From a virus, in IMG/VR virus record IMGVR_UViG_3300034101_004588, positions 146,957 to 210,956 of that record: a stretch of DNA of 64,000 nucleotides. The stretch is one strand, 5' to 3'. The position numbers were made by a program, and so were the translations under genes. The notes under the pieces were generated by a model. It made no database searches, had not been told where the DNA came from, and was given only the letters and a program-made list of their open reading frames with translations. This document shows, one piece after another, positions 1-64,000 of this stretch (position 1 is its first letter; each line of letters begins with the position of its first letter).

Positions 1-195
1 TACATCATCAGTCTCATCATTAACTATCTCTAAATGTCCGTCAAAGACAAAACCACAAGCTTTCAAATAACACTGAAAATTCCAGAGTATTTGAGTAATA
101 GTGACTTCTCCGGGTATATCAAAAGTTACATCAAGAGGTGAGAAGTCTTCACATTCTTCGTTATAGATATATTTGAATTGATGTTTTGCATTCAT
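1..195 (-). CDS. unknown phage protein, 3' part missing
   Basis: Reads from ATG at 193-195 off the left edge; 65 codons are visible without a stop. The protein starts MNAKHQFKYIYNEECED and is acidic. I do not recognise it. It lies just downstream of the tRNA at 211-282 on the same strand, with a 15-nt gap. The frame is open and codon use matches its neighbours, so I take it as a real truncated gene. Confidence 0.6.
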   Translation of the reverse strand, partial: MNAKHQFKYIYNEECEDFSPLDVTFDIPGEVTITQILWNFQCYLKACGFVFDGHLEIVNDETDDV

Positions 196-210
196 ATTTT
201 TTTAAAAGGT

Positions 211-282
211 GGGCCCGGTAGGATTCGAACCTACAACCAATCGATTATGAGCCGACTGCTCTAACCATTGAGCTACAAGCCC
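211..282 (-). tRNA. tRNA with CAU anticodon, Ile2-like
   Basis: Full cloverleaf: acceptor GGGCTTG/CGGGCCC, D-arm GCTC-AATGGTTA-GAGC, anticodon loop CTCATAA, T-loop TTCGAAT. The D-arm and anticodon arm resemble bacterial tRNA-Ile2 (CAU with lysidine at position 34, reading AUA) more than elongator Met, so Ile2 is my preferred identity. Discriminator is A; CCA is not encoded. Confidence 0.9.
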
Positions 283-288
283 GAAAAT

Positions 289-456
289 TTATTGAGAATT
301 TTTTATCATGTATTGTCTTTGTTCAATATAGATTTGTTTTTTAAAATTTTCAACATCTTTTTTAATATATCCTTGAATTAAACTAACTATAAAGAAACAA
401 GTAATAAAAGCACCTGCAAAAATTCCAAAAGCAATTATTAAATTATCTTTATTCAT
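289..456 (-). CDS. small single-pass membrane protein, 55 aa
   Basis: ATG at 454-456, stop at 289-291. The protein starts MNKDNLIIAFGIFAGAF, with one hydrophobic segment at about residues 6-27 and a charged, Lys/Gln-rich tail. It has the same plan (N-terminal helix, short coiled-coil-like tail) as the 59-aa protein at 949-1128, so the two may be distant duplicates. Function unknown. Too short for many gene finders; supported by the clear membrane segment and the tight fit between neighbours. Confidence 0.6.
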   Translation of the reverse strand: MNKDNLIIAFGIFAGAFITCFFIVSLIQGYIKKDVENFKKQIYIEQRQYMIKNSQ

Positions 457-498
457 TTAATTTAGGATAATATATTTTTTAAAAACATCAACAATTAT

Positions 499-831
499 TC
501 ACTGAAACAATTGTAAAATTTGAGGGTTGTCTGATAAAAATTGAGCTATTTTATTAATTAAATCTTTTGCCATTTCTTCATTATGTAAAAATATTTCAGG
601 ATTTTTTGAAAAAAAGTTATGGGAATAAATTGCCATAGTAAATGTTGAGATAGCTGGAATAAATCCTACATACTCTCTCCTTATTTCATCCTGATTAAGC
701 CATTTTAATATATCTTTTCCTTTGTTAATCCAATCTTTGGCAGTGAAGATAAAGTTTTTAAAATCTTTTAAAGAAAATCCTTCTACCAAACATGCTTCAT
801 AAACTAAAGCCATTTTTTGTTGTTCTGTCAT
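499..831 (-). CDS. unknown protein, 110 aa
   Basis: The frame can be extended upstream to 861, but that overlaps the tRNA at 854-942, so I start at ATG 829-831 (MTEQQKMALVYEACLVEG). Mostly helical, no membrane segment obvious, ends QILQLFQ. I do not recognise a domain. Confidence 0.65.
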   Translation of the reverse strand: MTEQQKMALVYEACLVEGFSLKDFKNFIFTAKDWINKGKDILKWLNQDEIRREYVGFIPAISTFTMAIYSHNFFSKNPEIFLHNEEMAKDLINKIAQFLSDNPQILQLFQ

Positions 832-853
832 TTGAATACTTATTCTAAAATAT

Positions 854-942
854 GGGTCCACCCGGATTCGAACCGGGATCTCGCCGCCGTCGCGCAGCTT
901 CTGGTGTATAAGACCAGTGTTTTACCGTTAAACTATAGACCC
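854..942 (-). tRNA. tRNA with UAU anticodon and a long variable arm
   Basis: Acceptor GGGTCTA/TGGACCC, D-arm GTTT-AACGGTA-AAAC, perfect anticodon stem CTGGT/ACCAG with loop CTTATAC (anticodon TAT, AUA codons), T-loop TTCGAAT. Between anticodon and T arms there are 23 nt that fold as GCTGC-GCGACG-GCGGC, a class II variable arm. Isoleucine tRNAs are normally class I, and this GC-rich arm is foreign to the A/T-rich surroundings. Charging with Ile is presumed from the anticodon only. Discriminator A, no encoded CCA. Confidence 0.85.
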
Positions 943-948
943 TAAAAT

Positions 949-1128
949 TTATCTCACGTTTAAACTTTCTTTATCTAAAATCATAGCTGGTAAAAATTTT
1001 TGATCAACTATAATCTTCAACTCATCTATTTGTGTCTGTAATTCTTTTGTTTGTTTAAAATAGATTACAAATAAAATAATAATCATTCCAATAAGGAAAC
1101 CAAAGAAAATATCTAAATCAAATTTCAT
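949..1128 (-). CDS. small membrane protein with coiled-coil tail, 59 aa
   Basis: ATG at 1126-1128, stop 949-951. Hydrophobic segment at about residues 7-26 (FFGFLIGMIIILFVIYF), then a heptad-like stretch KQTKELQTQIDELKIIVDQK. The layout suits an inner-membrane-anchored protein. It sits 6 nt upstream of the tRNA at 854-942 on the same strand. Function unknown. Confidence 0.6.
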   Translation of the reverse strand: MKFDLDIFFGFLIGMIIILFVIYFKQTKELQTQIDELKIIVDQKFLPAMILDKESLNVR

Positions 1129-1145
1129 ATATTTGTAAAGTTGTA

Positions 1146-1487
1146 TTAATCATAAAGTTTAATGTTTTTAAGACCTTGCCAATCTGGGTCATCTACAACT
1201 GACGTCCATCCTTTTCGCCATTCTAAAACGCTATTAGAGTAATGTTTTTTTCCGTCTTCGTCAACATGAACTGTACGAACATATTTTACTTCAATGTCTT
1301 TAAACATTTTTTCAAGACGAGCTTCTAACATTTTAATAGGCTTCATCCAAGAAGGTTGCTTGCTTGACCAAAAATCATAATAAGGTTTATACCAATAGAC
1401 CAGGTCATAAACCCTTTCCGTCTTTTCTCCAATGACAATGTCCTTGAAGTGTTTTTTTCCTTTTAGTCTGTAAACGTATGCTCCCAT
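1146..1487 (-). CDS. unknown Trp/Tyr-rich protein, 113 aa
   Basis: Starts MGAYVYRLKGKKHF at ATG 1485-1487. Rich in Trp, Tyr and Lys; no signal peptide. Upstream on the minus strand (about 1488-1545) is a leader containing CTTTCCCGATAATATT, the same class of promoter-like leader found before the small genes at 32-40 kb, so it may be expressed early. No domain recognised. Confidence 0.65.
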   Translation of the reverse strand: MGAYVYRLKGKKHFKDIVIGEKTERVYDLVYWYKPYYDFWSSKQPSWMKPIKMLEARLEKMFKDIEVKYVRTVHVDEDGKKHYSNSVLEWRKGWTSVVDDPDWQGLKNIKLYD

Positions 1488-1556
1488 AGATTTATTTTTG
1501 TTATGTAAACATTATGGAGAATATTATCGGGAAAGACAAGCAAAAAATAAAAAAAC

Positions 1557-1626
1557 TGCCTTGCTACGACTCGAACGTAGAAAAGGAGATCCAAATTCTC
1601 CTGTGATACCATTTCACCACAAGGCA
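1557..1626 (-). tRNA. tRNA-Gln (UUG)
   Basis: Acceptor TGCCTTG/CAAGGCA, D-loop with GG (AAATGGTAT), anticodon stem GGAGA/TCTCC with loop ATTTGGA (anticodon TTG), T-loop TTCGAGT. Discriminator G, as expected for Gln. CCA not encoded. Confidence 0.93.
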
Positions 1627-1638
1627 TTTTTAATATTT

Positions 1639-1720
1639 AGGAGTGAAAGGATTCGAACCTTCTAAGCCAATGGCATCAGATTTACAGTCTGAAGTAACTC
1701 TCCAACGTTACCGCACTCCT
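1639..1720 (-). tRNA. tRNA-Tyr (GUA)
   Basis: Acceptor AGGAGTG/CACTCCT, anticodon stem TCAGA/TCTGA with loop CTGTAAA (anticodon GTA), a long variable arm as in bacterial tRNA-Tyr, T-loop TTCGAAT, discriminator A. Separated by only 12 nt from tRNA-Gln. Confidence 0.94.
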
Positions 1721-1791
1721 GTATATTATATATACATCATATCCTCCAAAAATAACTTGATTTTTTCAATAAATTTGAGATAATAAAACTC

Positions 1792-2076
1792 ATGAAAGAG
1801 CTACCCAAAGAGATATCAAAAAAAGGGTTTATTTACACCCAAATAAAAAGAAAAAAGAATATAGCTATTTACGAGCAAAAATCTAATACTTTATTAAAAC
1901 AAAAGCCTTCTTATGAGGTTATTAAAATTAAAGCTCATAAAGGACTAACTATAGCAGACACCTATTTACCTCCTTCTGAAATGTACCCTCCATCTACTCA
2001 ATGGGGAGTTGCTGGATTTACTTATTCAGATTTAGAAGCAGCAGAAGAAAGATTTAATCAATTGTTACATGTTTAA
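1792..2076 (+). CDS. unknown protein, 94 aa
   Basis: ATG at 1792, first gene of the plus-strand RNR cluster. Starts MKELPKEISKKGFIYTQIKR; the middle reads like a small beta-rich domain (SYEVIKIKAHKG) followed by a Pro/Tyr segment and a C-terminal helix ending LLHV. Its 3' end overlaps the next gene by 8 nt, suggesting translational coupling. No function recognised. Confidence 0.65.
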   Translation: MKELPKEISKKGFIYTQIKRKKNIAIYEQKSNTLLKQKPSYEVIKIKAHKGLTIADTYLPPSEMYPPSTQWGVAGFTYSDLEAAEERFNQLLHV

Positions 2077-2260
2077 GATTCTTTTTTATTTGGCAATTTT
2101 ATTTTTAATACTTTCTTATATAGTATTTGCTCCTTTCATGTTTATTTGGAGTTTAAATACTTTATTCAAATTAAACGTAGAATATAATTTTTATACATGG
2201 ATTGCAGTCTATACCTTGTTGATTTTATTAGATTTATCTAAAGGGTTGATTAAAAAATAA
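2069..2260 (+). CDS. small two-helix membrane protein, 63 aa
   Basis: Overlaps the preceding gene by 8 nt. Two hydrophobic segments (about residues 3-28 and 41-57) with an aromatic-rich connection and a basic C-terminus (SKGLIKK). Holin-like in size and plan, but there is no endolysin next to it, so I do not assign a lysis role. Confidence 0.6.
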   Translation: MFKILFYLAILFLILSYIVFAPFMFIWSLNTLFKLNVEYNFYTWIAVYTLLILLDLSKGLIKK

Positions 2261-2268
2261 GTATTATT

Positions 2269-2661
2269 ATGAAACTCAATAAGACCCAAATTAAAACAAT
2301 TCACAAAAGATGTTTAAGTCTTATTAAACGCAAGGAACCTTCTTTTTTTATTTTCAGAAAATTGAGAGGAGCAATGGGGTATATGTTGTGGGAAGATGAA
2401 AAAAATGAAGAAAAAATAGAAATAGATTATCGAAAATCTTTATTACCTACAGTCATTCATGAATGTATACACTATCTATATCCAGAATGGAATGAAACAG
2501 AAGTACTATATGCAGAATCAAGAGTAGTTAATCATTTAGATTCTTTTGAGATGGCAAAAATATTAAAATTGTTTAGTGAAAAACTCTATAAAAATGAAAA
2601 ATCTATAAGAGTTAAAAAGAAAATTGCAAAAAAAAGACACAAAAAAAACTGCAATTTGTAA
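2269..2661 (+). CDS. putative HExxH zinc metalloprotease-like protein, 130 aa
   Basis: Contains TVIHECIHYL at about residues 61-70, a HExxH zinc-binding motif, followed by WNETEVLYAESRV,where a downstream Glu could be the third ligand as in gluzincin-type small phage metalloproteases. The C-terminus is strongly basic. Encoded between a membrane protein and the ribonucleotide reductase. The motif is seen directly; protease activity is inferred and the substrate is unknown. Confidence 0.55.
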   Translation: MKLNKTQIKTIHKRCLSLIKRKEPSFFIFRKLRGAMGYMLWEDEKNEEKIEIDYRKSLLPTVIHECIHYLYPEWNETEVLYAESRVVNHLDSFEMAKILKLFSEKLYKNEKSIRVKKKIAKKRHKKNCNL

Positions 2662-2740
2662 TTTAGTTTAAATTCATAATGTTACATATATAACAGTTCA
2701 ATTGAATTTTTCGACAAAAAAGATAATTAAAAATAATCAC

Positions 2741-4756
2741 ATGAATAATACAAATGAAGCTAAAGTTACTACCTCATATGTTTCTGATATACTACCAGAA
2801 GAATTTCTTAATAAATACATAAACAAACAAGTTCCTTGGGGTTTTAATGGTCTCGGTTATATTGTGTATAAAAGAACATATGCAAGAAAGCTAGAAAATT
2901 CTAATCAAACAGAAGAATGGTGGCAAACAGTAGCTAGGTGTATTAACGGTTCTCAAAAACTTGGGGCAGATTATACAACAGAAGAAGCTCAAAGATTATT
3001 TGATTTAGTGTTCAATCTTAAATGTAATTTTGCAGGAAGAATGTTGTGGCAGCTTGGTACTAGTACAGTTGATCGGTTTGGAGCTAATAGTCTTTTAAAT
3101 TGTTGGTTTGTTGCTATTAATGATCCTAAAGCATTTCTTTTCATTTTTGAAAATTTAATGCTTGGTGGTGGAGTTGGATTCTCTATACGCAGAGAAGATA
3201 TTCATGAACTTCCTAAAGTAAAGAAAAATGTGTCTGTAAACCATTTAAATACAAAAGACGCAGATTTTATAGTTCCAGATTCTCGCCAAGGTTGGGTTGA
3301 ATTACTTCGAAAAATTTTAGAAGCTTTTTATGTAAATGGTAAATCTTTTTCTTATTCTACTATTTTAGTTAGAGGAGCCGGAGAAAGAATTTCAGGTTTT
3401 GGTGGTTTAGCTTCTGGTCCAGGTCCTCTTATTGACGGAGTTCAAAGAATAATAAAAATTTTCTCTTCCAGAGAGGGGAAAAAATTAAGATCAATAGATG
3501 TATTAGATATCTGTAATATTATTGGTTCAGTGGTTGTAGCAGGTAATGTTCGTAGATCTGCTCAGATTGCTCTTGGAGATCCGGATGATTATCTTTACCT
3601 TAGAGCTAAAAACTGGTCTTTAGGAACTATACCTAACTGGAGAGCAATGTCTAATAATACAATTTATGCTGATGAGTTTGATCATATTTCTAACGAGATA
3701 TGGGAAAATGGATATGTTACAGACTCTAAAACAGGATTTGCTAAAGGAGAACCTTACGGATTTTTTAATTTACCTCTTTCACAAAAATGCGGACGTACAA
3801 AAGATGGTCCCATGAAATCTAGCAAACTATACCCTACAGATGAAGATAATGTTCAAGGAACTAATCCTTGTGGAGAGATCAGTTTGTCTTCTTATGAATG
3901 TTGTAATTTAGCAGAATTGTATTTAAATAATATTGAATCAAAAGAAGAATTATTTGATTGTGCAAAACTTTTATATAAAAGTCAAAAAGCTATTGCTTCA
4001 TTACCTTTTATCCATGAAGAAACCAATAAAATTGTACATAAAAATATGCGACTAGGTCTTGGTGTTACAGGTATCTGTCAATCTATTGATAAATTACCTT
4101 GGTTAGACGAATGTTATGTTCAGTTAAGAAAATTTGACAAAGAATGGAGCAAACAAAAAGGTTATCCACAAAGTATTAAATTAACAACAACAAAACCTAG
4201 TGGTACATTATCTTTACTAGCTGGTTCAACTCCTGGAGTACATCCAGCTTATTCTCAATATTACATACGCAGAGTAAGAATGGCTTCATCTGATGCTCTA
4301 GTTTCTGTGTGTAGAGAGTTAGGATACCAAGTAGAGTATGCATTAAATTTTGACGGTACAGAAAACCATGATACAGTAGTAGTAAGCTTTCCTTGTTCTG
4401 CTGGAACACAATCAATATTAGCAAAAGATATGTCAGCAATACAACAATTAGAATTAGTTAAACAAATTCAAAGTGTGTGGAGTGATAATGCGGTTTCCGT
4501 GACAGTATATTATCGTAAAGAGGAATTAACAGAAATTAAAGAGTGGTTAAAAAATAATTTTGAAGAAAATATCAAATCTGTAAGCTTTTTATTACATAAC
4601 GAACACGGATTTGTACAAGCTCCTTACGAAGAAATAAGTGAAGAAAATTATAATAAAATGTCTTCTAAAGTAAAGCTCATTACAACTTTATATAATACAG
4701 GTTATGGTGATTTAGAAACTTTAGAATGCGCCGGCGGAGTATGTCCTGTTAAATAA
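2741..4756 (+). CDS. nrdJ: class II (adenosylcobalamin) ribonucleoside-triphosphate reductase
   Basis: Reduces ribonucleotides to deoxyribonucleotides for phage DNA synthesis. Hallmarks: NCWF with a redox Cys near the N-terminal third, GGGVGFS, VAGNVRRSA, the active-site NPCGEISLSS finger-loop with the thiyl Cys, YECCNLAE, TTKPSGTLSLLAGSTPG, and a C-terminal Cys pair ECAGGVCP that regenerates the active site. Monomeric RTPR architecture, similar to the Lactobacillus type. It needs no oxygen and no activase, only B12. The frame is open to a TTG at 2702, but I start at ATG 2741 (MNNTNEAKVTTSYV); no Shine-Dalgarno sequence helps the choice. Confidence 0.92.
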   Translation: MNNTNEAKVTTSYVSDILPEEFLNKYINKQVPWGFNGLGYIVYKRTYARKLENSNQTEEWWQTVARCINGSQKLGADYTTEEAQRLFDLVFNLKCNFAGRMLWQLGTSTVDRFGANSLLNCWFVAINDPKAFLFIFENLMLGGGVGFSIRREDIHELPKVKKNVSVNHLNTKDADFIVPDSRQGWVELLRKILEAFYVNGKSFSYSTILVRGAGERISGFGGLASGPGPLIDGVQRIIKIFSSREGKKLRSIDVLDICNIIGSVVVAGNVRRSAQIALGDPDDYLYLRAKNWSLGTIPNWRAMSNNTIYADEFDHISNEIWENGYVTDSKTGFAKGEPYGFFNLPLSQKCGRTKDGPMKSSKLYPTDEDNVQGTNPCGEISLSSYECCNLAELYLNNIESKEELFDCAKLLYKSQKAIASLPFIHEETNKIVHKNMRLGLGVTGICQSIDKLPWLDECYVQLRKFDKEWSKQKGYPQSIKLTTTKPSGTLSLLAGSTPGVHPAYSQYYIRRVRMASSDALVSVCRELGYQVEYALNFDGTENHDTVVVSFPCSAGTQSILAKDMSAIQQLELVKQIQSVWSDNAVSVTVYYRKEELTEIKEWLKNNFEENIKSVSFLLHNEHGFVQAPYEEISEENYNKMSSKVKLITTLYNTGYGDLETLECAGGVCPVK

Positions 4757-4760
4757 ACCT

Positions 4761-4901
4761 ATGAACGGCAAAGGCGATAAATGGCGTAAAACAGATTACA
4801 AAAAATATTTTACCAATTGGGAAAATATTAAATTATTTCCAAATAAAAATACAAAAACAAAGATTAAAAAGAATAAAAATAAAACAACTTATGTTTATTA
4901 A
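4761..4901 (+). CDS. small basic phage protein, 46 aa
   Basis: ATG 4 nt after the reductase stop. Starts MNGKGDKWRKTDYKKY; the GKGDKxR start is shared by many tiny phage proteins of unknown role. Very Lys/Asn-rich. Its stop overlaps the end of the convergent gene 4898-5104 by 4 nt. Probably co-transcribed with nrdJ. Confidence 0.6.
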   Translation: MNGKGDKWRKTDYKKYFTNWENIKLFPNKNTKTKIKKNKNKTTYVY

Positions 4902-5104
4902 TCTTCTTTGTCTTCTTCGTCTTCTTTGGAATCTATATTCTTTTTTTCTACTTTAGCTATAGCTTCTTCTTTACTCATACCTGAAGCTACCATACGAGCA
5001 ATCAAAACATCTTTATAATTGTTTTTGCCGTCTTTGTTTTGATCTTCTTTTTCTAAAGTTAATGTTTTGAGATATTCTTCTAAGATATTATTGAATTTTG
5101 ACAT
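4898..5104 (-). CDS. small acidic protein with EF-hand-like loop, candidate head cargo, 68 aa
   Basis: Starts MSKFNNILEEYLKTLTLE; ILEE near residue 9 is an (I/L)xE site like those at the N-termini of the expanded family. Residues about 21-32 (DQNKDGKNNYKD) match the Asp/Asn spacing of an EF-hand/dockerin calcium loop. Acidic tail KEDEEDKED. Calcium binding and packaging are inferences from motif only. Confidence 0.55.
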   Translation of the reverse strand: MSKFNNILEEYLKTLTLEKEDQNKDGKNNYKDVLIARMVASGMSKEEAIAKVEKKNIDSKEDEEDKED

Positions 5105-5105
5105 A

Positions 5106-5315
5106 TTATTTATTTCTTAATTTTGCTAAAACTGCCCCTGCAACTTTTTTTCCAGCTTCTTTTGATCCGTATTTTTTACCAGCCGATTTTGCAATTTTTT
5201 TAAACATTTTACCAGGTTTACCAATATCTTTACCTTTGCGAGCTTGTTTAGGTGAATAAGATTTTTTAGCTTCTTCTATTACCTGATTATAAAACCTATC
5301 GAATTTAGTGTCCAT
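5106..5315 (-). CDS. small Lys/Gly-rich basic protein, candidate head-packaged DNA-binding protein, 69 aa
   Basis: Starts MDTKFDRFYNQVIEEAKKSY; VIEEA near residue 13 resembles a prohead-protease cleavage site. The rest is strongly basic (KKIAKSAGKKYGSKEAGKK), as expected for a protein that contacts DNA. A perfect TATAAATA on the minus strand (5322-5329) ends 6 nt before the start codon, so late expression is likely. Confidence 0.6.
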   Translation of the reverse strand: MDTKFDRFYNQVIEEAKKSYSPKQARKGKDIGKPGKMFKKIAKSAGKKYGSKEAGKKVAGAVLAKLRNK

Positions 5316-5316
5316 A

Positions 5317-5940
5317 TTATATATTTATACAAATATCATTCAGTTTTGACATAAGTGTTTCATCTTTTATATAATGAAAAGATACATAGTCTGCTATTTT
5401 ATCTTCTGGTATGTTGTAATAAGAAGGAGGATGACATTTAAAAATATCATTATGAGTAAATTTTATACCTTTTTCTCGGGTATTTAATCCAAAAGTAACA
5501 TCACTATGAGTAGTTTTAAAATTTTTAAAATCTTTATATAAAGGTATTAAATTCTGATGCACTAAAAATCCTGCTCCTCCTTGTGGGTAATGTAAATCAC
5601 CATAACATCCAAAACAATCCATACCATGAACAGATTGTGGATCAAAATTTTGTAGAATTTTTAATAAGAATTTTGTGTTAACAAAACAATCATCATCACA
5701 AAAATAAAACCACTCATATTCATTAATTAAATTCTTGTTAATATATTCAAAAATTCCTTTAATTTTTTCTTCCACGTCATCTACATCACATACTTTAATA
5801 ATTTTGTTATTTTTATCTTCATATTCAGCATAAAAATGTATATCACAATTTTTGCCCCAAGTATTTAAAATTGCTTGTTGTCTTTCCTTGCTATTAAGAT
5901 ATTTTTCAGAAGTTAATATTAAAATCAATAAAGGTTTCAT
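5317..5940 (-). CDS. GT31/Fringe-like glycosyltransferase, 207 aa
   Basis: Begins with a strand-rich MKPLLILILTSEKYLNSKER followed by WG (Rossmann-type start), then the metal/nucleotide-sugar site FCDDDCFVN at about residue 84, and YPQGGAGFLV at about 124, both typical of GT31 beta-1,3-glycosyltransferases (Fringe/galactosyltransferase). A downstream HSDVTFG fits the catalytic acid region. Probably transfers a sugar in the host cytoplasm, to phage DNA, a virion protein or a host glycan; the acceptor cannot be told. Overlaps the dCMP deaminase gene by 4 nt. Confidence 0.75.
   Translation of the reverse strand: MKPLLILILTSEKYLNSKERQQAILNTWGKNCDIHFYAEYEDKNNKIIKVCDVDDVEEKIKGIFEYINKNLINEYEWFYFCDDDCFVNTKFLLKILQNFDPQSVHGMDCFGCYGDLHYPQGGAGFLVHQNLIPLYKDFKNFKTTHSDVTFGLNTREKGIKFTHNDIFKCHPPSYYNIPEDKIADYVSFHYIKDETLMSKLNDICINI
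5322..5329 (-). promoter_or_regulatory. T4-like late promoter octamer TATAAATA
   Basis: Minus-strand TATAAATA immediately upstream of the gene starting at 5315. Identical to the T4 late promoter core. It lies over the last codons of the glycosyltransferase gene, so 4898-5315 can be expressed separately from the genes upstream. Confidence 0.55.
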
Positions 5941-6389
5941 ATATTTTTATTTAGAAACTTTTCATTTATTTCAATACATTCTATACTATAAAATTTAAAA
6001 ATATCTAAAGCAGATTTGTCTCTGTCATACATTTCTTTATATACAACCTTTTTAATCCCGTGACCAGCTATAAGTGTTGCACAGGATTTGCAGGGTAATA
6101 AAGTTGTTGCTAGTGTTTTACATTTTCCTCTTTCAAACAAAGATAATAGATTAGCCTCTGCGTGAATCATGTACGGCAATCTCTGATCTCGGTCTTTCCA
6201 AAAATTTTTAGGAGCCTTTTTGCCAGGAGCTAAACCATTATAAGCAACACCTATAACTCTGTTATTATAATCAAGAGCGCAGGCTCCTACTTTTCTCCAA
6301 GGGTCTTCGGATCTTAAAGCAGCTACTTCTGCTATCTTTAAAGCATAAACATCCCAATTTAAGCGCTTTGTTTTAAAAATAAATTCCAT
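5937..6389 (-). CDS. dcd: deoxycytidylate (dCMP) deaminase
   Basis: Zinc-dependent deaminase fold: HAEANLL at about residue 77 (His ligand and catalytic Glu) and PCKSCA at about 99 (two Cys ligands). Length 150 aa suits phage dCMP deaminases that make dUMP for thymidylate synthesis. The substrate is inferred from family resemblance. The symbol is used loosely, in the T4 cd sense. The start overlaps the end of the HNH gene by 31 nt. Confidence 0.85.
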   Translation of the reverse strand: MEFIFKTKRLNWDVYALKIAEVAALRSEDPWRKVGACALDYNNRVIGVAYNGLAPGKKAPKNFWKDRDQRLPYMIHAEANLLSLFERGKCKTLATTLLPCKSCATLIAGHGIKKVVYKEMYDRDKSALDIFKFYSIECIEINEKFLNKNI

Positions 6390-6949
6390 TCTTTTATATT
6401 GTGTTTGTTTCTTATATAATGAAAAGCTGGTAGTTCTTTAGGAGGTTCTGGAGTTTTTAATAATTTAAGACCTGCCTCTTTAGGCAATAAGTCTGCTTTT
6501 TTAGCGTTTATTGTTTTGTGAGCCAATACACAGTTAGACCAATCAGTTTTACCTCCTCTTGATTTTGGTATTACATGATCAATATTCCCTTCACCTGGTT
6601 TTAATTTTTTCCCTGTATATTGACAAGTACCATTATCTCTAAACCAAATAGCTTTGGACGAAAACCTAGGTCTTCTTTTAGGAACTCTATCAAATTTACA
6701 CAACACAATAACTTTAGGAACTCTTATTTTTCCTTTTACTGTGTTAATAAAATCATCTTCCTCTCTTACTGAAAGATTCATCCATTCTTTCCATTTGAGG
6801 GGAACCATGTTGTCCAAGCCTTCTATGTTTAAAGCAGTAGCTGTATCTGTCATAAGCATAGCAAAAGTTTCGGCAGGACTTTTGACATGAATAGCTTGCC
6901 AATTTCTATTTAAAACTAAAACTATATCTTTGTATAATATACTATTCAT
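6359..6949 (-). CDS. HNH endonuclease, 196 aa
   Basis: The C-terminal half carries CQYTGKKLKPGEG, then NIDHVIPKSRGG and SNCVLAHKTINAKK, the beta-beta-alpha metal HNH fold with D-H, N and the last motif intact. The N-terminal half (VLVLNRNWQAIHV) is the extension found in stand-alone bacterial and phage HNH proteins. It may be a homing/free-standing nuclease or a DNA-processing enzyme. Overlaps the next gene by 4 nt (ATGA type). Confidence 0.85.
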   Translation of the reverse strand: MNSILYKDIVLVLNRNWQAIHVKSPAETFAMLMTDTATALNIEGLDNMVPLKWKEWMNLSVREEDDFINTVKGKIRVPKVIVLCKFDRVPKRRPRFSSKAIWFRDNGTCQYTGKKLKPGEGNIDHVIPKSRGGKTDWSNCVLAHKTINAKKADLLPKEAGLKLLKTPEPPKELPAFHYIRNKHNIKEWNLFLKQSA

Positions 6950-7476
6950 TTTAAAGATTTTTTTTGTTCTTCTGTTCTAAAATCGAACCAAACCGGACAT
7001 TTATATCTTTTACCTGCTGCTAAATGTTCTTGTAATTCTTTTTCTATACGAGAAGCCATTTCATAATCTCCTCTTTCTTTTAAAATCTTAATAGTTCTCC
7101 TAGCTCTCATTCTACCAGACAATTTATATTTTTTGATTCTTTGATGTTTATTGTCTACTCTGTAACCATATTTTTTAAAAATATCTTCCGGAGAATACGG
7201 CTTATCTGCCAAGGACCAAACCGCATAATATTTTTTATCAGAACCACCCATCATATAATTATTGCAATAAAATTTACGACTTAAAGAATCAATCATATTG
7301 ATTCTATATTTTCCGATACCTAGCCGCATATTACCAGTAGTATAAAATTTGGTTTTCTCTTTCAATAAAACAGGTTCATGAGTTTCTGCATCAAAAACAT
7401 AACCTCCTTCTGGTCCATAAAGATTCATATCTTTAAAAACCTGACCTTGATAATTGTCCAATTTACAAAAAGCCAT
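6946..7476 (-). CDS. unknown protein, 176 aa
   Basis: Starts MAFCKLDNYQGQVFKDMNLY. C-terminal third is basic and helical (RMRARRTIKILKERGDYEMASRI). No domain recognised. Lies in a tight minus-strand series 5317-7872 with deaminase and HNH genes, overlapping the HNH gene by 4 nt. Confidence 0.7.
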   Translation of the reverse strand: MAFCKLDNYQGQVFKDMNLYGPEGGYVFDAETHEPVLLKEKTKFYTTGNMRLGIGKYRINMIDSLSRKFYCNNYMMGGSDKKYYAVWSLADKPYSPEDIFKKYGYRVDNKHQRIKKYKLSGRMRARRTIKILKERGDYEMASRIEKELQEHLAAGKRYKCPVWFDFRTEEQKKSLK

Positions 7477-7479
7477 ATA

Positions 7480-7872
7480 TTAAAAACAAGAGTTATTGAT
7501 TACTTTCCATGCATCGGTAATTCTGCAATAAGGAGATTGTTCGAACATGTCCAATACTATTCCATCTTTAACTACAAAAACATGGGCTCTGATTCTTACA
7601 TAATAAATTCCTGATGAATATTTCATTATAAATTTTCGTAAAGTTATCGGTTTTCTAAAATTTAATTTAAGAAAAGAATGACCCATATAGCTGCAACTTT
7701 TTTTCAAAAACCTTTTAATATGAAATCCTTTATTTGGTTTACGACCAGCTCTCCATAACAAATCATAACATTTATGATAAGATGAATTTGTAGCTATTGC
7801 TAATGCTCTGACTGTGCAGTCATTCTTTTCCTGAGAAGGAGATTTAGCATTGTTATACTCAAATTTAATCAT
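7480..7872 (-). CDS. putative papain-like cysteine protease-fold protein, 130 aa
   Basis: Contains NDCTVRALAIAT near residue 17, where a Cys heads a helix, and later YYVRIRAHVFVVKDGIVLD with a His in a beta strand. This C...H arrangement with a following Asp is the phage cysteine-protease-like family (C39/NlpC-like fold) that begins with DCxVRAL. Whether it cleaves anything is unknown. First gene of its operon; the upstream leader is A/T rich. Confidence 0.55.
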   Translation of the reverse strand: MIKFEYNNAKSPSQEKNDCTVRALAIATNSSYHKCYDLLWRAGRKPNKGFHIKRFLKKSCSYMGHSFLKLNFRKPITLRKFIMKYSSGIYYVRIRAHVFVVKDGIVLDMFEQSPYCRITDAWKVINNSCF

Positions 7873-7922
7873 ACTAAAAAATATTAAATTTTTTTATTAG
7901 GATAGGCAAGCTTAAAATACGT

Positions 7923-7950
7923 CCCCAGAAGATGTTTTCATCTTCTGGGG
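7923..7950 (-). terminator. perfect 12-bp hairpin, terminator of the DUF932 gene
   Basis: CCCCAGAAGATG-TTTT-CATCTTCTGGGG, a perfect inverted repeat 29 nt downstream of the stop of 7980-9002. On the minus strand it is followed by ACGTATTTT, a weak U-tract, so factor-independent termination or a 3'-end stabiliser is likely. Confidence 0.75.
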
Positions 7951-7979
7951 GTTAGTATAACCGGTTCTAACCTAATTAC

Positions 7980-9002
7980 TTAGTTTAAGATTACCTGATT
8001 CTCTTCTACGAACCCTGTTTTAGCAAAGTTAATGCCAAGACGAAGAGCTGCATCTTTAACCATTTTACCAGAACCAAAACCAATGTATTGGATTCTTCCG
8101 TCTTCGCCTGCTTTGGGTCTTTTATGGTGATCAACATATTCTGTTATGGCATTATAAGTACCCCACAAAGTACCTCTAACTCCTTTGATATCAGCTCCTT
8201 TACCAATTTCAACTAATTCCATAACATTATTAACTTCTGTAACCAAACGAGCTGGAGCTTTATCTTCTTCTGAAACATTACGATTTTCACTATTACCGTA
8301 AGGTCTTAAAGATTCTGCAATATATTGCTTCATTTGCTTTTCCTTAATATTAACTCTGGCAAACTTGCGATAAACTTCAGAAAGCTCATCATAAAATGCT
8401 CCGATTTGTCCGAGAAGAGTGCCGGCCACTTCTAATCGATCTGCTACATTGCCACGGTGTACAAGACGAACTTCTTCTTTTACATTGCGATTCAAAGATG
8501 CGGTTAAAGTATTCCAACATACAACTCGAACTGGAGTAACTCTACCAGTAACAGAACCTTTACCATCATGACGGTTAGTAAGAAGAAAATATTTATCTAC
8601 ATAATCTTCTGCCAAAATCTTGATTTGTCCTTTAATTTTAGCTAAAAGCCAAATCAAACTACCGTTTTTCAAAGCCCCTGCAGTTTCATAAAGAGCTTCT
8701 CCTTCATCTACTGCTGCATCAAAAAAGCGAAATGCTTCTTTATTTTGTAAGGGTTTATAACCGTTTCCGACAATTCCTAAAACGGTTCCAGTGTCATTGC
8801 GTACAACAGCTTTGTGGGAATCCACATTTTGATCTGCTGTAAACAATTCTTGCAATTCTACTTCATAATCTAAACCTGCTTGTTGCATGGCTTCTTCTGA
8901 AGTAAATGGTTTATCAAAACGATGACCGTATTGATGCCATGGTGTTTCTCCGGTGTAAGCTATTGCTGCCCGGCCTTTGCTCATATCTAGTTCGTGTGAC
9001 AT
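7980..9002 (-). CDS. DUF932 / phage-plasmid-like protein, 340 aa
   Basis: Starts at ATG 9000-9002 (MSHELDMSKGRAAIAYTGE); the upstream in-frame codons lie in the leader. Family features: TPWHQYG near the start, VGNGYKPLQN, LTNRHDGKGSVTGRVTPVRVVCWNTL, and a helical C-terminus ending in GFGSGKMVKDAALRLG. Members (DUF932/TIGR03299) occur in phages and plasmids; the function is not established. It stands alone between a terminator and a divergent promoter, suggesting independent and perhaps strong expression. Confidence 0.85.
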   Translation of the reverse strand: MSHELDMSKGRAAIAYTGETPWHQYGHRFDKPFTSEEAMQQAGLDYEVELQELFTADQNVDSHKAVVRNDTGTVLGIVGNGYKPLQNKEAFRFFDAAVDEGEALYETAGALKNGSLIWLLAKIKGQIKILAEDYVDKYFLLTNRHDGKGSVTGRVTPVRVVCWNTLTASLNRNVKEEVRLVHRGNVADRLEVAGTLLGQIGAFYDELSEVYRKFARVNIKEKQMKQYIAESLRPYGNSENRNVSEEDKAPARLVTEVNNVMELVEIGKGADIKGVRGTLWGTYNAITEYVDHHKRPKAGEDGRIQYIGFGSGKMVKDAALRLGINFAKTGFVEENQVILN

Positions 9003-9084
9003 ATATTTGTTTATTGTTAACAAAAAACATCTTAACATTGTTTATGAGGACAATCAACAAAAATAAAAAAAGAATCTTTAATTG

Positions 9085-9092
9085 TATAAATA
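9085..9092 (+). promoter_or_regulatory. T4-like late promoter octamer TATAAATA
   Basis: Perfect TATAAATA, 6 nt before the ATG at 9099. It heads the two-gene plus-strand unit 9099-10429, in the intergenic gap divergent from the DUF932 gene. Confidence 0.55.
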
Positions 9093-9098
9093 TTAAAT

Positions 9099-9290
9099 AT
9101 GAATAAATTTTTAAAATTAGTTCTAGAAATTTTAAATGAGACAGAAACTATTGAAGCACCTACAAAACCCAAAACAACTCCTAAAAGACATCCATTTGCT
9201 CCAAAGCCTGGACAAACTCCAAAGCCTAGACCAAAAGCTTTAGAAGATAATGCTAGTGTAAAATTATTTAAAAAATTAAGATCAAAGTAA
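9099..9290 (+). CDS. small Pro/Lys-rich protein with cleavage-like N-terminus, 63 aa
   Basis: Starts MNKFLKLVLEILNETE; LVLE matches the (L/I)xE prohead-protease consensus at the same distance from the start as in T4 capsid-targeting sequences. The remainder is Pro/Lys-rich and low complexity (PKTTPKRHPFAPKPGQTPKP). Stop and next start overlap by one base (TAATG). Confidence 0.6.
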   Translation: MNKFLKLVLEILNETETIEAPTKPKTTPKRHPFAPKPGQTPKPRPKALEDNASVKLFKKLRSK

Positions 9291-10429
9291 TGAATTTAAA
9301 AGAAACAATATTAGAAGCTATTGATACTGGAGACTATCCAGATTTTATAAATCCGTCAAGAAAAGAGGCCATAGCTTCTGGGCAAGAAGAAATTACCGGA
9401 GTATTGCCGGACATAGGAGGTTCTGCTGCATCTTATTTAGAAATTATTACTTCTAAAAATTATAATAAACTAATGCAAAGATTAGAATATTACTCAGGTG
9501 TATCAGCAAAAAATCAATCTTTACCTTCTTTGATATCTCAACTATTTACTGGTGTCCAAAAAATACAAAGATTAGAAAACAAAAACAAAAAATTTTTAGA
9601 ATCTTTATCTTTAGATTTAATATTATCTTTACCAGAATTTAAACAAATAAAAGAATTGCATGATTCTGGAGATTTATTATTCGATGTGCAATTAGGACCT
9701 GCTGAGTTGCAAAATGTTATAACCCAAGCAGAAAAAGAAGCAGAAGAAAAAAATGCGGAAGCTCCAGAAGAAAATGAATTAAACGAAGGAGAATCTGAAG
9801 AAATGGCTTTGATTAAAGAATTGCAATCAGAAGAAAAAGCAGAAACAATTTTACGTAGAAGATTAGCCAATACTATTATGCAAGGTATAGCTACTCATGG
9901 TTTATTTTTGTTTAATTTAGTAGAAGATAAACTTAATGAGTTAGATAAAAATTTAATACCTTTATATGGTATGGTATCAGTATTAACTCAATTAGGATAT
10001 TTTGCGGTTCCTGCTAATTTAAATTTAGGGGGCATGAGCCAAGATGCTCAAGCTGGTAGTGAAGAAGTTATAGAAAATGAAGGAACCTATACTATAAAAG
10101 CTAGGGGATTGACATTTCCATTTTTAGTTCATGAAATTGTAAAAGGGATTTATGAATATATGGCTTTAGAAGGAGCAACTCCTAATGATACTTTAGAAGC
10201 TGAGATACCAGATATTATATATGGTCCGGAATTTTATAATTTATTAACCCAATTTATACCAGATGACAAAAGAGAATTAATACCGTTAGTGTATAAAAAG
10301 TTTTTAGAAATTGATTTAGACGAAATCAAAGAAGTCTTAGCTGGTGGAGGTAAAGCCAAAGCTATTATAGATAGATTAGTAAATCTTGCAGATGAAGAAA
10401 TGCAAGATTATGAAAAATACGAAGACTAA
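9290..10429 (+). CDS. unknown protein with acidic linker, candidate virion protein, 379 aa
   Basis: Starts MNLKETILEAIDTGDYPDF; ILEA near residue 9 again looks like a head-protease site. Residues about 143-180 are an acidic low-complexity linker (EKEAEEKNAEAPEENE). The C-terminal half contains FPFLVHEIVKGIYEYMALEG. Expressed from the octamer at 9085. Its end overlaps the convergent gene by 4 nt. I cannot name a function. Confidence 0.65.
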   Translation: MNLKETILEAIDTGDYPDFINPSRKEAIASGQEEITGVLPDIGGSAASYLEIITSKNYNKLMQRLEYYSGVSAKNQSLPSLISQLFTGVQKIQRLENKNKKFLESLSLDLILSLPEFKQIKELHDSGDLLFDVQLGPAELQNVITQAEKEAEEKNAEAPEENELNEGESEEMALIKELQSEEKAETILRRRLANTIMQGIATHGLFLFNLVEDKLNELDKNLIPLYGMVSVLTQLGYFAVPANLNLGGMSQDAQAGSEEVIENEGTYTIKARGLTFPFLVHEIVKGIYEYMALEGATPNDTLEAEIPDIIYGPEFYNLLTQFIPDDKRELIPLVYKKFLEIDLDEIKEVLAGGGKAKAIIDRLVNLADEEMQDYEKYED

Positions 10430-10824
10430 ATTTTAGGTATAAATTTAGCTGTTGTATTAAAATTTTCTTGTCCTTGATCTACTAAAAGAACGTCAATACC
10501 TGCCATTATACAAAGAGTACAAACTTCAACGCTGTCATCAAGATGAAGTTTGCTGTTAAGTTTTTTAATAAAAGGAATTTTATTTTTACCTTCTGTGCAA
10601 ACAATAGATTTTATTGGAACTTCATACAATCTACAAAAACCTTCTACCTCTTTTTTATTATTCCAATTTCTAAACGTAACTATATGAATCTCATATCCTT
10701 TTTTGTGTTGGTCTTTTACAAAATCTATAATCCGTTGAATTGGTTTAAGAGTTGAGCCTCCCCAAGCAGTTGGTAATGTTTCCGCTAAACATTCATCAAA
10801 ATCAACTGTTATTATTTTATTCAT
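10426..10824 (-). CDS. HAD-superfamily phosphatase-like protein, 132 aa
   Basis: Start placed at ATG 10822-10824 (MNKIITVDFDECLAET), because the longer frame runs into tRNA-Val. Motif I is VDFDECL (DxD nucleophile), motif II IHIVTFR, motif III a Lys in GKNKIPFIKK, motif IV HLDDSVEV. This order is HAD-like, near the small phage 5'-nucleotidase and PNK-phosphatase types. The substrate could be a nucleotide or a nucleic-acid 3' end. Confidence 0.75.
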   Translation of the reverse strand: MNKIITVDFDECLAETLPTAWGGSTLKPIQRIIDFVKDQHKKGYEIHIVTFRNWNNKKEVEGFCRLYEVPIKSIVCTEGKNKIPFIKKLNSKLHLDDSVEVCTLCIMAGIDVLLVDQGQENFNTTAKFIPKI

Positions 10825-10831
10825 AATAAAA

Positions 10832-10905
10832 TGGTAGGGAATGACGGTTACGCTCCGCCGACCCATGAGTGTAAATCACGTGTTTTACTATTAAACTAAT
10901 TCCCC
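10832..10905 (-). tRNA. tRNA-Val (UAC) with A18/G55 loops
   Basis: Acceptor GGGGAAT/ATTCCCT, D-arm GTTT-AATAGTA-AAAC, anticodon loop TTTACAC (anticodon TAC), T-arm GGCGG-AGCGTAA-CCGTC, discriminator A, encoded CCA. The T-loop lacks TTC and the D-loop lacks GG; the change is coordinated (see findings). Stems are good, so I regard it as functional. Confidence 0.88.
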
Positions 10906-10907
10906 AA

Positions 10908-11171
10908 TTATCTTTTATACTTAAACCAAGCATACACTAAAATTGTGCACATAATAAGCCCAACACAATAATTTAAAAACCACCAAAGCCCAAAAGTTCC
11001 TAAAAACATATAAACCATCCCAGAAATATAACCTCCAATAGACATAAGAATAAGAGTTAAAGAAACGTCTCGGGAAGATTTGTTTTGAAATATTTTAACA
11101 ATTTGCGGAATGTAACAAAACATAAAACACAGAGTCATTACAATTCCTGCAATTTCTTTTACTATTTCCAT
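10908..11171 (-). CDS. SemiSWEET/PQ-loop membrane transporter-like protein, 87 aa
   Basis: Three transmembrane helices (about residues 5-22, 38-58, 62-82) with the PQ-loop CYIPQIVKIFQNKSSRDVSL between the first and second. This is the single-triple-helix-bundle SemiSWEET plan, which works as a homodimer and transports sugars in bacteria. A transporter is unexpected in a lytic phage; it could change host sugar flux or import a metabolite. The fold is clear from sequence, the substrate is not. Confidence 0.75.
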   Translation of the reverse strand: MEIVKEIAGIVMTLCFMFCYIPQIVKIFQNKSSRDVSLTLILMSIGGYISGMVYMFLGTFGLWWFLNYCVGLIMCTILVYAWFKYKR

Positions 11172-11241
11172 TCAAGCATTATAGGTCTAACAGGCAAAGA
11201 ATGCAACAACAAAATAGCTTTTATAAACTAAATATATAAGA

Positions 11242-12006
11242 ATGTTAAGTCATCATTTAGTAAGAATTTATTCTAATTTATTGCAAGAAGGATATTACGA
11301 AAATCAATTAAATCCAAAGTTTTGGAGTCCACAAGGAATTTTTGATAGAAGTATAAGAGAAAAGCTGTTATCAATAGCTCATGAATTTTACGACAATTTA
11401 AAATTAGAAACTCCGATAATAGATATACAATTGACCGGATCTCTAGCAAATTATACCTACACAGATTATTCTGATTTAGATGTTCATATAATAATAGATT
11501 TTTCTAAAATCAATAAAGACGTAGAATTGGTTAAAAAAGCTCTAGACGGTATGAGATTTGTTTGGAATTTAAGGCACAATATAACTATTAAAGAACATGA
11601 AGTAGAAATGTATTTACAAGACATAAATGAAGTTCATTTGGCTTCTGGATTGTATAGTCTTATGGAAGATAAATGGCTTAAGAAACCAGTATATAATCCG
11701 CCAGAAATAGATGAAAAGGATGTAGATTTAAAATTTGAAGAATTTGCAAAAGAGATTACGCGTTTAGAAAATGTTTTAAATTTAACAAATTTAACTCGAG
11801 AAGAAGCTAAACATTTAAGAGAAAGAGCAATACACATTAAAGATAAAATACAAAATGGAAGAAAACAATGCTTAGGTGTAGGTGTATATAATGAGTTTTG
11901 TGTCGAAAATTTAGTTTTTAAAAAATTACGCAATGCTGGTTTAATTGCTAAATTAATAGAATTATCCAGTGAAGCTTACGATAAAATATATTCTGAAAGC
12001 GTTTAA
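11242..12006 (+). CDS. nucleotidyltransferase-fold protein, 254 aa
   Basis: Residues about 68-90 read LTGSLANYTYTDYSDLDVHI, the GS...DxD motif of the Pol-beta/MNT nucleotidyltransferase fold, with HEVEMYLQD giving the third acidic position. The N-terminal part has a NLLQEGYYEN segment with an LxE-type site at about residue 13-15. ACTAAATA lies 7 nt before the ATG. The substrate (tRNA, antibiotic or protein) is unknown; it lies beside the tRNA array. Confidence 0.75.
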   Translation: MLSHHLVRIYSNLLQEGYYENQLNPKFWSPQGIFDRSIREKLLSIAHEFYDNLKLETPIIDIQLTGSLANYTYTDYSDLDVHIIIDFSKINKDVELVKKALDGMRFVWNLRHNITIKEHEVEMYLQDINEVHLASGLYSLMEDKWLKKPVYNPPEIDEKDVDLKFEEFAKEITRLENVLNLTNLTREEAKHLRERAIHIKDKIQNGRKQCLGVGVYNEFCVENLVFKKLRNAGLIAKLIELSSEAYDKIYSESV

Positions 12007-12008
12007 TT

Positions 12009-12080
12009 GGATCCTCCAGGATTCGAACCTAGAATGTAACGTCCGTAGCGTTAAGTGATAGTCCATTTCACTAAGGATCC
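12009..12080 (-). tRNA. tRNA-Arg (ACG)
   Basis: Acceptor GGATCCT/AGGATCC, D-loop with GG, anticodon stem TAACG/CGTTA and loop CTACGGA (anticodon ACG, normally deaminated to ICG by the host TadA), T-loop TTCGAAT, discriminator A. Confidence 0.93.
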
Positions 12081-12084
12081 TAAA

Positions 12085-12161
12085 TGGCGGAACCAAGGGG
12101 ACTTGAACCCCTGGCCCCCTGCGTGACAGGCAGGTGCTCTAACCAACTGAGCTATGATTCC
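12085..12161 (-). tRNA. tRNA-Asp (GUC)
   Basis: Canonical throughout: D-arm GCTC-AGTTGGTTA-GAGC, anticodon stem CCTGC/GCAGG with loop CTGTCAC, T-arm AGGGG-TTCAAGT-CCCCT, discriminator G, encoded CCA. Much GC-richer than the surrounding DNA, a hint of recent origin from a cellular gene. Confidence 0.95.
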
Positions 12162-12165
12162 AAAA

Positions 12166-12239
12166 TGGTGCGGTGACACGGTTACGCTCCGAGGCCCGAA
12201 GTTTGGAAGACTCCTGTACTACTATTATACTACCACCGC
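12166..12239 (-). tRNA. tRNA-Gly (UCC) with A18/G55 loops
   Basis: Acceptor GCGGTGG/TCACCGC, D-loop TAATAGTAG without GG, anticodon loop CTTCCAA (TCC), T-loop AGCGTAA instead of TTCRANN, discriminator A, encoded CCA. Same altered T-loop as tRNA-Val. Confidence 0.88.
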
Positions 12240-12245
12240 AAAAGA

Positions 12246-12341
12246 TTTGTGCTGTTATGGGTTCTGCCCTTTACTTACGTATGGTGACCCTACCACGTAG
12301 ACCAATGCCAAGGGTTATTAGGTTCTTAACCACAGCACAAA
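12246..12341 (-). ncRNA. tRNA-sized structured element, no standard cloverleaf
   Basis: Fills the space between tRNA-Trp and tRNA-Gly almost exactly. It is closed by a 10-bp inverted repeat TTTGTGCTGT/ACAGCACAAA, and holds an internal hairpin TACGTGGT...ACCATACGTA. Size (about 92 nt inside the 8-bp stem) fits a class II tRNA, but I find no acceptable anticodon or T arm. It shares a GGYATTRG block followed by a hairpin and AGTAA with the element at 13812-13891. It may be a degenerate or highly diverged tRNA, or a separate small RNA. Confidence 0.4.
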
Positions 12342-12342
12342 A

Positions 12343-12417
12343 TGGCATGTCGGGTGGGTAATGCTCCCACATAAGGCAGTTTTGGAGACTGCTGCATTGC
12401 TTGTCTGCCACCGACAT
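12343..12417 (-). tRNA. tRNA-Trp (CCA) with altered D and T loops
   Basis: Acceptor ATGTCGG/CCGACAT, D-arm GCA-GACAAGCAA-TGC, anticodon stem GCAGT/ACTGC with loop CTCCAAA (CCA), T-arm GTGGG-AGCATTA-CCCAC, discriminator G, encoded CCA. D-loop lacks GG; T-loop is AGCATTA. Confidence 0.9.
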
Positions 12418-12426
12418 ATAAAAATA

Positions 12427-12496
12427 GCGGAGGTGGGAGTTGAACCCACCTATAGATGCTTATGAGACACCCCAATTCACCGGAATTGTACTCCGC
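12427..12496 (-). tRNA. tRNA-Met (CAU), unusual arms
   Basis: Acceptor GCGGAG/CTCCGC (6 bp) stacked on a 6-bp T stem GGTGGG/CCCACC with T-loop TTCAACT, so the 12-bp coaxial length is kept with a 6+6 split. Anticodon loop CTCATAA. D-loop has GG. No initiator features such as a C1-A72 mismatch, so elongator Met is likely; a lysidine-type Ile tRNA is the alternative. Confidence 0.85.
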
Positions 12497-12498
12497 AA

Positions 12499-12705
12499 TC
12501 AAATTACAAAAACTTTACATTTACCGTCTTTAGAATAATAAGACATAGCTTCTTCATAAGAATCAAACAAAACACAACTGCCATCAGAATAAATGGCTTT
12601 AAATTTAGTTGGATTCATTTTCAAAAAATCCATTGTCATGTCAATTGCTTTTTTAATTGCTTGGTCTGATGTTTGATCTTCAAGACTATTACCACTGGTT
12701 ATCAT
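12499..12705 (-). CDS. unknown small protein, 68 aa
   Basis: Starts MITSGNSLEDQTSDQAIKKA; the C-terminal half (FKAIYSDGSCVLFDSYEEAM) looks like a small alpha/beta domain. Embedded in the tRNA array, 2 nt upstream of tRNA-Met, so it is probably on the same transcript and released by tRNA processing. Not recognised. Confidence 0.6.
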   Translation of the reverse strand: MITSGNSLEDQTSDQAIKKAIDMTMDFLKMNPTKFKAIYSDGSCVLFDSYEEAMSYYSKDGKCKVFVI

Positions 12706-12739
12706 TAAAATACTTAATGGGTCTTAGACCATTAAATGC

Positions 12740-12823
12740 GGGTGCAGAGGGAATCGAACCCCCGAGGGAATGGTTACCCCAGCTGATTTCAAGTCAGTGT
12801 CCTCGACCAACCGGACTACACCC
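12740..12823 (-). tRNA. tRNA-Ser (UGA)
   Basis: Acceptor GGGTGTA/TGCACCC, anticodon loop CTTGAAA (TGA), long variable arm, T-loop TTCGATT, discriminator G as in Ser tRNAs. D-loop contains GG. Confidence 0.92.
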
Positions 12824-12826
12824 TTT

Positions 12827-13021
12827 TTAAAATTTGTTATATTCTTTAGCAGTATCTACATAACCTTCATCTATTAAATATTTTTTTAAAGATTGAAAAT
12901 CATCTCTAGATAAAGGTTTTTTAGTACGGATTTCTAAATCAAATCCTTGTCCGTAAGGTTTAATAAAAACTTCAAATTTTCTTTTTTTAAATTCTAATTT
13001 TGTGTAATATGCATTTTTCAT
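12827..13021 (-). CDS. unknown small basic protein, 64 aa
   Basis: Starts MKNAYYTKLEFKKRKFEVF; predicted beta-rich first half, then a helix-forming SRDDFQSLKKYL. Start codon overlaps the stop of 13018-13209 (ATGA), so the two are translationally coupled inside the tRNA array. Confidence 0.6.
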   Translation of the reverse strand: MKNAYYTKLEFKKRKFEVFIKPYGQGFDLEIRTKKPLSRDDFQSLKKYLIDEGYVDTAKEYNKF

Positions 13022-13209
13022 AAATTGTTTTTAACCCATGATATTTCTAAAGTGTATCCTAACCAGGACACACCATACTTTGCACACGATGTAAAATTGT
13101 AATAAGAAAAATTAGGTATTTTAAAAAATATTGGCCATTTCCATAAACCAAAATTATATCTGCCTAATATAAGCCAATTGAATGTTGGTAGTATTGTTTG
13201 AGTTTTCAT
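13018..13209 (-). CDS. unknown aromatic-rich small protein, 63 aa
   Basis: The longer frame would overlap tRNA-Ser(GCT); I start at ATG 13207-13209 (MKTQTILPTFNWLILGRY). Very rich in Trp, Phe and Tyr, no clean membrane helix. Coupled by ATGA to the following gene. Function unknown. Confidence 0.55.
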   Translation of the reverse strand: MKTQTILPTFNWLILGRYNFGLWKWPIFFKIPNFSYYNFTSCAKYGVSWLGYTLEISWVKNNL

Positions 13210-13222
13210 AAAAATATTTAAC

Positions 13223-13309
13223 GGAGCGAGCAGGATTTGAACCTGCGGAGGATTATTAGCCCTCGAAGCTTTAGCAAAGCTTTGTTTTAAACCACTCAAC
13301 CACCGCTCC
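13223..13309 (-). tRNA. tRNA-Ser (GCU)
   Basis: Acceptor GGAGCGG/TCGCTCC, anticodon stem AAGCT/AGCTT with loop TTGCTAA (GCT), long variable arm, T-loop TTCAAAT, discriminator G. Confidence 0.94.
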
Positions 13310-13316
13310 TTAAAAT

Positions 13317-13397
13317 GCTCAATGAGGGAGTCGAACCCACACGCCTTGCGGCTACAGATCCTAAGTCTGTCGTGTCTGCCAATTTCACCAATTGAGC
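13317..13397 (-). tRNA. tRNA-Leu (UAG)
   Basis: Acceptor GCTCAAT/ATTGAGC, D-loop with GG, anticodon stem ACAGA/TCTGT with loop CTTAGGA (TAG), class II variable arm, T-loop TTCGACT, discriminator A. Confidence 0.93.
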
Positions 13398-13400
13398 TTT

Positions 13401-13470
13401 GGAGAATACCAGAGTCGAACTGGTGACACCTGAATGCAAATCAGGAGTTATACCACTTAACTAATTCCCC
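13401..13470 (-). tRNA. tRNA-Ala (UGC)
   Basis: Acceptor GGGGAAT/ATTCTCC, D-loop AAGTGGTAT, anticodon stem CCTGA/TCAGG with loop TTTGCAT (TGC), T-arm ACCAG-TTCGACT-CTGGT, discriminator A. Confidence 0.93.
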
Positions 13471-13522
13471 GAAAGAGTGAGACGTTTACCCGCGACGTCT
13501 CAGGATCAATCTTAACTCTTCC
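13471..13522 (-). ncRNA. small two-stem structured element
   Basis: 8-bp outer stem GGAAGAGT/ACTCTTTC enclosing a 7-bp hairpin GAGACGT/ACGTCTC. Too short for a tRNA. It lies between the end of the lipoprotein gene 13580-13687 and tRNA-Ala and could act as a 3' end or processing signal. The 13523-13579 remainder shows no clear feature. Confidence 0.35.
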
Positions 13523-13579
13523 TAGAGAGAACCCTGGAAAAAGAATGTCGGCTCCATTTACAAGATTAACCCAATTGTT

Positions 13580-13687
13580 TTACTTTACGGTGCAAACAGT
13601 CGTCTTACCACTTGGTTTACATTCTTTTTTTGATGCACATGCGGTAAGGGTCATAATTGCCACGATTGTTAGAATAATGTATTTCAT
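13580..13687 (-). CDS. very small lipoprotein, 35 aa
   Basis: ATG at 13685-13687. Short basic start, hydrophobic core IILTIVAIMT, then lipobox LTAC at residues 14-17 and a mature peptide of about 19 residues with two further Cys. Such tiny phage lipoproteins can be Rz1-type outer spanins, but no inner spanin is adjacent. Lipidation is predicted from the lipobox only. Confidence 0.6.
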   Translation of the reverse strand: MKYIILTIVAIMTLTACASKKECKPSGKTTVCTVK

Positions 13688-13730
13688 AGAATCTTTATTA
13701 TAATACTTTTATTTATAATATCAACTGTTG

Positions 13731-13803
13731 GTTGCTCGACGGGGTTCGAACCCGCTCCGACAGAATCACAATCTGTAATGCTTACCGTTACACTACAAGC
13801 AAC
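13731..13803 (-). tRNA. tRNA-His (GUG)
   Basis: Acceptor TTGCTTG/CGAGCAA extended by the extra G(-1):C73 pair diagnostic of tRNA-His. Anticodon stem ACAGA/TCTGT, loop TTGTGAT (GTG), T-loop TTCGAAC. Confidence 0.94.
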
Positions 13804-13811
13804 ATTAAAAG

Positions 13812-13891
13812 TTTTGGAGCAGGACTTACTTTTGTGCACTTTCCAATTACACAAAACGCCTAATACCAGAGGGTTGGTGGTTACTCCAAAA
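13812..13891 (-). ncRNA. tRNA-sized structured element, no standard cloverleaf
   Basis: 80 nt between tRNA-Pro and tRNA-His, closed by TTTTGGAG/CTCCAAAA (8 bp) and holding an 8-bp hairpin TTTTGTGT/GCACAAAA that needs a G:U pair on the minus strand, which supports minus-strand transcription. It shares a GGTATTAGGC block, a central hairpin and GTAAGT with the element at 12246-12341. No T-loop or anticodon arm found. Confidence 0.4.
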
Positions 13892-13896
13892 AATAT

Positions 13897-13968
13897 CGGG
13901 ATAGAGGGGCTCGAACTCTCAATCTCCTGCTCCCAAAGCAGGCGCCTTAACCGTTGGGCTATATCCCG
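13897..13968 (-). tRNA. tRNA-Pro (UGG)
   Basis: Acceptor CGGGATA/TATCCCG, D-loop with GG, anticodon stem CCTGC/GCAGG with loop TTTGGGA (TGG), T-loop TTCGAGC, discriminator A. One A-C mismatch in the T stem. Confidence 0.93.
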
Positions 13969-13974
13969 TAAAAA

Positions 13975-14088
13975 TTATTTTTTAATTAAATTTCTTTTTT
14001 TAATTTCTGTTAAAAACTCCTCAGCTAATGTATTAAAATTTATATTTAAAGCCCATTCATAATAATATAAAAGCTCTTTGTTAGTCAT
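13975..14088 (-). CDS. unknown peptide, 37 aa (longer form possible)
   Basis: ATG at 14086-14088 gives MTNKELLYYYEWALNINF..., an amphipathic helical peptide. The frame stays open to another ATG at 14191-14193, adding 35 very hydrophobic residues; that part is extremely A/T-rich and starts 10 nt after tRNA-Ile, so I prefer the short form. Function unknown. The 14089-14202 stretch otherwise holds nothing obvious. Confidence 0.45.
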   Translation of the reverse strand: MTNKELLYYYEWALNINFNTLAEEFLTEIKKRNLIKK

Positions 14089-14202
14089 TTTAGATTCGTG
14101 TTTTAAAGATCTTATTATTTTTAAACCAAAAAAATTTAAAAAAATTTCCAAAAAATTCACAATTAATAATACCTTAGAAAAACTTAAAATCAAGAAAATA
14201 AT

Positions 14203-14272
14203 CCCTCCTCAAGGTACTGCCCCTTGTTCTATCGGTTATCAACCGATTGTAATGCTACTATACTAAAGAGGG
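14203..14272 (-). tRNA. tRNA-Ile (GAU) with A18/G55 loops
   Basis: Acceptor CCCTCTT/AGGAGGG, D-arm GTA-TAGTAGCAT-TAC without GG, perfect anticodon stem ATCGG/CCGAT with loop TTGATAA (GAT), T-arm CAAGG-GGCAGTA-CCTTG, discriminator A. The T-loop is non-canonical in the same way as tRNA-Val, Gly and Trp here. Confidence 0.9.
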
Positions 14273-14664
14273 GAAGGGCGTGTTTTTGTCCCGGAAACCG
14301 AAGGCGTCCCAACTTAATGTGTACCGGTTTTGTTATCACGCTAATCACCCGATTGGTGCGCATCAACATCATTGAGAGGCGTTCCGGGTCTACTATAATA
14401 TTTAGTTAGTATTTGAAGAGTTTTGCTCCGGAAATTGTCTCTTCTTCAACGAGACCGGGCATGGAGCCCGGAATCATCCGTCTAGCCTGTATTGAATCTA
14501 ATGCATGGAGTCATAGTTTTACGCAGCCTGACTCGTCCAGCAACAGTAAGAAAGTCCCAACACACTAACAGGCAAAGACTATCTTACCTGGATCTGGTTT
14601 ATTTGCTGCTGCCAGATCCGTTATCTTTATACTATAGCAATATTTTATATTTGCAAATAGAAAA
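14273..14664 (-). ncRNA. about 390-nt highly structured non-coding region
   Basis: No credible gene on either strand, but dense inverted repeats: GGATCTGG/CCAGATCC, GTAAGATAGTC/GACTTTCTTAC (one mismatch), GAGTCA/TGACTC, CCGGGC/GCCCGG, GTCTC/GAGAC, CCCGGAA/TTCCGGG (14290-14388), CACC/GGTG, and a longer-range GCCTGT/ACAGGC. It fits exactly between tRNA-Cys and tRNA-Ile. Large ornate RNAs (GOLLD, ROOL) occur beside phage tRNA arrays; this could be one of that kind or a new one. RNase P RNA and group I intron were considered and not supported. Ends are taken from the flanking tRNAs. Confidence 0.5.
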
Positions 14665-14741
14665 TGGAGTATCGGGTCAGACTTGCACTGACTAATGAAA
14701 GTTTTGCAGACTATCGCTTCGACTACTTTAGCTTCCGATAC
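14665..14741 (-). tRNA. tRNA-Cys (GCA)
   Basis: Acceptor GTATCGG/CCGATAC, anticodon loop CTGCAAA (GCA), T-arm GTCAG-TGCAAGT-CTGAC, discriminator U (the Cys identity base), encoded CCA. D-loop AAAGTAGTCGA lacks GG, and T-loop position 55 is G, so it belongs to the A18/G55 group while keeping T54 and A58. Confidence 0.9.
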
Positions 14742-14751
14742 TTTAAAATGA

Positions 14752-14821
14752 GCCTAGTGACAGAATCGAACTGACGTCAGATGATTACAAATCAACCGTT
14801 TTACCATTAAACTAACCAGGC
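14752..14821 (-). tRNA. tRNA-Thr (UGU)
   Basis: Acceptor GCCTGGT/ACTAGGC, D-arm GTTT-AATGGTA-AAAC, anticodon loop TTTGTAA (TGT), T-loop TTCGATT. One mismatch in each of the anticodon and T stems. Discriminator U, no CCA. Confidence 0.88.
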
Positions 14822-14828
14822 ATAAAAT

Positions 14829-14898
14829 GCGAGTACTCGGTAATGCTCCGAGGCCTAAAACTTGGCAAGCTTCCGTTCTACTATTAAACTATACCCGC
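14829..14898 (-). tRNA. tRNA-Gly (GCC) with A18/G55 loops
   Basis: Acceptor GCGGGTA/TACTCGC, D-arm GTTT-AATAGTA-GAAC, anticodon loop TTGCCAA (GCC), T-arm CTCGG-AGCATTA-CCGAG, discriminator A, no CCA. D-loop lacks GG, T-loop AGCATTA. Confidence 0.89.
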
Positions 14899-14985
14899 TT
14901 AAATTATATACACCTCTGAGTTACCTCACCCACGGAATTCACGGTGGTTGTTTTGGTGATTCAGGTTCACCTCCCATAAAACCTT

Positions 14986-15062
14986 TAAAATTAAAAACCC
15001 GCTTTCCATTTTATTGGAATAAGCGGGTTTAGTTGACAATAAAAATGTACAAACCCGCTAGA
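14986..15062 (-). terminator. attenuator-like terminator upstream of the tRNA array
   Basis: Minus-strand order: segment 1 AGCGGGTTT (15051-15059), segment 2 AAACCCGCTT (15021-15030), segment 3 AAGCGGGTTT (14995-15004) followed by a U-tract. Segment 2 can pair with 1 or with 3; only 2:3 makes a terminator (with extra TTCCA/TGGAA pairs). This is the mutually exclusive layout of transcription attenuators. It lies between the tmRNA-side genes and tRNA-Gly(GCC). A further small hairpin GGTGA/TCACC follows at about 14960-14980. The rest of 14899-14985 and 15063-15161 holds no gene I can support. Confidence 0.55.
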
Positions 15063-15161
15063 CACTCCAACAAAGTCTTCGTGGACTTGTTGAAATTGCA
15101 TTGCTGGTTGTTGTATGAATTTTCATTGAATGTAATATTATTTATCTTTTATATGAGAATT

Positions 15162-15332
15162 TCAAGCAAATTTTATATATTTTTTTAAGATATAAGATTC
15201 TTTTGATAGGTGATGTAATTTAATAATGTAATAATCTATTGTTTCTCCTATCACAATCACTATATTTCCTTTTACAAAAGGTTTTACATCTTCTATAATC
15301 AAAGCTTGTTTATATGGAAGATTTTTATTCAT
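15162..15332 (-). CDS. unknown small protein, 56 aa
   Basis: ATG at 15330-15332, overlapping the end of 15325-15510 by 8 nt. Starts MNKNLPYKQALIIEDVKPF and has a strand-rich middle (GNIVIVIGETIDYYIIKL), resembling a short OB/SH3-like beta barrel. No signal peptide. Not recognised. Probably coupled to the upstream gene. Confidence 0.55.
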   Translation of the reverse strand: MNKNLPYKQALIIEDVKPFVKGNIVIVIGETIDYYIIKLHHLSKESYILKKYIKFA

Positions 15333-15510
15333 TAAAAATTTGAGATATTAAATCTATTAATCTTTTTTCATTTTTAGTAGCTATTTGTATAGCTGCTAAT
15401 TGTTTTACTGCTTTTTCTTTAGTCGGAAAGGGTTTTTTACTAAAACATTTAGAACTATTTTTTTTACAAACCTTATAACCAGAATTTATTTTACGTATAG
15501 TATATGGCAT
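15325..15510 (-). CDS. small basic phage protein, 61 aa
   Basis: Starts MPYTIRKINSGYKVCKKNSS; the pattern with SKKPFPTKEKAVKQLAA is a tiny domain seen in many large marine and T4-like phages (function unknown). The C-terminus ends in a helix QIFNE. Located 31 nt downstream of the tmRNA. Confidence 0.65.
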   Translation of the reverse strand: MPYTIRKINSGYKVCKKNSSKCFSKKPFPTKEKAVKQLAAIQIATKNEKRLIDLISQIFNE

Positions 15511-15541
15511 ATTATTATTTATAGTAAAATAGAAAGGAAGA

Positions 15542-15996
15542 GGAGATGAGGGGACTCGAACCCCTGTCCAAATACTTTACACTAAAAGGTCTACATGTTT
15601 AAGTGTCTTTAGCATTTCAGCCACCATACGGTGACGAAGACTTTAGGCTGCTTGGCGACACTAACCGAGTTTTTAGTCTGCCTATAGACATTACCGCACA
15701 TCTACAAACGGAGGATTCTTTTTGTTACGTTGATACAGTCCACAATTCAACTACCTCTGCATATCAATATAACCTTAGAGGATCTGGTTATAAGGACCTT
15801 AGGCTGCTAAGAGATACTCTTCTTCAACACCACCGAGGAACTCGGAAGCATTGTTGAAGATATACTCGGCTTCAGCCAAGATAGCATCAGTATTATCTTC
15901 TGCTTTTAGTTTTTTGATCTGCTTTTTACGAGGCCAGCTGATCAACCTCGACATGCACTCTTAGTTTCAACTATTTGTCGAAACCAGTACATCCCC
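15542..15996 (-). ncRNA. ssrA: tmRNA (trans-translation RNA) with long tag
   Basis: 5' end GGGGATGTACTGGTTTCGAC and 3' T-arm AGGGG-TTCGAGT-CCCCT plus acceptor CATCTCC match tmRNA; the acceptor GGGGATG/CATCTCC closes the tRNA-like domain. Downstream of the conserved GCCTCGTAAAAAGC block, alignment with E. coli puts the resume codon at GCA 15901-15903. From there an open frame of 34 codons runs to TAA at 15799-15801 and ends EEEYLLAA, the canonical C-terminal proteolysis signal. At 455 nt it is longer than most tmRNAs. Discriminator appears to be U and CCA is not encoded. It would rescue stalled ribosomes with host SmpB and mark peptides. Confidence 0.88.
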
Positions 15997-16009
15997 GAAT
16001 TTTCAAAGA

Positions 16010-16774
16010 TCAAACTTCCATTGAAGGTATTGAATGTCCACCCATAGGATTGCTTGTCGCTTCCTGTGGTTTTGGAGCACCTGCTACTTCGTATATAGAT
16101 TTTCTAACACTATCTAAATCTGTAATAAAATAATCTGTTCCGTTTATATTAATAGCTGCAATACTGTCTATGCTAATAATTCTTGGTTCTATTCCTTTTT
16201 CCACTCCTTGATAAGATGCTGAACCTTTAGAAGGAGATTTATATTGAGATACTTCATCTTTATTGGTTACTTCAAAGTCTGAAGATGAATTGGGATTTTC
16301 TTTATTAGCTTTAACCAACACTGGTGAAAAACTAGCAGATATAGCAACCGGAAGATACCGTAAATAAATCTGTCCTTCTTTTTGGCGCAAAGAGGTACTA
16401 CCTTCTACATCATCATAAACACTTTTTTGAGCAACAAAATCTGTTGTTTTTCCTTCTCTTTCTCTTTGACGATTAACAGCTGCTGTATAATCAAAACCAA
16501 TTTGTCCATTGACTTGAGATACTTTAGCAAAATATGCTTTACCATGTTTTAAACCCGGCAAAACAAATGAAGGAGAAGGTGCTTTGTTGCTAGACTCTCT
16601 AGTAACTTGAGTAACACTAAAGAAGTTAGTTCCTTTGTGTTTTTGTTCTACCTCTTTAATAATATTAATCAATTCTGATTTAGTGATATTACCTTGCTTT
16701 TCTGGTGTTGATGATATGCCGTAAGCCATTTCGTTGTATACCCTTTCTAGTAGTATGTGATCTTTATTTTTCAT
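16010..16774 (-). CDS. unknown protein with capsid-targeting-like N-terminus, 254 aa
   Basis: Starts MKNKDHILLERVYNEMAYG, nearly identical to the KDQILLE start of the expanded family. LLE at residues 8-10 is a prohead-protease-type site. The body is Ser/Lys rich with two beta-rich stretches (ISASFSPVLVKAN; IAININGTDYFITDL). Likely packaged in the head; its activity is unknown. Lies 14 nt from the tmRNA 5' end and follows the phosphoesterase gene. Confidence 0.65.
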   Translation of the reverse strand: MKNKDHILLERVYNEMAYGISSTPEKQGNITKSELINIIKEVEQKHKGTNFFSVTQVTRESSNKAPSPSFVLPGLKHGKAYFAKVSQVNGQIGFDYTAAVNRQREREGKTTDFVAQKSVYDDVEGSTSLRQKEGQIYLRYLPVAISASFSPVLVKANKENPNSSSDFEVTNKDEVSQYKSPSKGSASYQGVEKGIEPRIISIDSIAAININGTDYFITDLDSVRKSIYEVAGAPKPQEATSNPMGGHSIPSMEV

Positions 16775-16795
16775 GATTATACTACTTATACCGGG

Positions 16796-17899
16796 TCAAC
16801 TCACGCTTAAAGTTTTACCTAATGTCGTAATTGTAGCTTTTTTATTAGATACAATAACTGTCTCTACTCCTACATTATCATCATTATAGTTAATAATAGA
16901 AAACCCGTTTTGCCAATTGGCAGCAGATGCGTAAATGGGTTTTAAATCACAAGCACATCCATTTTCATAAACCCTAACAACTTTTTCTTTTTGAGTTCCT
17001 ATGCTCGGAATTCTTTGAGCTGTCATGCCTGTACGATGAGTGTGATTTGCCATAATAGAAGTAAACCATTTTTCAAATAATCCACGAGCAGAATAACCAC
17101 CATGGCGTCTGACTACATCTCCATGCATAACTATAAAACCTGGAGCTACTTCTACATAGTCAACTAATTTAACTCTACTCCATTCTTGGGTAGGTAAGAA
17201 TACAGAAGCATAAGAAAGTTTTTCTTTAATTTCTGCTATATCTGCTATTTCACCAATACGGTCACTTAGATACCTCCACCATCTTCCTTCGTTTCCGTCA
17301 CCAGAGTGATTAGCATTTGTCTCATAAATTTTGCTTTGATAAGGAGCTGTAACATCATGAATCAATTTTAAAAATTTATGATATTGCTCCCTTTCTGCTG
17401 ATAATGAATAAAAATGTCTTACATCTTTTGGATATCTACTAATAGCAAACATATCTAAGGTGTCTCCGTTAAGAATAATAGTTTCCGGTTTAACCTCCTG
17501 AATTGTTTGAATAAAAATGTCTAAAACATTCCAGTCTTCACTTCCAAAATGGATATCTCCAATAACCATAGCTGTTTTAGTAGCTTGAGCATTAACTGTT
17601 GGTTTTGGAGGAGCTGGATAATGAATAGGAGCCAATTGAGATATAAAATCTTTTAAATCTTCAAATCTCTCTTCTTCTTTAATAATAGGAATGTGCAAAT
17701 ATGGCACAGGTGTATCATGTGAAGGAACAATCACAGCTGAAGGGTTATGTCTCTTGCGATCTGTAACCCAATCCCAAACGGTTGATCTCTTAGCTCCTAA
17801 AAGATCGGCTATTTCTTTAAAGGTGTAACCTTCTTGTTTTAGCTCTTTAGCTTTTGTTTTTAGATAGCTATGCTGTTCTTTATTTTTTTGCATTTTCAT
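16796..17899 (-). CDS. calcineurin-like metallophosphoesterase with N-terminal HTH, 367 aa
   Basis: Residues about 9-48 form a helix-turn-helix of the Hin-recombinase/terminase-small-subunit type (YTFKEIADLLGAKRSTVWDWV). From about 108 the phosphoesterase motifs follow in order: GDIHFGSED, NGDTLDMF, NANHSG, MHGDVV, MANHTHRTG. All metal ligands are present. The HTH plus nuclease/phosphatase fusion suggests DNA or RNA binding with phosphoester hydrolysis. The role in the phage is unknown. Confidence 0.8.
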   Translation of the reverse strand: MKMQKNKEQHSYLKTKAKELKQEGYTFKEIADLLGAKRSTVWDWVTDRKRHNPSAVIVPSHDTPVPYLHIPIIKEEERFEDLKDFISQLAPIHYPAPPKPTVNAQATKTAMVIGDIHFGSEDWNVLDIFIQTIQEVKPETIILNGDTLDMFAISRYPKDVRHFYSLSAEREQYHKFLKLIHDVTAPYQSKIYETNANHSGDGNEGRWWRYLSDRIGEIADIAEIKEKLSYASVFLPTQEWSRVKLVDYVEVAPGFIVMHGDVVRRHGGYSARGLFEKWFTSIMANHTHRTGMTAQRIPSIGTQKEKVVRVYENGCACDLKPIYASAANWQNGFSIINYNDDNVGVETVIVSNKKATITTLGKTLSVS

Positions 17900-17935
17900 A
17901 TGATATATTTTTTATAGGAAAAATCAACTTTTTTA

Positions 17936-18178
17936 TCACCAAAACCAAATTTCAACATTTGAAGTATAATGTGGTGGTTTATCTAAACTGGCCATGTCAC
18001 TGAGTATTCCAGTTGTAAAATATATAGGTGTGTTTTTATATTCTGTATTATATTTCATTCGAGGGTAATGTTTTACCTTTTTAATACCATTAATATGGGT
18101 TGCTTCTATTTCTCCTTCTATTTGTAGATTTTTACATCCAACCAAAGCCATCATCAACAGGCTTAGAAAAAATTTCAT
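17936..18178 (-). CDS. small lipoprotein, 80 aa
   Basis: Starts MKFFLSLLMMALVGCKNLQ: signal peptide with lipobox LVGC, Cys at residue 15. The mature part is about 66 residues with several Tyr/His and ends EIWFW. Overlaps the following gene start by 4 nt. Possible roles are an outer spanin or superinfection exclusion; neither is shown by sequence. Confidence 0.7.
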   Translation of the reverse strand: MKFFLSLLMMALVGCKNLQIEGEIEATHINGIKKVKHYPRMKYNTEYKNTPIYFTTGILSDMASLDKPPHYTSNVEIWFW

Positions 18179-18444
18179 AATTTATATATTTTAACTTTAC
18201 AATCTTTTGTGCCTTTAATCAACCGGTGATATTCACCTTTTGGTATAAAAATCTGCCCTTCAAATTTTTGTGGTAATTTATTATCAAATTGAATTAACCA
18301 ATCCGTAGATTCTACAGATTCAACTAATCTGTCTTCATCATCAAAATGCCATTGTAAATCTTCTTCGTCAACTTTTTCGGAAAAATCTCTAACTACACAT
18401 TTATCTGATAAAAGTTTTTCTTTGAATGGATATTTTTTTACCAT
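18175..18444 (-). CDS. unknown conserved-looking acidic phage protein, 89 aa
   Basis: Residues 28-38 read EDLQWHFDDED, followed by TDWLIQFDNKLP and IPKGEYHRLIKGTKD, a pattern I associate with small structural-region proteins of T4-like marine phages. No catalytic motif. Overlaps both neighbours by 4-7 nt, so it is part of a tight operon 17936-19213. Confidence 0.65.
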   Translation of the reverse strand: MVKKYPFKEKLLSDKCVVRDFSEKVDEEDLQWHFDDEDRLVESVESTDWLIQFDNKLPQKFEGQIFIPKGEYHRLIKGTKDCKVKIYKL

Positions 18445-19010
18445 GTACGAGATGATTTAAGACCTAACGCTTTACGATATCGATGAATATTACAAGACCA
18501 GTAACCAGCTTTTGTTCTGTCTTTTTTCTGAGAACATTTATGTCTTGCTGTAAACGATTTTGCTCTGGCTTTGCTGGTATTACGTACTCTCATGTTTGGA
18601 TCACCAAACGTGACTTTTTTAATAGAACCTTTTGGTGTTTTAACATAAACCGCAAATTTTTTAGGACCACCCGGAGTTCGAAATGGTTTATTTAATTTAA
18701 CCTTTTTTCCATGGTGAACTGCTTCTATCATTAAATCTTCTTCTTCAAATAAAGGAGCGTCTAAATAAACTTCTCTGCCTTCGTATATAGCCTTTTCCCC
18801 GATATCTGTTTCTAAAATTTCTGCATCTTCGTCAGATAATTTTAATTCTCCTTTGTAATACAAATTTTTAGCTTCTTTAATAATCTCAAAAAATTTATCT
18901 GAATATATTCTAAATACGTTATCGCAGAGAGTTTGATTATTTTCTATAACATATTGTAACTCTTTTGAAATTTTATTGTCTTGTAATTTAAAATATTCTG
19001 AAAATTTCAT
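18438..19010 (-). CDS. basic virion-type protein, 190 aa
   Basis: N-terminal half is acidic and helical; the C-terminal half is basic and contains GKKVKLNKPFRTPGGPKKF, VYVKTPKG, VTFGDPNMRVRN and a Cys/Lys segment (ARHKCSQKKDRTKAGYWSCN). This arrangement resembles a conserved protein encoded beside head genes of T4-like cyanophages. The clustered Cys may bind a metal. Probably head-associated. Confidence 0.65.
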   Translation of the reverse strand: MKFSEYFKLQDNKISKELQYVIENNQTLCDNVFRIYSDKFFEIIKEAKNLYYKGELKLSDEDAEILETDIGEKAIYEGREVYLDAPLFEEEDLMIEAVHHGKKVKLNKPFRTPGGPKKFAVYVKTPKGSIKKVTFGDPNMRVRNTSKARAKSFTARHKCSQKKDRTKAGYWSCNIHRYRKALGLKSSRTW

Positions 19011-19045
19011 TTTGTTTATTTTAAAATAAATCTATTAATAAGCAC

Positions 19046-19213
19046 TTATTTCTTTTTACCCCAGTTTTTAGCTCCTTTTTTGCGACATTTTGCTAAAGCT
19101 CCTGCTGCATAATAAGAAGGCCATGCTCCAGATTTTTGGTATTTTCTTTTTACTTTTTTATAACAAGCATCTTTTTCTTCTAAAACTAATTTTATTAGGT
19201 TATTTAAATTCAT
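19046..19213 (-). CDS. small basic protein with protease-site-like N-terminus, 54+ aa
   Basis: Start at ATG 19211-19213 overlaps the upstream stop (TAATG). Begins MNLNNLIKLVLEEKD with LVLE at residues 9-12, then a basic domain YQKSGAWPSYYAAGALAKCR...GAKNWG that recurs in small proteins of large phages. Candidate head-packaged DNA-binding protein. Confidence 0.65.
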   Translation of the reverse strand: MNLNNLIKLVLEEKDACYKKVKRKYQKSGAWPSYYAAGALAKCRKKGAKNWGKKK

Positions 19214-19815
19214 TATGATTTTATTAAATTTGCTTGTGCTGTCCAAAAATAGGTTTCTCCAGTGGCTCCATTAACTTTTATCCTAAAGAAATTTGGAGAA
19301 TCAACAACTACATTAGCATCTACTGACGTGTTGTCTCTGGCATGTATTATCTTAGTAGGAGTGCCTACTAGTTCTGTAATAGATCCAGATGTTGATCTTC
19401 TTTTAACGGATCCGGAGAATTCAAAAAAAGCAGTATCTCTGCTACTAGCACTACTACGACCTATAAGGTGTATTTTATAATTCCAGGAATCTCCTAAATT
19501 TAAAGTCATGTCTGCTCCGTCTTTAGTTAATAAAGTAGTTAAAGTTGTTCCTGTAGCTGAACCTCTTAAAATTAAAATTTCTGATACATAAGTAGCATCA
19601 CCAAAAATAACCGGGGTTTCTGCGTATAAAGTTCCATCTACAGTTAAATCGTTTTTAATTTCTGCATAAGGAAGATTTAAAAATACTGTAGATAAAGCAA
19701 TTTTAAAGGTGTCTGGATTATCAAAAGTTCCAAAATTTGCTGGGATAACCCCTGTATTAAAAGCATTACCTATATAAGGAGGTAATTGACTAATTTTTTT
19801 AGATGCTGTAGCCAT
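19213..19815 (-). CDS. tail or baseplate-associated fibre protein, 200 aa
   Basis: Starts MATASKKISQLPPYIGNAF, a fibre-type N-terminus (compare 53223-54095, which begins MAGLKLSQMTPVSD). Beta-rich, Thr/Ser/Asn-rich, no helices predicted by eye. CATAAATA (19822-19829, minus) lies just upstream. Likely virion surface. Confidence 0.6.
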   Translation of the reverse strand: MATASKKISQLPPYIGNAFNTGVIPANFGTFDNPDTFKIALSTVFLNLPYAEIKNDLTVDGTLYAETPVIFGDATYVSEILILRGSATGTTLTTLLTKDGADMTLNLGDSWNYKIHLIGRSSASSRDTAFFEFSGSVKRRSTSGSITELVGTPTKIIHARDNTSVDANVVVDSPNFFRIKVNGATGETYFWTAQANLIKS

Positions 19816-19824
19816 TATTAATAT

Positions 19825-20208
19825 TTATGGACGTTGAGGTGGATAATCTTTATGATATCGTTCTAAATATGTAGTTCTTTCTGATATTTGATCTAATTGT
19901 TTTTGTAAGCCAGATACTACTGTATTGTAACCCTTCAACTGTTCTGCATATACTAACTGGGTTTGCATTATATTTTCCAATTTGCTTTGAGTTAATTCAA
20001 ATTGAGTTTGTAAAAAATTTTCTTGTTTGTCTAAATAGGTTTGAAATTTATCTTGTCTCAAATAAGTGGATTCCATCCACAGTGTATAATACCCAACAGC
20101 TAAAAAGGTTATAATAACAAAAATAGGTTTGATTACAACACTAATAAAAGCTCGATGACGAGTTTCGAATTTATTAAATTTGGATATAAAATCTGATGAT
20201 TCACTCAT
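19825..20208 (-). CDS. membrane protein with periplasmic coiled coil, 127 aa
   Basis: Cytoplasmic basic start, one transmembrane helix at about residues 26-46 (VIKPIFVIITFLAVGYYTLW), then a long heptad-rich coiled coil (QDKFQTYLDKQENFLQTQFE...). Topology matches inner-membrane spanins (Rz-like) and also phage membrane organisers. No outer spanin overlaps it, so lysis is only a possibility. Confidence 0.65.
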   Translation of the reverse strand: MSESSDFISKFNKFETRHRAFISVVIKPIFVIITFLAVGYYTLWMESTYLRQDKFQTYLDKQENFLQTQFELTQSKLENIMQTQLVYAEQLKGYNTVVSGLQKQLDQISERTTYLERYHKDYPPQRP

Positions 20209-20253
20209 ATACTTCTAACAAAATATACTTATAAATCGTTTATCCAGATTTAT

Positions 20254-20394
20254 TTAAAAATTTAAAAATTTAAAAAAATTCTTAATTTTTTCTTTAAAAG
20301 AAGTTTTTTTATTTTTCTTAACAGTCTTTTTAATAATGATTTCTTCTGTTACTGTTTTTCCATCTCTATAGGTTCTTTTTTTGCTATATTTCAT
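20254..20394 (-). CDS. tiny Lys-rich protein, 46 aa
   Basis: ATG at 20392-20394, stop 20254-20256. Starts MKYSKKRTYRDGKTVTEEI, ends with KIKNFFKFLNF. About one third Lys/Arg. Sits between two membrane-protein genes. Supported by uninterrupted frame and spacing; function unknown. Confidence 0.5.
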   Translation of the reverse strand: MKYSKKRTYRDGKTVTEEIIIKKTVKKNKKTSFKEKIKNFFKFLNF

Positions 20395-20395
20395 A

Positions 20396-21217
20396 TTAAT
20401 TTCTGTATTTAGCTCCAGTTTTAAAAATTTTATTTATTTTATTAATGATAGTTTCGTCTTTTTCATCCGAGATTTCTTTTTTATTGTTTCTATTAATTGC
20501 TATATTATAAGCCAAAACCAAAGCGATTGCTAAAGGATCAAACACAACAATAATTGCCAAGGTAAACCATTTAACAATTGTGTTGATGTCTGTTCCGAAA
20601 AGTTCTGCTGCATATTTGAGAGTTCCAATATCTTTTTGTTTTCCGCTTTGTTTTTGTGCTTCCAATGTTTGCAAATCGAGAGCTTTAATTTCATCAAATA
20701 TCTGATTCATTCTTCCTCTAGCTTGTGATATTTCTTCTCCTGCCGCTTTAATGTCTTCATAGACAGGTGCTGCTGCTCTACGAGACATTGATGGAAGTCT
20801 TTGTTCTTGTGAAAGGCGAGATTGATTTAATGTTTCAACCCGCGTGTTTAATGATTCTAATTCCTTTTCTAGTATCGCTTTTTGCGATACCAAAAATTCT
20901 TGTTGTGTTTCTGCTTGAGAATATTCAATAAGACTTGTTTGATATGCGGATGTCAAAAATCCAAAAATACCCATTGATGTAATTCCCATCAAAGTTAAAA
21001 TGGCAACAAGAATATAAGTTTTTAACAACAGATTAGTCTTGTGCCAATATCGATAAAGAAAACTTGTTGCTACAAGCTTACCGACTTCCAAAGCTCCTGC
21101 CATGACAAGAACAGAAATAAATGCTCCTGCATAGAGTGTAGCAATACCATAAACGGAAAAATATGCTGCAACACCAGCAATAACAAATGCGGTTAACGCT
21201 AAAATACCTACGAACAT
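20396..21217 (-). CDS. multi-pass membrane protein with coiled-coil domain, 273 aa
   Basis: Helices at about residues 3-20, 29-52 and 65-88, then a coiled coil of about 100 residues (QKAILEKELESLNTRVETLN) and a fourth helix at about 217-240 (TLAIIVVFDPLAIALVLAYN). GATAAATA lies 11 nt upstream. Together with 19825-20208 it could build a membrane complex during infection. No family named with confidence. Confidence 0.65.
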   Translation of the reverse strand: MFVGILALTAFVIAGVAAYFSVYGIATLYAGAFISVLVMAGALEVGKLVATSFLYRYWHKTNLLLKTYILVAILTLMGITSMGIFGFLTSAYQTSLIEYSQAETQQEFLVSQKAILEKELESLNTRVETLNQSRLSQEQRLPSMSRRAAAPVYEDIKAAGEEISQARGRMNQIFDEIKALDLQTLEAQKQSGKQKDIGTLKYAAELFGTDINTIVKWFTLAIIVVFDPLAIALVLAYNIAINRNNKKEISDEKDETIINKINKIFKTGAKYRN

Positions 21218-21230
21218 AACTATCTAATAT

Positions 21231-22814
21231 TTATCTGCTAATCTCTTCCCAGTCCAAGGAACCATATACATCATCTCCATCACCATTAGATGCCATAACA
21301 AGTGATAATTCAAAAGGAGTACCCGTTAATCCGTTTCGTTCTAGTTGAAACTTAAAAATAGCTTCTTTAAGAATGTCTATTTGTCCTTTAGCAAAGTTAT
21401 TAGTAATAAAATAACCACTTGCTAAAATTCTTCCTTCTGAAATCCCTGTGCCTGTTAAATTATATTCAACAGCACTATCTACTCCTGCACTCAACCATGT
21501 TCCTCCCGTTGTAGTAGTATTTGATCTTATCTGCCAATTGTATACACCATCACTTGAACCTATAACAGAAATTGCTGTAGGTACTACAATAGCATCTAGA
21601 CTGTCTGTTCTCAATTTTAAAGAGACAACAGGGTAGTAAGTTCCTGCTGTGGTTAATTCTTTTCCTCCTCCTGTGATTGCAGTTCCCACGGCTTGTTGCA
21701 ACCCTCTAAGTTCATACCCTCCTTCTGAAATTACACTGGAACATATTTGTTTCAATGTATTAGAGCCATTTGTGGCTGCTTTGTTGACGATCTCATATCT
21801 CAGAGGCAATGAAGCTGTGGTGATGTAAGTTGAATCGATAAGATTAGCATGATGGAATGAATGACAAACAATAAACTGACCATTAATTACAAATCCTGTT
21901 CTTGCTGTTCCTACACCAAGCCATTCAATATCCATCCAAAAAATTTGAGCCTTGGTTATATCTAAAACTATACCAGAGGCTCCAGTTCCATCCAATTTGT
22001 CTCCGTTCCAATTAGATCGAAGAACTACGGTATCCACAACGGAACCTGATATAAAAGATCTTTTAACCAGACCAATATTATCATCATCTAACTGGAAATA
22101 AAATCCATTTTGACTTCCGAAATACCCCACTCTTTGTCTTAAATTTGTGGTAGAAGAAGCCATGACAAAAGTATTCATGACTAGCAAAGACTTGCCTGGT
22201 TGATAAGCAAATACTTTTGTTGTTTCTCTAATTGCACTAGCTCCTGACGCATTGGTGACATTTAACTGCATCAATCCCTGTGATGCGTTGAATGAAACTG
22301 AACCTCCATTTGCTGATAATGTAGCCCAAAGATTATTATCTTTGTAACGATGTGAAGAATCAAACAAAGTCATAGGGGTAGACATTCTCAATCTTCCAAA
22401 AGCATCAAGCTGTGTTGGTTCTGGTCTTGTTATACTTGTTACGGTATTTGTAACTTTAACATTTAAAGAAGATGTTGGTGCAAAAACTGTAGCAAAATTT
22501 CCATCTTTATCACCAATGGTAATATCATCAACAGATGATTCTAAATCTTGGGATAAAACTCTTAATGCATTTAATCCATCAGATGTTGTTACATCGGCTC
22601 TTAAATTTGAATTCCAATCTTTGATTTCGACTGCACCTATATCAACATTTCCAGCAGATAGTGAAATAGTTAAATCATCAAAATTTGTTATATAAGACGC
22701 CTGTGCAAACAAATCACGATTTGCATTGTTTCCTACTTCTACCCAAGAATTGTTGTATCCGACATTACAATTTATAGGAGCAGATGAAACTGTATTTACT
22801 AAACTATATGACAT
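21231..22814 (-). CDS. virion structural protein, probably tail fibre or appendage, 527 aa
   Basis: Starts at ATG 22812-22814 (MSYSLVNTVSSAPINCNVGY), overlapping the upstream stop. Beta-rich throughout; the segment DAFGRLRMSTPMTLFDSSHRY at about residue 142 (first 20 residues quoted in part) is a signature of large marine-phage virion proteins. Asn/Ser/Thr content and length fit a trimeric appendage. Confidence 0.6.
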   Translation of the reverse strand: MSYSLVNTVSSAPINCNVGYNNSWVEVGNNANRDLFAQASYITNFDDLTISLSAGNVDIGAVEIKDWNSNLRADVTTSDGLNALRVLSQDLESSVDDITIGDKDGNFATVFAPTSSLNVKVTNTVTSITRPEPTQLDAFGRLRMSTPMTLFDSSHRYKDNNLWATLSANGGSVSFNASQGLMQLNVTNASGASAIRETTKVFAYQPGKSLLVMNTFVMASSTTNLRQRVGYFGSQNGFYFQLDDDNIGLVKRSFISGSVVDTVVLRSNWNGDKLDGTGASGIVLDITKAQIFWMDIEWLGVGTARTGFVINGQFIVCHSFHHANLIDSTYITTASLPLRYEIVNKAATNGSNTLKQICSSVISEGGYELRGLQQAVGTAITGGGKELTTAGTYYPVVSLKLRTDSLDAIVVPTAISVIGSSDGVYNWQIRSNTTTTGGTWLSAGVDSAVEYNLTGTGISEGRILASGYFITNNFAKGQIDILKEAIFKFQLERNGLTGTPFELSLVMASNGDGDDVYGSLDWEEISR

Positions 22815-23056
22815 CAATCATACTTAGTTTTAAAGGGTTCCATTATTTTTAAAAATTCAGTATTAAAACTTTCTCCTATGGCTTTGTCATATTTATTAAT
22901 GCGTTTACGCAACATTTTTACCCAACCCGTATTATTAGTTTTTTCTGCTCTTTTTAAATGTTTAAAAGCTATTTTTTTCTTTGCTCTCCAGAAATTTTTC
23001 TTTTCTGATTTGTTTAATTTTTTAGGAGCTGTGCTTCTTTGAGTAAGTTTTGACAT
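22814..23056 (-). CDS. small basic helical protein, 80 aa
   Basis: Starts MSKLTQRSTAPKKLNKSEKK; Lys/Arg-rich helix with aromatic positions (NFWRAKKKIAFKHLKRAEK). Its stop overlaps the start of the virion gene downstream. Could bind nucleic acid or act as a virion cofactor; not recognised. Confidence 0.6.
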   Translation of the reverse strand: MSKLTQRSTAPKKLNKSEKKNFWRAKKKIAFKHLKRAEKTNNTGWVKMLRKRINKYDKAIGESFNTEFLKIMEPFKTKYD

Positions 23057-23068
23057 TTAATCTACTTA

Positions 23069-23425
23069 TCAAAGTTTTCCTCCATGGCGATGGGTTGCTT
23101 TTTCACCTAACATTTTTGCCCATACTTCTCTGACTTCTTCTCTTAATTTATCTGCTGAAGGTTCTTTAATAGCTCCTGTTCTAAATCCAGAACAGGTTAA
23201 GTAATTTAACAATCGCCTAATACGATAAGGATCTGTTTTATCCTTTTCAAAATATTCTCTCATACGCTGCACGCATTCAGGTCCATGTTGAGCCCATTTG
23301 CCTTTTAACCATAATCTCAATTTTTGCCATTCAGGGTCATCAACAACAACTTGAATGTTCATTCCTTTAACCTTTTGAGCCAATTCTTGTACACGAGAAT
23401 TTAAATTCGCAATTTCTTGTTTCAT
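23069..23425 (-). CDS. unknown helical protein, 118 aa
   Basis: N-terminal coiled coil (MKQEIANLNSRVQELAQKVK), then WQKLRLWLKGKWAQHGPECV and a basic C-terminus. Its start overlaps the stop of 23425-23628. No domain recognised. Confidence 0.6.
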   Translation of the reverse strand: MKQEIANLNSRVQELAQKVKGMNIQVVVDDPEWQKLRLWLKGKWAQHGPECVQRMREYFEKDKTDPYRIRRLLNYLTCSGFRTGAIKEPSADKLREEVREVWAKMLGEKATHRHGGKL

Positions 23426-23628
23426 TAATTTATTTTCTTTTCTAGATTTAAACGACTTTGCATAATCAAAAAATTCTTTTCAATAATGTTCAATTGTTCA
23501 TCTGCGTTTTCTTCTTCTAAGTCTTCGCAAGTCTTAATAAATTGTTTAAGCTGTTTAGACAAATCTTTTAATTGATCGTTTAACCATAAAAAGTTTTTAA
23601 TTTTTAAGTTAGGTGTTTTATATTTCAC
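23425..23628 (-). CDS. small coiled-coil protein, 67 aa
   Basis: Almost entirely heptad-like (LNDQLKDLSKQLKQFIKTCE). Overlaps the next gene by one base. May oligomerise with the coiled-coil product of 23069-23425. Function unknown. Confidence 0.55.
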   Translation of the reverse strand: MKYKTPNLKIKNFLWLNDQLKDLSKQLKQFIKTCEDLEEENADEQLNIIEKNFLIMQSRLNLEKKIN

Positions 23629-23666
23629 CCTATTAATATAAAAAAAATAATGAAGAAGTTCAACTA

Positions 23667-23873
23667 TTATTTTTTCTTAAATACTGGAACAGAAGGTGGG
23701 CAACAAGTTAAAAATATCATACCCCAAAAAATTCCCAACCCAAAAGCCATAAATCCAAAAACTGACAACAATACAGTCCATATACAAGCAATATTACCTA
23801 TTATACCGTAATGTATACTTCCTCCTGCTACAACACCTAATAATAAAACCAATGTCGAATAGATTGTCTTCAC
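23667..23873 (-). CDS. small two-helix membrane protein, 68 aa
   Basis: Two hydrophobic segments (about residues 5-24 and 27-57, Gly/Phe-rich) and a short basic end PVFKKK. Holin-like size, but other small membrane proteins here look alike, so no role is assigned. Confidence 0.6.
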   Translation of the reverse strand: MKTIYSTLVLLLGVVAGGSIHYGIIGNIACIWTVLLSVFGFMAFGLGIFWGMIFLTCCPPSVPVFKKK

Positions 23874-23922
23874 ATCTTATTAAATTATTTAGGGGTTTAA
23901 ACCATCAATTTGATTTTTTTTA

Positions 23923-24222
23923 TTAGCGAGACAATTCTTGATCTAAATCAATTTTTTGAAATTCTAACTGGTTGGCTGCTTTTGATAAGATTATTTGAAT
24001 CTCATTTAAAATTTGAGGCAATTCTTCAAAAGGTGTTTGTGTTTGTTGATGGACAAATTCAGCTGCAGTTTCTGTTTCTTTGGCTATTGATTTTAATCCA
24101 AGCAATAAAGAATCTAAATCTTTTTGCAAATTTTTTAAATTTTCAAATGAATATGTTTGTTCGTTAATCTGATTTAGATCTTTATATATGTTTTTTAAAA
24201 TGTTTAAATCTTTGATGAGCAT
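23923..24222 (-). CDS. coiled-coil protein, 99 aa
   Basis: Heptad pattern along most of its length (LKDLNILKNIYKDLNQINEQ). First gene of the minus unit 23667-24222. Upstream is CTAAATATATTTATC, which reads as late-type octamers on both strands and faces the divergent fibre gene at 24255. Confidence 0.6.
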   Translation of the reverse strand: MLIKDLNILKNIYKDLNQINEQTYSFENLKNLQKDLDSLLLGLKSIAKETETAAEFVHQQTQTPFEELPQILNEIQIILSKAANQLEFQKIDLDQELSR

Positions 24223-24237
24223 GATAAATATATTTAG
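24223..24237. promoter_or_regulatory. bidirectional late-promoter-like element
   Basis: GATAAATATATTTAG: GATAAATA on the plus strand and CTAAATAT on the minus strand share the same 15 nt, between divergent genes 23923-24222 and 24255-24665. This suits a shared late promoter, though the plus-strand start is 25 nt away. Confidence 0.4.
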
Positions 24238-24254
24238 TTTAAAAATACATTTTT

Positions 24255-24665
24255 ATGAATTTACAATACAACTTACAACCAACTAGCTTTGTTTCAAACA
24301 TTTCCTGTTTAAATGGTTTAACCGTGAATGGTACATTATCAACTACTGGAAATTTATATACGAATCTTCCAATAATATTATCCCAATCTCCTTTAACCTA
24401 CACATTTTCTTTATCAGATAAAGGAAAATTATATGGATCGATTGGGTCTGTGGTTTATATACCTAATGACAACACGACCAATTTTGAAATAGGTACACAG
24501 ATAGCAATAGCTCAATTTAGTACAACAATTTTAACAATTTCTGCAGAACAAAACGTAATCGTAAGAAGTACTGAAAATAGACGAAATTTAAGAACACAAA
24601 ATTCTATGGCGGTTATAATAAAAATAAACCCTAATGATTGGTTTTTATTTGGTGATCTGTTATGA
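24255..24665 (+). CDS. fibre-like virion protein, 136 aa
   Basis: Starts MNLQYNLQPTSFVSNISCLN; beta-rich, Asn/Thr/Ser-rich, with GLTVNGTLSTTGNLY typical of phage fibre repeats. Ends with ATGA overlap to the lectin-domain gene. Probably a small appendage protein or the base of the following adhesin. Confidence 0.6.
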   Translation: MNLQYNLQPTSFVSNISCLNGLTVNGTLSTTGNLYTNLPIILSQSPLTYTFSLSDKGKLYGSIGSVVYIPNDNTTNFEIGTQIAIAQFSTTILTISAEQNVIVRSTENRRNLRTQNSMAVIIKINPNDWFLFGDLL

Positions 24666-25462
24666 ATCTATGTTTTTTTTCAGCTGCAGCAGGTGGCTTT
24701 GATATTAAAAAAATTTCAAATATTGTAATGTGGATTGATGCTTCGGATCCTAATGCATTATATACAGAAAGTATAAACGGAACCTTAGTAGAACCAAACA
24801 GTGCAATAGGTTTGGTTTTAGATAAATCTGGTAATCAATTTAATTTAACTCAAAGCCTTTCAGTTAACAGACCTATAAGAAGAGAAAATGTTCAAAATTC
24901 TTTAGGAGTAATAGAATTTAATACACAAGATTACATCAAATTTCTTACAAGCCCTTCTCTTTTATTTGACGATTCTCAATGGTCTGTGTTTACAGTTTAT
25001 AAATTTTTATCTGCTTCAGAGTTTAATTGTATATTAGAATTAGGAAGACCGAGACATTCAGGATCTTTTTTCGGATTTTCATTTACTCCAAGTAATAGTG
25101 TTCGTTCATCAGTTGCAGCAAGATCTAATACTAGTAGAGGAGGTCTTTTGAATATAACTTTAGGTACTAGTTTAAATACGTCTTCTTTTGAAGTACAAAG
25201 TTTTGTATGGAACAGAACTAATGCTACTTTAGCAACTAACCGATATTTAGAAGGTTCATCAACTATAGTTAGCGGGAATGTACAAACCCCAACAACACAA
25301 CAAATAATTTTAGGTAGTGGTTATAGTTCAGGGGTTATACCGTTTCCAGATCTTGGAACAAATATACAAATTGCAGAAATAATTATTATTAAAAGAAATG
25401 TTTCTCCGGGTGAAAGAACCGCTATAGAAGAATATTTAAATAGAAAATGGAATTTATATTAA
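24662..25462 (+). CDS. concanavalin/LamG-fold adhesin, 266 aa
   Basis: Residues about 15-30 read IKKISNIVMWIDASDPNAL, then LDKSGNQFNLTQ, FTVYKFLSASEF and the C-terminal AEIIIIKRNVSPGERTAIEE. This ordered set is the jelly-roll LamG/concanavalin A-like domain common in Bacteroidota and phage tail adhesins. Translated after 24255-24665 by ATGA coupling. Likely recognises host glycans. Confidence 0.75.
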   Translation: MNLCFFSAAAGGFDIKKISNIVMWIDASDPNALYTESINGTLVEPNSAIGLVLDKSGNQFNLTQSLSVNRPIRRENVQNSLGVIEFNTQDYIKFLTSPSLLFDDSQWSVFTVYKFLSASEFNCILELGRPRHSGSFFGFSFTPSNSVRSSVAARSNTSRGGLLNITLGTSLNTSSFEVQSFVWNRTNATLATNRYLEGSSTIVSGNVQTPTTQQIILGSGYSSGVIPFPDLGTNIQIAEIIIIKRNVSPGERTAIEEYLNRKWNLY

Positions 25463-25734
25463 ATGGATTTTGCTTTCTTTTGTAAATGTTGTTCATAGGC
25501 AGAAGCTAATTTTGGATTAGTTTCTACCATCCATTCTCTGAAAGATTTATTAGAATTTGTTTCTTTTTGTTTTGTTTTGGATTCTTGAGATTGATTCTCA
25601 AGCTCTTGTAATTTATTTAAATAAGATTTTAATTCTTGTAAATCTCTTTCATCATACGTTCCGGTAAATCTTTTATTGTTTACAAAACCGACATATCCTT
25701 GACCTGGAATCAATTTGTAAGAATATTTTAACAT
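25459..25734 (-). CDS. unknown small protein, 91 aa
   Basis: Starts MLKYSYKLIPGQGYVGFVNN; short beta-rich head, then a coiled coil and a Lys-rich end. Directly follows 25735-27012 on the minus strand (stop and start adjacent), so it belongs to that operon. Converges with the adhesin gene. Confidence 0.6.
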   Translation of the reverse strand: MLKYSYKLIPGQGYVGFVNNKRFTGTYDERDLQELKSYLNKLQELENQSQESKTKQKETNSNKSFREWMVETNPKLASAYEQHLQKKAKSI

Positions 25735-27012
25735 TTATTGTGCTCGTTGATCTGCTCTAGCTGCGGATCCCATATCATTTAAAGTGTCGTCTATTAATTT
25801 TGCCCAATACTTGTAAGTTTGACTCTTTTTACTATTTTTCATAATAGAATCTTCCCATAAAACAGCTTCCCAATTTTCTTTATTTTGTTCTGCTAATTCC
25901 ATGGCTTGAGCCATTCTTTTGTTAATACTTTCGTAATCTGTGTCTGCAAATAGATATAACAATTTACGCAATCTTGAATTCATGTCTTCATCTGCTGCAT
26001 CTGGAGCTCTAACATTAATATATGTATGTTGTAATTCTGCTGGTAATTCTGTGTAATCTTTTGAATATATCTTTTTTCTAGTATCTATATAAGCTCTTTT
26101 TACTCTATAAGATGTAAAGTTTGTAAAATCTGAAGGACCTGCATTACGAGTAACTTGATAAATTTGCTCGTCTTCTGTAAGAGGACGATAAACAAATAAT
26201 TTTTCCAATCCTTTTAACTTTGGTTGCCATTCTTGAGAAATAACCATATTCCAATCACCAACTCTTTCACGATTGTTCAACGCATTAGTTAATCTAAATT
26301 TACCATCTCTTTGAGCGTGAATAACTATAACGTGGTTGTCATCAGATACTGGTAAGGTTTCATCATACACAAAATAAACACTGGCACTAGTATCACCGGA
26401 TCCAAATCTATAACTGTAAAATAAACTTCTTTCTATAGGATAAGAAATACACCATCCGTAGTATTTGCTGATATCTTTGCTTTCGTTTTTGGCTTCTTCT
26501 TCTTTTTCTTTTGATAGAAAACGTTTAAATAAAATACAAGAATTGGGATCTTTACCAAAATAAACATGAATTCCATTTTTCGGATCTTTGTATATTTCTT
26601 CAGCTCCGGTTTCTCCTTCTGCCATTTCAACTTTAGATGCTGCTTTTTCTGCCGGGTCTCTAAATTGATGGACTATTTTTTCTAGATCAGACCAATTATA
26701 AAATTCTACTTGAAGAGGTTGTTTTTTTAAATTTTCAAAACGGCGAACATCTTTTTGATTTCTTTCATCCGGTTTAATATCTCCACTATCTATATATTGT
26801 TGAACTAGTTCTTTAATACGATTAGATGTATTGTTGGCTGTTTTAAGTTGATCAAATCTTTGTAAGGTTGCTCGAATAGCTGTTTCTTCTACAAATGCTC
26901 CTGCTTGTGGTTTTAATCTTTTAATTTGTTGATTGAGAAACCCTTCACTGTATTCGTTCAAAATAATACCTCCATACACTTGTTCCAATAAAATTTGATC
27001 TTTGGTTCTCAT
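25735..27012 (-). CDS. head-cargo family protein with KDQILLE leader, 425 aa
   Basis: Starts MRTKDQILLEQVYGGIILNE. LLE at residues 8-10 is the predicted cleavage site. The mature part has an N-terminal helical domain and, around residues 180-270, a domain with YYGWCISYPI, SLFYSYRFG, ASVYFVYDE and HVIVIHAQRDG, an arrangement I have seen in large-phage proteins without known function. Largest single-domain member of the family here. Confidence 0.65.
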   Translation of the reverse strand: MRTKDQILLEQVYGGIILNEYSEGFLNQQIKRLKPQAGAFVEETAIRATLQRFDQLKTANNTSNRIKELVQQYIDSGDIKPDERNQKDVRRFENLKKQPLQVEFYNWSDLEKIVHQFRDPAEKAASKVEMAEGETGAEEIYKDPKNGIHVYFGKDPNSCILFKRFLSKEKEEEAKNESKDISKYYGWCISYPIERSLFYSYRFGSGDTSASVYFVYDETLPVSDDNHVIVIHAQRDGKFRLTNALNNRERVGDWNMVISQEWQPKLKGLEKLFVYRPLTEDEQIYQVTRNAGPSDFTNFTSYRVKRAYIDTRKKIYSKDYTELPAELQHTYINVRAPDAADEDMNSRLRKLLYLFADTDYESINKRMAQAMELAEQNKENWEAVLWEDSIMKNSKKSQTYKYWAKLIDDTLNDMGSAARADQRAQ

Positions 27013-27024
27013 CTATTTTAATAT

Positions 27025-27471
27025 TTACCAGTTTTGTTCATAATATTCTGCTCTGGTTAAAGATGGAGAACCTAATATATTTTCTATTCTTGAAACTACT
27101 TCTTCATCATCAATATTACAAGGACCTCCTACATGCCAATTATATTCTTCTCTTGGTATGCGTTTTTCTCTATAGACATATATTGTAACTATTAATCCGT
27201 CTTCAAACTGTATTACCCATCTAGCTAAAACCTTATCGTCTTCTGTATAAATTGGTTTACCAAATTTATCTATCAATTGTTTGTGTGTTGTTTTTACGTA
27301 TCCTTTTAAACAAGTACCAGATATTTCTATATCATTGCTATTAATTTTTTTTATCTTATAGCGATTTGAAAAGGATCTCAAAGCTTGAACTTTATTTAAA
27401 TCTGCTTCTAAAAGAGATGCATAAACATTTTTTAAGGTTTTAAATTTTTTGGGTATATTACTTTTATTCAT
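27025..27471 (-). CDS. head-cargo family protein, 148 aa
   Basis: Around residues 20-34 reads LLEADLNKVQALRSF: the LxE site followed by the family NKxxALxSF motif, here shifted about 15 residues from the start. Then the shared domain: FGKPIYT, WVIQFEDGLIVTI, and a C-terminal VVSRIENIL. It has the same WxIxFxDG domain as the units of 46170-48326, showing that the two blocks are related. Confidence 0.65.
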   Translation of the reverse strand: MNKSNIPKKFKTLKNVYASLLEADLNKVQALRSFSNRYKIKKINSNDIEISGTCLKGYVKTTHKQLIDKFGKPIYTEDDKVLARWVIQFEDGLIVTIYVYREKRIPREEYNWHVGGPCNIDDEEVVSRIENILGSPSLTRAEYYEQNW

Positions 27472-27472
27472 A

Positions 27473-27871
27473 TTAATACGAATTCCACATTTTTAACCAT
27501 TTATCATAATTTGGTTCTATTTTTCCGTCTATTACCAATTCTCTTAATACCACTTCTGCAACTTTGAAAAGGTGAGAAGTTGGAGGTATTTCTGCATCCA
27601 AACTAGTATATTCACTGTCTGAAAATCTTTTTAAACTTATTAATTCCATTTCTGGTTCTTCTAGAGCCCACTCAAACGTATACCTTGCTTCGTAATGGTC
27701 GTCTTTAGCAATAAAACTTAATATATAAATTTTATTGTCTTTATCATAATCTTCGTTTTCTATTATAAAATCCCTGCCAGGTCCTAAGTCTTTATCAAAA
27801 TCCATAAATTTTTTTAAACCTTGAATCTTATCATATTGAGATTCTAAAAGTATTTGATCCTTGGTTTTCAT
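27473..27871 (-). CDS. head-cargo family protein, 132 aa
   Basis: Starts MKTKDQILLESQYDKIQGLK. The mature part carries KDDHYEARYTFEWALEEPEM and LISLKRFSD, closely similar to 27887-28303, so the two are recent duplicates. CCTAAATA (27878-27885, minus) lies 6 nt upstream. Confidence 0.65.
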   Translation of the reverse strand: MKTKDQILLESQYDKIQGLKKFMDFDKDLGPGRDFIIENEDYDKDNKIYILSFIAKDDHYEARYTFEWALEEPEMELISLKRFSDSEYTSLDAEIPPTSHLFKVAEVVLRELVIDGKIEPNYDKWLKMWNSY

Positions 27872-27886
27872 TTTTATTATTTAGGT

Positions 27887-28303
27887 TCAATAATCTGGTT
27901 TCCAAAAATGAGGCGGTATTTCTGGTTCCAGTTTACCTGCATCTACCAAGGCTTCTATCTTTTCTTCTGCGTCTATAAAAAGTTTTGAACCAGGTGTTAT
28001 TTCTGCTTCTAGATAATCATAATTTTCATCTGCATATCTTTTTAAACTCAAAAGTTTTATAATATGATCTGGATTCCAACCTTCGTATTTCCACCAAAAA
28101 TTATATCTTGCTTCATAATAATCATCTTTAGCTTTAAAGGATACCACATAAATTTTTGCTTGATAATTCGGAAATTCTGTGTCTTTATATAATATTTGAA
28201 AATGAGAAGGGTCTCCTAAATCCGATTCTCTTTCGGCAAACTTTTTAAGAGCTAAAATTTTATCTGTAGCTTCTCTTAATAATTGTAAATCCTTTTTATT
28301 CAT
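27887..28303 (-). CDS. head-cargo family protein, paralogue of 27473-27871, 138 aa
   Basis: Start at ATG 28301-28303 (MNKKDLQLLREATDKILALK), overlapping the upstream stop by ATGA. LLRE gives an LxE site. Shares YVVSFKAKDDYYEARYNFWW and LLSLKRYAD with its neighbour. The domain is not recognised beyond the family. Confidence 0.65.
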   Translation of the reverse strand: MNKKDLQLLREATDKILALKKFAERESDLGDPSHFQILYKDTEFPNYQAKIYVVSFKAKDDYYEARYNFWWKYEGWNPDHIIKLLSLKRYADENYDYLEAEITPGSKLFIDAEEKIEALVDAGKLEPEIPPHFWKPDY

Positions 28304-28788
28304 GGACCATACCACCTAGTTGATGCTGTGAAATAATCTAAAAAGTCATTGTAATCAGGTTCATTATAAAATGTTGTCAAATAATCATAAGCTTTACTTC
28401 CTAATTCTTCTGTTAAATCTTCAGACCAATTTTTTTTAAATTTTTCATAACCGCCATAATTTTCTAAAGTATCTTTGGTTGCTTTATCGTACAAAGCTTG
28501 GTGTAAGAATCCTTCATACTCTTGTTGTATTTCTCGAGAAGACAAATGGTCATAATAAAAATCTACATTTATTGGATTTAATTCTATATTTCTTTTTACA
28601 TGGTCTAGATATTCTGGTAAAATAGACATATACAATTCTCTGGGAACACCCATGGAAGAGTTTTCATATTCGTCTATGGTTAGTTTTTTAACATGATCTA
28701 AAACATTAAGCTCTTTATTGGCAAATTGTTTAAACGCTTGTATCTTGTCGTATTGAGCTTCTAAAAGTATTTGGTCTTTATATTTCAT
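28300..28788 (-). CDS. head-cargo family protein, 162 aa
   Basis: Starts MKYKDQILLEAQYDKIQAFK, with QFANKE following; leader and KxxAFKQF motif both present. The remainder is helical and acidic (YGGYEKFKKNWSEDLTEELG). Start overlaps the upstream stop by one base (TAATG). Confidence 0.65.
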   Translation of the reverse strand: MKYKDQILLEAQYDKIQAFKQFANKELNVLDHVKKLTIDEYENSSMGVPRELYMSILPEYLDHVKRNIELNPINVDFYYDHLSSREIQQEYEGFLHQALYDKATKDTLENYGGYEKFKKNWSEDLTEELGSKAYDYLTTFYNEPDYNDFLDYFTASTRWYGP

Positions 28789-29129
28789 TAAACAAATAAT
28801 TCTACAACATCTTTAATATCTGGAATTATCATTTCTATATCATCTTGGTCTATCTCTTTTCCTTCTTTATCATAAAGAGGAGTTTCTAAATATTTTTGCG
28901 AAGATACCCAGTTTCTATAAAAATTATCAAATTCTGGTGTAGATAAAAATCCAGCAAATGTTTGTATAGCAGAATTTAATTTATCTATATGTTCATTGTA
29001 CTTGCTAATCATAAGACCGGCTTCTCGGCGATCTTTTTCATCTTTAGAAAAAGATTTTAGTCCTTGAATTTTTAGATTAGTTATTTCTTCTGCAGCTTCT
29101 TGTAATAATTGTAAATCTTTTTTTGTCAT
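28788..29129 (-). CDS. head-cargo family protein, 113 aa
   Basis: Starts MTKKDLQLLQEAAEEITNLK, then IQGLKSFSKDEKD. LLQE supplies the LxE site. Helical mature part with no motif. ATGA overlap with 29126-29446. Confidence 0.62.
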   Translation of the reverse strand: MTKKDLQLLQEAAEEITNLKIQGLKSFSKDEKDRREAGLMISKYNEHIDKLNSAIQTFAGFLSTPEFDNFYRNWVSSQKYLETPLYDKEGKEIDQDDIEMIIPDIKDVVELFV

Positions 29130-29446
29130 AATTGTTCACTTGCATAAATGCCTAATTTTTTGTGAGCTTCATCTCTGTTTAAGAAATGCCATTTGTTGTT
29201 AGTTGGGTGTATAAAAGCGAATCCTTCTTCAGGTTTTCCTTTATCATACCATTTATCGGCTTCTTCATCACTAGGAATACGACCTAATTTTTTAGGAAGA
29301 TATTCGTCAAATATTTCTCGAAAAACAAAACCATGACCCATGCGAGTTTTATCATGGAATATTTTTCCGTATACTTTAATAGCGGGGTAAAGCTTAATGC
29401 CTCCACGAGCTTCAAAAATCAGACAAATATAATATGTATTAAACAT
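29126..29446 (-). CDS. unknown protein, 106 aa
   Basis: No family leader: starts MFNTYYICLIFEARGGIKLY. Contains GFVFREIFDEYLPKKLG and GFAFIHPTNNKWHFLNRDEA. A perfect minus-strand TATAAATA (29453-29460) lies 6 nt upstream, making this the head of the late unit 25459-29446. Confidence 0.65.
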   Translation of the reverse strand: MFNTYYICLIFEARGGIKLYPAIKVYGKIFHDKTRMGHGFVFREIFDEYLPKKLGRIPSDEEADKWYDKGKPEEGFAFIHPTNNKWHFLNRDEAHKKLGIYASEQL

Positions 29447-29452
29447 ATCATA

Positions 29453-29460
29453 TATTTATA
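29453..29460 (-). promoter_or_regulatory. T4-like late promoter octamer TATAAATA
   Basis: Perfect octamer 6 nt before the ATG of 29126-29446. Upstream of a tightly overlapped chain of six or seven cargo genes, so it probably drives them all. Confidence 0.55.
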
Positions 29461-29476
29461 GAAACCAGGTGGTATT

Positions 29477-29995
29477 CTAAAATACTTGCTGCAAAAACTC
29501 TGCTACTTCTTTATCTTTAATAGATTGTCCTTCATGCAGAATCTCACAAACAACCTTATACATATCAAAAGCCTTGCGTTCAAAAAACTTTGTTGCCTCT
29601 TCATATCCTAGAGTCTCAATCCAACAATTCATTTGTGGGTATTGAGGAGCAGCATGGAAGATACATCCATTATGAAAATTACCAATCCAACACAAAAGAA
29701 AGATTGCTCCTTTGACACCTTTTTCTTTAACCATGTATTCAAAGAATACAGCTCGTTCTTCTGGGTCTTTACCTACATACCGATTGAGCTTGGTAATATA
29801 AGAACCGTCTAAAAAGATAATCGAACGGCCTTTAGAAAGAACATGATCCTTTAAAACGGAAACATTATTATCATTCATATAGACCTTACGAATAGTAGGC
29901 CATTTAACATTAACCCCTCTAGAGGAAAAAATAGACGAACCTATCAAAGGTTGTCGATTCATTGACACTTTTTTATTTTGACGAAGATCTATCAT
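29477..29995 (-). CDS. unknown protein, 172 aa
   Basis: Starts MIDLRQNKKVSMNRQPLIGS; mixed alpha/beta, two Cys-containing strands (IFLLCWIGNFHNGCIFHAAP). Its leader has TTTCCCACCAATTTAATC (about 30015-30030), the early-type motif, unlike the late octamers of its neighbours. Not recognised. Confidence 0.65.
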   Translation of the reverse strand: MIDLRQNKKVSMNRQPLIGSSIFSSRGVNVKWPTIRKVYMNDNNVSVLKDHVLSKGRSIIFLDGSYITKLNRYVGKDPEERAVFFEYMVKEKGVKGAIFLLCWIGNFHNGCIFHAAPQYPQMNCWIETLGYEEATKFFERKAFDMYKVVCEILHEGQSIKDKEVAEFLQQVF

Positions 29996-30036
29996 GTTTA
30001 AAATGATAGATTAAATTGGTGGGAAATACAAGAATA

Positions 30037-30216
30037 TTATTCGGTTTTATATCTTTCTTTAATCCATTTAGATTTGAATTTTAAAGTCCAGTCGATCAAG
30101 GCTCGAGGAAATCCAATATCGTAACCCACTTTTTCTGACTCATACCATTTGTGTTTATTGATCTCTTCTTTCATAGCCAAGAATTCTCGGTAAAGGCTAG
30201 TTTTTTCTATATTCAC
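30037..30216 (-). CDS. small conserved-looking protein, 59 aa
   Basis: GTG start at 30214-30216 is supported by GATAAATA 13 nt upstream (30230-30237, minus); an internal ATG lies at 30172-30174. The core HKWYESEKVGYDIGFPRAL with WTLKFKSKWIKER is a short bacterial/phage domain of unknown function. Confidence 0.6.
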   Translation of the reverse strand: MNIEKTSLYREFLAMKEEINKHKWYESEKVGYDIGFPRALIDWTLKFKSKWIKERYKTE

Positions 30217-30239
30217 TCTATCTATTAATATTTATCATT

Positions 30240-30716
30240 TTAAGAGGTTATACGAAACGCAAATTCAACACCATCATTAGATTTAACTATTTTAAAACCA
30301 TTTTGTTTATAAAAAGACATTAAATTTTTATGAGATGATTTGTTTTGCCCTGAAGAAATTTCTCCCGGAGATAATGCCATAAGGGTTCCTGAGGGATATT
30401 GCATGGCTAAAGTATTAATGATCTCTGAACCCCTACCTAATCCTCTTTGTGTAGAAAGTATTCTTAATAATTGAATCCATATATAGGTAAATTTTTTTGG
30501 TAGTTTTAAAGACCTTAGATATTTTGCTACCGGATCATTTTTGGGATCATCAAAATAAAAAAGATCAATAACCTCAGATATTGTCAGGTTTTCAGCAACG
30601 TCCCAATCGAAGTCTGCTATTTTTTTACCATCTTCTCGAACTTCTTCTCGAGACATATCAAATTCTAAAGACTCTAGAATTTGTTTTATTTTATTATTGA
30701 ACCGATTCATTTTCAA
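30240..30716 (-). CDS. GNAT-like acetyltransferase with protease-site leader, 158 aa
   Basis: N-terminus MKMNRFNNKIKQILESLEFD contains ILE, a plausible (I/L)xE cleavage site. C-terminal half shows the acetyl-CoA loop RGLGRGSEIINTL at about residue 92 and the GNAT ending NLMSFYKQNGFKIV. It overlaps 30694-31062 by 23 nt within the cargo operon. If packaged, it would be an injected acetyltransferase that modifies host proteins early, like T4 Alt in concept. Confidence 0.6.
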   Translation of the reverse strand: MKMNRFNNKIKQILESLEFDMSREEVREDGKKIADFDWDVAENLTISEVIDLFYFDDPKNDPVAKYLRSLKLPKKFTYIWIQLLRILSTQRGLGRGSEIINTLAMQYPSGTLMALSPGEISSGQNKSSHKNLMSFYKQNGFKIVKSNDGVEFAFRITS

Positions 30717-31062
30717 ACCAATAAATCATTCCATTAGGACCTTCTTCCATTTTTAGGTCATCATGTTTGATTCCTACTTTAGAAAGAAGATTGCCTAATC
30801 TTTCTCCAGTCGCTTGAAAATCAAATAAAGAATAATCCGTATTAAAAATTTGTTTATACATTTCATCTAAATCAGAAAACTTTTCTTGGTTATCATAAAT
30901 TTTCTTCTTAGAAAAAAGACTATTGCCGAACATTTCTTTCAAACGAGAAGCAAAGGTTTCAGACAATTCATCATAAGCTTTCATCTGAACTTTTTTCTGT
31001 TCTTTGGCTTGGTTAATTTTACCGTAAGTCTCTTCTAAGAGTATTTGATCTTTATTTTTCAT
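30694..31062 (-). CDS. head-cargo family protein, 122 aa
   Basis: Starts MKNKDQILLEETYGKINQAK. Helical and charged; contains two FSDLDEMYK / LFDFQATGERL segments and ends in a short strand. No motif beyond the leader. Second gene of the unit headed by 31067-31318. Confidence 0.62.
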   Translation of the reverse strand: MKNKDQILLEETYGKINQAKEQKKVQMKAYDELSETFASRLKEMFGNSLFSKKKIYDNQEKFSDLDEMYKQIFNTDYSLFDFQATGERLGNLLSKVGIKHDDLKMEEGPNGMIYWFENESVQ

Positions 31063-31066
31063 AAAA

Positions 31067-31318
31067 TTATTCTTTAGATTCTGTATATTTTAGATGTCTT
31101 AATATATCTTCAAAGACCTCGACTACATTATTAAAATTACCCCAATAACCTAATCCATCTTGATTCTCGGCCTCATCAATATATTCATTAAAAGCTTCCA
31201 TGACCTTATTTTTAAAACGCCAGAGTTCTTCTTCTTGAAAATCTTGTAAGGCCTGTAGTTTTGGATTTACAATTTTATCCATTTCCGCTTCCAAGAGTAT
31301 TTGATCTTTAGATCGCAT
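31067..31318 (-). CDS. head-cargo family protein, 83 aa
   Basis: Starts MRSKDQILLEAEMDKIVNPK, then LQALQDFQEEELW, a complete leader plus KLxALxxF motif. Short acidic helical remainder. First gene of the minus unit and divergent from 31379-32032. Confidence 0.62.
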   Translation of the reverse strand: MRSKDQILLEAEMDKIVNPKLQALQDFQEEELWRFKNKVMEAFNEYIDEAENQDGLGYWGNFNNVVEVFEDILRHLKYTESKE

Positions 31319-31340
31319 ATTATTCTATTTACCCAACTTT

Positions 31341-31358
31341 TAAAGAGAATTCTCTTTA
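31341..31358. promoter_or_regulatory. 18-nt perfect palindrome with overlapping promoter elements
   Basis: TAAAGAGAATTCTCTTTA is a perfect inverted repeat in the 60-nt gap between divergent genes. It is followed by a second imperfect palindrome ACTCTT-TATAAT-AAGAGT centred on a TATAAT -10-like box, 6 nt before the ATG at 31379. An operator that controls the divergent pair is plausible. Confidence 0.45.
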
Positions 31359-31378
31359 TTACTCTTTATAATAAGAGT

Positions 31379-32032
31379 ATGGCTTATATCAATACCGATA
31401 TTCCTTTATTCTCTTGTCTGCTAGATACTAGCTTTCTTTATGATAAAGACCCAAGAACCACCCAAGAATATCTTAAAGTAGAGGTCTTTGGATTTACTTC
31501 TCTTAATCGAAGATGCGGTCTCTTCTCGGTTATGTCAGAAATGGGTAGTGTTCATACTCGAGTACCTCTTCATTACCTTATAGCCGAGGACACGGATAAT
31601 CCCTCTCATTACCCGCTCGACTGGTTGCAACTTTGGGATTCCTATTCTCCTTATGTGCAATGTATAAGATATGAGTACCTCAAAAACCTCACTTGTAAGA
31701 TCTGCCTGAAAGATAGGAACTATGAGTCGGCTCGCTATCTCATGACCTTTGATTGGTGCTATGGACCGGAATTCACCACCGGACAAAGTGAAAATCCGGG
31801 AGGTCATAAACAAGGACATCTACTAAAGGGCGATCACGGACAATACTATATACAACCGGGTAATAGAATAATCTGGAGAGACGGAGGAGCCTGGATTGGT
31901 AAAGAATTACAAGGGCATGAAAAATGGAAAGTCTTTTCTAAAGAGTTCTCTTGTGAACAAACAGGTTCTCGATGGTTTGCCGGAGAAGAAGAATTACACT
32001 TCTACCAATTTGAAAAGAATAAAGACAGGTGA
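31379..32032 (+). CDS. unknown protein, 217 aa
   Basis: Start at ATG 31379 (MAYINTDIPLFSCLLDTSFL) rather than the upstream frame, since that one lies in the promoter. Contains CKICLKDRNYESARYLMTFD, YGPEFTTGQSENPGGHKQGH and QYYIQPGNRIIW. Isolated plus-strand gene between two minus blocks, with a nearly leaderless -10 box. Not recognised. Confidence 0.65.
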   Translation: MAYINTDIPLFSCLLDTSFLYDKDPRTTQEYLKVEVFGFTSLNRRCGLFSVMSEMGSVHTRVPLHYLIAEDTDNPSHYPLDWLQLWDSYSPYVQCIRYEYLKNLTCKICLKDRNYESARYLMTFDWCYGPEFTTGQSENPGGHKQGHLLKGDHGQYYIQPGNRIIWRDGGAWIGKELQGHEKWKVFSKEFSCEQTGSRWFAGEEELHFYQFEKNKDR

Positions 32033-32242
32033 TATAAAGATAAAGGGGTACCTATATAAAGGGGTAGGTACCGGGATTGCCCCGAGACCCGGGTATCGAT
32101 TATTCTCGTCTATTATTGTTTTTGAACTGCCGGGGTCCTAGGATACCGCCCGTTGTCGTATTAACTTGCTTTTCCCTAGAATCCGATTTATAATTCCGCG
32201 CCTAGGGTTTCTTGGTCAAGGGGTTCGAACCCAGGTGACCTT
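32033..32242. other. intergenic region with a T-arm-like palindrome
   Basis: 210 nt between convergent genes. AAAGGGGTA occurs twice at the start. At 32214-32240 an imperfect inverted repeat GGTCA...TGACC surrounds the perfect palindrome GGGTTCGAACCC, which looks like the T arm and part of the acceptor of a tRNA with the rest missing. No gene found. Confidence 0.4.
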
Positions 32243-32542
32243 CTACAGCTCGTACCCTTCAGACTCTTTCTTAGACTGGTGTTGATCCACGTGCCTGGCT
32301 AGCCGGCGAAGCTCTTGGCGGCACATCTCCTTAGCTTCTTCATTAGCCGAGGACTCCAGAACCGTCATACAGATATTCACCGCCTCTTCCCAAGAAGGGG
32401 TTAGGTCAATGACTCGACGATTGGTGTTGGCAGGAAGAGCTTGGAAGGCTTCGGCCATCTCTTCATTAGCTTCGGACTCGGTGACATAGACTTCTTCACA
32501 TTGCACTTGAGTGTTGAAGTCATCGGTGTAGTTCTTATTCAT
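32243..32542 (-). CDS. small acidic phage protein, 99 aa
   Basis: Core VIDLTPSWEEAVNICMTVLE followed by ANEEAKEMCRQELRRLARHV, a small helical domain that recurs in phages and is of unknown function. The leader has GTTTCCCCCAAATAGTCTC and TACACTAA, a member of the early-type leader family. Confidence 0.7.
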   Translation of the reverse strand: MNKNYTDDFNTQVQCEEVYVTESEANEEMAEAFQALPANTNRRVIDLTPSWEEAVNICMTVLESSANEEAKEMCRQELRRLARHVDQHQSKKESEGYEL

Positions 32543-32690
32543 AACAGTTATTAGTGTAGAGACTATTTGGGGGAAACACCAGACTTTCTTTTTATTCTCT
32601 CAAAGTAATTTTAACGATGAAAGTAATCCTGCCTTTGTATTATTTTATACCGTTGTATTAAATTGCGGACTGCTATGAGAGATAAAAGAA

Positions 32691-32722
32691 CCCTCCAGCT
32701 TCCTATTACGGAAGCTGGAGGG
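32691..32722 (-). terminator. 13-bp hairpin terminator
   Basis: CCCTCCAGCTTCC-TATTAC-GGAAGCTGGAGGG, perfect 13-bp stem, 44 nt downstream of the stop of 32767-33132, followed on the minus strand by TTCTTTTATC. Very stable. The 32543-32690 gap otherwise holds only the leader of 32243-32542. Confidence 0.8.
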
Positions 32723-32766
32723 GGTTTCGTTGACACGGGTTCCTCTACTCAGAGGACCGAGAGTGT

Positions 32767-33132
32767 TTACTTCTTCCGCTTCTTCTTAGCGGCTTTCTTG
32801 ACCGGAGCCTCTTCAACCGCAACTGTCACCATCTCCTCTTCAATCTTAGCCTCGACCGCTTCTTTGACCTTAGGGTCAGCGGCGATGACTTCGAACTTGG
32901 GCTTGGAGACTTTGGCCGAGGAGACTTTCTCTTCGGTGTACTCTACGCCGATCCCGAGGAAGGATCCTTTGCCGTTGGAGGCGGTGATCCGACGAAGCGC
33001 TCCGAAGACGGGACGATACTCGGCGGTGATGTTGTATTCGCTAGCGAGAGTGTCGATAACGAACTTCGGGGTGACCGTTTCATTCTTCATCAGAATGTCG
33101 CGGATGGCTTTGCTCATTGGGTTCTTTTCCAT
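32767..33132 (-). CDS. unknown protein with Lys-rich tail, 121 aa
   Basis: N-terminal domain MEKNPMSKAIRDILMKNETV with FVIDTLASEYNI resembles a small winged-helix or cohesive helical domain. The C-terminus is Val/Glu/Lys low complexity ending KKAAKKKRKK, a nucleic-acid-binding tail. Probably binds DNA or RNA. Confidence 0.65.
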   Translation of the reverse strand: MEKNPMSKAIRDILMKNETVTPKFVIDTLASEYNITAEYRPVFGALRRITASNGKGSFLGIGVEYTEEKVSSAKVSKPKFEVIAADPKVKEAVEAKIEEEMVTVAVEEAPVKKAAKKKRKK

Positions 33133-33224
33133 ATTTTTATTTTATTGGTTGTTTCTCTTGAGAGGTGGTCTCTCTTGATTGTTTATATCTTAAAGGTTTT
33201 TCTCGGGACTGGCAACCGGGTTTT

Positions 33225-33416
33225 TTAAATTTCGAAAGCCTTGGCATACCCCGACACTCGCGGCGAGAAGCAACGATCTTCGTTGATGATGCCATTGAGG
33301 TCATGTCCGATAGTGGAGACTATCGCCGCGTACTTCTCCTTAGAGCTGTACGTGGGGTGGTTGTGAACAAACCTGACATAAGCCAGGAGGTCTTTGAGGA
33401 AGGTTTTATCTTTCAT
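33225..33416 (-). CDS. unknown small protein, 63 aa
   Basis: Start at ATG 33414-33416 (MKDKTFLKDLLAYVRFVHNH). Helical. The leader CTTCCCCCTTATTTCCTCC is of the early type and overlaps the end of the upstream gene. Confidence 0.6.
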   Translation of the reverse strand: MKDKTFLKDLLAYVRFVHNHPTYSSKEKYAAIVSTIGHDLNGIINEDRCFSPRVSGYAKAFEI

Positions 33417-33454
33417 AGTCTTTATTATGGAGGAAATAAGGGGGAAGAGCCACC

Positions 33455-33658
33455 TCAAATCTCCTTCAGATGTTTGGGTTTCTTGAGAGAGAAGTTCTTG
33501 GGTTTCTTCTTGAGGACATTGAGGTAGTCCAAAGTATCGTCAATCAATTGATAGATAGCTTTTATCTCCTCGGCTTTGGCTTTGGGGTCTTCTAGCATGT
33601 TGGCTAGACACTGCAAAGCCTCTTGGACTCGTTGGATCTCTTTCTCGATGCGATTCAT
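33455..33658 (-). CDS. small coiled-coil protein, 67 aa
   Basis: MNRIEKEIQRVQEALQCLAN then a second helix and basic end. All-helical, probably oligomeric. Start codon region abuts the stop of 33659-33802. Unknown role. Confidence 0.6.
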   Translation of the reverse strand: MNRIEKEIQRVQEALQCLANMLEDPKAKAEEIKAIYQLIDDTLDYLNVLKKKPKNFSLKKPKHLKEI

Positions 33659-33802
33659 TTAAAAGGAATAAGGGTTACCTGTCGAAGGGGGATGACTGGG
33701 TAGTACGTAATAGGTGGATACTCTTTCGTAGTAGCCATTGACTATCTTGACAAAGCAGCCTAAGACAAAGAGACTGAAGAGGAGTGCAAGAGAGTATTTC
33801 AT
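33659..33802 (-). CDS. tiny lipoprotein or membrane peptide, 47 aa
   Basis: ATG at 33800-33802. Starts MKYSLALLFSLFVLGCF: signal-like hydrophobic run with lipobox VLGC. The mature part is about 31 residues with a Pro-rich end (LPSHPPSTGNPYSF), reminiscent of the Pro-rich Rz1 outer spanin. Overlaps the upstream gene by 4 nt. Confidence 0.6.
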   Translation of the reverse strand: MKYSLALLFSLFVLGCFVKIVNGYYERVSTYYVLPSHPPSTGNPYSF

Positions 33803-34074
33803 TGATGGAGAAAATCCCAGGCAGAATTAGGAATCTCTTCGCGCACCGCGGTGTCCAGGCTATCCGCCAGGTCCCGAGCTTCTTTAACCCGATTCTGCTC
33901 CAGCAGATGCCCAATGCAAAAGAGGTCAGCGGCATCGGTATAGGAGATGAGGAGATTGGCTCGATACTCTTTAACATTTTCTTTCTCCCAGGCCGTCTGC
34001 CAGTACTCGAGATACTTTGTAGAAGCCTCTTTGACGATGTTAGCCGCGGAGATGTGGGTGAGTTTTATTTTCAT
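33799..34074 (-). CDS. unknown helical protein, 91 aa
   Basis: Start at ATG 34072-34074 (MKIKLTHISAANIVKEASTK). Helix-rich; ends SAWDFLHQ, with an ATGA-type overlap to the lipoprotein gene. Preceded by the repeated leader (core 34079-34105). Confidence 0.65.
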   Translation of the reverse strand: MKIKLTHISAANIVKEASTKYLEYWQTAWEKENVKEYRANLLISYTDAADLFCIGHLLEQNRVKEARDLADSLDTAVREEIPNSAWDFLHQ

Positions 34075-34078
34075 CAAA

Positions 34079-34105
34079 CACTAGTGTAGGGGTTATTCGG
34101 GGGAA
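34079..34105 (-). promoter_or_regulatory. repeated early-type leader/promoter, copy 1
   Basis: Minus-strand ATTCCCCCGAATAACCCC followed by TACACTAGT, just upstream of the gene starting at 34074. The 26-nt core is almost identical to 34697-34722 and 34955-34980. Confidence 0.6.
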
Positions 34106-34107
34106 TC

Positions 34108-34425
34108 TCAAGCCAATTCTCTAACCACTTTTAGGTAACTAGCTAGGATCCAGGTACCTCCTTGGATGGCAGGTCTCTTGTACTCTTGATAGTTAGTAAC
34201 TTCTACCTCACACCAGACTCTCTTCTCTCCACTGCGAAGCTCTGTCTTAAGATGATCCGCCTTAGGTTCCACCGCACAATGCCAACCTGGACGATAGGCA
34301 AAGCCTTTGGTGGCATGACACTCGGCCGGCATCCATTGTCCGAAAGGTACTACTTGAGTGCGATTGATAAAGAGAGGACCAAGAGTTCCGTCTTTACGTT
34401 TGCGAAAGAGTTTGTAGGCTTTCAT
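34108..34425 (-). CDS. unknown phage protein, 105 aa
   Basis: Starts MKAYKLFRKRKDGTLGPLFI; then ATKGFAYRPGWHCAVEPKAD and VWCEVEV. A beta-rich domain that I have met in other phages, without known function. The Trp-His-Cys cluster could bind metal. 3 nt from the next gene. Confidence 0.7.
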   Translation of the reverse strand: MKAYKLFRKRKDGTLGPLFINRTQVVPFGQWMPAECHATKGFAYRPGWHCAVEPKADHLKTELRSGEKRVWCEVEVTNYQEYKRPAIQGGTWILASYLKVVRELA

Positions 34426-34428
34426 GGT

Positions 34429-34689
34429 TTAGGCGTCAAGTTTAAATGCGGTCATGATACGGTTGTACCAAATAGGGTTCTTGTCTTTGAGGATATCCAG
34501 GGGGGCTTTGCCATCGTGGTACTCCTCAAAGTATTCCTCTGGGGTGTGGTTGGCGATAAGCTCTTTGCGGAACTTAGCCATCGTGAACGGGCTGCCCGAG
34601 TACTTGAAACGAGCAACGAACTGGCGGTTGGGTCCGAAGAGCAGGTACTGCCCTTCCTTCTTGAGATTGTCTTTGGTGAACTTATTCAT
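34429..34689 (-). CDS. unknown small protein, 86 aa
   Basis: Start at ATG 34687-34689 (MNKFTKDNLKKEGQYLLFGP); the upstream in-frame codons are the repeated leader. Contains FRKELIANHTPEEYFEEYHD. Not recognised. Confidence 0.65.
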   Translation of the reverse strand: MNKFTKDNLKKEGQYLLFGPNRQFVARFKYSGSPFTMAKFRKELIANHTPEEYFEEYHDGKAPLDILKDKNPIWYNRIMTAFKLDA

Positions 34690-34696
34690 AACAAAT

Positions 34697-34722
34697 ACTA
34701 GTGTAGGGGTTATTCGGGGGAA
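34697..34722 (-). promoter_or_regulatory. repeated early-type leader/promoter, copy 2
   Basis: Same 26-nt core as 34955-34980; identity extends through the ATG of both genes (MNK start included). -35-like TTTCCCCC and -10-like TACACTA are 12-13 nt apart. Confidence 0.6.
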
Positions 34723-34731
34723 ACTCAACCC

Positions 34732-34947
34732 TTATTTGATCCTCTTGACTTTGAGAGCTGTCGGCTCGATATCACGGTCTCCGAACTCGGATCCGAAAGC
34801 ATAGAAGCTGCCATGATAACCGTTCCACTCTTGAATGAAATTGAAAAGCTGGGTTTGGAAGGCTTTCATGGAGGTGCTGTCCAGCTGTTCTCCTTTAAGA
34901 GTATTGAGGTTGAAGCTGATTTCGAATTTGAAGGTGTTCTTATTCAT
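34732..34947 (-). CDS. unknown small protein, 71 aa
   Basis: Start at ATG 34945-34947 (MNKNTFKFEISFNLNTLKGE). Short alpha/beta domain ending PTALKVKRIK. Leader identical to that of 34429-34689, suggesting duplication of the promoter module. Confidence 0.62.
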   Translation of the reverse strand: MNKNTFKFEISFNLNTLKGEQLDSTSMKAFQTQLFNFIQEWNGYHGSFYAFGSEFGDRDIEPTALKVKRIK

Positions 34948-34954
34948 AACAAAT

Positions 34955-34980
34955 ACTAGTGTAGGGGTTATTCGGGGGAA
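34955..34980 (-). promoter_or_regulatory. repeated early-type leader/promoter, copy 3
   Basis: TTCCCCCGAATAACCCC-TACACTAGT on the minus strand. It overlaps the last codons of the upstream gene 34968-35228, so it can restart transcription inside the operon. Confidence 0.6.
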
Positions 34981-35228
34981 ACACAAGTCAAAACATCGTC
35001 TTCGGAAAGGGCATTGTAATCCAACCAGCCAAAGAGTTCCTGCTTACGAGCTACGGAGATATAAGAATAGTCTTTTACTTTCTCTCCATAGAAGCCACAG
35101 ATGAAGCCGGCATGATCTAAAGCATCTTGCAAAGAAGAATGGGTTCTTACTTTAAGATGGGTAATGAGGTTGTGAACCTCAAAGCCGCGATCGCTTTTGT
35201 AGATCTTGACTACTTGGGACTCTTTCAT
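34968..35228 (-). CDS. unknown protein, 86 aa
   Basis: Starts MKESQVVKIYKSDRGFEVHN. Strand-helix pattern with a C-terminal acidic segment. Its leader is a diverged member of the family (GACCCCCTAATCTGATATACACTAGG). Confidence 0.63.
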   Translation of the reverse strand: MKESQVVKIYKSDRGFEVHNLITHLKVRTHSSLQDALDHAGFICGFYGEKVKDYSYISVARKQELFGWLDYNALSEDDVLTCVSPE

Positions 35229-35256
35229 GATCCCTAGTGTATATCAGATTAGGGGG

Positions 35257-35478
35257 TCAGGCCAGACTGAAAAAGTCACTAGAAACCTTTTTAACATTGT
35301 CTGTCTCTGGGTAAAACCAAACTGTGAAGGACATCGGTTGAGATTCCTCTTCTTCGGTTTTCAGATAGACAGCACAAGACCAAACATCTCCATCAATGTT
35401 CCAGGCTTCTACTTCCAAGACCTCAGCTCCAAAGTTGTACGCTTCTAGAGCCACATTAACTTTCTCTTCTCTATTCAT
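35257..35478 (-). CDS. unknown small protein, 73 aa
   Basis: Starts MNREEKVNVALEAYNFGAEV; then DGDVWSCAVYLKTEEEESQP. Small alpha/beta domain. Start overlaps the upstream stop by 4 nt (ATGA). Unknown. Confidence 0.6.
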   Translation of the reverse strand: MNREEKVNVALEAYNFGAEVLEVEAWNIDGDVWSCAVYLKTEEEESQPMSFTVWFYPETDNVKKVSSDFFSLA

Positions 35479-35723
35479 ATCAGAACTCCATTCTCCTGGA
35501 GGTATTGCTGTCTTTCAACGGATGACAGATGCTTTTGTAATTTGACATTGTCCTTAGAGCTTACATCTTTGAAGATGACCCCGTCTATATTCCATCGACT
35601 CTCATAGACCTCAAAGAGATGCAGCAGGAACTTCTGATGATGCCTGGCCAGGAAGTCATGGTCCTGTCGATTGATAAAGAAACTATCTACAGAAGAGACT
35701 ACAGCACTCTGATAGGTCTTCAT
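35475..35723 (-). CDS. unknown small protein, 82 aa
   Basis: Starts MKTYQSAVVSSVDSFFINRQ; several His/Gln-rich helices. ATGA overlaps at both ends place it in the tight operon 35257-36101. Confidence 0.6.
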   Translation of the reverse strand: MKTYQSAVVSSVDSFFINRQDHDFLARHHQKFLLHLFEVYESRWNIDGVIFKDVSSKDNVKLQKHLSSVERQQYLQENGVLI

Positions 35724-35947
35724 AGAACAGAATCCTCTAGAATGTTTTCTTCATAGCATTCTTGGAACGACCCGTATTCTGAAAACATATGATAGAGTTC
35801 GTGGTTGATATCCGAGGTACCTACTTCTTCTGCTCCGGCATTAACCAGACGACGAGCGGCTAGACGACGAAGAAAAGGTTTAATGAGGTCCTCCGTATTA
35901 CGATAGGCCTGCATGGCCTCTTCAAAGGTGGGTTTAGTAGCTTCCAT
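35720..35947 (-). CDS. unknown small acidic protein, 75 aa
   Basis: Start at ATG 35945-35947 (MEATKPTFEEAMQAYRNTED). Helical. Overlaps 35934-36101 by 14 nt and the next gene by 4 nt. Confidence 0.6.
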   Translation of the reverse strand: MEATKPTFEEAMQAYRNTEDLIKPFLRRLAARRLVNAGAEEVGTSDINHELYHMFSEYGSFQECYEENILEDSVL

Positions 35948-36101
35948 GATAGTGGTAACGATGAAGACGGTCTTGGGCAATCAAACGATCGATCCATCCA
36001 CTTTGATTGAACCAGGTGATGTTATGAGTCAGGAGACTAGGTTTCGGCTTACGGTAACGCCGGCTGATAACTTCAAAGAGCCTATGGAGTTTGTTTTTCA
36101 T
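35934..36101 (-). CDS. small basic protein, 55 aa
   Basis: ATG 36099-36101, stop 35934-35936. Starts MKNKLHRLFEVISRRYRKPK; Arg/His-rich with two Trp. It sits directly behind an early-type leader (CTTCCCCCTAATACC and TACACTT), which is the main reason to accept it. Confidence 0.6.
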   Translation of the reverse strand: MKNKLHRLFEVISRRYRKPKPSLLTHNITWFNQSGWIDRLIAQDRLHRYHYHGSY

Positions 36102-36134
36102 CGTCTGTAAGTGTAGATGGTATTAGGGGGAAGT

Positions 36135-36464
36135 TCAAGCCTCGATTTTCACATCAACGAAGATGTCCTCTTTGAATGACCAGAGAATATCTTTGAGGCG
36201 AAAGCCAGGAGAACATCCACAGCTGCAGCCACACTTCTGAGACCAGGAAGGTTTAACGGTCTTGATCTGATCTTCTGTGAACCCTAGTCGCCGAAGGATA
36301 GTCGGGATCTGTTTCTTGAATTCCAGATGAGGACGGCTACGGCGATTGACTAGATTCTCCATCACAGACTCTCCGGTGAGGAAGAAGTACATATGAGGAG
36401 ATGTCCGACGACGATCGTAACCGTTCATCGGTTGTTTGGTGATTCCTTCAATGGTTATTTTCAT
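36135..36464 (-). CDS. Cys-rich phage protein, 109 aa
   Basis: Contains WSQKCGCSCGCSPGFRLKD at about residue 75, four Cys in a tight metal-binding-like cluster, and a basic N-terminal half. The CGCSCGCSPGF element recurs in small proteins of many large phages. Function unknown; zinc or iron binding is plausible. Early-type leader GTTTCCCCCGAATTTCC. Confidence 0.7.
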   Translation of the reverse strand: MKITIEGITKQPMNGYDRRRTSPHMYFFLTGESVMENLVNRRSRPHLEFKKQIPTILRRLGFTEDQIKTVKPSWSQKCGCSCGCSPGFRLKDILWSFKEDIFVDVKIEA

Positions 36465-36502
36465 CGTTTATAAGTGTAGAGGAAATTCGGGGGAAACACA
36501 AG

Positions 36503-36541
36503 GAAAAAAAGAGGGGGTCCCAGCCGCACTAGGACCCCCTC
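36503..36541 (-). terminator. strong rho-independent terminator
   Basis: GAGGGGGTCC...GGACCCCCTC, 10-bp GC-rich stem followed on the minus strand by TTTTTTT. It lies 14 nt after the stop of 36556-36924 and separates it from the early-type promoter of 36135-36464. Confidence 0.9.
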
Positions 36542-36555
36542 AACCACACCCACAA

Positions 36556-36924
36556 TTACCAGGTAATGTCAACACCTAAGCGCCGCATCATCTTTTGCAT
36601 ACGCTTCAAGAAGGCTTCCTTGTCGTCTTCGGTGACCGAGACCGGCCGAGACCAGGTGGGGGCCATATCTTTGTAGATATAGGTCCTAGGATGAACGTTA
36701 CGAATACACGTAACGTAGTTACGATTACCAGAGCCTTTACGATACGACAGACAGACTCCTTTACGTTTAATGGTACGGTTCAAAGAACCAACCATGCGAC
36801 GAACCTCAGCAGACTCGTTACCGAGGATTCGAATAGTATCACCTGGCTCCATGCTATGAAGAAGTTCGGCGAGTTGTGGATTGGCCGGCCTGCGACCACT
36901 GTTTTTGAGGTATGATTTATTCAT
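36556..36924 (-). CDS. unknown basic protein, 122 aa
   Basis: Starts MNKSYLKNSGRRPANPQLAE; then SMEPGDTIRILGNESAEVRR and LNRTIKRKGVCLSYRKGSGN. The first part looks like a small DNA/RNA-binding domain. Own leader (AATTCCCGATAAAATCC) and own terminator make a single-gene unit. Confidence 0.68.
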   Translation of the reverse strand: MNKSYLKNSGRRPANPQLAELLHSMEPGDTIRILGNESAEVRRMVGSLNRTIKRKGVCLSYRKGSGNRNYVTCIRNVHPRTYIYKDMAPTWSRPVSVTEDDKEAFLKRMQKMMRRLGVDITW

Positions 36925-36963
36925 CAGGATAAGGTTAAAGGATTTTATCGGGAATTGCCCGCT

Positions 36964-37212
36964 TTATTTTAGAGGAAGTTCTGGGTGGTCAATAACAATC
37001 TTGTCAATCTTTTTATTGAGGTCTTGTAGTTTAGTAATCAAACTACGCAGACCCTTTTTATTGACCGACACTATCTGAGAGGTGTTCTCATAAAAGAACT
37101 CCAGAGTAACGACTGCCTCTGAGGATATCGGGGTTGAGAAACCTTTGTATTTAACTTTCTTTTCCAAAGTAGCTTTGACTTTGGCACTGACGGCATTGAA
37201 ACATTCTTTCAT
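36964..37212 (-). CDS. unknown protein, 82 aa
   Basis: Starts MKECFNAVSAKVKATLEKKV; beta-rich middle, helical end. Leader CTTTCCCCCTAAACCC. Lies just downstream of tRNA-Asn with about 48 nt between. Confidence 0.62.
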   Translation of the reverse strand: MKECFNAVSAKVKATLEKKVKYKGFSTPISSEAVVTLEFFYENTSQIVSVNKKGLRSLITKLQDLNKKIDKIVIDHPELPLK

Positions 37213-37259
37213 AGTCTATAGAATAAAAGGGTTTAGGGGGAAAGGCAACAACATTAAGA

Positions 37260-37334
37260 TGGCACCTAGGGTAGGATTCGAACCTACAACCGAGCGGTTA
37301 ACAGCCGCTAGCTCTACCATTGAGCTACCTAGGT
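37260..37334 (-). tRNA. tRNA-Asn (GUU)
   Basis: Acceptor ACCTAGG/CCTAGGT, D-arm GCTC-AATGGTA-GAGC, anticodon stem AGCGG/CCGCT with loop CTGTTAA (GTT), T-arm GTAGG-TTCGAAT-CCTAC, discriminator G, encoded CCA. Fully canonical. Confidence 0.95.
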
Positions 37335-37341
37335 GTGACTT

Positions 37342-37412
37342 GGAACGATTGGGACTCGAACCCAAAACCAATACCTTAAAAGGGTACTGCTCTACCATTG
37401 AGCTACCGTTCC
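37342..37412 (-). tRNA. tRNA-Lys (UUU)
   Basis: Acceptor GGAACGG/TCGTTCC, D-arm identical to tRNA-Asn, anticodon stem GTACC/GGTAT with loop CTTTTAA (TTT), T-arm TTGGG-TTCGAGT-CCCAA, discriminator A. Confidence 0.95.
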
Positions 37413-37423
37413 GCAGCATAAAT

Positions 37424-37666
37424 CTATTTATAAGCGCCGACAACTCCGTCAAGGAGGCTATCGAAGTCTCCGTAGGTCAACTCGACTCTCTCCTCTAAAG
37501 GATCCCCCGAAAGAGCCCCGTCTTGATACATCTGGTGTAGCTCCTTGAATTCTTCCCGAGAAACAATACCCTTAAGTTCATCAAGGGCATCATAGACAGC
37601 GCGCATGCGATCGTCGTACTTGTCGAGGACAATGTCATGCATGGTAGGTGTGGATTTGTTTTTCAT
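37424..37666 (-). CDS. unknown acidic protein, 80 aa
   Basis: Start at ATG 37664-37666 (MKNKSTPTMHDIVLDKYDDR). Helical, with a GALSGDPLEERVELTYGDFD segment. Leader CTTTCCCGGAATGGC. Upstream of the two tRNAs on the same strand. Confidence 0.62.
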   Translation of the reverse strand: MKNKSTPTMHDIVLDKYDDRMRAVYDALDELKGIVSREEFKELHQMYQDGALSGDPLEERVELTYGDFDSLLDGVVGAYK

Positions 37667-37669
37667 CAC

Positions 37670-38115
37670 CCTTTATCTTAAAGAGCCATTCCGGGAAAGA
37701 CAAGAAGAAAATTGGGGTAACTTTAGCCTTGGCTTTCCCCCTTAAATGCCTTACAATGAATACAGAATAAAGGACGGTAGAGCCTCGAACCGATAAAGAC
37801 AGGGCGAACAGGGGATCAAACCCCGAGGGTAGGGGACTGGAGGCTGCCCAAATTCCATTTACGCAAAAGCCTCTTCTCTCAGTATAACTTATTATAGGGA
37901 AAATTCCCGGGGATGGCCAGAACTTTTTTTAAAAATTTTTGCCGGGCTTTTCCCCGGAAACCCTTATAAAATGGGGTGATAGTTTTTTTATTCCGAGGAA
38001 ATTAATAATAGGGTATCCCCCCTTGGTTTCCGTGGAATAAGAAAAAGAATACCTAGGTATTAATGGAAGGATTCCCGGGTTTAATACCTAGGTATTGATT
38101 GGGAGGAAAGGATTA
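37670..38115. other. 446-nt intergenic region with paired palindromes
   Basis: Holds the leader of 37424-37666, a T-arm-like AGGGGATCAAACCCC at 37810-37824 (possible tRNA remnant), the palindromic GGGAAAATTCCC near 37900, and two perfect copies of AATACCTAGGTATT (38048-38061 and 38083-38096), with CCCGGG between them. No gene on either strand. Operator or replication-origin function is possible. Confidence 0.45.
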
Positions 38116-38442
38116 TCAGGTTTCCTCGGGATACTCGATTCCCGTGTCGATACCCAGGATTTCCTGCCAGTTAGTAGCAATGTAACGAAAGATCTCTTGA
38201 ATGAAAGAAGAAGGATATTCATCAATCAACAAAGCAGAATCTTTGTCTTGTTCCAAATAATCGTTCTGGGTACCTTGTTCTAAAATGCTTTCAATGTAAG
38301 CACTTAGCTCCAAGGTGGTGACTTCTTTTTCATTATCCATAGAATAATCATTAAGGAGAGTAGATGCCAAAGAATATACTCCTCGCCAAAATCCAGGATT
38401 GGTACGAAGAAGTTCATCTAGAGAAAGATTGAAATCACTCAT
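38116..38442 (-). CDS. unknown acidic protein, 108 aa
   Basis: Start at ATG 38440-38442 (MSDFNLSLDELLRTNPGFWR), one base after the stop of the upstream gene. Helical and strongly acidic; contains YIESILEQGTQNDYLEQDKD. No recognised domain. Acidic early proteins can be DNA mimics, but there is no direct evidence here. Confidence 0.62.
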   Translation of the reverse strand: MSDFNLSLDELLRTNPGFWRGVYSLASTLLNDYSMDNEKEVTTLELSAYIESILEQGTQNDYLEQDKDSALLIDEYPSSFIQEIFRYIATNWQEILGIDTGIEYPEET

Positions 38443-38443
38443 A

Positions 38444-38626
38444 TTAATCTTTTTTACGGAAGGATCCTTTACCACAAGAAACACCTACCGAACGACAAGT
38501 CCGATAGACCTGACGATAGGTATAAGACTGTTCTTCGGTAGAGACTCTCTTGAGGAGGTCATGAACTTCAAAAGAGTCTCCACTAGAGAGAATCTCTCGC
38601 AACTTAGCAGATAATGTATTTTTCAT
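38444..38626 (-). CDS. small winged-helix-like protein, 60 aa
   Basis: MKNTLSAKLREILSSGDSFE then HDLLKRVSTEEQSYTYRQVY and a basic end GKGSFRKKD. The pattern (helix, helix, recognition helix, basic wing) resembles a minimal wHTH. Its similarity in plan to 32767-33132 suggests a common type. Coupled to 38116-38442. Confidence 0.6.
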   Translation of the reverse strand: MKNTLSAKLREILSSGDSFEVHDLLKRVSTEEQSYTYRQVYRTCRSVGVSCGKGSFRKKD

Positions 38627-38743
38627 ATATCGATAAAAAGTTTACCACGAATAAGGAGGTAAATCAACAAAAATAAAAACGCGTTAATAGAAACCCCCGC
38701 GATAATATAACACACTGTTCTATTAAATTAAAACTCGCTATAG

Positions 38744-38775
38744 AAAAGGGGTAGCTCTTTCGAACTACCCCTTTT
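38744..38775. terminator. bidirectional terminator
   Basis: AAAAGGGGTAG-CTCTTTCGAA-CTACCCCTTTT: perfect 11-bp stem with A-tract before and T-tract after, so it works on either strand. It ends the minus gene 38814-39026. The adjacent 38627-38743 gap holds nothing else clear. Confidence 0.85.
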
Positions 38776-38813
38776 CTTGTTTGGTGATCAGCTTCTTGAC
38801 ATTCCGATCCAAA

Positions 38814-39026
38814 TTAGCGGCGTTTACGGTTACGGGTAAAGCGACCTTCTTCATCACGCATATTGTGATAACGAGGGCGCAAGCGAACCGTATTACCTTG
38901 GAGAGCCACGATCTCGTAACGGCTAGTATTGATCATACGAGCGACACGAGACTTACGAGCTTCCAAAGAAGTCCGAGGATCCAATTTGATCCCGAGGTCT
39001 TCTTTAATGTTCTTAGTAATGGTCAT
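38814..39026 (-). CDS. small basic protein, 70 aa
   Basis: Start at ATG 39024-39026 (MTITKNIKEDLGIKLDPRTS); GTG at 39036-39038 is an alternative. AAAGGAG lies 11 nt upstream, one of the very few Shine-Dalgarno-like sequences in the window. Arg-rich C-terminus GRFTRNRKRR suggests nucleic-acid binding. Confidence 0.62.
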   Translation of the reverse strand: MTITKNIKEDLGIKLDPRTSLEARKSRVARMINTSRYEIVALQGNTVRLRPRYHNMRDEEGRFTRNRKRR

Positions 39027-39103
39027 TAGTGCATTCACTCCTTTCTAATAAAATAAGTATAGAACAGTTTAAGACTTAGGCAACGAAGTATTTTTAATAA
39101 AGA

Positions 39104-39179
39104 TGGTACCTGAGGTGGGACTCGAACCCACACTTGACAGATTTTAAGTCTGTTGTCTCTGCCATTGGACTACTCAGGC
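39104..39179 (-). tRNA. tRNA-Leu (UAA anticodon) without a long variable arm
   Basis: Acceptor GCCTGAG/CTCAGGT, D-arm GTC-CAATGGCAGA-GAC, anticodon stem ACAGA/TCTGT with loop CTTAAAA (TAA), T-arm GTGGG-TTCGAGT-CCCAC, discriminator A, encoded CCA. The variable loop is only about 5 nt, so this is a class I body with a Leu anticodon; the other Leu tRNA at 13317 has the usual long arm. Confidence 0.88.
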
Positions 39180-39189
39180 CTAAAGCTCA

Positions 39190-39720
39190 TTATGCTGCCT
39201 TATGAAATCTTTTCAAGTCACAGACGCAATATTTAATCCACGGGCATCCATCACACCACTTTCCGTTATCGAGATAGATGTCGGGACGTTGACAAGCCAC
39301 CGAAGTCAATGACTCTACCCCTTCTTTGTCTGTAGGAGTAATAAAAGGCAGCTTAGTGAATTCCATCTTCGGAAGATCTTTCTTAATCTTCTCGGCTCTC
39401 TCTTCTAGCTCTTCCTTGGTCATTACTGACAAAGGATTAACATAAGTCTTCTTCGGTTTAGGTTCTTTAGGATCTTTATGCAGATTGCGACAGGCTCGAC
39501 ATTCAAAGGTCTGTAGCAGCTCTTCTATGTTATTCTTATGCTTCTTAAGATAGTTCTTAAGATTAGGACCAAACATAGAAACGGTATTGTGTTTGCAGTG
39601 ACTACAAGTAATCTTCTGCGCCGGCAGTTTCTTGTGTTCTTTAAAGAACTTGATCCAACCTGAGATATCTTCAAATTGATTGAATGATGCCTTTTTATTA
39701 CCCTTAGTTTTCTTAGCCAT
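39190..39720 (-). CDS. Cys-rich zinc-binding-type protein, 176 aa
   Basis: Residues about 39-42 CSHC and 75-78 CRAC form a two-knuckle zinc ribbon separated by a basic helix. The C-terminus has a second set, ACQRPDIYLDNGKWCDGC with YCVC, close to an Fe-S or zinc site. Lys-rich linker between. A nucleic-acid-binding or transcription-modulating role is plausible. Not assigned to a family. Confidence 0.65.
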   Translation of the reverse strand: MAKKTKGNKKASFNQFEDISGWIKFFKEHKKLPAQKITCSHCKHNTVSMFGPNLKNYLKKHKNNIEELLQTFECRACRNLHKDPKEPKPKKTYVNPLSVMTKEELEERAEKIKKDLPKMEFTKLPFITPTDKEGVESLTSVACQRPDIYLDNGKWCDGCPWIKYCVCDLKRFHKAA

Positions 39721-39762
39721 AGATAGCGTTACTTTCTATTTGTTGGTGCTTTTGTATAGGAT

Positions 39763-39864
39763 CTAGTGCTTTGCCGGGAATGACACTCTTTTTTTATTAA
39801 GAGGTTTGACCACAATGCGAAGTCGGTTTTTGTTGATAATGAAGGTTAAAGAGGCTTTTTCCAT
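39763..39864 (-). CDS. tiny basic peptide, 33 aa
   Basis: ATG 39862-39864. MEKASLTFIINKNRLRIVVK then PLNKKRVSFPAKH. Accepted mainly because it follows an early-type leader (GTCTTTCCCCCTAATAAATG). Function unknown. Confidence 0.45.
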   Translation of the reverse strand: MEKASLTFIINKNRLRIVVKPLNKKRVSFPAKH

Positions 39865-39957
39865 AAGACTAATAATATAACATTTATTAGGGGGAAAGAC
39901 AAGGATTATTTTCTACCCCTATTTACCCCTTTTTTAGGCTTGACTAAAATTTTTTTT

Positions 39958-39987
39958 GGGTTATAATGGGGTTGCTGGGGGTGGGGG
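39958..39987 (+). other. potential G-quadruplex motif
   Basis: Four G-runs within 30 nt (GGG, GGGG, GGGGG, GGGGG with loops of 7, 5 and 1 nt) in the 204-nt gene-free gap 39865-40068. It lies between the early-gene block and the second cargo block. The rest of the gap is T/C-rich with no gene. Confidence 0.35.
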
Positions 39988-40068
39988 CCGAAGGTTAATA
40001 CACTTTTTTTTAAATCCCCTTTGAACTTTCTTTATATATTTTCCTAACCCATTCCTTAATATACTTCT

Positions 40069-40404
40069 TTAATCTGTATCTTTAATGAACTTCATAAGCT
40101 GTCTACCCCAATCAAAGAGGTTTTCCGGAAATTCTTTAATAGTTTTCATACTATAGTAAAGATTAAATTCTTCAGGGGTCTTTCCAGGTTTATTTTGTAA
40201 TTGTTCTAAGACGTCTTCAATCCTTTGATTAATTTCTTCTTCTTGACCTATCAAGACCTTTTCTATATCTAATATAAGCCCAAAAACCTGATTGATCTTA
40301 CGGGAGAGCTCCATTATATCTTTTTCTTTATTAGCAAATTCTTTAAAGGCATCAACCTTATTTTGCACCTGATTATAGGCTTCGGATAAACTTTTATTAT
40401 TCAT
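40069..40404 (-). CDS. head-cargo family protein, 111 aa
   Basis: Starts MNNKSLSEAYNQVQNKVDAF, then KEFANKEKD: the KxxAFKxF motif with a shortened leader. Remainder is a helical bundle. Overlaps the upstream gene by 8 nt. Confidence 0.62.
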   Translation of the reverse strand: MNNKSLSEAYNQVQNKVDAFKEFANKEKDIMELSRKINQVFGLILDIEKVLIGQEEEINQRIEDVLEQLQNKPGKTPEEFNLYYSMKTIKEFPENLFDWGRQLMKFIKDTD

Positions 40405-40984
40405 TGGTCCATTTATCTATCTTTCTTAACATTTCGGAGAGTTTATGAATTCCTTGGAAGTCATCTCCTAAAATACTATATTCATTTTCTGATCCCCAAT
40501 GAGCCTTACGATAGGCAGGGGGCATATGGTTTAGATTAAATCCTAGGTCTTTGGCATTAGGAGCCCATAAGAGAAATTCTACTTCATTTTTAAGTAAGCG
40601 AGCCAGGATCTCTACTATAACATAAGCCTTATAGGTTCCTTCTAAACCAAAGATATGAAAGTCTCTTTTTTGATTCATTTCAAATTTATAGTTAGTATCT
40701 TGAGGGGTAGGTTTTAAAGGATCGGTATATATCAATAAAGGTTTAGCAGTTGCTCGATTAGGAATTTCCCAGGCCCATACATCATCGAAACCGGACTCTT
40801 GAGTAATTTCATCGTTCTCGGTTATATATTTGTGGGGTCCCAATACTCTTTCTAGATCGGCAATGGAAGCTTTAATGGTCAATTCATTTTTATATTGGTC
40901 TTTAATTTCTTGTTTAAAGAAATTTTTAAAGCCTTGAGCCTTAACATTAGATAAGGTTTCTTCTACAAGTTGATTAAATTTCAT
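40397..40984 (-). CDS. head-cargo family protein, 195 aa
   Basis: Starts MKFNQLVEETLSNVKAQGFK, with LVEE as the (I/L)xE site and KAQGFKNFF as the family motif. The mature part contains VWAWEIPNRATAKPLLIYTD and YVIVEILARLLKNEVEFLLW, a mixed alpha/beta domain that I do not recognise. Confidence 0.63.
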   Translation of the reverse strand: MKFNQLVEETLSNVKAQGFKNFFKQEIKDQYKNELTIKASIADLERVLGPHKYITENDEITQESGFDDVWAWEIPNRATAKPLLIYTDPLKPTPQDTNYKFEMNQKRDFHIFGLEGTYKAYVIVEILARLLKNEVEFLLWAPNAKDLGFNLNHMPPAYRKAHWGSENEYSILGDDFQGIHKLSEMLRKIDKWTNE

Positions 40985-40998
40985 GGATCTATTATTTA

Positions 40999-41412
40999 TT
41001 ATTCTCCGGGTGGAAAGAGAACCTCGTCTTGTAAGGGTTGTTCTAAACGAAATTCCCAGTGATAGGTTTTCTTGCCTAAAGTTGGATTATTAGGTTCGGT
41101 GTAAAGTTCATTCTTATATCCATAGTCATTTAGAGCCTGAGATATGTTTCTTAATTCTCGCACTTTAATCTTAATACGTTGATCAACTCCTATGGCAAAG
41201 AAATCTTCATCAATCCAATCAAATTTTATATAAGAAGATAAATGAGGAACTGTTTGGTTTACTATGTTCTTTATAACTTTGCTTTCGTTATTAGATTCTT
41301 CCGCAGTTCTTTTAGAGGTGTTTTGGGAAAAACTTTTTAAAGCCTGGAGCTTATCATTCTCTAATACCGTTTGATAAACTTCTTTTAAAATTTGTAAATC
41401 CTTATCACCCAT
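40999..41412 (-). CDS. head-cargo family protein, 137 aa
   Basis: Starts MGDKDLQILKEVYQTVLEND, then KLQALKSFSQN: both the KDLQxL leader and the xLENDKL junction are present. Mature domain is short alpha/beta. CCTAAATA (41419-41426, minus) lies 6 nt upstream, so expression is late, unlike the neighbouring early-type genes. Confidence 0.65.
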   Translation of the reverse strand: MGDKDLQILKEVYQTVLENDKLQALKSFSQNTSKRTAEESNNESKVIKNIVNQTVPHLSSYIKFDWIDEDFFAIGVDQRIKIKVRELRNISQALNDYGYKNELYTEPNNPTLGKKTYHWEFRLEQPLQDEVLFPPGE

Positions 41413-41441
41413 TTTTATTATTTAGGGATAATAAGGATTTA

Positions 41442-41735
41442 TTATTTCCAACAAGCCTTGCCTCTTAAAATATAAGCATTACCCAAAATCGGATAACCGG
41501 CGGTGGCCGAGGCATCGGGATTGACTAAAAGCTTTTTCCATTCTCCTTCTTCATCCACTAACAATTGTAAAGGTTCTTGAGAACGATTGTTAAGGATCGG
41601 AGCCATCGTAATGTAACCCCCAACGAAGTCCTGAACCTCTTGCAGAGTGGGAGAATCTTTTTTTTCCGAGACAATACGAGTTTTAGTTCCGTTGGAGGCG
41701 GTGATATTAACCGAATAAATTTTAGGTTTTTTCAT
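41442..41735 (-). CDS. unknown protein, 97 aa
   Basis: Starts MKKPKIYSVNITASNGTKTR; beta-rich with TLQEVQDFVGGYITMAPILN, resembling small phage DUF3846-like proteins. Leader CTTCCCAATAAAAGG is early type. No cargo motif. Confidence 0.6.
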   Translation of the reverse strand: MKKPKIYSVNITASNGTKTRIVSEKKDSPTLQEVQDFVGGYITMAPILNNRSQEPLQLLVDEEGEWKKLLVNPDASATAGYPILGNAYILRGKACWK

Positions 41736-41766
41736 CCTTTAAGTCTAAAACCTTTTATTGGGAAGG

Positions 41767-41967
41767 TCACTTCAAATATACCAAAGACTGATGGGTCTCT
41801 CCTTGGTAGTTAAAGGTTAAAAGATCACGACCTTGCATATCTTCTTCAACATTGAGTACCTCCAGGTCTTCACACCTAACATATTCTCCTAAAAGAAGAA
41901 CGTGGGGTTTGGGTTCGTGGTAATAGCTCTCTTCGGTGTATTCTCCTAAAATTCTTTTTTCACTCAT
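41767..41967 (-). CDS. unknown small protein, 66 aa
   Basis: Starts MSEKRILGEYTEESYYHEPK; beta-rich, acidic. Leader AATTCCAGAAAAAAC. Last minus gene before the plus-strand insertion at 42.1-42.7 kb. Confidence 0.6.
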   Translation of the reverse strand: MSEKRILGEYTEESYYHEPKPHVLLLGEYVRCEDLEVLNVEEDMQGRDLLTFNYQGETHQSLVYLK

Positions 41968-42093
41968 AATTTAAAAATTTAACTTGTTTTTTCTGGAATT
42001 GCCCGTATTATTTTATAAATATTAAAGATTAAAAGCTTTTAATTCGGTTTCTGTGGTGGAAATATAAAGGTTTTCACCAAAGAAATTAAAATT

Positions 42094-42198
42094 ATGAGTC
42101 TATTAATCGGTAGTATAATATTAACATTTAATGTTAAACTTTTTTGTTTAAGTTATTTGTTAATGGTTTCAGAAATGTTTAGTCGAGGCAATCGTTGA
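42094..42198 (+). CDS. tiny hydrophobic peptide, 34 aa
   Basis: ATG at 42094, MSLLIGSIILTFNVKLFCLS then YLLMVSEMFSRGNR. One membrane-length segment. A strong plus-strand terminator follows 30 nt later and serves no other gene, which supports transcription. Could be a toxin-like or membrane regulator peptide; also could be a chance frame over a small RNA. Confidence 0.4.
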   Translation: MSLLIGSIILTFNVKLFCLSYLLMVSEMFSRGNR

Positions 42199-42228
42199 TT
42201 GATTTGATAAAAACCTTTTTGCAATACC

Positions 42229-42254
42229 ACGGGAGAATCTTCGGATTCTCCCGT
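42229..42254 (+). terminator. rho-independent terminator
   Basis: ACGGGAGAATC-TTCG-GATTCTCCCGT: perfect 11-bp stem with a UUCG tetraloop, followed by ATTTGTTTT on the plus strand. Ends a plus transcript that includes 42094-42198 or a small RNA. The rest of 41968-42293 shows nothing else. Confidence 0.85.
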
Positions 42255-42292
42255 ATTTGTTTTAAGGAAGGAAAAACCGTTAAATAGTCTAT

Positions 42293-42655
42293 ATGAAATT
42301 TAATTTATTGTGGGAATCTTATCTTAAAGGGTTAAAAAATAATTTAGAAGATTTTAAATTGTTTATCGAAAAGAGATCTACAGGAGCCAAAAAGATTGCC
42401 GAGGCTTCGGCTAAGAAGGGGGAATATGCTACACTGACCGCTATTCACTTTAAAGCCAAAGAGGTTCCTTATAACTTTTGTCTTCGCCACTACAAAGCTG
42501 AAGATTCTAAATTGGTAGAAGATAAAGCCGATGAATGTTTTACTAAATTAAAGTCTTGGAAGAAGATGTCTCAAAGAGAATTTCAGGCAGTGATGGGGGA
42601 ATTAGAGGCTTATGGAGAGGTTTATATTAGATCAAAAGAGACAAAAGGACAATAA
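42293..42655 (+). CDS. unknown protein with cargo-like start, 120 aa
   Basis: Starts MKFNLLWESYLKGLKNNLED; LLWE near residue 8 is an LxxE variant, and KGLKNNLEDF echoes the KxxxLKxF motif. Remainder is Lys-rich helical with TAIHFKAKEVPYNFCLRHYK. It lies on the opposite strand to the cargo block, so membership is uncertain. Confidence 0.6.
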   Translation: MKFNLLWESYLKGLKNNLEDFKLFIEKRSTGAKKIAEASAKKGEYATLTAIHFKAKEVPYNFCLRHYKAEDSKLVEDKADECFTKLKSWKKMSQREFQAVMGELEAYGEVYIRSKETKGQ

Positions 42656-42769
42656 ACCTTTGTATTTTCTTTATTTTTAGCAATTTCTTCTATAAAATAA
42701 CTTTTATTTTGAATTTTTTATAAATTTTAAGCACTTTTTTTACAAAATAAGCCACTTTTTTATAGATTT

Positions 42770-43534
42770 TTACGATTTTTTATGCAAAAAAGCAAACGGA
42801 CATTTGCTTTTTTGAGGGGGTATTTGAGATTCTGTAATGAATTCTTTGGGGGTACGAAAGAATTTTTTATAGCGATGAAAGAAAACCGTGCAAGCCTTGT
42901 CCCATTGTTTTTTAAATTTAGACCCCTTATCATAAGAATAGAACGATACAAATTTTTGTCGCTTAAAAGGTATAACCTGAATGATAGGGGTGCCTTTAGG
43001 AATCAATCCTTCAAAGCCTTCCTTAATCAAAAAGGGAAAGTTTACCGGCATAGGAAACTTATCTGTATCAACTAATCCTGAAAAGCAAAGAAAAGGAACT
43101 TCATCGGTATGTTGTGGTTGTAAAAACAAACAAGACCAACCTCGTGGAGTTTTTATAATCCAAGGATTCTCCCATTTAAAAGCTACCTGATTGGAGTAAC
43201 CCGAAGGAATGGGATAATTACCTATTTGTTCAAAATAATGGGTATTAGCTATTTCTAATTCTGGAGCAGACCAGCGAATATCACATCCTCCTTCTCGGTA
43301 TTCAATCCAAACATCACAAGGTAAGGGAATGTAATAACCGGCACCTCTCATGTCATTGAAAGGCATACATTGTTTGACGGTCTCTAAAGGGTCTCCGTGA
43401 TGGTCTATTTTAGAATCACTCCAAAAAGTAGAAAGATTTTTAAACCATTGTGGAGTTAATTGAGAAGCTGGATAAGGTTTATCACAAATTTCTAAATACT
43501 TTTTCTCCTTTGCAATAAACTTAATTGGTATCAT
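42770..43534 (-). CDS. conserved phage protein, DUF6065-like, 254 aa
   Basis: Core features: TPQWFKNLSTFW, ENPWIIKTPRGWSCLFLQPQ, FSGLVDTDKFPMPVNFPFLI and GTPIIQVIPFKRQKF. This order matches a family I know from T4-like marine phages (probably DUF6065), of unknown function. The 2OG-Fe-like jelly-roll feel (IPxGTPIxQ) is only an impression. Complete, no truncation. Confidence 0.65.
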   Translation of the reverse strand: MIPIKFIAKEKKYLEICDKPYPASQLTPQWFKNLSTFWSDSKIDHHGDPLETVKQCMPFNDMRGAGYYIPLPCDVWIEYREGGCDIRWSAPELEIANTHYFEQIGNYPIPSGYSNQVAFKWENPWIIKTPRGWSCLFLQPQHTDEVPFLCFSGLVDTDKFPMPVNFPFLIKEGFEGLIPKGTPIIQVIPFKRQKFVSFYSYDKGSKFKKQWDKACTVFFHRYKKFFRTPKEFITESQIPPQKSKCPFAFLHKKS

Positions 43535-43579
43535 ACTTTAATAATAAAGCATGTTTTAAGGTTATCAAATAAAATTTAA

Positions 43580-44143
43580 TTAAGACCTTGATATACTCAA
43601 TATTTGTGCCTGAGGTATGAGTTTTTCTATTTTAATCTTGGTTCTAGCTCTTTGCTCTTTTTCATCTTCTTCTGATTTTATCCACATCGGCCAAGGTTTA
43701 AGAGTACCAAAGTGAATATAGAATTTTTTTGGTGATGTTATTGTTTTAAAATAATTTAATACCCCTTCTTCGGATTCAAATTGAAAAGGAGGTATTTTAG
43801 ACGAAGTATATATAGATCCTAAAGAATTATCTTCAAGTTCAAAATACCAAGAAACTGTGATAACGGTAGAAACTATATTTTTATTTTTGCTATCAAAAAG
43901 TCGAGTGTGATGTACATCATAAAAAGTAACATCTGTTTCACTAGGATCTCCGAGACTCTCAAAAACATTTTTTGGAATTACTTCAATAGTACTTTTCATT
44001 TGAGGGTTTATCTCAAACTCATCTCTAGTAAATTTACGTTTAATCCTGGTGTAAGAAAAAAAAGATTGTAAACCTCTCAACTTATCATTTTCATTGATAG
44101 AATGGTAAGTTTTTAATAAAGATTGTAGGTCTTTGTTATTCAT
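43580..44143 (-). CDS. head-cargo family protein, 187 aa
   Basis: Starts MNNKDLQSLLKTYHSINEND, then KLRGLQSFFSY; INE before NDKL is an (I/L)xE site. The mature domain has SLGDPSETDVTFYDVHH, VITVSWYFELEDNSLGSIYT and a C-terminal MWIKSEEDEKE, i.e. a version of the WxIxFxDG domain (WYFELEDNS). Overlaps the next gene by 4 nt. Confidence 0.67.
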   Translation of the reverse strand: MNNKDLQSLLKTYHSINENDKLRGLQSFFSYTRIKRKFTRDEFEINPQMKSTIEVIPKNVFESLGDPSETDVTFYDVHHTRLFDSKNKNIVSTVITVSWYFELEDNSLGSIYTSSKIPPFQFESEEGVLNYFKTITSPKKFYIHFGTLKPWPMWIKSEEDEKEQRARTKIKIEKLIPQAQILSISRS

Positions 44144-44793
44144 CCGTGTATTAGTCTTCTAAACATACCAGCATATTCATCTAAATAATCTGGCAATAAT
44201 TCTAAATTCATGGCATTTTCAAATTCTTTTAATTCTTGTGGAGTCAATGTTCCTTCATTATAACCTGGAGATAAATTTTCAATAGCACTGTTCATATTTG
44301 AGACCATTTCTTGTTGATGTTTTTTTAATATTTTATAATTTTTATCTAAATGCTTTTGCATGTTTTTAACATCCTCTGCAAATTGTGATATTTCTTTATT
44401 GTTTTGTGCAAAGCTTTTTAATCCTTCAAGTTTATTATTTTCTTCTATTGTACCTTCTAAAGTTTTTTTAAGTTCTTCTGCTGCGTCTTCTAAAACTCTT
44501 ACAAAGCCATAAATGTTATCTGCATTAGATTTAGCATCTTTTGAAGCTTCAATTTCATTTTTTAATACTCCACGAAGCCAGGCCATATATTCTTTCTCTT
44601 GAAAGTCATCATCATAAAGTTCAGAAAGAAAATCATCGAATTTATGAAAGAAATCTACAATTCTGTTTTGAATGTATCGTGTTCTTTGTTCGAAATTTTC
44701 TTGTTTACTAAAACTTTTGAGTGCCTGAAGTTTATCATTTTCATTAATCATTTGATAAGCTTTACCTAGAGATTGTAGATCTTTATCTTTCAT
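44140..44793 (-). CDS. two-unit head-cargo family protein, 217 aa
   Basis: Starts MKDKDLQSLGKAYQMINEND and KLQALKSFSKQ. A second junction IEENNKLEGLKSF occurs at about residue 117-129, so cleavage after IEE would release two helical pieces of about 95-100 residues each. Both units are all-helical and lack the WxIxFxDG domain. Confidence 0.68.
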   Translation of the reverse strand: MKDKDLQSLGKAYQMINENDKLQALKSFSKQENFEQRTRYIQNRIVDFFHKFDDFLSELYDDDFQEKEYMAWLRGVLKNEIEASKDAKSNADNIYGFVRVLEDAAEELKKTLEGTIEENNKLEGLKSFAQNNKEISQFAEDVKNMQKHLDKNYKILKKHQQEMVSNMNSAIENLSPGYNEGTLTPQELKEFENAMNLELLPDYLDEYAGMFRRLIHG

Positions 44794-44803
44794 TTTTATT
44801 TAC

Positions 44804-45322
44804 TTAACGGGTTTTTTGTTTATTTTTAAAAACAATTCTATCAATACGTTCTTGTATGTCTTTTGCTATCTCGCCAAGTTCTTTGTTTTGTATAGAAGGA
44901 TCGGTTGCTCCTTTATATCTAAAATATACTCTATAACTTATATCACGATAATCATCTCGATAATCTTCGTCTTCATCGCGAGGCAATATAAACTTTTTTG
45001 CTAGGTAATGTTCCAACCAAAAAGGATCTATGTGGTTTGTGCTTATAGCCATTTTTACATTATCTGCAAATTCAATATACCAAGATATTGTTCCATATTT
45101 CCAATCAAGACCACGGTGATATTCATAATGTGAAATTTCATTTGGAGGGCCAAATATATCTGCTATTCGAGTTACATCGTGATGAAAATTTTCAACAAAA
45201 TAAGAATCTTTATATTTTTTAGGATTAAATGTACCTTTGACCTGAAAACGCAAAACGTCATAGGTATAAAAATCTTTAAATCCTTTTAATTTTTTAGCTG
45301 CTCTATTATCTTGATTTTCCAT
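44804..45322 (-). CDS. head-cargo family protein, 172 aa
   Basis: Starts MENQDNRAAKKLKGFKDFYT: the KLKGFKDF motif is present but the leader lacks a clear (I/L)xE. The domain contains FGPPNEISHYEYHRG and TISWYIEFADNVKMAISTNH, a clear WxIxFxDG member. TAATG overlap with the upstream gene. Confidence 0.67.
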   Translation of the reverse strand: MENQDNRAAKKLKGFKDFYTYDVLRFQVKGTFNPKKYKDSYFVENFHHDVTRIADIFGPPNEISHYEYHRGLDWKYGTISWYIEFADNVKMAISTNHIDPFWLEHYLAKKFILPRDEDEDYRDDYRDISYRVYFRYKGATDPSIQNKELGEIAKDIQERIDRIVFKNKQKTR

Positions 45323-46173
45323 TACAGTTTTAAAAGCGTTTGTAATCGGCTTACAACGTCTTGATACTTATTTGCTGGAGAAACTCCAACCCACCAATCT
45401 GTAGGTTCATCTTCTAAAAGATCAAAGTTGTTGCGGGTTAAGTCTTCATCGTCGTCATGTTCTTTGGTGACAAATCCATACATATGAACAAAGGCTCCAT
45501 CATTAAATTCTATATACCAATCAGCCTTAGCTTGATCGGTATCAAAGTAAGCGTCAATATCTCCTTGATAGTCTAAAGAATTAGGAGTCGGATTTATATC
45601 TGACATCTTATCCATCATATCTTCATAACTTACTCCCCCAATAAAAAATTCGGTAGGGCTCATGTCATCTTTTGCTTCTAAGGCTCTTTCTTTCCATTCT
45701 TTATAACTTAAAAATTGAAAGTTTTGAGACATTTTAAAAGATTTTAAACCTTCTAATTTACTTTCTGATATCTGTTCCGGCAATGTTTGTTCTAGATGTT
45801 CACTATAATCTTTAGATATTTTCTCTGGACCAATAACAAACCATTCCAAGATTTCATTTTCTAGCATTTGATCTACCGACAAAGCTAATACAGAGGCGAT
45901 ATAAATTTTTCCTCCGTTGGTAAAGGTTATTTCCCAAGCAATTTTAGTATCTCCTCCTTTAGTTTTATCTATTGAAGGTTCTACTCCTTTAAGATAATTT
46001 TTTAAAATAGGATAGGTAGCAGTAAATTCAAAAACTCCTTCTTTTATTGAAGGGTCTTTAAGAACCAAATCCCATAGATTTACTGGTTTAACTTTCTCTA
46101 TATCAAATCTATTAGCAAAAGACTTTAAAGCGTCTAACTTATTATTTTCTTTTAGATATTGCTTAAAGTTCAT
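45322..46173 (-). CDS. two-unit head-cargo family protein, 283 aa
   Basis: Starts MNFKQYLKENNKLDALKSFA (LKE site). Unit 1 has IAWEITFTNGGKIYIAS; a second junction QISESKLEGLKSF at about residue 135-147 (ISE site) precedes unit 2 with ADWYIEFNDGAFVHMY and VVSRLQTLL. Two tandem copies of the same domain separated by a cleavable linker. Confidence 0.7.
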   Translation of the reverse strand: MNFKQYLKENNKLDALKSFANRFDIEKVKPVNLWDLVLKDPSIKEGVFEFTATYPILKNYLKGVEPSIDKTKGGDTKIAWEITFTNGGKIYIASVLALSVDQMLENEILEWFVIGPEKISKDYSEHLEQTLPEQISESKLEGLKSFKMSQNFQFLSYKEWKERALEAKDDMSPTEFFIGGVSYEDMMDKMSDINPTPNSLDYQGDIDAYFDTDQAKADWYIEFNDGAFVHMYGFVTKEHDDDEDLTRNNFDLLEDEPTDWWVGVSPANKYQDVVSRLQTLLKL

Positions 46174-48326
46174 ATTATGTTTAGAGGTATATTATTTATA
46201 TTAAATTTTTCTGTGACCTCTTCTCTTTTTTTATTAGACCAAACATCAAAAGAATAATTTTGATCGTAATCTATATTTGAACCTTTGGCGTGAGTTTTAA
46301 AAATAGCAATTAAGGTCCCGTCTCCAAATATTATTCCCCACCCTGTATTAAATCTATAGTCCATGCGAAAGTGGGGATAATGAAACACTGTACCTAATCT
46401 TTTTTCTAATTGGGGGTAGGAACTATTGATTTGAAAGGCAAAATATTTATATATTTCCGGAGCCAATCTATCCGGATTAACTATTTCTATAATTTTATTA
46501 CTTTTTTGAAAAGCTTTTAATCCTTCTAGTTTATTACTTTCCTCTTGCACATACACTTCTGAATTTGGAAACATAGAGGATATTCTATTTTTTAAATCTG
46601 GTTTACTTGTTGTTTTTGCTTTCGATTTTTTTGATGGAATATAAACATACCATCTTTCATTTGCAGTTTCTAAATCATAATTAAAATGGTTTTGTCTTTG
46701 CTGTGTATTTTTTAAATAATCCATCATATTACTATTGAGACCTGGTGTAATTATACATTTTAAACCGTCTTTAAATGTAAATGCCCATAATACATATTCA
46801 AATAAAGATTGAGAACTAGTATCCCATTTCCAAGGATCGAAATTGCCTGCAGGAAGATTAAGTTTTTGTGGTTCTCCAAATTTGTTTTTAACTTCTTTTA
46901 AATTAGATACAAAAGATCCCAAACACTCAAATCCCGCATCAGAAAAGTTTGGGTCTTTAGAAATTTCAAATTGTTGAGTATCTAAAAATTGTTTAAATCC
47001 TAATATTTTATTATTTTCTTTTATAATTTGTTTGTTGAGAATGGTTTTTATTCTTTCAACTACATCTAAAGCATTTTGTTCATCCTGATCATTAGCTACA
47101 TAAACATCCCAAGGATGATCTTCATCCGGATCTAATTCTCCAAACATTTCCATAGCATCTTCATTGGTTAATCCTTGTAAAATAACTTTATTACCATCAC
47201 CAAACTCTATACCCCAATTGTAAATAATTGTGTCACCGTTACGAGGATTGACATCTCTTTCAATTCGCGGTTCTCCAAATTTAGATTTTAGATTGTTTAT
47301 CGAAGCATAAAAGTCATCTGTCGGATCTGCGTGCACGTAATTATCAAACCTGTATTCATTATTAATATTTTTTTCCCAATTTTTAAGAGTTTGTTGGTCT
47401 ATTGATCTGAATTGCAATTTACTAAAAAAACTTTTTAAATTTATTAATTTATTATTTTCTTCTATATTTCTTCTAGTCCAAGGCACAACATCTAAATTTA
47501 TTTTTGTTTGTCCTAATATAAATTTAAGACGATCTGATAAATCTTCTTTTTCTTCTGCCCCTTCATAAGTTCCATAAACAGTCCATTTGTCGCTAAAATA
47601 AACAGTTATATCTGCTTTAGAAACCGATCCTGTCTTTAAATAACGATCGGTTACATCTTTTGGAATATAGTTACTGGTGATATACATTGCCTTGCCATCA
47701 GCAAAAGTAATAACCCACATAAAAGCTGAATAAGTGGTATTTGGTAAAGTTTCTACAAAAGGTTTACCAAACAATTGAACTATTTCATTATAATTTTTAA
47801 AAAACTGTCCCATCATTGTAAGATTAGTTTTAGGTAAATCTTTTAAACCCGAGAGTTTAATTATTTTATAACGATTATAAAAATTTTTAAATCCTTGTAA
47901 TTTATTTTCTTTTAAAAGTTTACCACCCTTTTCTTTTATAGCTTGTTTTATTCTTGCAATGTAATCTTTTGGATTCATACCAGATACCGTCCAATAAGTT
48001 ATTTGTTCTAGATTTTTCTTTGCGTTTATGCCAAAAGGTTTTATTTCTTTTAAAGCAGATACAGAAGCCTTTGCTCCGTCTTTAAAAGTAACCAACCATA
48101 TCCAATCTGTTTCATCAAACCCTATTTTTTTTTCTTTTGGAGGTTTACCAAAAGTTTTTAATAAAGCATCATAAGAAACATGAAATCCTTCTACTCTATT
48201 TTCTTGAGAAGGATACATTGGTTGTAAAAAATCACTATATTCTTCCGGTGAATAATCATTTGAAACAAATGCTATTCCGTGAGAAGCTGAAAAATCTTTT
48301 AAAGCTTTTAATTTAAAATTATTCAT
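46170..48326 (-). CDS. five-unit head-cargo polyprotein-like protein, 718 aa
   Basis: Five tandem units begin at about residues 1 (MNNFKLKALKDF), 138 (LLKENKLQGFKNF), 290 (IEENNKLINLKSF), 437 (IIKENNKILGFKQF) and 596 (QEESNKLEGLKAF). Units have an FGxP element, a WxxxFxDG strand pair (WLVTFKDGAK, WVITFADGKA, WGIEFGDGNK, WAFTFKDGLK, WGIIFGDGTL) and usually a C-terminal helix. Each internal junction has a Glu in an (I/L)xE-like context, except the last (VQEE). Parsimonious reading: tandem duplication of a packaged protein, cut apart by the prohead protease. Confidence 0.75.
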   Translation of the reverse strand: MNNFKLKALKDFSASHGIAFVSNDYSPEEYSDFLQPMYPSQENRVEGFHVSYDALLKTFGKPPKEKKIGFDETDWIWLVTFKDGAKASVSALKEIKPFGINAKKNLEQITYWTVSGMNPKDYIARIKQAIKEKGGKLLKENKLQGFKNFYNRYKIIKLSGLKDLPKTNLTMMGQFFKNYNEIVQLFGKPFVETLPNTTYSAFMWVITFADGKAMYITSNYIPKDVTDRYLKTGSVSKADITVYFSDKWTVYGTYEGAEEKEDLSDRLKFILGQTKINLDVVPWTRRNIEENNKLINLKSFFSKLQFRSIDQQTLKNWEKNINNEYRFDNYVHADPTDDFYASINNLKSKFGEPRIERDVNPRNGDTIIYNWGIEFGDGNKVILQGLTNEDAMEMFGELDPDEDHPWDVYVANDQDEQNALDVVERIKTILNKQIIKENNKILGFKQFLDTQQFEISKDPNFSDAGFECLGSFVSNLKEVKNKFGEPQKLNLPAGNFDPWKWDTSSQSLFEYVLWAFTFKDGLKCIITPGLNSNMMDYLKNTQQRQNHFNYDLETANERWYVYIPSKKSKAKTTSKPDLKNRISSMFPNSEVYVQEESNKLEGLKAFQKSNKIIEIVNPDRLAPEIYKYFAFQINSSYPQLEKRLGTVFHYPHFRMDYRFNTGWGIIFGDGTLIAIFKTHAKGSNIDYDQNYSFDVWSNKKREEVTEKFNINNIPLNII

Positions 48327-48625
48327 ATACCTTCAAAAAATCCGTTTCTTTCTAAAAAACTATTTAAAATTTCTTTAGCTCTTTCTCTTTCTCCATACCA
48401 ATGTACACCATATAGCTCATTTTCTGGATCATGAATTGTATTATGTACGAATTGCCATAACACCTGCCAATGACTAGATCCTTGAATGACTGTTCTTAAA
48501 TTTAATTGTTCTGGTATATGTTCTCTCATGAAGTCTAAAATCTTTTCATCCAATTCTGAATGTCTGGAAAAAGATTTTAATGCAGACAATTTATTATTTT
48601 CTTTTATATATTTTTTAAAATTCAT
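48323..48625 (-). CDS. head-cargo family protein, 100 aa
   Basis: Starts MNFKKYIKENNKLSALKSFS (IKE site), nearly identical to 45322-46173 in its first 19 residues. The mature part is short and helical (HWQVLWQFVHNTIHDPENEL). ATGA overlap with the polyprotein gene. Confidence 0.65.
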   Translation of the reverse strand: MNFKKYIKENNKLSALKSFSRHSELDEKILDFMREHIPEQLNLRTVIQGSSHWQVLWQFVHNTIHDPENELYGVHWYGERERAKEILNSFLERNGFFEGI

Positions 48626-48628
48626 TGG

Positions 48629-49057
48629 TTATCTTTTATTTAATAAATGATCTAATCGTTCTAAAATTTCTTGTTCTCTTCCTATTGGACCAGTTACTTG
48701 TGCTATAACTGGGCTGTCTGGAATAACATTATTTTCCTCATCATAATGCAAATCATGAACTTCAGTACTTAATATAACTTTAACACCATCGTTAAATTCA
48801 ATCCCCCATTCTAAAAATTTTGCTCTACCTGGTCCTTCGTCTGTGAAATCGGGTTCTCCAAATAAATCTATCAAACTATCATATCTATCTACAACCATTT
48901 CTGTCATATAATAATCCATGCCCAACTTTTCTATATCTTTTACTGACATAGAAAAATAAGGTTTTGCATCAAATCTTTTTTTTACCATATATGCTCCTGC
49001 AAATTGTTTAAATGCTTCTAATTTATTTTCTGTATAATATTTTAAAAAAGTTTTCAT
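48629..49057 (-). CDS. head-cargo family protein, 142 aa
   Basis: Starts MKTFLKYYTENKLEAFKQFA; the site is YTE rather than (I/L)xE. Domain has FGEPDFTDEG, FLEWGIEFNDGVKVILST and ILERLDHLL, a clear WxIxFxDG member. Confidence 0.66.
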   Translation of the reverse strand: MKTFLKYYTENKLEAFKQFAGAYMVKKRFDAKPYFSMSVKDIEKLGMDYYMTEMVVDRYDSLIDLFGEPDFTDEGPGRAKFLEWGIEFNDGVKVILSTEVHDLHYDEENNVIPDSPVIAQVTGPIGREQEILERLDHLLNKR

Positions 49058-49434
49058 GTTAATATATTAGTTAATCTTTCAATCACTTCTTTTGATTTAT
49101 TTTCTGGAGCAGATACACTATAAGCATAAAATTCATCTCCTCTCGACAAATATCTTAACACGGATAATGTATTATCTCCAAATTCTATAATCCAGAGAGG
49201 ACCCATCATGCCGTAAGCTCCGGTTATTGGTTCTCCTAAAAGTTTTTTAACATCTTTATAAGGAGGAGCTTTAGGAAAAACAATTGTTTTATAATTAGCT
49301 AATATATTAGGATCTGCTAATTCGGGATATATTCTGTTAATATCCGCTCGAGTTCTCATCCCTTCTTTGTTTGCTGCTATAATTTGATTGGCTTTAACAA
49401 ATTGTTGAAAACTTTTTAATTTATTTTTATCCAT
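49054..49434 (-). CDS. head-cargo family protein, 126 aa
   Basis: Start at ATG 49432-49434 (MDKNKLKSFQQFVKANQIIA), overlapping the previous gene by 8 nt. No leader before NKL, as in 46170-48326. Domain has LLGEPITGAYG, LWIIEFGDNTLSVL and VIERLTNIL. Confidence 0.65.
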   Translation of the reverse strand: MDKNKLKSFQQFVKANQIIAANKEGMRTRADINRIYPELADPNILANYKTIVFPKAPPYKDVKKLLGEPITGAYGMMGPLWIIEFGDNTLSVLRYLSRGDEFYAYSVSAPENKSKEVIERLTNILT

Positions 49435-50233
49435 GACGTAAAAAATATTCTCTGTCTGCATCAAATTCTTTACGTTCGTAATTAAAATTTGCTATCATAT
49501 CTTTAAAAGGTATGAATATTTCATCACCTTCTTCTGCTTTACGAAATGCTTGTCTGGGTTCTATTTTGCTCCAAAGCATATGAAGACCGGTAGGTTTAAC
49601 TTCTAATATTTCCCCAGTAACACTATACTGATCTGCAACTACTTCTCCGTATTGAGCATAGCTAAAACGTTTACGACCATATATAGTTAAATCCAAATCA
49701 ACAGCGTCTTTAAAAAGATTGTAAAGATCGTAAGAATTTACTAATCGTGAAGAATATTGTAAATTATCATATTTTCGAATTATGTCTCGTCTCTTTTCAT
49801 CACTAACAAAAGATTTTAAACCTTCTAGTTTATTGTTTTCGGATATTTGTTTTAATCCTAATTTATTTAAAATTGTGTTTAAAATATCTTCAGCGTCTTT
49901 ATAAGCATTAACAATTATAGATATGCCTTTATCTTGTTCGTTTGTTAAAAAAACTAAACGAGAAGGTGTTCCTCCCATTTTAAAATCCCAAATATAAGAT
50001 TTATAGTCTCTTGGAATTTTTTTTGAAACCCAAGATCCTCCATGTCCAAATAAATCAGCCAATTGACTTGGATAAATTGTTCGGTCTTTTGGTATTTTAT
50101 AACCAGCTACGGTTTCATTTTGAACCGAAGGATAAGAAGTTTTGAAGTCTCCTGAAGGAATGTATTCAATTTGATTAAACGATTTTAAAGCTTTTAATTT
50201 ATCATTTTCTAATAGATATTGCTTAAAGTTCAC
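49427..50233 (-). CDS. two-unit head-cargo family protein, 268 aa
   Basis: GTG start at 50231-50233; MNFKQYLLENDKLKALKSFN (LLE site). Unit 1 has YIWDFKMGGTPSRLVFLTNE, a diverged WxIxFxDG core. A second junction QISENNKLEGLKSF (ISE site) at about residue 131-144 starts a different, beta-rich unit (VVADQYSVTGEILEVKPTG). Confidence 0.67.
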   Translation of the reverse strand: MNFKQYLLENDKLKALKSFNQIEYIPSGDFKTSYPSVQNETVAGYKIPKDRTIYPSQLADLFGHGGSWVSKKIPRDYKSYIWDFKMGGTPSRLVFLTNEQDKGISIIVNAYKDAEDILNTILNKLGLKQISENNKLEGLKSFVSDEKRRDIIRKYDNLQYSSRLVNSYDLYNLFKDAVDLDLTIYGRKRFSYAQYGEVVADQYSVTGEILEVKPTGLHMLWSKIEPRQAFRKAEEGDEIFIPFKDMIANFNYERKEFDADREYFLRHG

Positions 50234-50241
50234 ATTTCTAT

Positions 50242-50628
50242 TTATTCTTTGATCTCCGGAGTCATCGCATATATATTATAAAGATACAAGACATATTCTT
50301 TAAATTGATCTTGTAAAGAATAAATTGTTAGTTCTTCGAAAGGGTTTGTAGGTTGCATTTCTAAAATACCTTGCAAAGATTCTATAAAAGATAGCATTAT
50401 AGAATCATATCTTTTTGGTCCTATTAATTCTTTTTGTTCTTTGGTGACCATTGATTCATAAGACAAATAGGATTTGACTTGTTCTTGATCTATTTTACCA
50501 TCTTTAACAATATCAATGGGTTTGTTTTCGATAAAAGATTTTAAAGCTTGAACTTTTGGTTCTATTTGTTCTTGAAACACTTTGTCTTCTTTAACAAAGT
50601 CTTTAAAAGCTTTAAACTTTTTTAACAT
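50242..50628 (-). CDS. head-cargo family protein, 128 aa
   Basis: Starts MLKKFKAFKDFVKEDKVFQE, then EQIEPKVQALKSFIENKP: two KxxALKxF-type motifs 20 residues apart with IEP/IEN between. All-helical remainder. It heads the second cargo block, but no strong late octamer is visible upstream. Confidence 0.63.
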   Translation of the reverse strand: MLKKFKAFKDFVKEDKVFQEQIEPKVQALKSFIENKPIDIVKDGKIDQEQVKSYLSYESMVTKEQKELIGPKRYDSIMLSFIESLQGILEMQPTNPFEELTIYSLQDQFKEYVLYLYNIYAMTPEIKE

Positions 50629-50631
50629 AAT

Positions 50632-50790
50632 CTATTCTTCTGATTCCCTCTTAAAGGAACGTTTAGGTATGTTAACCTGTTTAAGTTTTTTAGTAGGATA
50701 AAAAACTTCTTTCATTTCTTTTTTAGAAAGCAAAGGAAAAATTTCCGTACGAAGATAATATTTGTTATGAGTTGGGAATATACCGTGCAT
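50632..50790 (-). CDS. small basic protein, 52 aa
   Basis: ATG 50788-50790. MHGIFPTHNKYYLRTEIFPL then LLSKKEMKEVFYPTKKLKQV and a basic end KRSFKRESEE. Ends 4 nt before the cargo block. Unknown. Confidence 0.5.
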   Translation of the reverse strand: MHGIFPTHNKYYLRTEIFPLLSKKEMKEVFYPTKKLKQVNIPKRSFKRESEE

Positions 50791-50839
50791 AGAATTTATA
50801 ATAAAATATTTAGAACAAATTTCAACTTTTTTAAAAGGG

Positions 50840-51075
50840 GTGTTTTATAGGCTGTTATAGTTTTTAACAGGGATAATGTCTAGCGCTACATTATCTCAAC
50901 ACCTAACCATTTGTTGTAGGCCATTTATAAGGCTGTTGCCACACCTTGTTTATACTCCATGATCGGTGGAGTTGTTGGTCTCTCCAACATGGTCTATTCA
51001 TTTCAGGACTCAAACCTGGGGCCTGACTCTCCCGTTGAACCTTTTGGTTCAAATTATTTTCAAAGAACATTAACA
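50840..51075. ncRNA. structured non-coding region with serial hairpins
   Basis: No credible gene. In order on the plus strand: CTGTTA/TAACAG, GATAATGT/ACATTATC, CTCCA/TGGAG with 7-nt loop, TGTTGG/CCAACA, CAGG-ACTCAAA-CCTG, and TTGAACC-TTTT-GGTTCAA. Several loops are tRNA-arm sized, but no cloverleaf closes. A second structured RNA of the phage or a tRNA-derived relic; strand unknown. Confidence 0.4.
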
Positions 51076-51099
51076 ATTTAATATATTTTATCGGTAAAA

Positions 51100-51282
51100 T
51101 CAACTTAAAATTTCCGACATTTCTTCTTGTAGTTCTTTTTTAGTTTTTAACCGGTAACCATCTCCTATTTTAATGGCAATACCTTCTGCTATCAAATAAT
51201 CTAAAGCGGATTGAACTTGAGCGATTTCTTCTTTGTTAGGTTCTATTACTCTTAAAACCTTAGGTCTTTTTATTTTTTTCAT
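51100..51282 (-). CDS. small winged-helix-like protein, 60 aa
   Basis: MKKIKRPKVLRVIEPNKEEI then AQVQSALDYLIAEGIAIKIG with DGYRLKTKKEL: helix-helix-wing pattern of a small wHTH. Start overlaps the stop of 51279-51371 (ATGA). A DNA-binding role is likely by fold only. Confidence 0.58.
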   Translation of the reverse strand: MKKIKRPKVLRVIEPNKEEIAQVQSALDYLIAEGIAIKIGDGYRLKTKKELQEEMSEILS

Positions 51283-51371
51283 TTTAAAAGATATTCTATC
51301 AAATATAATCCACCCATTATCATTGTTAATAATAAAATAAAAGACATTAATAAAATAAAGTTTTTATTCAT
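51279..51371 (-). CDS. tiny membrane peptide, 30 aa
   Basis: ATG 51369-51371. MNKNFILLMSFILLLTMIMG then GLYLIEYLLK: a single hydrophobic helix. Coupled to the wHTH-like gene by ATGA. Role unknown. Confidence 0.5.
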   Translation of the reverse strand: MNKNFILLMSFILLLTMIMGGLYLIEYLLK

Positions 51372-51386
51372 AAAGTTTTTATTTGA

Positions 51387-51617
51387 TTAATCTTTAAAGG
51401 TTTCAATTCGCCGAGAAGGAAAAGTAGCACTCCAAAACCCTAAAGAATCTCTTAATTGTATAATTTTCTTGTAAAGAATAGGATTTTCTTCTGATAATTT
51501 ACGAAAATCTGATCCTTTTTGTTTTTGAGCCCATGTTACGAATTCGCCCATGTTTTGAAAAGTTTTGCTAACTAAAAAATTTACTTTTTTATGTTCGGGT
51601 TGATATATTGTTTTCAT
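51387..51617 (-). CDS. unknown protein, 76 aa
   Basis: Start at ATG 51615-51617 (MKTIYQPEHKKVNFLVSKTF), coupled to the gene upstream by ATGA. Alpha/beta; ends SRRIETFKD. Not recognised. Confidence 0.6.
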   Translation of the reverse strand: MKTIYQPEHKKVNFLVSKTFQNMGEFVTWAQKQKGSDFRKLSEENPILYKKIIQLRDSLGFWSATFPSRRIETFKD

Positions 51618-51787
51618 AACCATTTTATTAAAATAATTAAAGCAGCTCCTATTAAAGCCCATTTACCAAATTTTTCAATGTCTTCTTTAGTGTATCCCAT
51701 TATTTTAGGTTGATAATCTTTATAGGTTTTTTGATGTCTGTGCTTTCCACAGCTACAATTACCACAACTTTGTCTTTTCTTTCTCAT
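51614..51787 (-). CDS. small Cys-rich membrane protein, 57 aa
   Basis: ATG 51785-51787. Starts MRKKRQSCGNCSCGKHRHQK, a basic Cys/His cluster (CxxCxC), followed by a membrane helix GKWALIGAALIILIKWL. The cytoplasmic metal-binding-like head with a C-terminal anchor is unusual for so short a protein. Confidence 0.55.
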   Translation of the reverse strand: MRKKRQSCGNCSCGKHRHQKTYKDYQPKIMGYTKEDIEKFGKWALIGAALIILIKWL

Positions 51788-51795
51788 ATTAATAA

Positions 51796-52050
51796 TTAAA
51801 CCTCTTGAAAATATTTCTCGGTCTCTGGATCATCAATATTATTATAAAATTGTTGATGAGTATCAAATAAATTTTGAGAAACGATTTGTATTTCTGGAAT
51901 TAAATTTTTATCAAAAACTAAAATTCCTTTTTTTCTAGGAATCTGATAAATTTTTGCGCAAGAAGAACAATAATTTGTTTTAATTAAATTAAAACGAACT
52001 GCTTCTATAGGATTGTTACAATTAATACACAAAGAGGAATTCATTAGCAT
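51796..52050 (-). CDS. zinc-ribbon protein, 84 aa
   Basis: CINCNNPIEAVRFNLIKTNY with CSSCA: two CxxC knuckles about 17 residues apart, like DksA/TraR-type or rubredoxin-like ribbons. The start may be MNSS at 52044 or the upstream ATG at 52050. Possibly a transcription modulator. Confidence 0.6.
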   Translation of the reverse strand: MLMNSSLCINCNNPIEAVRFNLIKTNYCSSCAKIYQIPRKKGILVFDKNLIPEIQIVSQNLFDTHQQFYNNIDDPETEKYFQEV

Positions 52051-52107
52051 AAAAAAATACTATATTTTACATGGAATATCCACAAAAAAATATAAGTATT
52101 AAATTAT

Positions 52108-52230
52108 ATGACGGTGTTTCAGTGGGTGGCTGTAGGGGGATTTATTATTTATATATTTTGGATTTGTTGGTTTGAAATTAGACCCCACACAAAAACAAAA
52201 ACAAAAGAAAAAAAGAAAATTAAATTTTAA
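52108..52230 (+). CDS. tiny membrane protein, 40 aa
   Basis: ATG 52108. MTVFQWVAVGGFIIYIFWIC then a Lys/Thr tail. N-terminal membrane helix rich in Trp. Stop overlaps the end of the convergent gene 52227-52883. Confidence 0.5.
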   Translation: MTVFQWVAVGGFIIYIFWICWFEIRPHTKTKTKEKKKIKF

Positions 52231-52883
52231 TCGGTTTTTTCTTTTTCTAAAGAACCGCGAGACATTTTATCTTTTGCGGTCTCTTTGACTTCTTTAATCC
52301 ATTCATCATAATAATACCATTCAGGATATAAGGTATTGTTTCCTACTTTTAAAACTCTATTAGCTTGTAGTACCCCTATAGATTTAGGTGGTGAATTTTG
52401 CATACTTGCTATAGTTTCTGATATGCAATATTTGGGTTTTTCATTTCTTTTAACTATTTCAAAAAATCCTTTGTTGGGTCCTGATTTTATGTAATACACA
52501 GAATAATCTATAGCAAGAAAATCATAAAGATCTTTATATTGATTTTGTAGACCAGACCTTTGTAAAAATCCTTTGTCTATTATTTTTATAAAATATTGTT
52601 TAAGATTTGATTGCACTGATGGTTGAGATATAGTCATTGCAAATACTCCGTCTGGAAAAGAAGGATCTACTAAAACCACGAATTTGCCTTGTTTAAACGA
52701 AACTCCGTTGGTGCCTATTGGTTTGGTAGCTTTTTGATCTTTGTCTCTTTGCCATTTTGCTAAACTTTCTCTGAATTTATCTAAAGGCAATTGACCTGAT
52801 TGTAAGGTTTTTGCAGCTGTAGTGATTGCAGAAGATAAAAAATTTCCTATACCTTCTTCATATATTTCTTCAAATTTTAACAT
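52227..52883 (-). CDS. unknown protein with cargo-like start, 218 aa
   Basis: Starts MLKFEEIYEEGIGNFLSSAI; IYEE is an I-x-E-type site. Middle is beta-rich (GVSFKQGKFVVLVDPSFPDG), the end helical. CATAAATA (52894-52901, minus) lies 10 nt upstream, so it is probably late. Possible head-packaged protein. Confidence 0.62.
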   Translation of the reverse strand: MLKFEEIYEEGIGNFLSSAITTAAKTLQSGQLPLDKFRESLAKWQRDKDQKATKPIGTNGVSFKQGKFVVLVDPSFPDGVFAMTISQPSVQSNLKQYFIKIIDKGFLQRSGLQNQYKDLYDFLAIDYSVYYIKSGPNKGFFEIVKRNEKPKYCISETIASMQNSPPKSIGVLQANRVLKVGNNTLYPEWYYYDEWIKEVKETAKDKMSRGSLEKEKTD

Positions 52884-52928
52884 AATCTTTATTTATTTAT
52901 GGTTTATAAGATAAATTATATAAAGAAC

Positions 52929-53207
52929 ATGAAAGAACCTCTTTTCATTTTAAACAATTATGTTTATTCTAATAAGATATATTCTGGCACATTTCCCATA
53001 TACACGGAAGAAACAAAGTGTATGTTGTCTCAGACTAATGAAGAAATTTTAGACTTAATGCAAGAATTAAATGAAAATGAAATTTTGGGTATATTAGATG
53101 AAAGCAGCACCCGTAGAAATGAAAGATTTATAGAGCCGGATTATACTTTAGATAGTAGAACTCCTCCAAGACCAACTCTTGAGAGCTATTTTTGGTTATA
53201 TGCCTAA
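52929..53207 (+). CDS. unknown protein, 92 aa
   Basis: Start chosen at ATG 52929 (MKEPLFILNNYVYSNKIYSG); the frame extends to 52899. Acidic middle, C-terminal PPRPTLESYFWLYA. First gene of the plus-strand virion module. Confidence 0.55.
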   Translation: MKEPLFILNNYVYSNKIYSGTFPIYTEETKCMLSQTNEEILDLMQELNENEILGILDESSTRRNERFIEPDYTLDSRTPPRPTLESYFWLYA

Positions 53208-53222
53208 ATATTAAATACAATT

Positions 53223-54095
53223 ATGGCTGGATTAAAATTATCGCAAATGACACCTGTAAGTGATATACAGGATGGAGACAGAATATTATTATCTCGCAAA
53301 ATAAACAACCTATGGCGTAGTTTTGTTTTGCCTGGAAGAATTCTAAGCAAATTAGAAACTGGTGGTGTAAACAGAGGAAACGGAACTCCAATATTCATGG
53401 ATAAATCTGGAGAAAATTTAAGATTTAGAACCTTTAAAAGCAGAAACGTTAATTTAGCAATAACTAATGATACAGATGAAATCTTTCTGGAAGCGAAGGT
53501 CAACGGAGCTAATAAAGGTACGGGTAATGATGGCGAACCTATTTTTGCTGGTAAAAATAGTCAAACAGGTACTTTAGAATTTAAAAGAATAAACACCGGT
53601 CGTAATTTAAGAATAGATGATAATCAAAATAGAGTATTGATATCGGTTCCACAAAATTTTTATTTTTTCCGACCAGCAAGACCTGCAAACCCGAACGTAC
53701 ATCCGGTTTTATATCGCAACTCCTGGTCAATGGATAATTTTAGAAACAGAGATTTTAGTACTGGTTGGTTGAGAATACCTGTTCAGGGAGCACCTGATAA
53801 TTGTGATTTGGCTTTAATAAGATGGAAAGTTAATTCAAATCCAGGTGGCAATAGTCAAATAAAAGCAGAAGTACGACAAAAATCTGGCGCCTCTGAATCC
53901 AATAGAATATCTATAGACAGTGTAGGTGGCGCAGGCCCTGCATTTGAAGGTGAGGAAATAATAACTACCGTAGTACAATTTGAACCAAGACAAAATTATT
54001 TTGAAATTAAAATAGATGCAACTGTAGGTGGAACGGCAAGAGTAGGAAATACTTTTTTAACTACTAGAGTTGTTTTGGAAGGCTTTTATTGTTAA
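53223..54095 (+). CDS. tail/baseplate fibre-type protein, 290 aa
   Basis: Starts MAGLKLSQMTPVSDIQDGDR, then repeats of NGTPIFMDKSGENLRFRTF and GEPIFAGKNSQTGTLEFKRI, and a C-terminal beta-sandwich-like domain. CCTAAATA (53203-53210) lies 12 nt upstream. Typical of phage appendages. Ends 5 nt before the next gene. Confidence 0.65.
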   Translation: MAGLKLSQMTPVSDIQDGDRILLSRKINNLWRSFVLPGRILSKLETGGVNRGNGTPIFMDKSGENLRFRTFKSRNVNLAITNDTDEIFLEAKVNGANKGTGNDGEPIFAGKNSQTGTLEFKRINTGRNLRIDDNQNRVLISVPQNFYFFRPARPANPNVHPVLYRNSWSMDNFRNRDFSTGWLRIPVQGAPDNCDLALIRWKVNSNPGGNSQIKAEVRQKSGASESNRISIDSVGGAGPAFEGEEIITTVVQFEPRQNYFEIKIDATVGGTARVGNTFLTTRVVLEGFYC

Positions 54096-54100
54096 AAGGA

Positions 54101-57100
54101 ATGAATGATGATATTAAACCCTATTCATACAATGAATGGCTGGCTAAGAATAGTCTTGTAGCAGAAGACGCTTATAAGGCTTATACAGGTTATTTAATAG
54201 ACTGGTATCATCAACATAAAGGTCAAGGCAAATCTTTAAAAAACGATTACATACAGCTTTTAAAAGATTTAAATTTTTTATTCAAAGACGAAGTTAAAAA
54301 TAGATTTTTAGCAGAAATTGATTTAGATAATGACGAAGAAATTATCAATGCCATACCTTATTTTGCTAGTAAAGTAAAAGAATTAATTCAAGTTTATAAT
54401 GAGAAAAGAAAAAATGTTAAGCGAGCTAAATTAAAACATAGCTTAAATTCTTCTTTTCGAGGTATAGAAACTTTATTATATGAACATATATTAAAAAGTT
54501 TTACTAAAAAAGGTCAATTAGTAGAAATACCTTTTAAAGAAATTGCAGATTTGTTGCCACAACTCAAAGATGTTAATGATAGGTTTTATATAGAGATAGA
54601 AGAAATATATGATAAATCAAACTATTTTGATGCATCTCCTGAGTTACCTGCAAATGCTTATGTAAACACAGAAGAACTTTTAAAATCTTCTGCGTATCAA
54701 AATTTTACAGACGAACAAATAAATTCTATAATACAATCAGGATTTTTAAACAGAGCCGCTAATAATCCTCTTTCTAGAATATTTGCTCAATTTATTTTTC
54801 CTGTAATAGAAGCAGAAGATGTAGAAGATCAAAGACCAATCACCTATTTAAATTCTATTAATACTATTAAAGCGAATCAAAAATATCTTGGTTCAGATTT
54901 ATATGGTTTAACAGCAATACGTTTAAGAGAAGTAGAAAAACCAGATTTAATTATATCTTTAAATGTACAACCTGGTAACAATTGGTTTTACTGGCCAAGC
55001 GGAGACAAGGTTTATTCTGAAACTATTATAGATAATATCTATTTTCCGATACCTATAAATTCTTCTAATTTAATAGACAACGGAGCCACAGCCGGAACAG
55101 GTATAAGTGATTCAGATTTAATTTTTACGGATAAAAGAGGATTCATAGAAGGTGCCTGGTTGCGTGGTCCTTATAATACAGAAATATATAAAAATGTTTC
55201 TGTTAATATAGAACCTAATAGTATAAGAGAATTTATATGGCCTTATACGGGATTTGAATTATCAGAAATTACTAATGAATGGGGAGGTCATGTTACCAAT
55301 GATAATTCTATTGGAACTTTTTATTTTTTACCAGCTCCGGAAAAAGAAAAAATATTAGAAAAATATTACACGACAAATTTACCTGCAGACTCTGCTCATC
55401 CAATATATTTAAATCAAACAGATTTTTTCAGACAAGGAAGCTTTGCAGCAGAAAATTCTTATGAATCAGATGTTATTTTAAAACAAAATAATAATCAAAA
55501 TATAAATTCTATATACAATGAAACAGTTGGAGAAACAGAAGCAGCATTTTTATATAAGTTTACCGAAACTAACCTACCTGTATTAAATGGTTTAAATACC
55601 TATTTATGGCCTTTAAAGAGAGTAGATACGGATCAAGAAAATATACCGATAAAAATAGATAATAAGTTTTGTTCACCTTTAGAATTAAGGTTTATTAATA
55701 TTAAAAAAAGTTTCAAAGGAGCTGTTGCTGGGTTAACTTTTGATACAGCCGATGTTATATTTAAAATAGATAAACAAAACGGTGTTCCCGTTGAGGCTGC
55801 TTGGTTAGCCTCACAACCAATAGGAGAATTAGATATAGTTAAAAATTCTATTAAAGTTTATAATAATAAAGCTGTTAATTGCCAACAATGTTTAGAAGGG
55901 CCTATACAAACTGGATTAAGCACTTTAATACAGCCAGGGCAATTTGTATCTTTTATATGGACTGGTGACGACACCTATTTGGACAATGTTGTTAAATTTG
56001 TAGAACATAACGATGGATGTCCTTATAAAAATATTAAAACGGATTATTATACTGATCAAGATTTTCGTAATGCCGTTCCTTTAGTTCAAAAAGAAAACAA
56101 ATGGGAAAAATGTAATTGTCGTTCTGTTTATTTTTCACCCATTGGGCATAAAGGAAATAATTTAACAGATTATGATGGTATTACAGATTTTATTTTTCAT
56201 GATCCAGAAGGTTTAGGAGATAATTTTACTTTTGATAGTTGGAAAGATTCTCGTAATTTAAAATATCGTAACAGTCCACAATTTGCTTTTTATCAATTAG
56301 ACAAACAAATTGTTTATAATAAAGACGTTATAGGTTGGGGTGTTGGAAGGTGGAAAACAGGATCATCTTCAAATAATGGAAGATTTGTATTAAGAACAGG
56401 TAGAAGATATACCTACTATCGTTCAAATTTTAAAACAGTTAATTCTGAAACTGTTCCTTATTTGGTCATAAATCATCCCTATGAATCTCAAACTGTTAAC
56501 TGTGTAACTCCTAACTGTTTTGATATGGTTATTTGTGTTGATTTGAGTGTGTCTCAAAAATATAATTTAGATGTCAGTAAAAAAATAGTAGAAGAAATAG
56601 TTAGAGCTAAACCTATTAATTCTCAAATTGCTATAGTGGCTTTTGATTTAGAAGGTTCAATACTATCTTATTTAGAACAAACCCCAGACACAGTCACATT
56701 ATTTGAACGAATGGCTACTTTAGGAAATAGAGTAGAGTTTTATCGCACCAACATATATGATGCATTAGAGTTAGCAAACACTATATTAACAACAACAATT
56801 ACTCAAGGTACAACTGTTAAAAATTTTAAACGATTATGTGCAGATTTAAATGCTACTTTAGTAGCAGCTCAAGAGACTTTAGTCTTGAATGACCCTCAAG
56901 AAGATTGTGACAAAAAAATAGTCATTATAAGTGATGGGGCTAGTAATGTGTTTACTAAAACTGGTTTAAATTATGCAGAAAGATTAAAAGGAAAAGGAAT
57001 AAAAATTCACGGTATAGATATCGGTATGTTATCAAAATATAACGATAACTTAGAAACAATGTCGTCTTCTAATTTTTATTTTAATTTAGAAAAATTTTTA

Positions 57101-58711
57101 ACTCTTAGTGACGGAGATATAGAAGACTTTTTATCTTTCTTTATAGGTTCTGTTAATGGTTGTGTACCTGAGGTGGGAAGATGGAATTTAGCTACAAGAT
57201 CAGCAGATGGAAATTGGACTGGTGAACATGAACAATCTCCCATGATTATTCGTCCTGGAGATTATATAATTTATTTGCACCGAGAAGAGATTAGTTATCT
57301 CTCGCCAGTTAATGGAACTGTAGCTTTTACTCAACCTTCAATCAACTTTACTTTAGACGCTCCTTTAGAAGGTTGGAGTTATCTTACGAATACTTTTGAT
57401 GACAATGCTTCTTACGAAGTATCTGGTGCAAGACCATATTGGGCTGAAGCTTATGTTGATCCTCTCAATGATGTACAAAGAGAAGGATATACAGTTGATG
57501 TAAATTTTGATAAAAACTCTATGTATTCTGGAGGTCATGTAAGATGGGTAGAAAATTATTTGCCGGTCACACAACCAGATATTTCTAAAATGGTCTTAAC
57601 CAATGGAAATTTTATTCAATATAAACGCAACAAAACAGAAAGTTTGCTTTTAAAACAAAGAGTTAAATTTGATAGACCAGTAGAAGGTAAGGTTTGGTGT
57701 AAATTGGAATTTACAAAACAATTTTCTAAAATAGAAAAATTATTACAAAGTAATAAATTAGAATATATTGTAGAGCCTACCTATGAAGAATCAGATTTAG
57801 ATTTAGAAGGTTTTTATGAATTTAAAAATTCTCGATACAATTATTTTGCTCGTAATGCTTTTGATTATAGTCAGGAATTATTTTTAATTAATAAATGTAG
57901 GGATAATTTTGTAGTATTTACATCCGGAAGAGTATTACAAGCAGAAATGCCTTATGCTCATTTAGATAACGTTAATTTTCCAACTGTAGCTTCAGTTCCC
58001 CTTCCTTATAATTTTGTTACTAAAACAGAAGTTGGAGAATATTTGTTACCTACTAAATTTGGAGTTTCTTATTTTAGAGGCAAGGGCCATTCTATTAGTT
58101 TAGATCCTCAAAGCTTAACTACTTTAGACGCTATGAGTGCTGAAAGATTATTTTTAGACCCAACAAATTATGGTCCTATTACTAGAGGTTTAACTAAAAC
58201 AAATAATTATTCTCCTACTAAAATTGATTATGTTGACAATAGATGGATGATAGCTCCTTACGGATCTGGAGATTATTCCGGAACTGTAATTGATACAGTA
58301 GCTAATCAAAAGTTTACTGCCTATCAAAGTAGCTATGAAGTATATGGGCAAAATGAATTTGGAGTATCAAGGCAAGTTGACAATACACAATTTTATACCG
58401 GAGGGTTTCCGCCTGTGTGGAATGATCCAATAAATTATCCGTTGACCTATAGAGGAGAAGTGAAACCTCAGGATTATTTATTGCGTCGAGATAAATTATT
58501 AGGTGATGTAGGTATTATAACATCTTGGAAGACAGATATTTATGGAAACAATTATGGTTTGTTTAAATCTCGAGAAGATCAAAACAGATTACAAACTGAA
58601 GTTCCAGAAGACATAAAGACAGACAAAGAAAACTTCCAATTAAGAGAGACTGAGTATTTAACTTATAATGTCAGAGAACAAGATGCTTTAGATTTTGAGG
58701 TAGACCTTTAA
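54101..58711 (+). CDS. giant virion protein with von Willebrand factor A domain, 1536 aa
   Basis: Start at ATG 54101, preceded by AAAAGGA. Residues about 806-980 form a vWA domain: MVICVDLSVSQKY gives the DxSxS MIDAS motif, IAIVAFDLEGS follows, and KIVIISDGAS with IHGIDIGML closes it. Flanking regions contain repeats of a beta domain with an (I/L)xPGxFVSFIW-type strand. No catalytic motifs. vWA domains bind ligands via a metal ion, so this could bind host surface proteins or organise the tail/baseplate. Lies between fibre and portal genes. Confidence 0.75.
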   Translation: MNDDIKPYSYNEWLAKNSLVAEDAYKAYTGYLIDWYHQHKGQGKSLKNDYIQLLKDLNFLFKDEVKNRFLAEIDLDNDEEIINAIPYFASKVKELIQVYNEKRKNVKRAKLKHSLNSSFRGIETLLYEHILKSFTKKGQLVEIPFKEIADLLPQLKDVNDRFYIEIEEIYDKSNYFDASPELPANAYVNTEELLKSSAYQNFTDEQINSIIQSGFLNRAANNPLSRIFAQFIFPVIEAEDVEDQRPITYLNSINTIKANQKYLGSDLYGLTAIRLREVEKPDLIISLNVQPGNNWFYWPSGDKVYSETIIDNIYFPIPINSSNLIDNGATAGTGISDSDLIFTDKRGFIEGAWLRGPYNTEIYKNVSVNIEPNSIREFIWPYTGFELSEITNEWGGHVTNDNSIGTFYFLPAPEKEKILEKYYTTNLPADSAHPIYLNQTDFFRQGSFAAENSYESDVILKQNNNQNINSIYNETVGETEAAFLYKFTETNLPVLNGLNTYLWPLKRVDTDQENIPIKIDNKFCSPLELRFINIKKSFKGAVAGLTFDTADVIFKIDKQNGVPVEAAWLASQPIGELDIVKNSIKVYNNKAVNCQQCLEGPIQTGLSTLIQPGQFVSFIWTGDDTYLDNVVKFVEHNDGCPYKNIKTDYYTDQDFRNAVPLVQKENKWEKCNCRSVYFSPIGHKGNNLTDYDGITDFIFHDPEGLGDNFTFDSWKDSRNLKYRNSPQFAFYQLDKQIVYNKDVIGWGVGRWKTGSSSNNGRFVLRTGRRYTYYRSNFKTVNSETVPYLVINHPYESQTVNCVTPNCFDMVICVDLSVSQKYNLDVSKKIVEEIVRAKPINSQIAIVAFDLEGSILSYLEQTPDTVTLFERMATLGNRVEFYRTNIYDALELANTILTTTITQGTTVKNFKRLCADLNATLVAAQETLVLNDPQEDCDKKIVIISDGASNVFTKTGLNYAERLKGKGIKIHGIDIGMLSKYNDNLETMSSSNFYFNLEKFLTLSDGDIEDFLSFFIGSVNGCVPEVGRWNLATRSADGNWTGEHEQSPMIIRPGDYIIYLHREEISYLSPVNGTVAFTQPSINFTLDAPLEGWSYLTNTFDDNASYEVSGARPYWAEAYVDPLNDVQREGYTVDVNFDKNSMYSGGHVRWVENYLPVTQPDISKMVLTNGNFIQYKRNKTESLLLKQRVKFDRPVEGKVWCKLEFTKQFSKIEKLLQSNKLEYIVEPTYEESDLDLEGFYEFKNSRYNYFARNAFDYSQELFLINKCRDNFVVFTSGRVLQAEMPYAHLDNVNFPTVASVPLPYNFVTKTEVGEYLLPTKFGVSYFRGKGHSISLDPQSLTTLDAMSAERLFLDPTNYGPITRGLTKTNNYSPTKIDYVDNRWMIAPYGSGDYSGTVIDTVANQKFTAYQSSYEVYGQNEFGVSRQVDNTQFYTGGFPPVWNDPINYPLTYRGEVKPQDYLLRRDKLLGDVGIITSWKTDIYGNNYGLFKSREDQNRLQTEVPEDIKTDKENFQLRETEYLTYNVREQDALDFEVDL

Positions 58712-58742
58712 GAAAAAAAATATAAAATACTAAATATATTCC

Positions 58743-60653
58743 ATGGCAACAGACATTTTCCCAACTAGTAATATGCAACCCGATCAAGGTAGAGGGTTTA
58801 TCAACTCTATATTATCTCGTTTGCCTTATGTTAAAAATACAGTAGAAACTGGAACCAACAATCCTCGTTATGAATTGTTTGATCGCTTGAGCAAAAGACA
58901 AGAATATAGAGTATTACAGCAATCTGTTATTACTGGACCATTTTTAACACAAAATAATGATATCTATAACCCAAATACATTTGCTTCAGATCAAGGTTAT
59001 CATCGCTATATTTATGCTAATATAGATAGCGATAAAATTAGAAGATTAGCTGAGTATCGACGTATAGCAGCATTTGCAGAGGTTAGTGATTGTTTGGATG
59101 AAATATGTGATGAATTTATTAGTAAAGATGATGAAGGCAAAATAATTAAATTGTCTTTTAACGGTTTTGAAAAATTAAATCCAGAAGAAAGAAAAGAAAT
59201 AGAAAAAGAATTTTATAAATTTATTAACATTTTTGATTTGCCGGACAAGGGATGGGGATATTGTCGCCAAATGCTCACAGAAGGGGAAATATTTTTTGAA
59301 AATGTTGTTTCAGAAAGAAAAGAAGATTTGGGAGTTATAGGTGTTCTAAATGTACCAGGAGAACTTATTAATCCAATATATGATAACGTGCAAAACAATG
59401 TTATACAAAATTTTGTTTTTCAAAAACCTATCAATCTTTTACAACAACAAAACCAACAACCACAGACTCAAAAAGACGGTCAATATCCTAATATACCGTC
59501 AACACCTAATCCAATTAATAATAATTTAACCCCTAATAACGTTTTACAACATCAAGTTGTAACATTACAAGGCAATCAGGTAACCTATATTAATTCTGGT
59601 TTATGGAACGAAGACATGACTATTCGTATTCCGTTTATTGAAAATTGTCGTCGAGCTTATAAGCAATTGTCTTTATTAGAAGATGCTATTGTCATTTATC
59701 GTTTAGTTAGAGCTCCCGAAAGATTAAAATTTGTTATTGATGTCGGTAATATGCCTCCAGCCAAAGCAGAAGCTTATATTCGTCAATTGATGCAAAAATA
59801 TTGGACAAAAAAGACTTATGACACTCAAAGTGGTGGAGCCGCTGGAAACATTTATGATCCACAGTCTATGTTAGATTCTTTTTGGTTCGCTAAAAGAGCC
59901 GGAGAACAAGGATCTAATGTTGAAGTGTTACAAGGAGGACAAAATTTAGGACAATTAGATGATTTAAATTATTTTGTTCTTAAATTATATAAGAGCTTAA
60001 AAGTACCTACTACTCGTTTAAATCCTAATGAATCCTTTAAAGATGGTTCAGAAATATTAAGAGAAGAACTAAGATTTGCTAAATTTATTATTAGATTACA
60101 AAATCAATTTGCTCAAGGATTGAAAAATTCTTTTGTTACACATCTTAAATTAAGAGGTTGGTGGAAACAATATAAATTACACGAATCTTATTTTGATTTA
60201 TCTTTTAATCCTCCATCTAATTTCTTTGCAATAAGACAACAAAATCTTTTTGAATTAAAGTATAAAAACTTTAATGATATGAGCGGTAATGATGGTATAT
60301 CTAATACGTTTGCTCAGCGACATTATTTGGGACTGAATGATGCTAAGATCAGTGAGAACATGGAATGGAAACGCAAAGATGCAGCTTTAAATTGGGAATT
60401 ACAACAAATACAATCACTAGGACCTAATTGGAGAGAACAATTAGAGGTTGCCGAAACTGCCATGAAAGCTGGTGGATTAGGAGCAGGTAAAGAATCACCT
60501 ATTGGAGGTGGAGGATCTAGTAGTCCCACAGAAATACCAGAATTTGGAGGAGGGGAAACACCTCCAGCAGAAGAAGCTCCAGCTGCTCTAGAGACAACAC
60601 CAGAAACAGAAACAAGTCCCGCTCTAGAAGCAACTCCAGAAACACCGGTTTAA
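58743..60653 (+). CDS. portal vertex protein (T4 gp20-like), 636 aa
   Basis: Ring at the head vertex through which DNA is packaged. Family signatures: EICDEFISKDDEGKIIKLSF, the stem/crown part with RAPERLKFVIDVGNMPPAKA, SMLDSFWFAKRAG and VPTTRLNPNESF. Length suits gp20 plus a Pro/Glu/Thr-rich C-terminal tail (about residues 580-636). An unusual Gln/Asn-rich insertion lies at about 226-270. ACTAAATA ends 6 nt before the ATG. This identifies the phage as a T4-type myovirus. Confidence 0.92.
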   Translation: MATDIFPTSNMQPDQGRGFINSILSRLPYVKNTVETGTNNPRYELFDRLSKRQEYRVLQQSVITGPFLTQNNDIYNPNTFASDQGYHRYIYANIDSDKIRRLAEYRRIAAFAEVSDCLDEICDEFISKDDEGKIIKLSFNGFEKLNPEERKEIEKEFYKFINIFDLPDKGWGYCRQMLTEGEIFFENVVSERKEDLGVIGVLNVPGELINPIYDNVQNNVIQNFVFQKPINLLQQQNQQPQTQKDGQYPNIPSTPNPINNNLTPNNVLQHQVVTLQGNQVTYINSGLWNEDMTIRIPFIENCRRAYKQLSLLEDAIVIYRLVRAPERLKFVIDVGNMPPAKAEAYIRQLMQKYWTKKTYDTQSGGAAGNIYDPQSMLDSFWFAKRAGEQGSNVEVLQGGQNLGQLDDLNYFVLKLYKSLKVPTTRLNPNESFKDGSEILREELRFAKFIIRLQNQFAQGLKNSFVTHLKLRGWWKQYKLHESYFDLSFNPPSNFFAIRQQNLFELKYKNFNDMSGNDGISNTFAQRHYLGLNDAKISENMEWKRKDAALNWELQQIQSLGPNWREQLEVAETAMKAGGLGAGKESPIGGGGSSSPTEIPEFGGGETPPAEEAPAALETTPETETSPALEATPETPV

Positions 60654-60669
60654 AACATAAGTAAATCAT

Positions 60670-61008
60670 ATGACCTATGATATACCGGATCATCGCCAAG
60701 GAGATACTTGGGATGGAATAAATTCAATTTGTATACAAGTAAATGGGATACCTGCGAATCTTACAGGCGCATCAATTAAAGCTGATTTTCGTCGTTCTAT
60801 AGATTCTCCAGTAGTCTTATCTTTTTCGTCAACAAATGGAAGTATAATTGTTACAGACGCATCAGGTGGGATTATACAATTTCCTCCTAGATTAATAAAA
60901 ATTCCTCCTGGAAAATATTTTTATGATTTACAAGTAACGTATCCGACCGGAGTTGTTAAAACATATTTTTCCGGAACTTGGATTATTATATCTGATTTCA
61001 CAAAATAA
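60670..61008 (+). CDS. BppU_N-like baseplate domain protein, 112 aa
   Basis: MTYDIPDHRQGDTWDGINSI with NGIPANLTGASIKADFR and GTWIIISDFTK matches the N-terminal domain of phage baseplate upper proteins and small beta-sandwich virion proteins. Follows the portal gene by 16 nt. Confidence 0.65.
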   Translation: MTYDIPDHRQGDTWDGINSICIQVNGIPANLTGASIKADFRRSIDSPVVLSFSSTNGSIIVTDASGGIIQFPPRLIKIPPGKYFYDLQVTYPTGVVKTYFSGTWIIISDFTK

Positions 61009-61011
61009 CCA

Positions 61012-61656
61012 ATGTCTAATTGTTTTTTTAATTATATATCTGCTACAGATCTTGTTACCTATTCAATTAACATAGGAGATAATATTAATAGTGCTTTTAT
61101 AGTTTCTCATAATTTAGGCACAAAAGATGTGTCTGTAACTGTTAGAGACACTCAAACTAATCTTTTAGCTTATCCTGCTATTGAAATAATAACATTAAGC
61201 TCAATACAATTATCATTTAATTTTGTCCCAGTTTTAACTGCTTATGATGTAACAATATTTGCTGCAGCTTCTACTTTAAGAGTAGAACCGTTTTCAGATA
61301 GAGTAGTTATAAATATTAATGAACAACCGGCACAAAGCATTAGTATTAATGTTAGTGGAGGAGGGGATAATGTAGTTATAAATGCCGCAGATATTGTGGC
61401 TCAATGGGGGTCTATTACAGGTATTTTATCAACTCAAACCGATCTTTGGTCAGTTTTGTCTGCAAAAGCCTTGCAACAAGATTTAAATGTTCTACAAACT
61501 TTGATACAATCATTTAGCAGTATTTGGGGTCAGGATATACAAACTTTAAGTTATACTCCTTCTTCTGTACAAATATCTATATCCAATGGTAATACCATTA
61601 CCATGAATAATTTAGCTACTAAACCTTTAGCTCTTGCCTATGCAATAGCTTTATAA
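61012..61656 (+). CDS. fibre protein, 214 aa
   Basis: MSNCFFNYISATDLVTYSIN, then VSHNLGTKDVSVTVRDTQTN, a motif of phage tail-fibre domains, followed by a coiled-coil-like segment and beta repeats. Starts 3 nt after the previous stop. Likely fibre. Confidence 0.65.
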   Translation: MSNCFFNYISATDLVTYSINIGDNINSAFIVSHNLGTKDVSVTVRDTQTNLLAYPAIEIITLSSIQLSFNFVPVLTAYDVTIFAAASTLRVEPFSDRVVININEQPAQSISINVSGGGDNVVINAADIVAQWGSITGILSTQTDLWSVLSAKALQQDLNVLQTLIQSFSSIWGQDIQTLSYTPSSVQISISNGNTITMNNLATKPLALAYAIAL

Positions 61657-61659
61657 ATA
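61652..61659 (+). promoter_or_regulatory. T4-like late promoter octamer TATAAATA
   Basis: Perfect octamer over the stop codon of 61012-61656 and 11 nt before the GTG start of the next fibre gene. Confidence 0.5.
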
Positions 61660-61670
61660 AATATTATAAC

Positions 61671-62840
61671 GTGAAGACTCTTGTAACAAATTATACATTT
61701 TCAGCTACAGCAAAACAAATTACATTTGTAGATTATTTATCTTTAAAGCTTGATCAGATTCTTCTTATAACTAATGTTACAAACAATATTATAATATACA
61801 ATTTTGCAGACCCTACAGCAGGTGGCACTCTTGTAGGAAATGTTCTTACTTTATTGTATAACACTACCACAATGTCAGATAGTGATAGGTTACAAATTTT
61901 TATAGATGATTATGCCGTACCTGCTACCGAAGCTTCTCTAACCGCAGTACAAGTTAAAATAGATAATACTAATACTTTACTAAACGTTTTAACAGCTAAA
62001 CAAGACACTTTTAACTTTGATATATCTTCGGTTAATGTAAATACAAATGAACTTGAAGGTTTAACTAGAACTATTAATGTTAGTATTACAGCAACAAACA
62101 CTAGATTAGATGTTTTGACTGCTGTTGATTATGCTACTAGAGCAAATCAAAATTCTCAAATTACATTATTAAACTCTTTAACTGCTAGTACTGATGAATT
62201 AGAGGGCTTAACTAGAACCGTTAATGCAAGCGTAACAGCAACAAATAACAACTTAGTAACTTTTAATAGACAGCTTACAGGTCAAGTTTTAGCTTTTAAT
62301 AATCAATTATCAGGTCAGGTACAAACTTTAAACACCCAGTTAACTGGACAACTCTTAACAATAAATCAAAATGTAAGTTCTACTAATCCTAGACTTTCAA
62401 GTATAGATACAAAGCTAACAACACTTATAAATCAAACTGATCAAATTGAAGGCTATGTAGATCTAGTTGAAACAAAATTAGATACTGTTATTGATAATAC
62501 ATCTTACAAGGTATATCAGCAAAGCTTTCCTAACAATTATAGAACATCACAAGGCCCGGTTTCAGGTATTGATATACAAGGCTTTGAAATATGGTCAGTG
62601 GAAGGTACATCGTTCGCTGGTTATGATCAATATCTGCAGATAGTTGAAAATGGTGTCCCACAATTTGTATTGTTTTCACAATTAATAAAACCTGGTGAAA
62701 ATTTTAAATTTAATTTTAGACAAAATGGACCCGGTCAAATTTTTATAGGGGGTTCTGGAGGTTCAGTGAGAAATAGTCTTACTCCGTTCTCTCATACCCC
62801 TGGTAATAATGATTTGTATTTGCTAGTGAGAGGAACATAA
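61671..62840 (+). CDS. coiled-coil tail fibre, 389 aa
   Basis: GTG start at 61671, supported by the octamer just before it. N-terminal attachment-like domain; residues about 115-290 are coiled coil with repeats ELEGLTRTxNxSxTATN (twice) and QLTGQVLxxNxQLSGQV (three near-copies). C-terminal beta domain (FIGGSGGSVRNSLT). Trimeric fibre most likely. Confidence 0.72.
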   Translation: MKTLVTNYTFSATAKQITFVDYLSLKLDQILLITNVTNNIIIYNFADPTAGGTLVGNVLTLLYNTTTMSDSDRLQIFIDDYAVPATEASLTAVQVKIDNTNTLLNVLTAKQDTFNFDISSVNVNTNELEGLTRTINVSITATNTRLDVLTAVDYATRANQNSQITLLNSLTASTDELEGLTRTVNASVTATNNNLVTFNRQLTGQVLAFNNQLSGQVQTLNTQLTGQLLTINQNVSSTNPRLSSIDTKLTTLINQTDQIEGYVDLVETKLDTVIDNTSYKVYQQSFPNNYRTSQGPVSGIDIQGFEIWSVEGTSFAGYDQYLQIVENGVPQFVLFSQLIKPGENFKFNFRQNGPGQIFIGGSGGSVRNSLTPFSHTPGNNDLYLLVRGT

Positions 62841-62859
62841 TTGTAATAAATAACTAAAA

Positions 62860-63414
62860 ATGGAAGAAATAGAAAAAGATTATAATTTAGTAACCGAGAC
62901 ATATGATGATTGGGACCGTCTCATTTATAAGAATTATTATAGAGGTGTCGTTCCTAGCAGAAAAGGTATTACATCACCTAATAACAAAAAACCTAAAAAA
63001 TTATTATATCAAGATGTCTATGTGTACGAGGGTAAGAAAAGAATTCACTCTCATATAAAGAGAGTTTATCAGCCAATGATAGATTTTATAGGTTTAGCTA
63101 GAGGAGGATCCGAAAATACCATAATAACAGCAACAGCAAATTTTTCCTGTGGTTCAATAATTTTGGTATCTGGTTTTGTCTGGAGTGCAAATCAAGATAG
63201 TTTAGCAAATTTAATGTGTAGTCCTCCCAACTTTTTGGTTAAATCTTTTGGGGACGAACCCAATGCGTTATTTTTAAGAGGTACACAAAAATATTTAGAA
63301 AACAATACGTTAGGTCAAAAGGTACATTCTATAACTGAAGCTGGTACTGTTTATTTTAAAGCTTTTGCTCAGATTGAAACTGGGACTCTTTTTTCTAAAA
63401 CTTTAAGTGTATAA
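62860..63414 (+). CDS. virion protein, 184 aa
   Basis: N-terminal charged region (MEEIEKDYNLVTETYDDWDR) and a C-terminal beta-rich half (IITATANFSCGSIILVSGFV). AATAAATA lies 7 nt upstream. In a fibre cluster, so probably virion, but no domain recognised. Confidence 0.58.
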   Translation: MEEIEKDYNLVTETYDDWDRLIYKNYYRGVVPSRKGITSPNNKKPKKLLYQDVYVYEGKKRIHSHIKRVYQPMIDFIGLARGGSENTIITATANFSCGSIILVSGFVWSANQDSLANLMCSPPNFLVKSFGDEPNALFLRGTQKYLENNTLGQKVHSITEAGTVYFKAFAQIETGTLFSKTLSV

Positions 63415-63859
63415 GTTTAATTTACCAAACGATCTTAATAAGTTCTTTGAAGTATTAGAATACTTTGAATATAAACCAATTGTTATTGGTAGTTTTGCTG
63501 ATTATTTTTTATTAAAGCAAGATAAAAAGACTATAAAAGATTTGGATATTCTTGTAAATGATTATAATGAATTAAATTGTGATTTATCTGGATTTTTAGA
63601 TGTTAAATCTAAATTATATGAAAAGGTTCTTTTTGGTAGAGTCATTAATGATTATACTGTGGAAGTTTATAAAGACTCCACATTTGATTATAATATGAAT
63701 AGTTTTAAATTAAATGATTACGATTTTAAAATTTGTACTCCACAATACCGTTTAAATTACCTTAAAAATATACAAAATAATATTGTGGCTTATAATAAAG
63801 ATTTAAATAAAATAACAAATCTTGTTAAAGAATACACAAAAAGGTATAGTTTAGATTAA
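63407..63859 (+). CDS. nucleotidyltransferase-fold protein, 150 aa
   Basis: GTG start at 63407, overlapping the previous gene by 8 nt. Contains VIGSFADYFLLKQDKKTIKD and LDILVNDYNE: the GSxAD...DLDxxV pattern of Pol-beta-like nucleotidyltransferases (close to nucleotidyltransferase-type phage proteins). Related in fold, not closely, to 11242-12006. Substrate unknown. Confidence 0.65.
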   Translation: MYKFNLPNDLNKFFEVLEYFEYKPIVIGSFADYFLLKQDKKTIKDLDILVNDYNELNCDLSGFLDVKSKLYEKVLFGRVINDYTVEVYKDSTFDYNMNSFKLNDYDFKICTPQYRLNYLKNIQNNIVAYNKDLNKITNLVKEYTKRYSLD

Positions 63860-63872
63860 ATAAATATATAAT

Positions 63873-64000
63873 ATGGAGAAAGAAAATAATACATTTGTAG
63901 ACAGTGGTATTATGGAGCCTCTCCCCCCCATCTTCAAGGGTGAAAGGATTAAGATTTACCCGGGCAATCTTGCAAAGCGTACAGGTAATGTAAGACAAAG
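63873..64000 (+). CDS. virion-module protein, 3' part missing
   Basis: ATG at 63873 with AATAAATA seven nt upstream. Reads MEKENNTFVDSGIMEPLPPI, continuing with FKGERIKIYPGNLAKRTG to the window edge without a stop. Not recognised from this fragment. Confidence 0.6.
   Translation, partial: MEKENNTFVDSGIMEPLPPIFKGERIKIYPGNLAKRTGNVRQ

Follow-up and report, generated by a model that had tools for sequence, protein, structure and literature searches.

A gene family with short shared leaders in a T4-like virus suggests an expanded capsid-targeting propeptide system

The stretch analyzed here (the window, 64,000 nucleotides) makes up the end of a 211-kb record of a T4-like virus of bacteria. Twenty-three window genes have a leader of the type MKxKD[QL]xLLE (class A) or MNFKxYLxE (class B) and/or the motif KLxALKSF; as originally predicted, they form a family in two blocks. 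The features are listed below, with a slash at each predicted cut.

16010..16774, -, 254-aa protein, outlier gene, class A leader MKNKDHILLE/RVYNEM (ORF and leader match)
25735..27012, -, 425-aa protein, class A leader MRTKDQILLE/QVYGGIILNE/Y, two (I/L)xE sites
27025..27471, -, 148-aa protein, SLLE/ADLN, KVQALRSF helix and FGxP-WxIxFxDG beta domain
27473..27871, -, 132-aa protein, MKTKDQILLE/SQYDKIQGLKKF
27887..28303, -, 138-aa protein, MNKKDLQLLRE/ATDKILALKKF
28300..28788, -, 162-aa protein, MKYKDQILLE/AQYDKIQAFKQF
28788..29129, -, 113-aa protein, MTKKDLQLLQE/AAEEITNLKIQGLKSF
30694..31062, -, 122-aa protein, MKNKDQILLE/ETYGKINQ, without KLxALKSF
31067..31318, -, 83-aa protein, MRSKDQILLE/AEMDKIVNPKLQALQDF
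40069..40404, -, 111-aa protein, MNNKSLSE/AYNQVQNKVDAFKEF
40397..40984, -, 195-aa protein, MKFNQLVE/ETLSNVKAQGFKNF
40999..41412, -, 137-aa protein, MGDKDLQILKE/VYQTVLENDKLQALKSF
42293..42655, +, 120-aa protein, MKFNLLWE/SYLKGLK
43580..44143, -, 187-aa protein, MNNKDLQSLLKTYHSINE/NDKLRGLQSF
44140..44793, -, 217-aa protein, two segments each headed by the motif, the first MKDKDLQSLGKAYQMINE/NDKLQALKSF, the second TIEE/NNKLEGLKSF (internal, residue 121)
44804..45322, -, 172-aa protein, KLKGFKDF, without (I/L)xE leader, FGxP-WxIxFxD domain
45322..46173, -, 283-aa two-domain protein, MNFKQYLKE/NNKLDALKSF and internal QISE/SKLEGLKSF at residue 139
46170..48326, -, 718-aa candidate polyprotein with five domains and KLxALKSF copies at residues 5, 142, 293, 440, and 599
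48323..48625, -, 100-aa protein, MNFKKYIKE/NNKLSALKSF
48629..49057, -, 142-aa protein, MKTFLKYYTENKLEAFKQF, site degenerate (YTE)
49054..49434, -, 126-aa protein, start MDKNKLKSFQQF, without leader
49427..50233, -, 268-aa two-domain protein, MNFKQYLLE/NDKLKALKSF and internal QISE/NNKLEGLKSF at residue 135
50242..50628, -, 128-aa protein, KFKAFKDF at residue 4 and KVQALKSF at 25, no (I/L)xE
58743..60653, +, 636-aa ORF, gp20-like portal candidate (by-eye reading of the ORF)
Record 13115-13786, outside the window, S77 prohead protease gene, gp21-type (PF03420, E 2e-29, at 13151-13642)
Record 14029-14916, outside the window, scaffold-like gene
Record 14979-16442, outside the window, gp23-type major capsid protein (MCP) gene (PF07068, E 9e-94)

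The 11 class A leaders start at 16774, 27012, 27871, 28303, 28788, 29129, 31062, 31318, 41412, 44143, and 44793, and the class B leaders at 46173, 48625, and 50233, all on the minus strand; looser leaders are MKFNQLVE (40984, -), MKFNLLWE (42293, +), and MKTFLKYYTE (49057, -). Leaders in the window are about 8-22 residues long and end in (I/L)xE. When a KLxALKSF PWM was run over the 264 predicted genes, 27 copies were found in 19 genes (15.6-25.6 bits), all within the two blocks, and the best matches elsewhere in the record stayed below 12 bits, the level of shuffled proteins; since the PWM was seeded from these same copies, what this result tells us is that the motif is confined to the blocks. 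Of the 18 N-terminal copies, 13 have an (I/L)xE upstream, against 3.0 expected, and 6 of the 7 internal copies follow one within 1-2 residues. Both counts concern a short, common site (0.015 per residue in these proteins) and paralogous, non-independent copies. The N-terminal site was absent from four motif genes (44804, 46170, 49054, and 50242), and YTE takes its place at 48629. Because KLxALKSF comes after the predicted cut, it is probably kept in the mature protein rather than removed with the leader. The seven internal copies, which the original prediction does not mention, are distributed over four multidomain proteins. In the 718-aa protein, LLKE/N, NIEE/NN, and IIKE/NN precede three of them, and the fourth is preceded by VQEE, with no I/L. 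The internal (I/L)xE/N(N)KLxALKSF copies probably mark polyproteins that would be cut down to their individual domains.

Neither one-by-one searches of IMG/VR with the window proteins nor scans against Pfam and PHROGs were informative, and the mature parts are therefore left unnamed here. No Pfam family was found for the 254-aa protein at 16010..16774, and a GNAT fold proposed earlier at 30240 gave no Pfam match at E ≤ 0.01. Using the AF2 model of 27025..27471, Foldseek returned no relative of solved structure (E ≤ 0.001); its matches were uncharacterised viral proteins only. The FGxP-WxIxFxDG domain of this protein has leaderless homologs at three other loci (L072, L088, and L095), and the 425-aa protein (25735..27012) has a homolog at another (L111) with the same kind of leader.

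The leader was also found in other viruses. MKxKDQxLLE occurred in 105 IMG/VR stretches (viral contigs), and in a 257-Gb genome collection it occurred in 27 stretches, none with the leader's continuation. Behind it stand 63 unrelated mature sequences (BLAST clusters), and the domains that follow it in relatives include GNAT, ADP-ribosyltransferase-like (PARP/ART), tRNA nucleotidyltransferase (PolyA_pol), and HD. Where the leader meets the mature part, another (I/L)xE fell at residues 18-20 in 35 of the 63 and at residues 15-17 or 21-27 in none, a position that is not part of the search pattern, which imposes the first LLE of class A; a shuffle test over residues 14-26 gave a mean of 14.4 and a maximum of 25 against the 35 observed. 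Furthermore, one mature domain, that of 42293..42655, occurs behind three different leaders, each with (I/L)xE: besides its window leader, it has MKNKDQILLESIYNKILLE/-type leaders at seven further loci, and in Flavobacterium phage immuto it follows MRLLELLRE/. Among leader-bearing contigs longer than 125 kb, gp23 was present in all eight and S77 in all five class A contigs. No exact match to KLxALKSF was found in the leader-bearing relatives in IMG/VR. Against cultured phages, tblastn with the 20-aa leader, a short query of limited sensitivity, found no match, and neither did a 298-aa leader-bearing protein.

The protease gene and a scaffold-like gene, which the original prediction had expected outside the window, were found in the record together with the MCP gene. 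The T4 gp21 protease recognizes L/I-X-E (PMC9026906), and the MCP propeptide is predicted to be cut at QERWCIEE/A (residue 60), with CIEE/ kept in two relatives. When leader profiles built blind to T4 were applied to 236 T4 N-termini, the known gp21 substrates came out high in the ranking (Mann-Whitney p 0.003 and 0.001), and the class A profile placed gp21, gp23, gp22, and gp24 all in the top 9. The class B leader fits the T4 CTS residue pattern (aromatic at P7 and P4, I/L at P3, E at P1), as does MKTYQEFIAE of T4 IPIII, in which the targeting residues are 4, 7, 8, and 10 (PMC9026906). At its first site class A misfits this IPIII-like pattern; at its second, P7 is Tyr in 15 of 34. The likeness to the T4 CTS that had been proposed is supported by the head genes, the junction site in relatives, the occurrence of the leaders in gp23-bearing viruses, the exchange of leaders on one domain, and these ranks; four motif genes lack a site. 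A wider CTS-like regex was mildly enriched at the N-termini of the record (8 observed; control mean 2.7, maximum 7), and a combined P7-P1 regex over all record N-termini gave 5 outside the blocks (control mean 2.4, maximum 8), an enrichment so weak that we claim no genome-wide CTS set from it.

We interpret the family as an expanded T4-style capsid-targeting propeptide and internal-protein system, in which some proteins would be polyproteins cut in the prohead, and assign this reading a probability of roughly two in three. The leaders and their exchange, the motif positions, the T4-type head genes, and the conservation at protein level are seen in the sequences; that the proteins are packaged, cleaved, and ejected and then act on the host is inferred. 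The N-terminal leader would target each protein to the prohead core, where the gp21-type (S77) protease would cut after the (I/L)xE at the leader end and release the mature protein inside the head; the mature proteins would retain an amphipathic N-terminal KLxALKSF helix directly after the cut and would be delivered together with the phage DNA. It is also conceivable, although we lean against it, that the phage packages polyproteins of up to five domains and 718 aa, that the head protease cuts their internal (I/L)xE/N(N)KLxALKSF sites, and that the products keep the KLxALKSF tag for retention or ejection, giving about 30 different proteins per head. In the AF2 model of 45322..46173 (pLDDT 68, low confidence), the internal site adjoins coil and a low-confidence linker.

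In the AF2 model of 27025..27471 (pLDDT 88), a single helix predicted with confidence (residues 8-36) spans the leader and KLxALKSF, which would place the cut inside that helix. This suits another explanation, that leader and motif form a docking helix or adaptor tag through which unrelated proteins reach a single partner, inside the virion or elsewhere, with no proteolysis, and KLxALKSF is indeed the most widely shared element, present where (I/L)xE is missing. We consider this explanation unlikely, as it does not account for the sharply placed but shifting (I/L)xE (residue 18, 19, or 20) at the junction in relatives, for the (I/L)xE directly before internal motif copies, or for leader-bearing relatives that lack KLxALKSF. 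A somewhat smaller chance is given to the proteins being packaged and cleaved but serving as prohead core components, like T4 gp67, gp68, and gp22, that are not delivered: several are small and helix-rich by sequence, and the class A ranks of the T4 head proteins given above fit such a role, but the number and diversity of the mature parts and the enzyme-like domains in relatives are unlike core proteins. It is highly improbable that the shared 5' ends lack a protein function and are explained at the DNA level, by recombination sites, promoters, or recent duplications, as the clustering and paralogy of the genes and the poor conservation of T4 internal-protein genes between related phages (PMC9026906) might suggest, because codon identity at conserved residues was that of a random draw (0.662 observed vs 0.664 expected from genome codon usage; 0.633 vs 0.623 for KDQ leaders alone), meaning that the DNA diverged while the protein was kept, and the upstream sequences of the leader genes share no strong motif. 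T4-type promoter signals did not separate the two blocks from other (structural) genes.

The proposed internal-protein system resembles that of T4, in which IPI, IPII, IPIII, and Alt (a packaged ADP-ribosyltransferase) have unrelated mature parts behind a short N-terminal CTS that ends in (I/L)xE and is cut by gp21; an S77 protease gene and a gp23-type capsid gene likewise lie in the same record. It differs in the number of genes, about two dozen against four, in its two leader classes and its multidomain proteins with internal sites, and in the KLxALKSF that is conserved after the predicted cut. The head ejection proteins of SPN3US/phiKZ-type phages (families A and B) are similar in that one phage has many paralogous genes for head-internal proteins, some of which are processed by the prohead protease. 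However, their propeptides are mostly longer than 100 residues with an AxE motif, and short shared leaders are not reported for family B (PMC5694885, PMC10052503); the window proteins have short leaders with (I/L)xE in place of a long AxE propeptide. The original prediction knew of no other phage with so many such genes, but SPN3US has a 20-member head paralog family B (PMC5694885), and the related 49.9-kb contig IMGVR_UViG_3300035670_000315 carries at least 11 MKxKDQxLLE-leader genes. In P1, an N-terminal signal also directs an anti-restriction protein into the head, and the N-terminal 30 residues of DarB suffice to target a reporter (PMC9024508), whereas the Dar proteins have no common leader by BLAST and no one-leader gene set is reported for P1. 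In uncultured T4-like viruses with MKxKDQxLLE, the class A leader likewise precedes unrelated proteins, with several such genes on a contig, but KLxALKSF is lacking.

To our knowledge, few delivered proteins have been described, and most of these come from T4, P1, and giant phages. Since proteins that enter with the phage DNA act ahead of any phage gene expression, they are likely first-line counter-defence and take-over factors. If our interpretation is correct, the set of proteins that this virus sends in with its DNA is unusually large. A readable tag also makes such proteins accessible to sequence search, and the leader alone finds dozens of unrelated candidate delivered proteins in uncultured T4-like viruses. 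Cleavage at the internal sites, if it occurs, would mean that a head protease processes cargo polyproteins, with KLxALKSF as a new tag that the products retain.

Gene calling on the whole viral record (210,956 bases, with the window at positions 146957-210956) gave 264 genes, all of which were scanned for leaders and for the motif KLxALKSF, which lies just after the predicted cut. Class A starts (MKxKD[QL]-type) were found in 11 window genes and class B starts (MNFKxYLxE) in three, together with a few looser forms. KLxALKSF occurred in 27 copies in 19 genes, confined to 27.0-31.3 and 40.1-50.6 kb; elsewhere in the record, scores were no better than those of shuffled proteins. The leader-gene family claimed in the original prediction, more than twenty genes in two blocks, was therefore borne out. 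Beyond that prediction, seven motif copies were internal to four multidomain proteins, of which the largest is:

46170-48326: 718 aa, five domains, each headed by KLxALKSF

The exact KLxALKSF pattern gave no match in IMG/VR, and judged by this pattern only, the motif appears to be private to this virus's lineage.

A degenerate DNA pattern for MKxKD[QL]xLLE, leaving the sequence past residue 10 unconstrained, detected 105 stretches in IMG/VR. The continuation often resembled EAYxKI(L)xE, though this part lay outside the search pattern. Regions past residue 25 of 102 class A proteins fell into 63 clusters, mutually unrelated by BLAST, and a few cargos had Pfam names (GNAT, poly(A) polymerase/tRNA nucleotidyltransferase, HD, PARP/ADP-ribosyltransferase-like, and DUF5661). 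The class B leader was also found ahead of other unrelated proteins. Run against 257 Gb of genomes from bacteria and archaea, the class A pattern gave 27 matches, all by chance or in unrelated families, and the continuation was absent. These sequences point to the class A leader as a widespread viral module.

The T4 prohead protease gp21 cleaves after L/I-X-E (PMC9026906). Among the 63 class A cluster representatives, (I/L)xE ended at residue 18 (9), 19 (15), or 20 (11) and in none at residues 15-17 or 21-27; shuffling gave a mean of 14.4 and a maximum of 25 over residues 14-26, vs 35 observed. The junction site was kept although its spacing shifted by a residue or two, and it is where homology between proteins stopped. 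Of the 18 N-terminal KLxALKSF copies in the window, 13 had (I/L)xE upstream (3.0 expected); of the seven internal copies, six had it within two residues (TIEE/NN, QISE/S, LLKE/N, NIEE/NN, IIKE/NN, and QISE/NN, the slash marking the predicted cut; the exception was VQEESN). The copies are related, and probabilities computed from these counts are therefore optimistic. Farther upstream of the internal copies, residues were unconserved and the MNFKQY part was absent, as expected if a polyprotein requires a single targeting step but many cuts. The five-domain protein itself begins at KLxALKDF, leaderless, which the model leaves unexplained. An AlphaFold2 model of 27025-27471 (pLDDT 88) showed an N-terminal helix (8-36), spanning the putative cut and KVQALRSF, followed by a beta domain; it had no convincing PDB match, and other matches were only to uncharacterised viral proteins. 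In the low-confidence model of 45322-46173 (pLDDT 68), the internal site adjoins a coil and a low-confidence linker.

Leaders also differed between homologs of one protein:

42293, plus strand: 120-aa protein, start MKFNLLWE/SY

Its homologs carried MKNKDQILLESIYNKILLE/-type leaders in seven loci, MKFDLLVE/SF in one more, and MRLLELLRE/AK in Flavobacterium phage immuto. The FGxP-WxIxFxDG domain (27025-27471 and the candidate polyproteins) was stand-alone and leaderless in relatives. The leaders act as exchangeable modules. In immuto, further apparent leaders (11184-12139; e.g. MKKQILSEQFRRMQKLAGIITE/S) adjoin the homolog of the 42293 gene.

Codon identity at the same amino acid was 0.662 for KLxALKSF (1499 pairs) vs 0.664 for a random draw from genome codon usage, and 0.633 vs 0.623 for the KDQ (class A) leaders (109 pairs). 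The peptide was kept while the DNA diverged, a protein-level feature; this is evidence against an explanation by recent duplication, by a recombination site, or by an RNA signal.

When 236 T4 N-termini were ranked with leader profiles built solely from environmental sequences, both profiles placed T4's ten known gp21 substrates or prohead proteins high (Mann-Whitney p 0.003 for class A and 0.001 for class B), with gp21, gp23, gp22, and gp24 within the top 9 for class A, and gp21, gp24, IPI, IPII, IPIII, Alt, and gp22 within the top 32 for class B. In IPIII, genetics showed that residues 4 and 7 matter for targeting and 8 and 10 for processing (PMC9026906), and class B agrees with these residues: aligned at the cut, MNFKQYLKE places F, Y, L, and E at equal distances. 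The top class B match in T4 was gp61.1 (NC_000866.4, 18966-19130; MKTFKEFIKE/D), possibly an internal protein of the head that has so far escaped notice.

The original prediction had suggested, as a check, locating the protease and scaffold genes outside the window. A protease gene and a scaffold-like ORF lie there together with the capsid gene (record 13115-16442 region), and a portal candidate lies within the window:

Record 13115-13786: S77 prohead protease (PF03420, E 2e-29)
Record, between the protease and capsid genes: scaffold-like ORF
Record 14979-16442: gp23-type major capsid protein (PF07068, E 9e-94)
Window 58743-60653: gp20-like portal candidate ORF, resemblance judged by eye

The nearest cultured relatives by capsid protein were T4-like phages (about 34% identity). 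Every leader contig above 125 kb contained gp23 (five class A and three class B), and all five class A contigs contained the S77 protease; both were absent from a further class A contig of 124 kb, which may be a fragment. Because the block genes have A-rich starts without Shine-Dalgarno sequences and immuto holds one leader-gene homolog, a Bacteroidota host is a reasonable inference. An SD-like tetramer was present at 10 of 99 leader genes of relatives.

Outside the blocks, small genes with starts like the T4 capsid-targeting sequence suggest further head-directed proteins; a genome-wide test for such starts was only weakly positive:

9099, plus strand (g187): MNKFLKLVLEILNE/T
5104, minus strand (g179): MSKFNNILEE/Y
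5315, minus strand (g180): MDTKFDRFYNQVIEE/A
19213, minus strand (g203): MNLNNLIKLVLEE/K

Between the blocks, about 32000-39000 has a GC content of 0.39-0.47 vs about 0.31 elsewhere, and its small minus-strand genes carry a repeated upstream element, TTTCCCCC(G/T)AAT (8 matches at up to one mismatch vs 1.65 expected). This region has the look of an insertion, a module that brought along an upstream signal of its own.

In the best reading, the leaders would direct these proteins to the prohead core, where the S77 protease would trim them, and the mature proteins would be carried along with the DNA. KLxALKSF would be retained after trimming and, speculatively, may anchor cargo in the head or help ejection. 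Precedents include the T4 internal proteins (PMC9026906, PMC9391042), among which IPI inhibits a host restriction enzyme (PMC9026906) and IPIII is required on strain ECOR17 (PMC9391042), as well as P1 DarB (PMC9024508) and SPN3US head paralogs (PMC5694885). A literature search, with most subscription journals outside its coverage, found no paper on such a leader family. Taken together, there is good sequence support for regarding the leader-gene set as a probable novel version of T4's capsid-targeting system that is larger and, in part, resembles polyproteins.

Follow-up and report, generated by a model that had tools for sequence, protein, structure and literature searches.

The minus-strand open reading frame (ORF) at 46170-48326 of the window, by which is meant the whole 64 kb stretch of DNA analysed here and the final part of the 210,956-base record of a large uncultured T4-like bacterial virus, raises the question of whether a chain of five like units would function intact or be divided. 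It is read here, with a probability of about 0.62, as a head-internal cargo polyprotein that would be cut by a gp21-type protease into five proteins.

Five diverged units in one reading frame

Each unit of the ORF consists of a K[LI]xx[LF]KxF box (at residues 5, 142, 293, 440 and 599) and a domain characterised by the motif WxxxFxDG, which occurs once per unit, the overall arrangement being as follows.

46170..48326, (-) strand: five-unit ORF; 718 aa, 83.6 kDa; no leader
47907..48326, (-) strand: unit a, residues 1-140, 16.0 kDa; N-terminus MNNFKLKALKDF; matched by profile in the leave-out test
47457..47906, (-) strand: unit b, residues 141-290, 17.5 kDa
47016..47456, (-) strand: unit c, residues 291-437, 17.3 kDa
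46542..47015, (-) strand: unit d, residues 438-595, 18.4 kDa
46173..46541, (-) strand: unit e, residues 596-718, 14.5 kDa

Identity among the five units amounts to 16-26%, and a profile prepared from the units of other genes only (the leave-out test) matched all five with E values of 9e-8 to 5e-14, and still did so after removal of the box (5e-4 to 1e-10). This combination of low identity and leave-out matches, obtained even with the box absent, indicates that the units are real and old rather than an artefact of assembly, and confirms the presence of five tandem units in a single ORF, as had been proposed from an earlier, sequence-only reading of this DNA. The same reading had defined the unit as NKLxGLKxF plus WxIxFxDG, and both elements do occur in each unit in the broader forms given above, but the notion of the box as a part of the domain had to be discarded, because the box stands before bodies that bear no obvious resemblance to one another, and the WxxxFxDG domain is found in many phages as a leaderless stand-alone protein, mostly of 95-130 aa, that begins at the domain and carries no box. 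The leader-plus-box segment borne by many of the neighbouring genes is consequently best read as a module added in front of a pre-existing domain. On the evidence of the 20 records that share the capsid gene, and of a DNA pattern search, in neither of which the box was found among relatives, it is a lineage-specific element.

A widespread small phage protein with the pattern NGTSLQGY..TTY..L...FG.P......EW...F.DG...IYDWK, for which there is no Pfam or PHROG model, was recorded at window 27025-27471 and in L147, L148, L149, L150, L215, L196 and L236.

Junction sites and the surrounding paralogues

The peptides LLKE, IEE, IIKE and VQEE, singled out by the sequence-only reading as lying at the linkers, were indeed located ahead of boxes 2-5, where they provide four predicted cut sites (a slash marks the cut).

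47907..47915, (-) strand: predicted cut site LKE/NKL, after residue 140
47457..47465, (-) strand: predicted cut site IEE/NNKL, after residue 290
47016..47024, (-) strand: predicted cut site IKE/NNKI, after residue 437
46542..46550, (-) strand: predicted cut site VQE/ESNKL, after residue 595

Comparable sites, both internal and at the ends of N-terminal leaders, are present in the array of paralogues in which the ORF is situated.

45322..46173, (-) strand: two-unit paralogue; leader MNFKQYLKE/NNKL; internal ISE/SKL; TATAAATA 27 nt upstream
44140..44793, (-) strand: two-box protein; leader end INE/NDKL; internal IEE/NNKL; bodies not of the WxxxFxDG kind
49427..50233, (-) strand: two-box protein; leader MNFKQYLLE/NDKL; internal ISE/NNKL; bodies differ
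48323..48625, (-) strand: single-box paralogue; leader MNFKKYIKE/NNKL; ATGA overlap with the start of the five-unit ORF
48629..49057, (-) strand: single-unit paralogue; profile match; structure modelled
49054..49464, (-) strand: single-unit paralogue; no [LIV]xE site ahead of the box
44804..45322, (-) strand: single-unit paralogue; no [LIV]xE site ahead of the box
43580..44143, (-) strand: single-unit paralogue; leader end INE/NDKL
50242..50628, (-) strand: two closely spaced boxes with FQE between them
40397..41412, (-) strand: two more leader-plus-box genes (40397-40984 and 40999-41412)
25735..29129, (-) strand: second leader-gene cluster, MxxKDQILLE/; 27025-27471 holds the WxxxFxDG domain nearest to outside homologues

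The genes at 44140, 45322 and 49427, previously described as two- and three-part versions, each proved to contain two boxes, with no three-part version among them, and only 45322 possesses two domains of the WxxxFxDG type.

The tripeptide [LIV]xE stands one to three residues ahead of all seven internal boxes (four in 46170-48326 and a single one in each of 44140, 45322 and 49427), as against a background of 4.8% across the positions of these proteins, the resultant naive P of about 6e-10 being too small because the internal junctions share ancestry. It is moreover a weak motif, seven further copies of which occur in 46170-48326 away from the junctions. When the seven Glu-anchored junctions were compared, P3 was L, I, I, V, I, I and I, and P1 was E throughout, whereas P4-P12 exhibited no conservation (mean BLOSUM about -1), P11 excepted. 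Alignment of the units, the check suggested at the outset for distinguishing site conservation from linker drift, thus gave the pattern of a kept P3 and P1 beside a drifted remainder, and common ancestry does not explain why, as judged from these sequences, only P3, P1 and the box should have survived.

The principal competing explanation, judged unlikely, is that of an uncut tandem-domain protein in which the box is a helix with a structural or binding function, and [LIV]xE was merely carried along whenever a unit was duplicated. One ancestral N-terminus may underlie all of the internal junctions, and in the model of the 48629 single-unit paralogue (leader, box and domain; pLDDT 84, pTM 0.75, good confidence) the leader runs on into the box as a single unbroken helix. 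Against this, the drift of P4-P12 was not accompanied by any loss of P3 or P1; the P3 residue has itself changed among L, I and V, its codon differing between several junctions; and there is no Glu in register before the four leaderless boxes that lie at, or close to, the beginning of a protein (46170 unit a, 44804, 49054 and the first of 50242), as would be expected if the purpose of the Glu is cutting. The model of the two-unit paralogue 45322 likewise runs counter to an uncut chain, its helices breaking at the site and the junction appearing as coil or low-confidence structure between two separate folds, in what is a weak model (pLDDT 70, pTM 0.45). The structure alignments comprised only 13 and 9 rows. 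Fold searches gave no match in the PDB at E<=0.001, and in a viral library matched solely uncharacterised or unnamed proteins at that threshold. The attributes of a polyprotein, namely folded units, linkers and a protease site at each joint, were found together, the structural part being taken from models of paralogues.

The leaderless start, the head protease and the leader families

The five-unit ORF begins MNNFKLKALKDF (M-NNFKLKALKDF), with neither an N-terminal leader nor a site, and with an in-frame stop just upstream, a result that, for this ORF, overturns the earlier suggestion of several proteins released from one targeting leader; that suggestion fits better with the two-part proteins at 44140, 45322 and 49427, which do carry leaders. 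Acquisition of a leader by a -1 frameshift from 48323-48625 at a T run was considered and rejected, as the shifted frame runs straight into a TGA and no slippery heptamer is present.

It is highly improbable that 46170-48326 is a degenerating or unpackaged copy within a growing array of paralogues, its leader lost and its sites mere relics. The missing leader and the AT-rich, fast-changing nature of the gene array would accord with such a fate, as would the outcome of searches for relatives of the fused ORF, none of which were found in phage, viral or genome collections or in the 20 records sharing the capsid gene. However, the 718-aa frame is intact, all five domains and their boxes are retained, and the start has an SD-like GAAGG and overlaps its neighbour 48323-48625 by ATGA.

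Cleavage after [LIV]xE is the activity to be anticipated of the T4-type prohead protease encoded in the same record (Peptidase_S77, E=2e-29, over the cut-off; record 13151-13642, also placed at 13115-13786), which is followed by a scaffold-like ORF and then a gp23-like capsid protein. The latter has IEE/A at the expected maturation position, at which [LIV]xE was recorded in 62/80 relatives, IEE and LNE being the commonest forms, with LKE, IKE and others also represented; the capsid tripeptides IEE, LKE and IKE recur among the junction sites. Of the leader-bearing records searched, all six longer than 110 kb encode Peptidase_S77; none was detected in six fragments shorter than that, which, being incomplete, carry little weight.

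A polyprotein that is cut, yet acts mainly as a filler of the prohead core or scaffold in the manner of T4 gp67 and gp68, the fragments of which mostly exit the head, is an improbable alternative. In T4 the core proteins are themselves cleaved into multiple fragments (PMC9026906), and a leaderless protein could well be a core component. By way of contrast, the units are folded domains (pLDDT 84) akin to stand-alone phage proteins and unlike scaffold peptides, and the space between the genes for protease and capsid protein already holds a separate scaffold-like ORF.

With respect to the timing of expression, a late-promoter-like TAARTA was located near or upstream of 12 of 25 leader genes as against 41 of 219 others (p=0.002), several of those 41 being structural genes or genes with another type of leader. 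It does not occur directly upstream of 46170-48326, for which late expression, in common with packaging and cleavage, is inferred.

T4-like, cleavable-looking leaders (MxxKDQILLE/, MNFKQYLKE/ and similar) are carried by about 25 ORFs of the genome, and several relatives have their own versions, such as MKSKDQILLE, MNKDSHLIFE and MNFKEFFKE. A pattern scan of viral contigs yielded 105 MxxKDQILLE stretches and 159 leader ORFs whose bodies differ widely. A tblastn search of cultured phages with a 21-aa leader gave no match, an outcome of little significance for so short a query, and pairwise self-comparison of 312 leader-like ORFs, a weak method for units so diverged, detected no other tandem leader polyproteins.

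Several separate observations were made on these leaders and their cargo. The MxxKDQILLExxY...[IL]xE leader of the 159 ORFs (L151-L255; e.g. L175:2801-11604, L191, L227) often has a second [LIV]xE 7-9 residues further on, and a further leader type, MxKFxxxxxxILxE, occurs at window 9099-9290, at record 57784-58614 and 69823-70065, and also in relatives. Candidate leader-bearing cargoes include an ADP-ribosyltransferase-like protein (L176:2382-2852), comparable with T4 Alt, itself an ADP-ribosyltransferase; a poly(A)-polymerase-head plus HD protein, CCA-adding-like (L175:5374-6909); a zeta-toxin-like P-loop protein behind a related leader (L096:18278-18877); and a nucleotidyltransferase-like sequence (Pfam CTP_transf_like, slightly below cut-off) behind the T4-like leader MKPFKQFLTE/ (L118:18652-19278). 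Several leader proteins (L171:11795-12130, L182:614-838, L198:4615-5334, L243:9194-9748) have a basic C-terminal segment, AKKKVNPWAIEKSIEKKTGKKFG, behind [IL]xE, which in one of them makes up the entire cargo and is possibly another cleavable fusion; the proposal that I-x-E/AKKKVNPWAIEK marks independent fusions was set aside as only suggestive, as the upstream segment is common to them too. Elsewhere in the window, 17 tRNA genes lie on the minus strand at 208-39179, and a 1540-aa ORF at 54089-58711, with a TTG start in the longest-frame call, contains what by eye resembles a von Willebrand A-type segment (MVICVDLSVSQK...).

Proposed maturation and comparison with known systems

According to the preferred reading of a cargo polyprotein, 46170-48326 would be translated together with a series of paralogous internal proteins that bear leaders, and the five-unit chain would join the prohead core alongside those neighbours. 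The gp21-type protease would then cut the chain after [LIV]xE at residues 140, 290, 437 and 595 to give five proteins with calculated masses of 16.0, 17.5, 17.3, 18.4 and 14.5 kDa, in line with the products of about 15-18 kDa originally foreseen, each with a KLxxLKxF box at or near its N-terminus as the mature single-unit paralogues would have. The central claim of the sequence-only reading, that of tandem units with a cleavage-type motif kept at every joint, is upheld by the occurrence of [LIV]xE at 7/7 internal boxes, the gp21-type protease and the leader-bearing paralogues. Weighing against the preferred reading are the missing leader, the seven [LIV]xE copies away from the junctions, the negative self-comparison of leader-like ORFs and the outcome of the searches of phage, viral and genome collections, in which no relative of the fused ORF was found. 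Since the chain is leaderless, its entry into the prohead would have to be secured by the box, by core or partner proteins, by binding to the leader-bearing paralogues or by some other route. That it enters by means of a retained, unremoved KLxxLKxF signal, to be divided by the head protease into five proteins in equal amounts, is put forward tentatively and is a somewhat doubtful proposition. By analogy with T4 IPI and Alt, the likeliest role of the products after ejection would be counter-defence or host takeover.

If this scheme is true, phages would be able to load several packaged proteins in a fixed ratio from one chain, thereby offering a natural design for multi-cargo packaging. The leader families in turn constitute a simple sequence handle on the packaged proteins of uncultured T4-like phages, the cargo of which is hardly known.

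The internal proteins of T4 and their targeting sequence are textbook material. The capsid targeting sequence of IPIII extends to about ten residues, of which residues 8 and 10 determine processing (PMC9026906), while the cuts in Alt fall at ITE-6 and LTE-619 (PMC5694885). The array described here resembles T4 IPI-IPIII and Alt in its short N-terminal leader ending [LI]xE, its gp21-type protease, and its diverse cargo behind a common leader, the cargo genes being expanded and variable in both. It differs in that each T4 gene, in the literature cited, gives rise to a single mature protein (Alt being trimmed at both ends), whereas here several units are strung together with a site between one and the next, the site is followed by a KLxxLKxF box, and no leader is present on the five-unit ORF.

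The inner-head ejection proteins of phiKZ and SPN3US similarly form paralogue families in which processing takes place behind x-E, in some members more than once (PMC10052503); their extra cuts, however, fall inside propeptides, SPN3US follows an A-x-E rule, and 46170-48326 has no significant match to Pfam or PHROG models, nor thereby to any described phage head-protein family. The stand-alone WxxxFxDG proteins of Methylophilales phage Melnitz and Flavobacterium phage immuto are homologous to the unit domain, but are single proteins of about 95-110 aa with neither leader nor box. Phage polyvalent proteins (PMC5512222), like 46170-48326, unite several domains in one chain, and those chains are packaged; their domains are mixed and in some cases include a peptidase of their own, in contrast to the five like domains, with no internal protease, that make up the chain described here.
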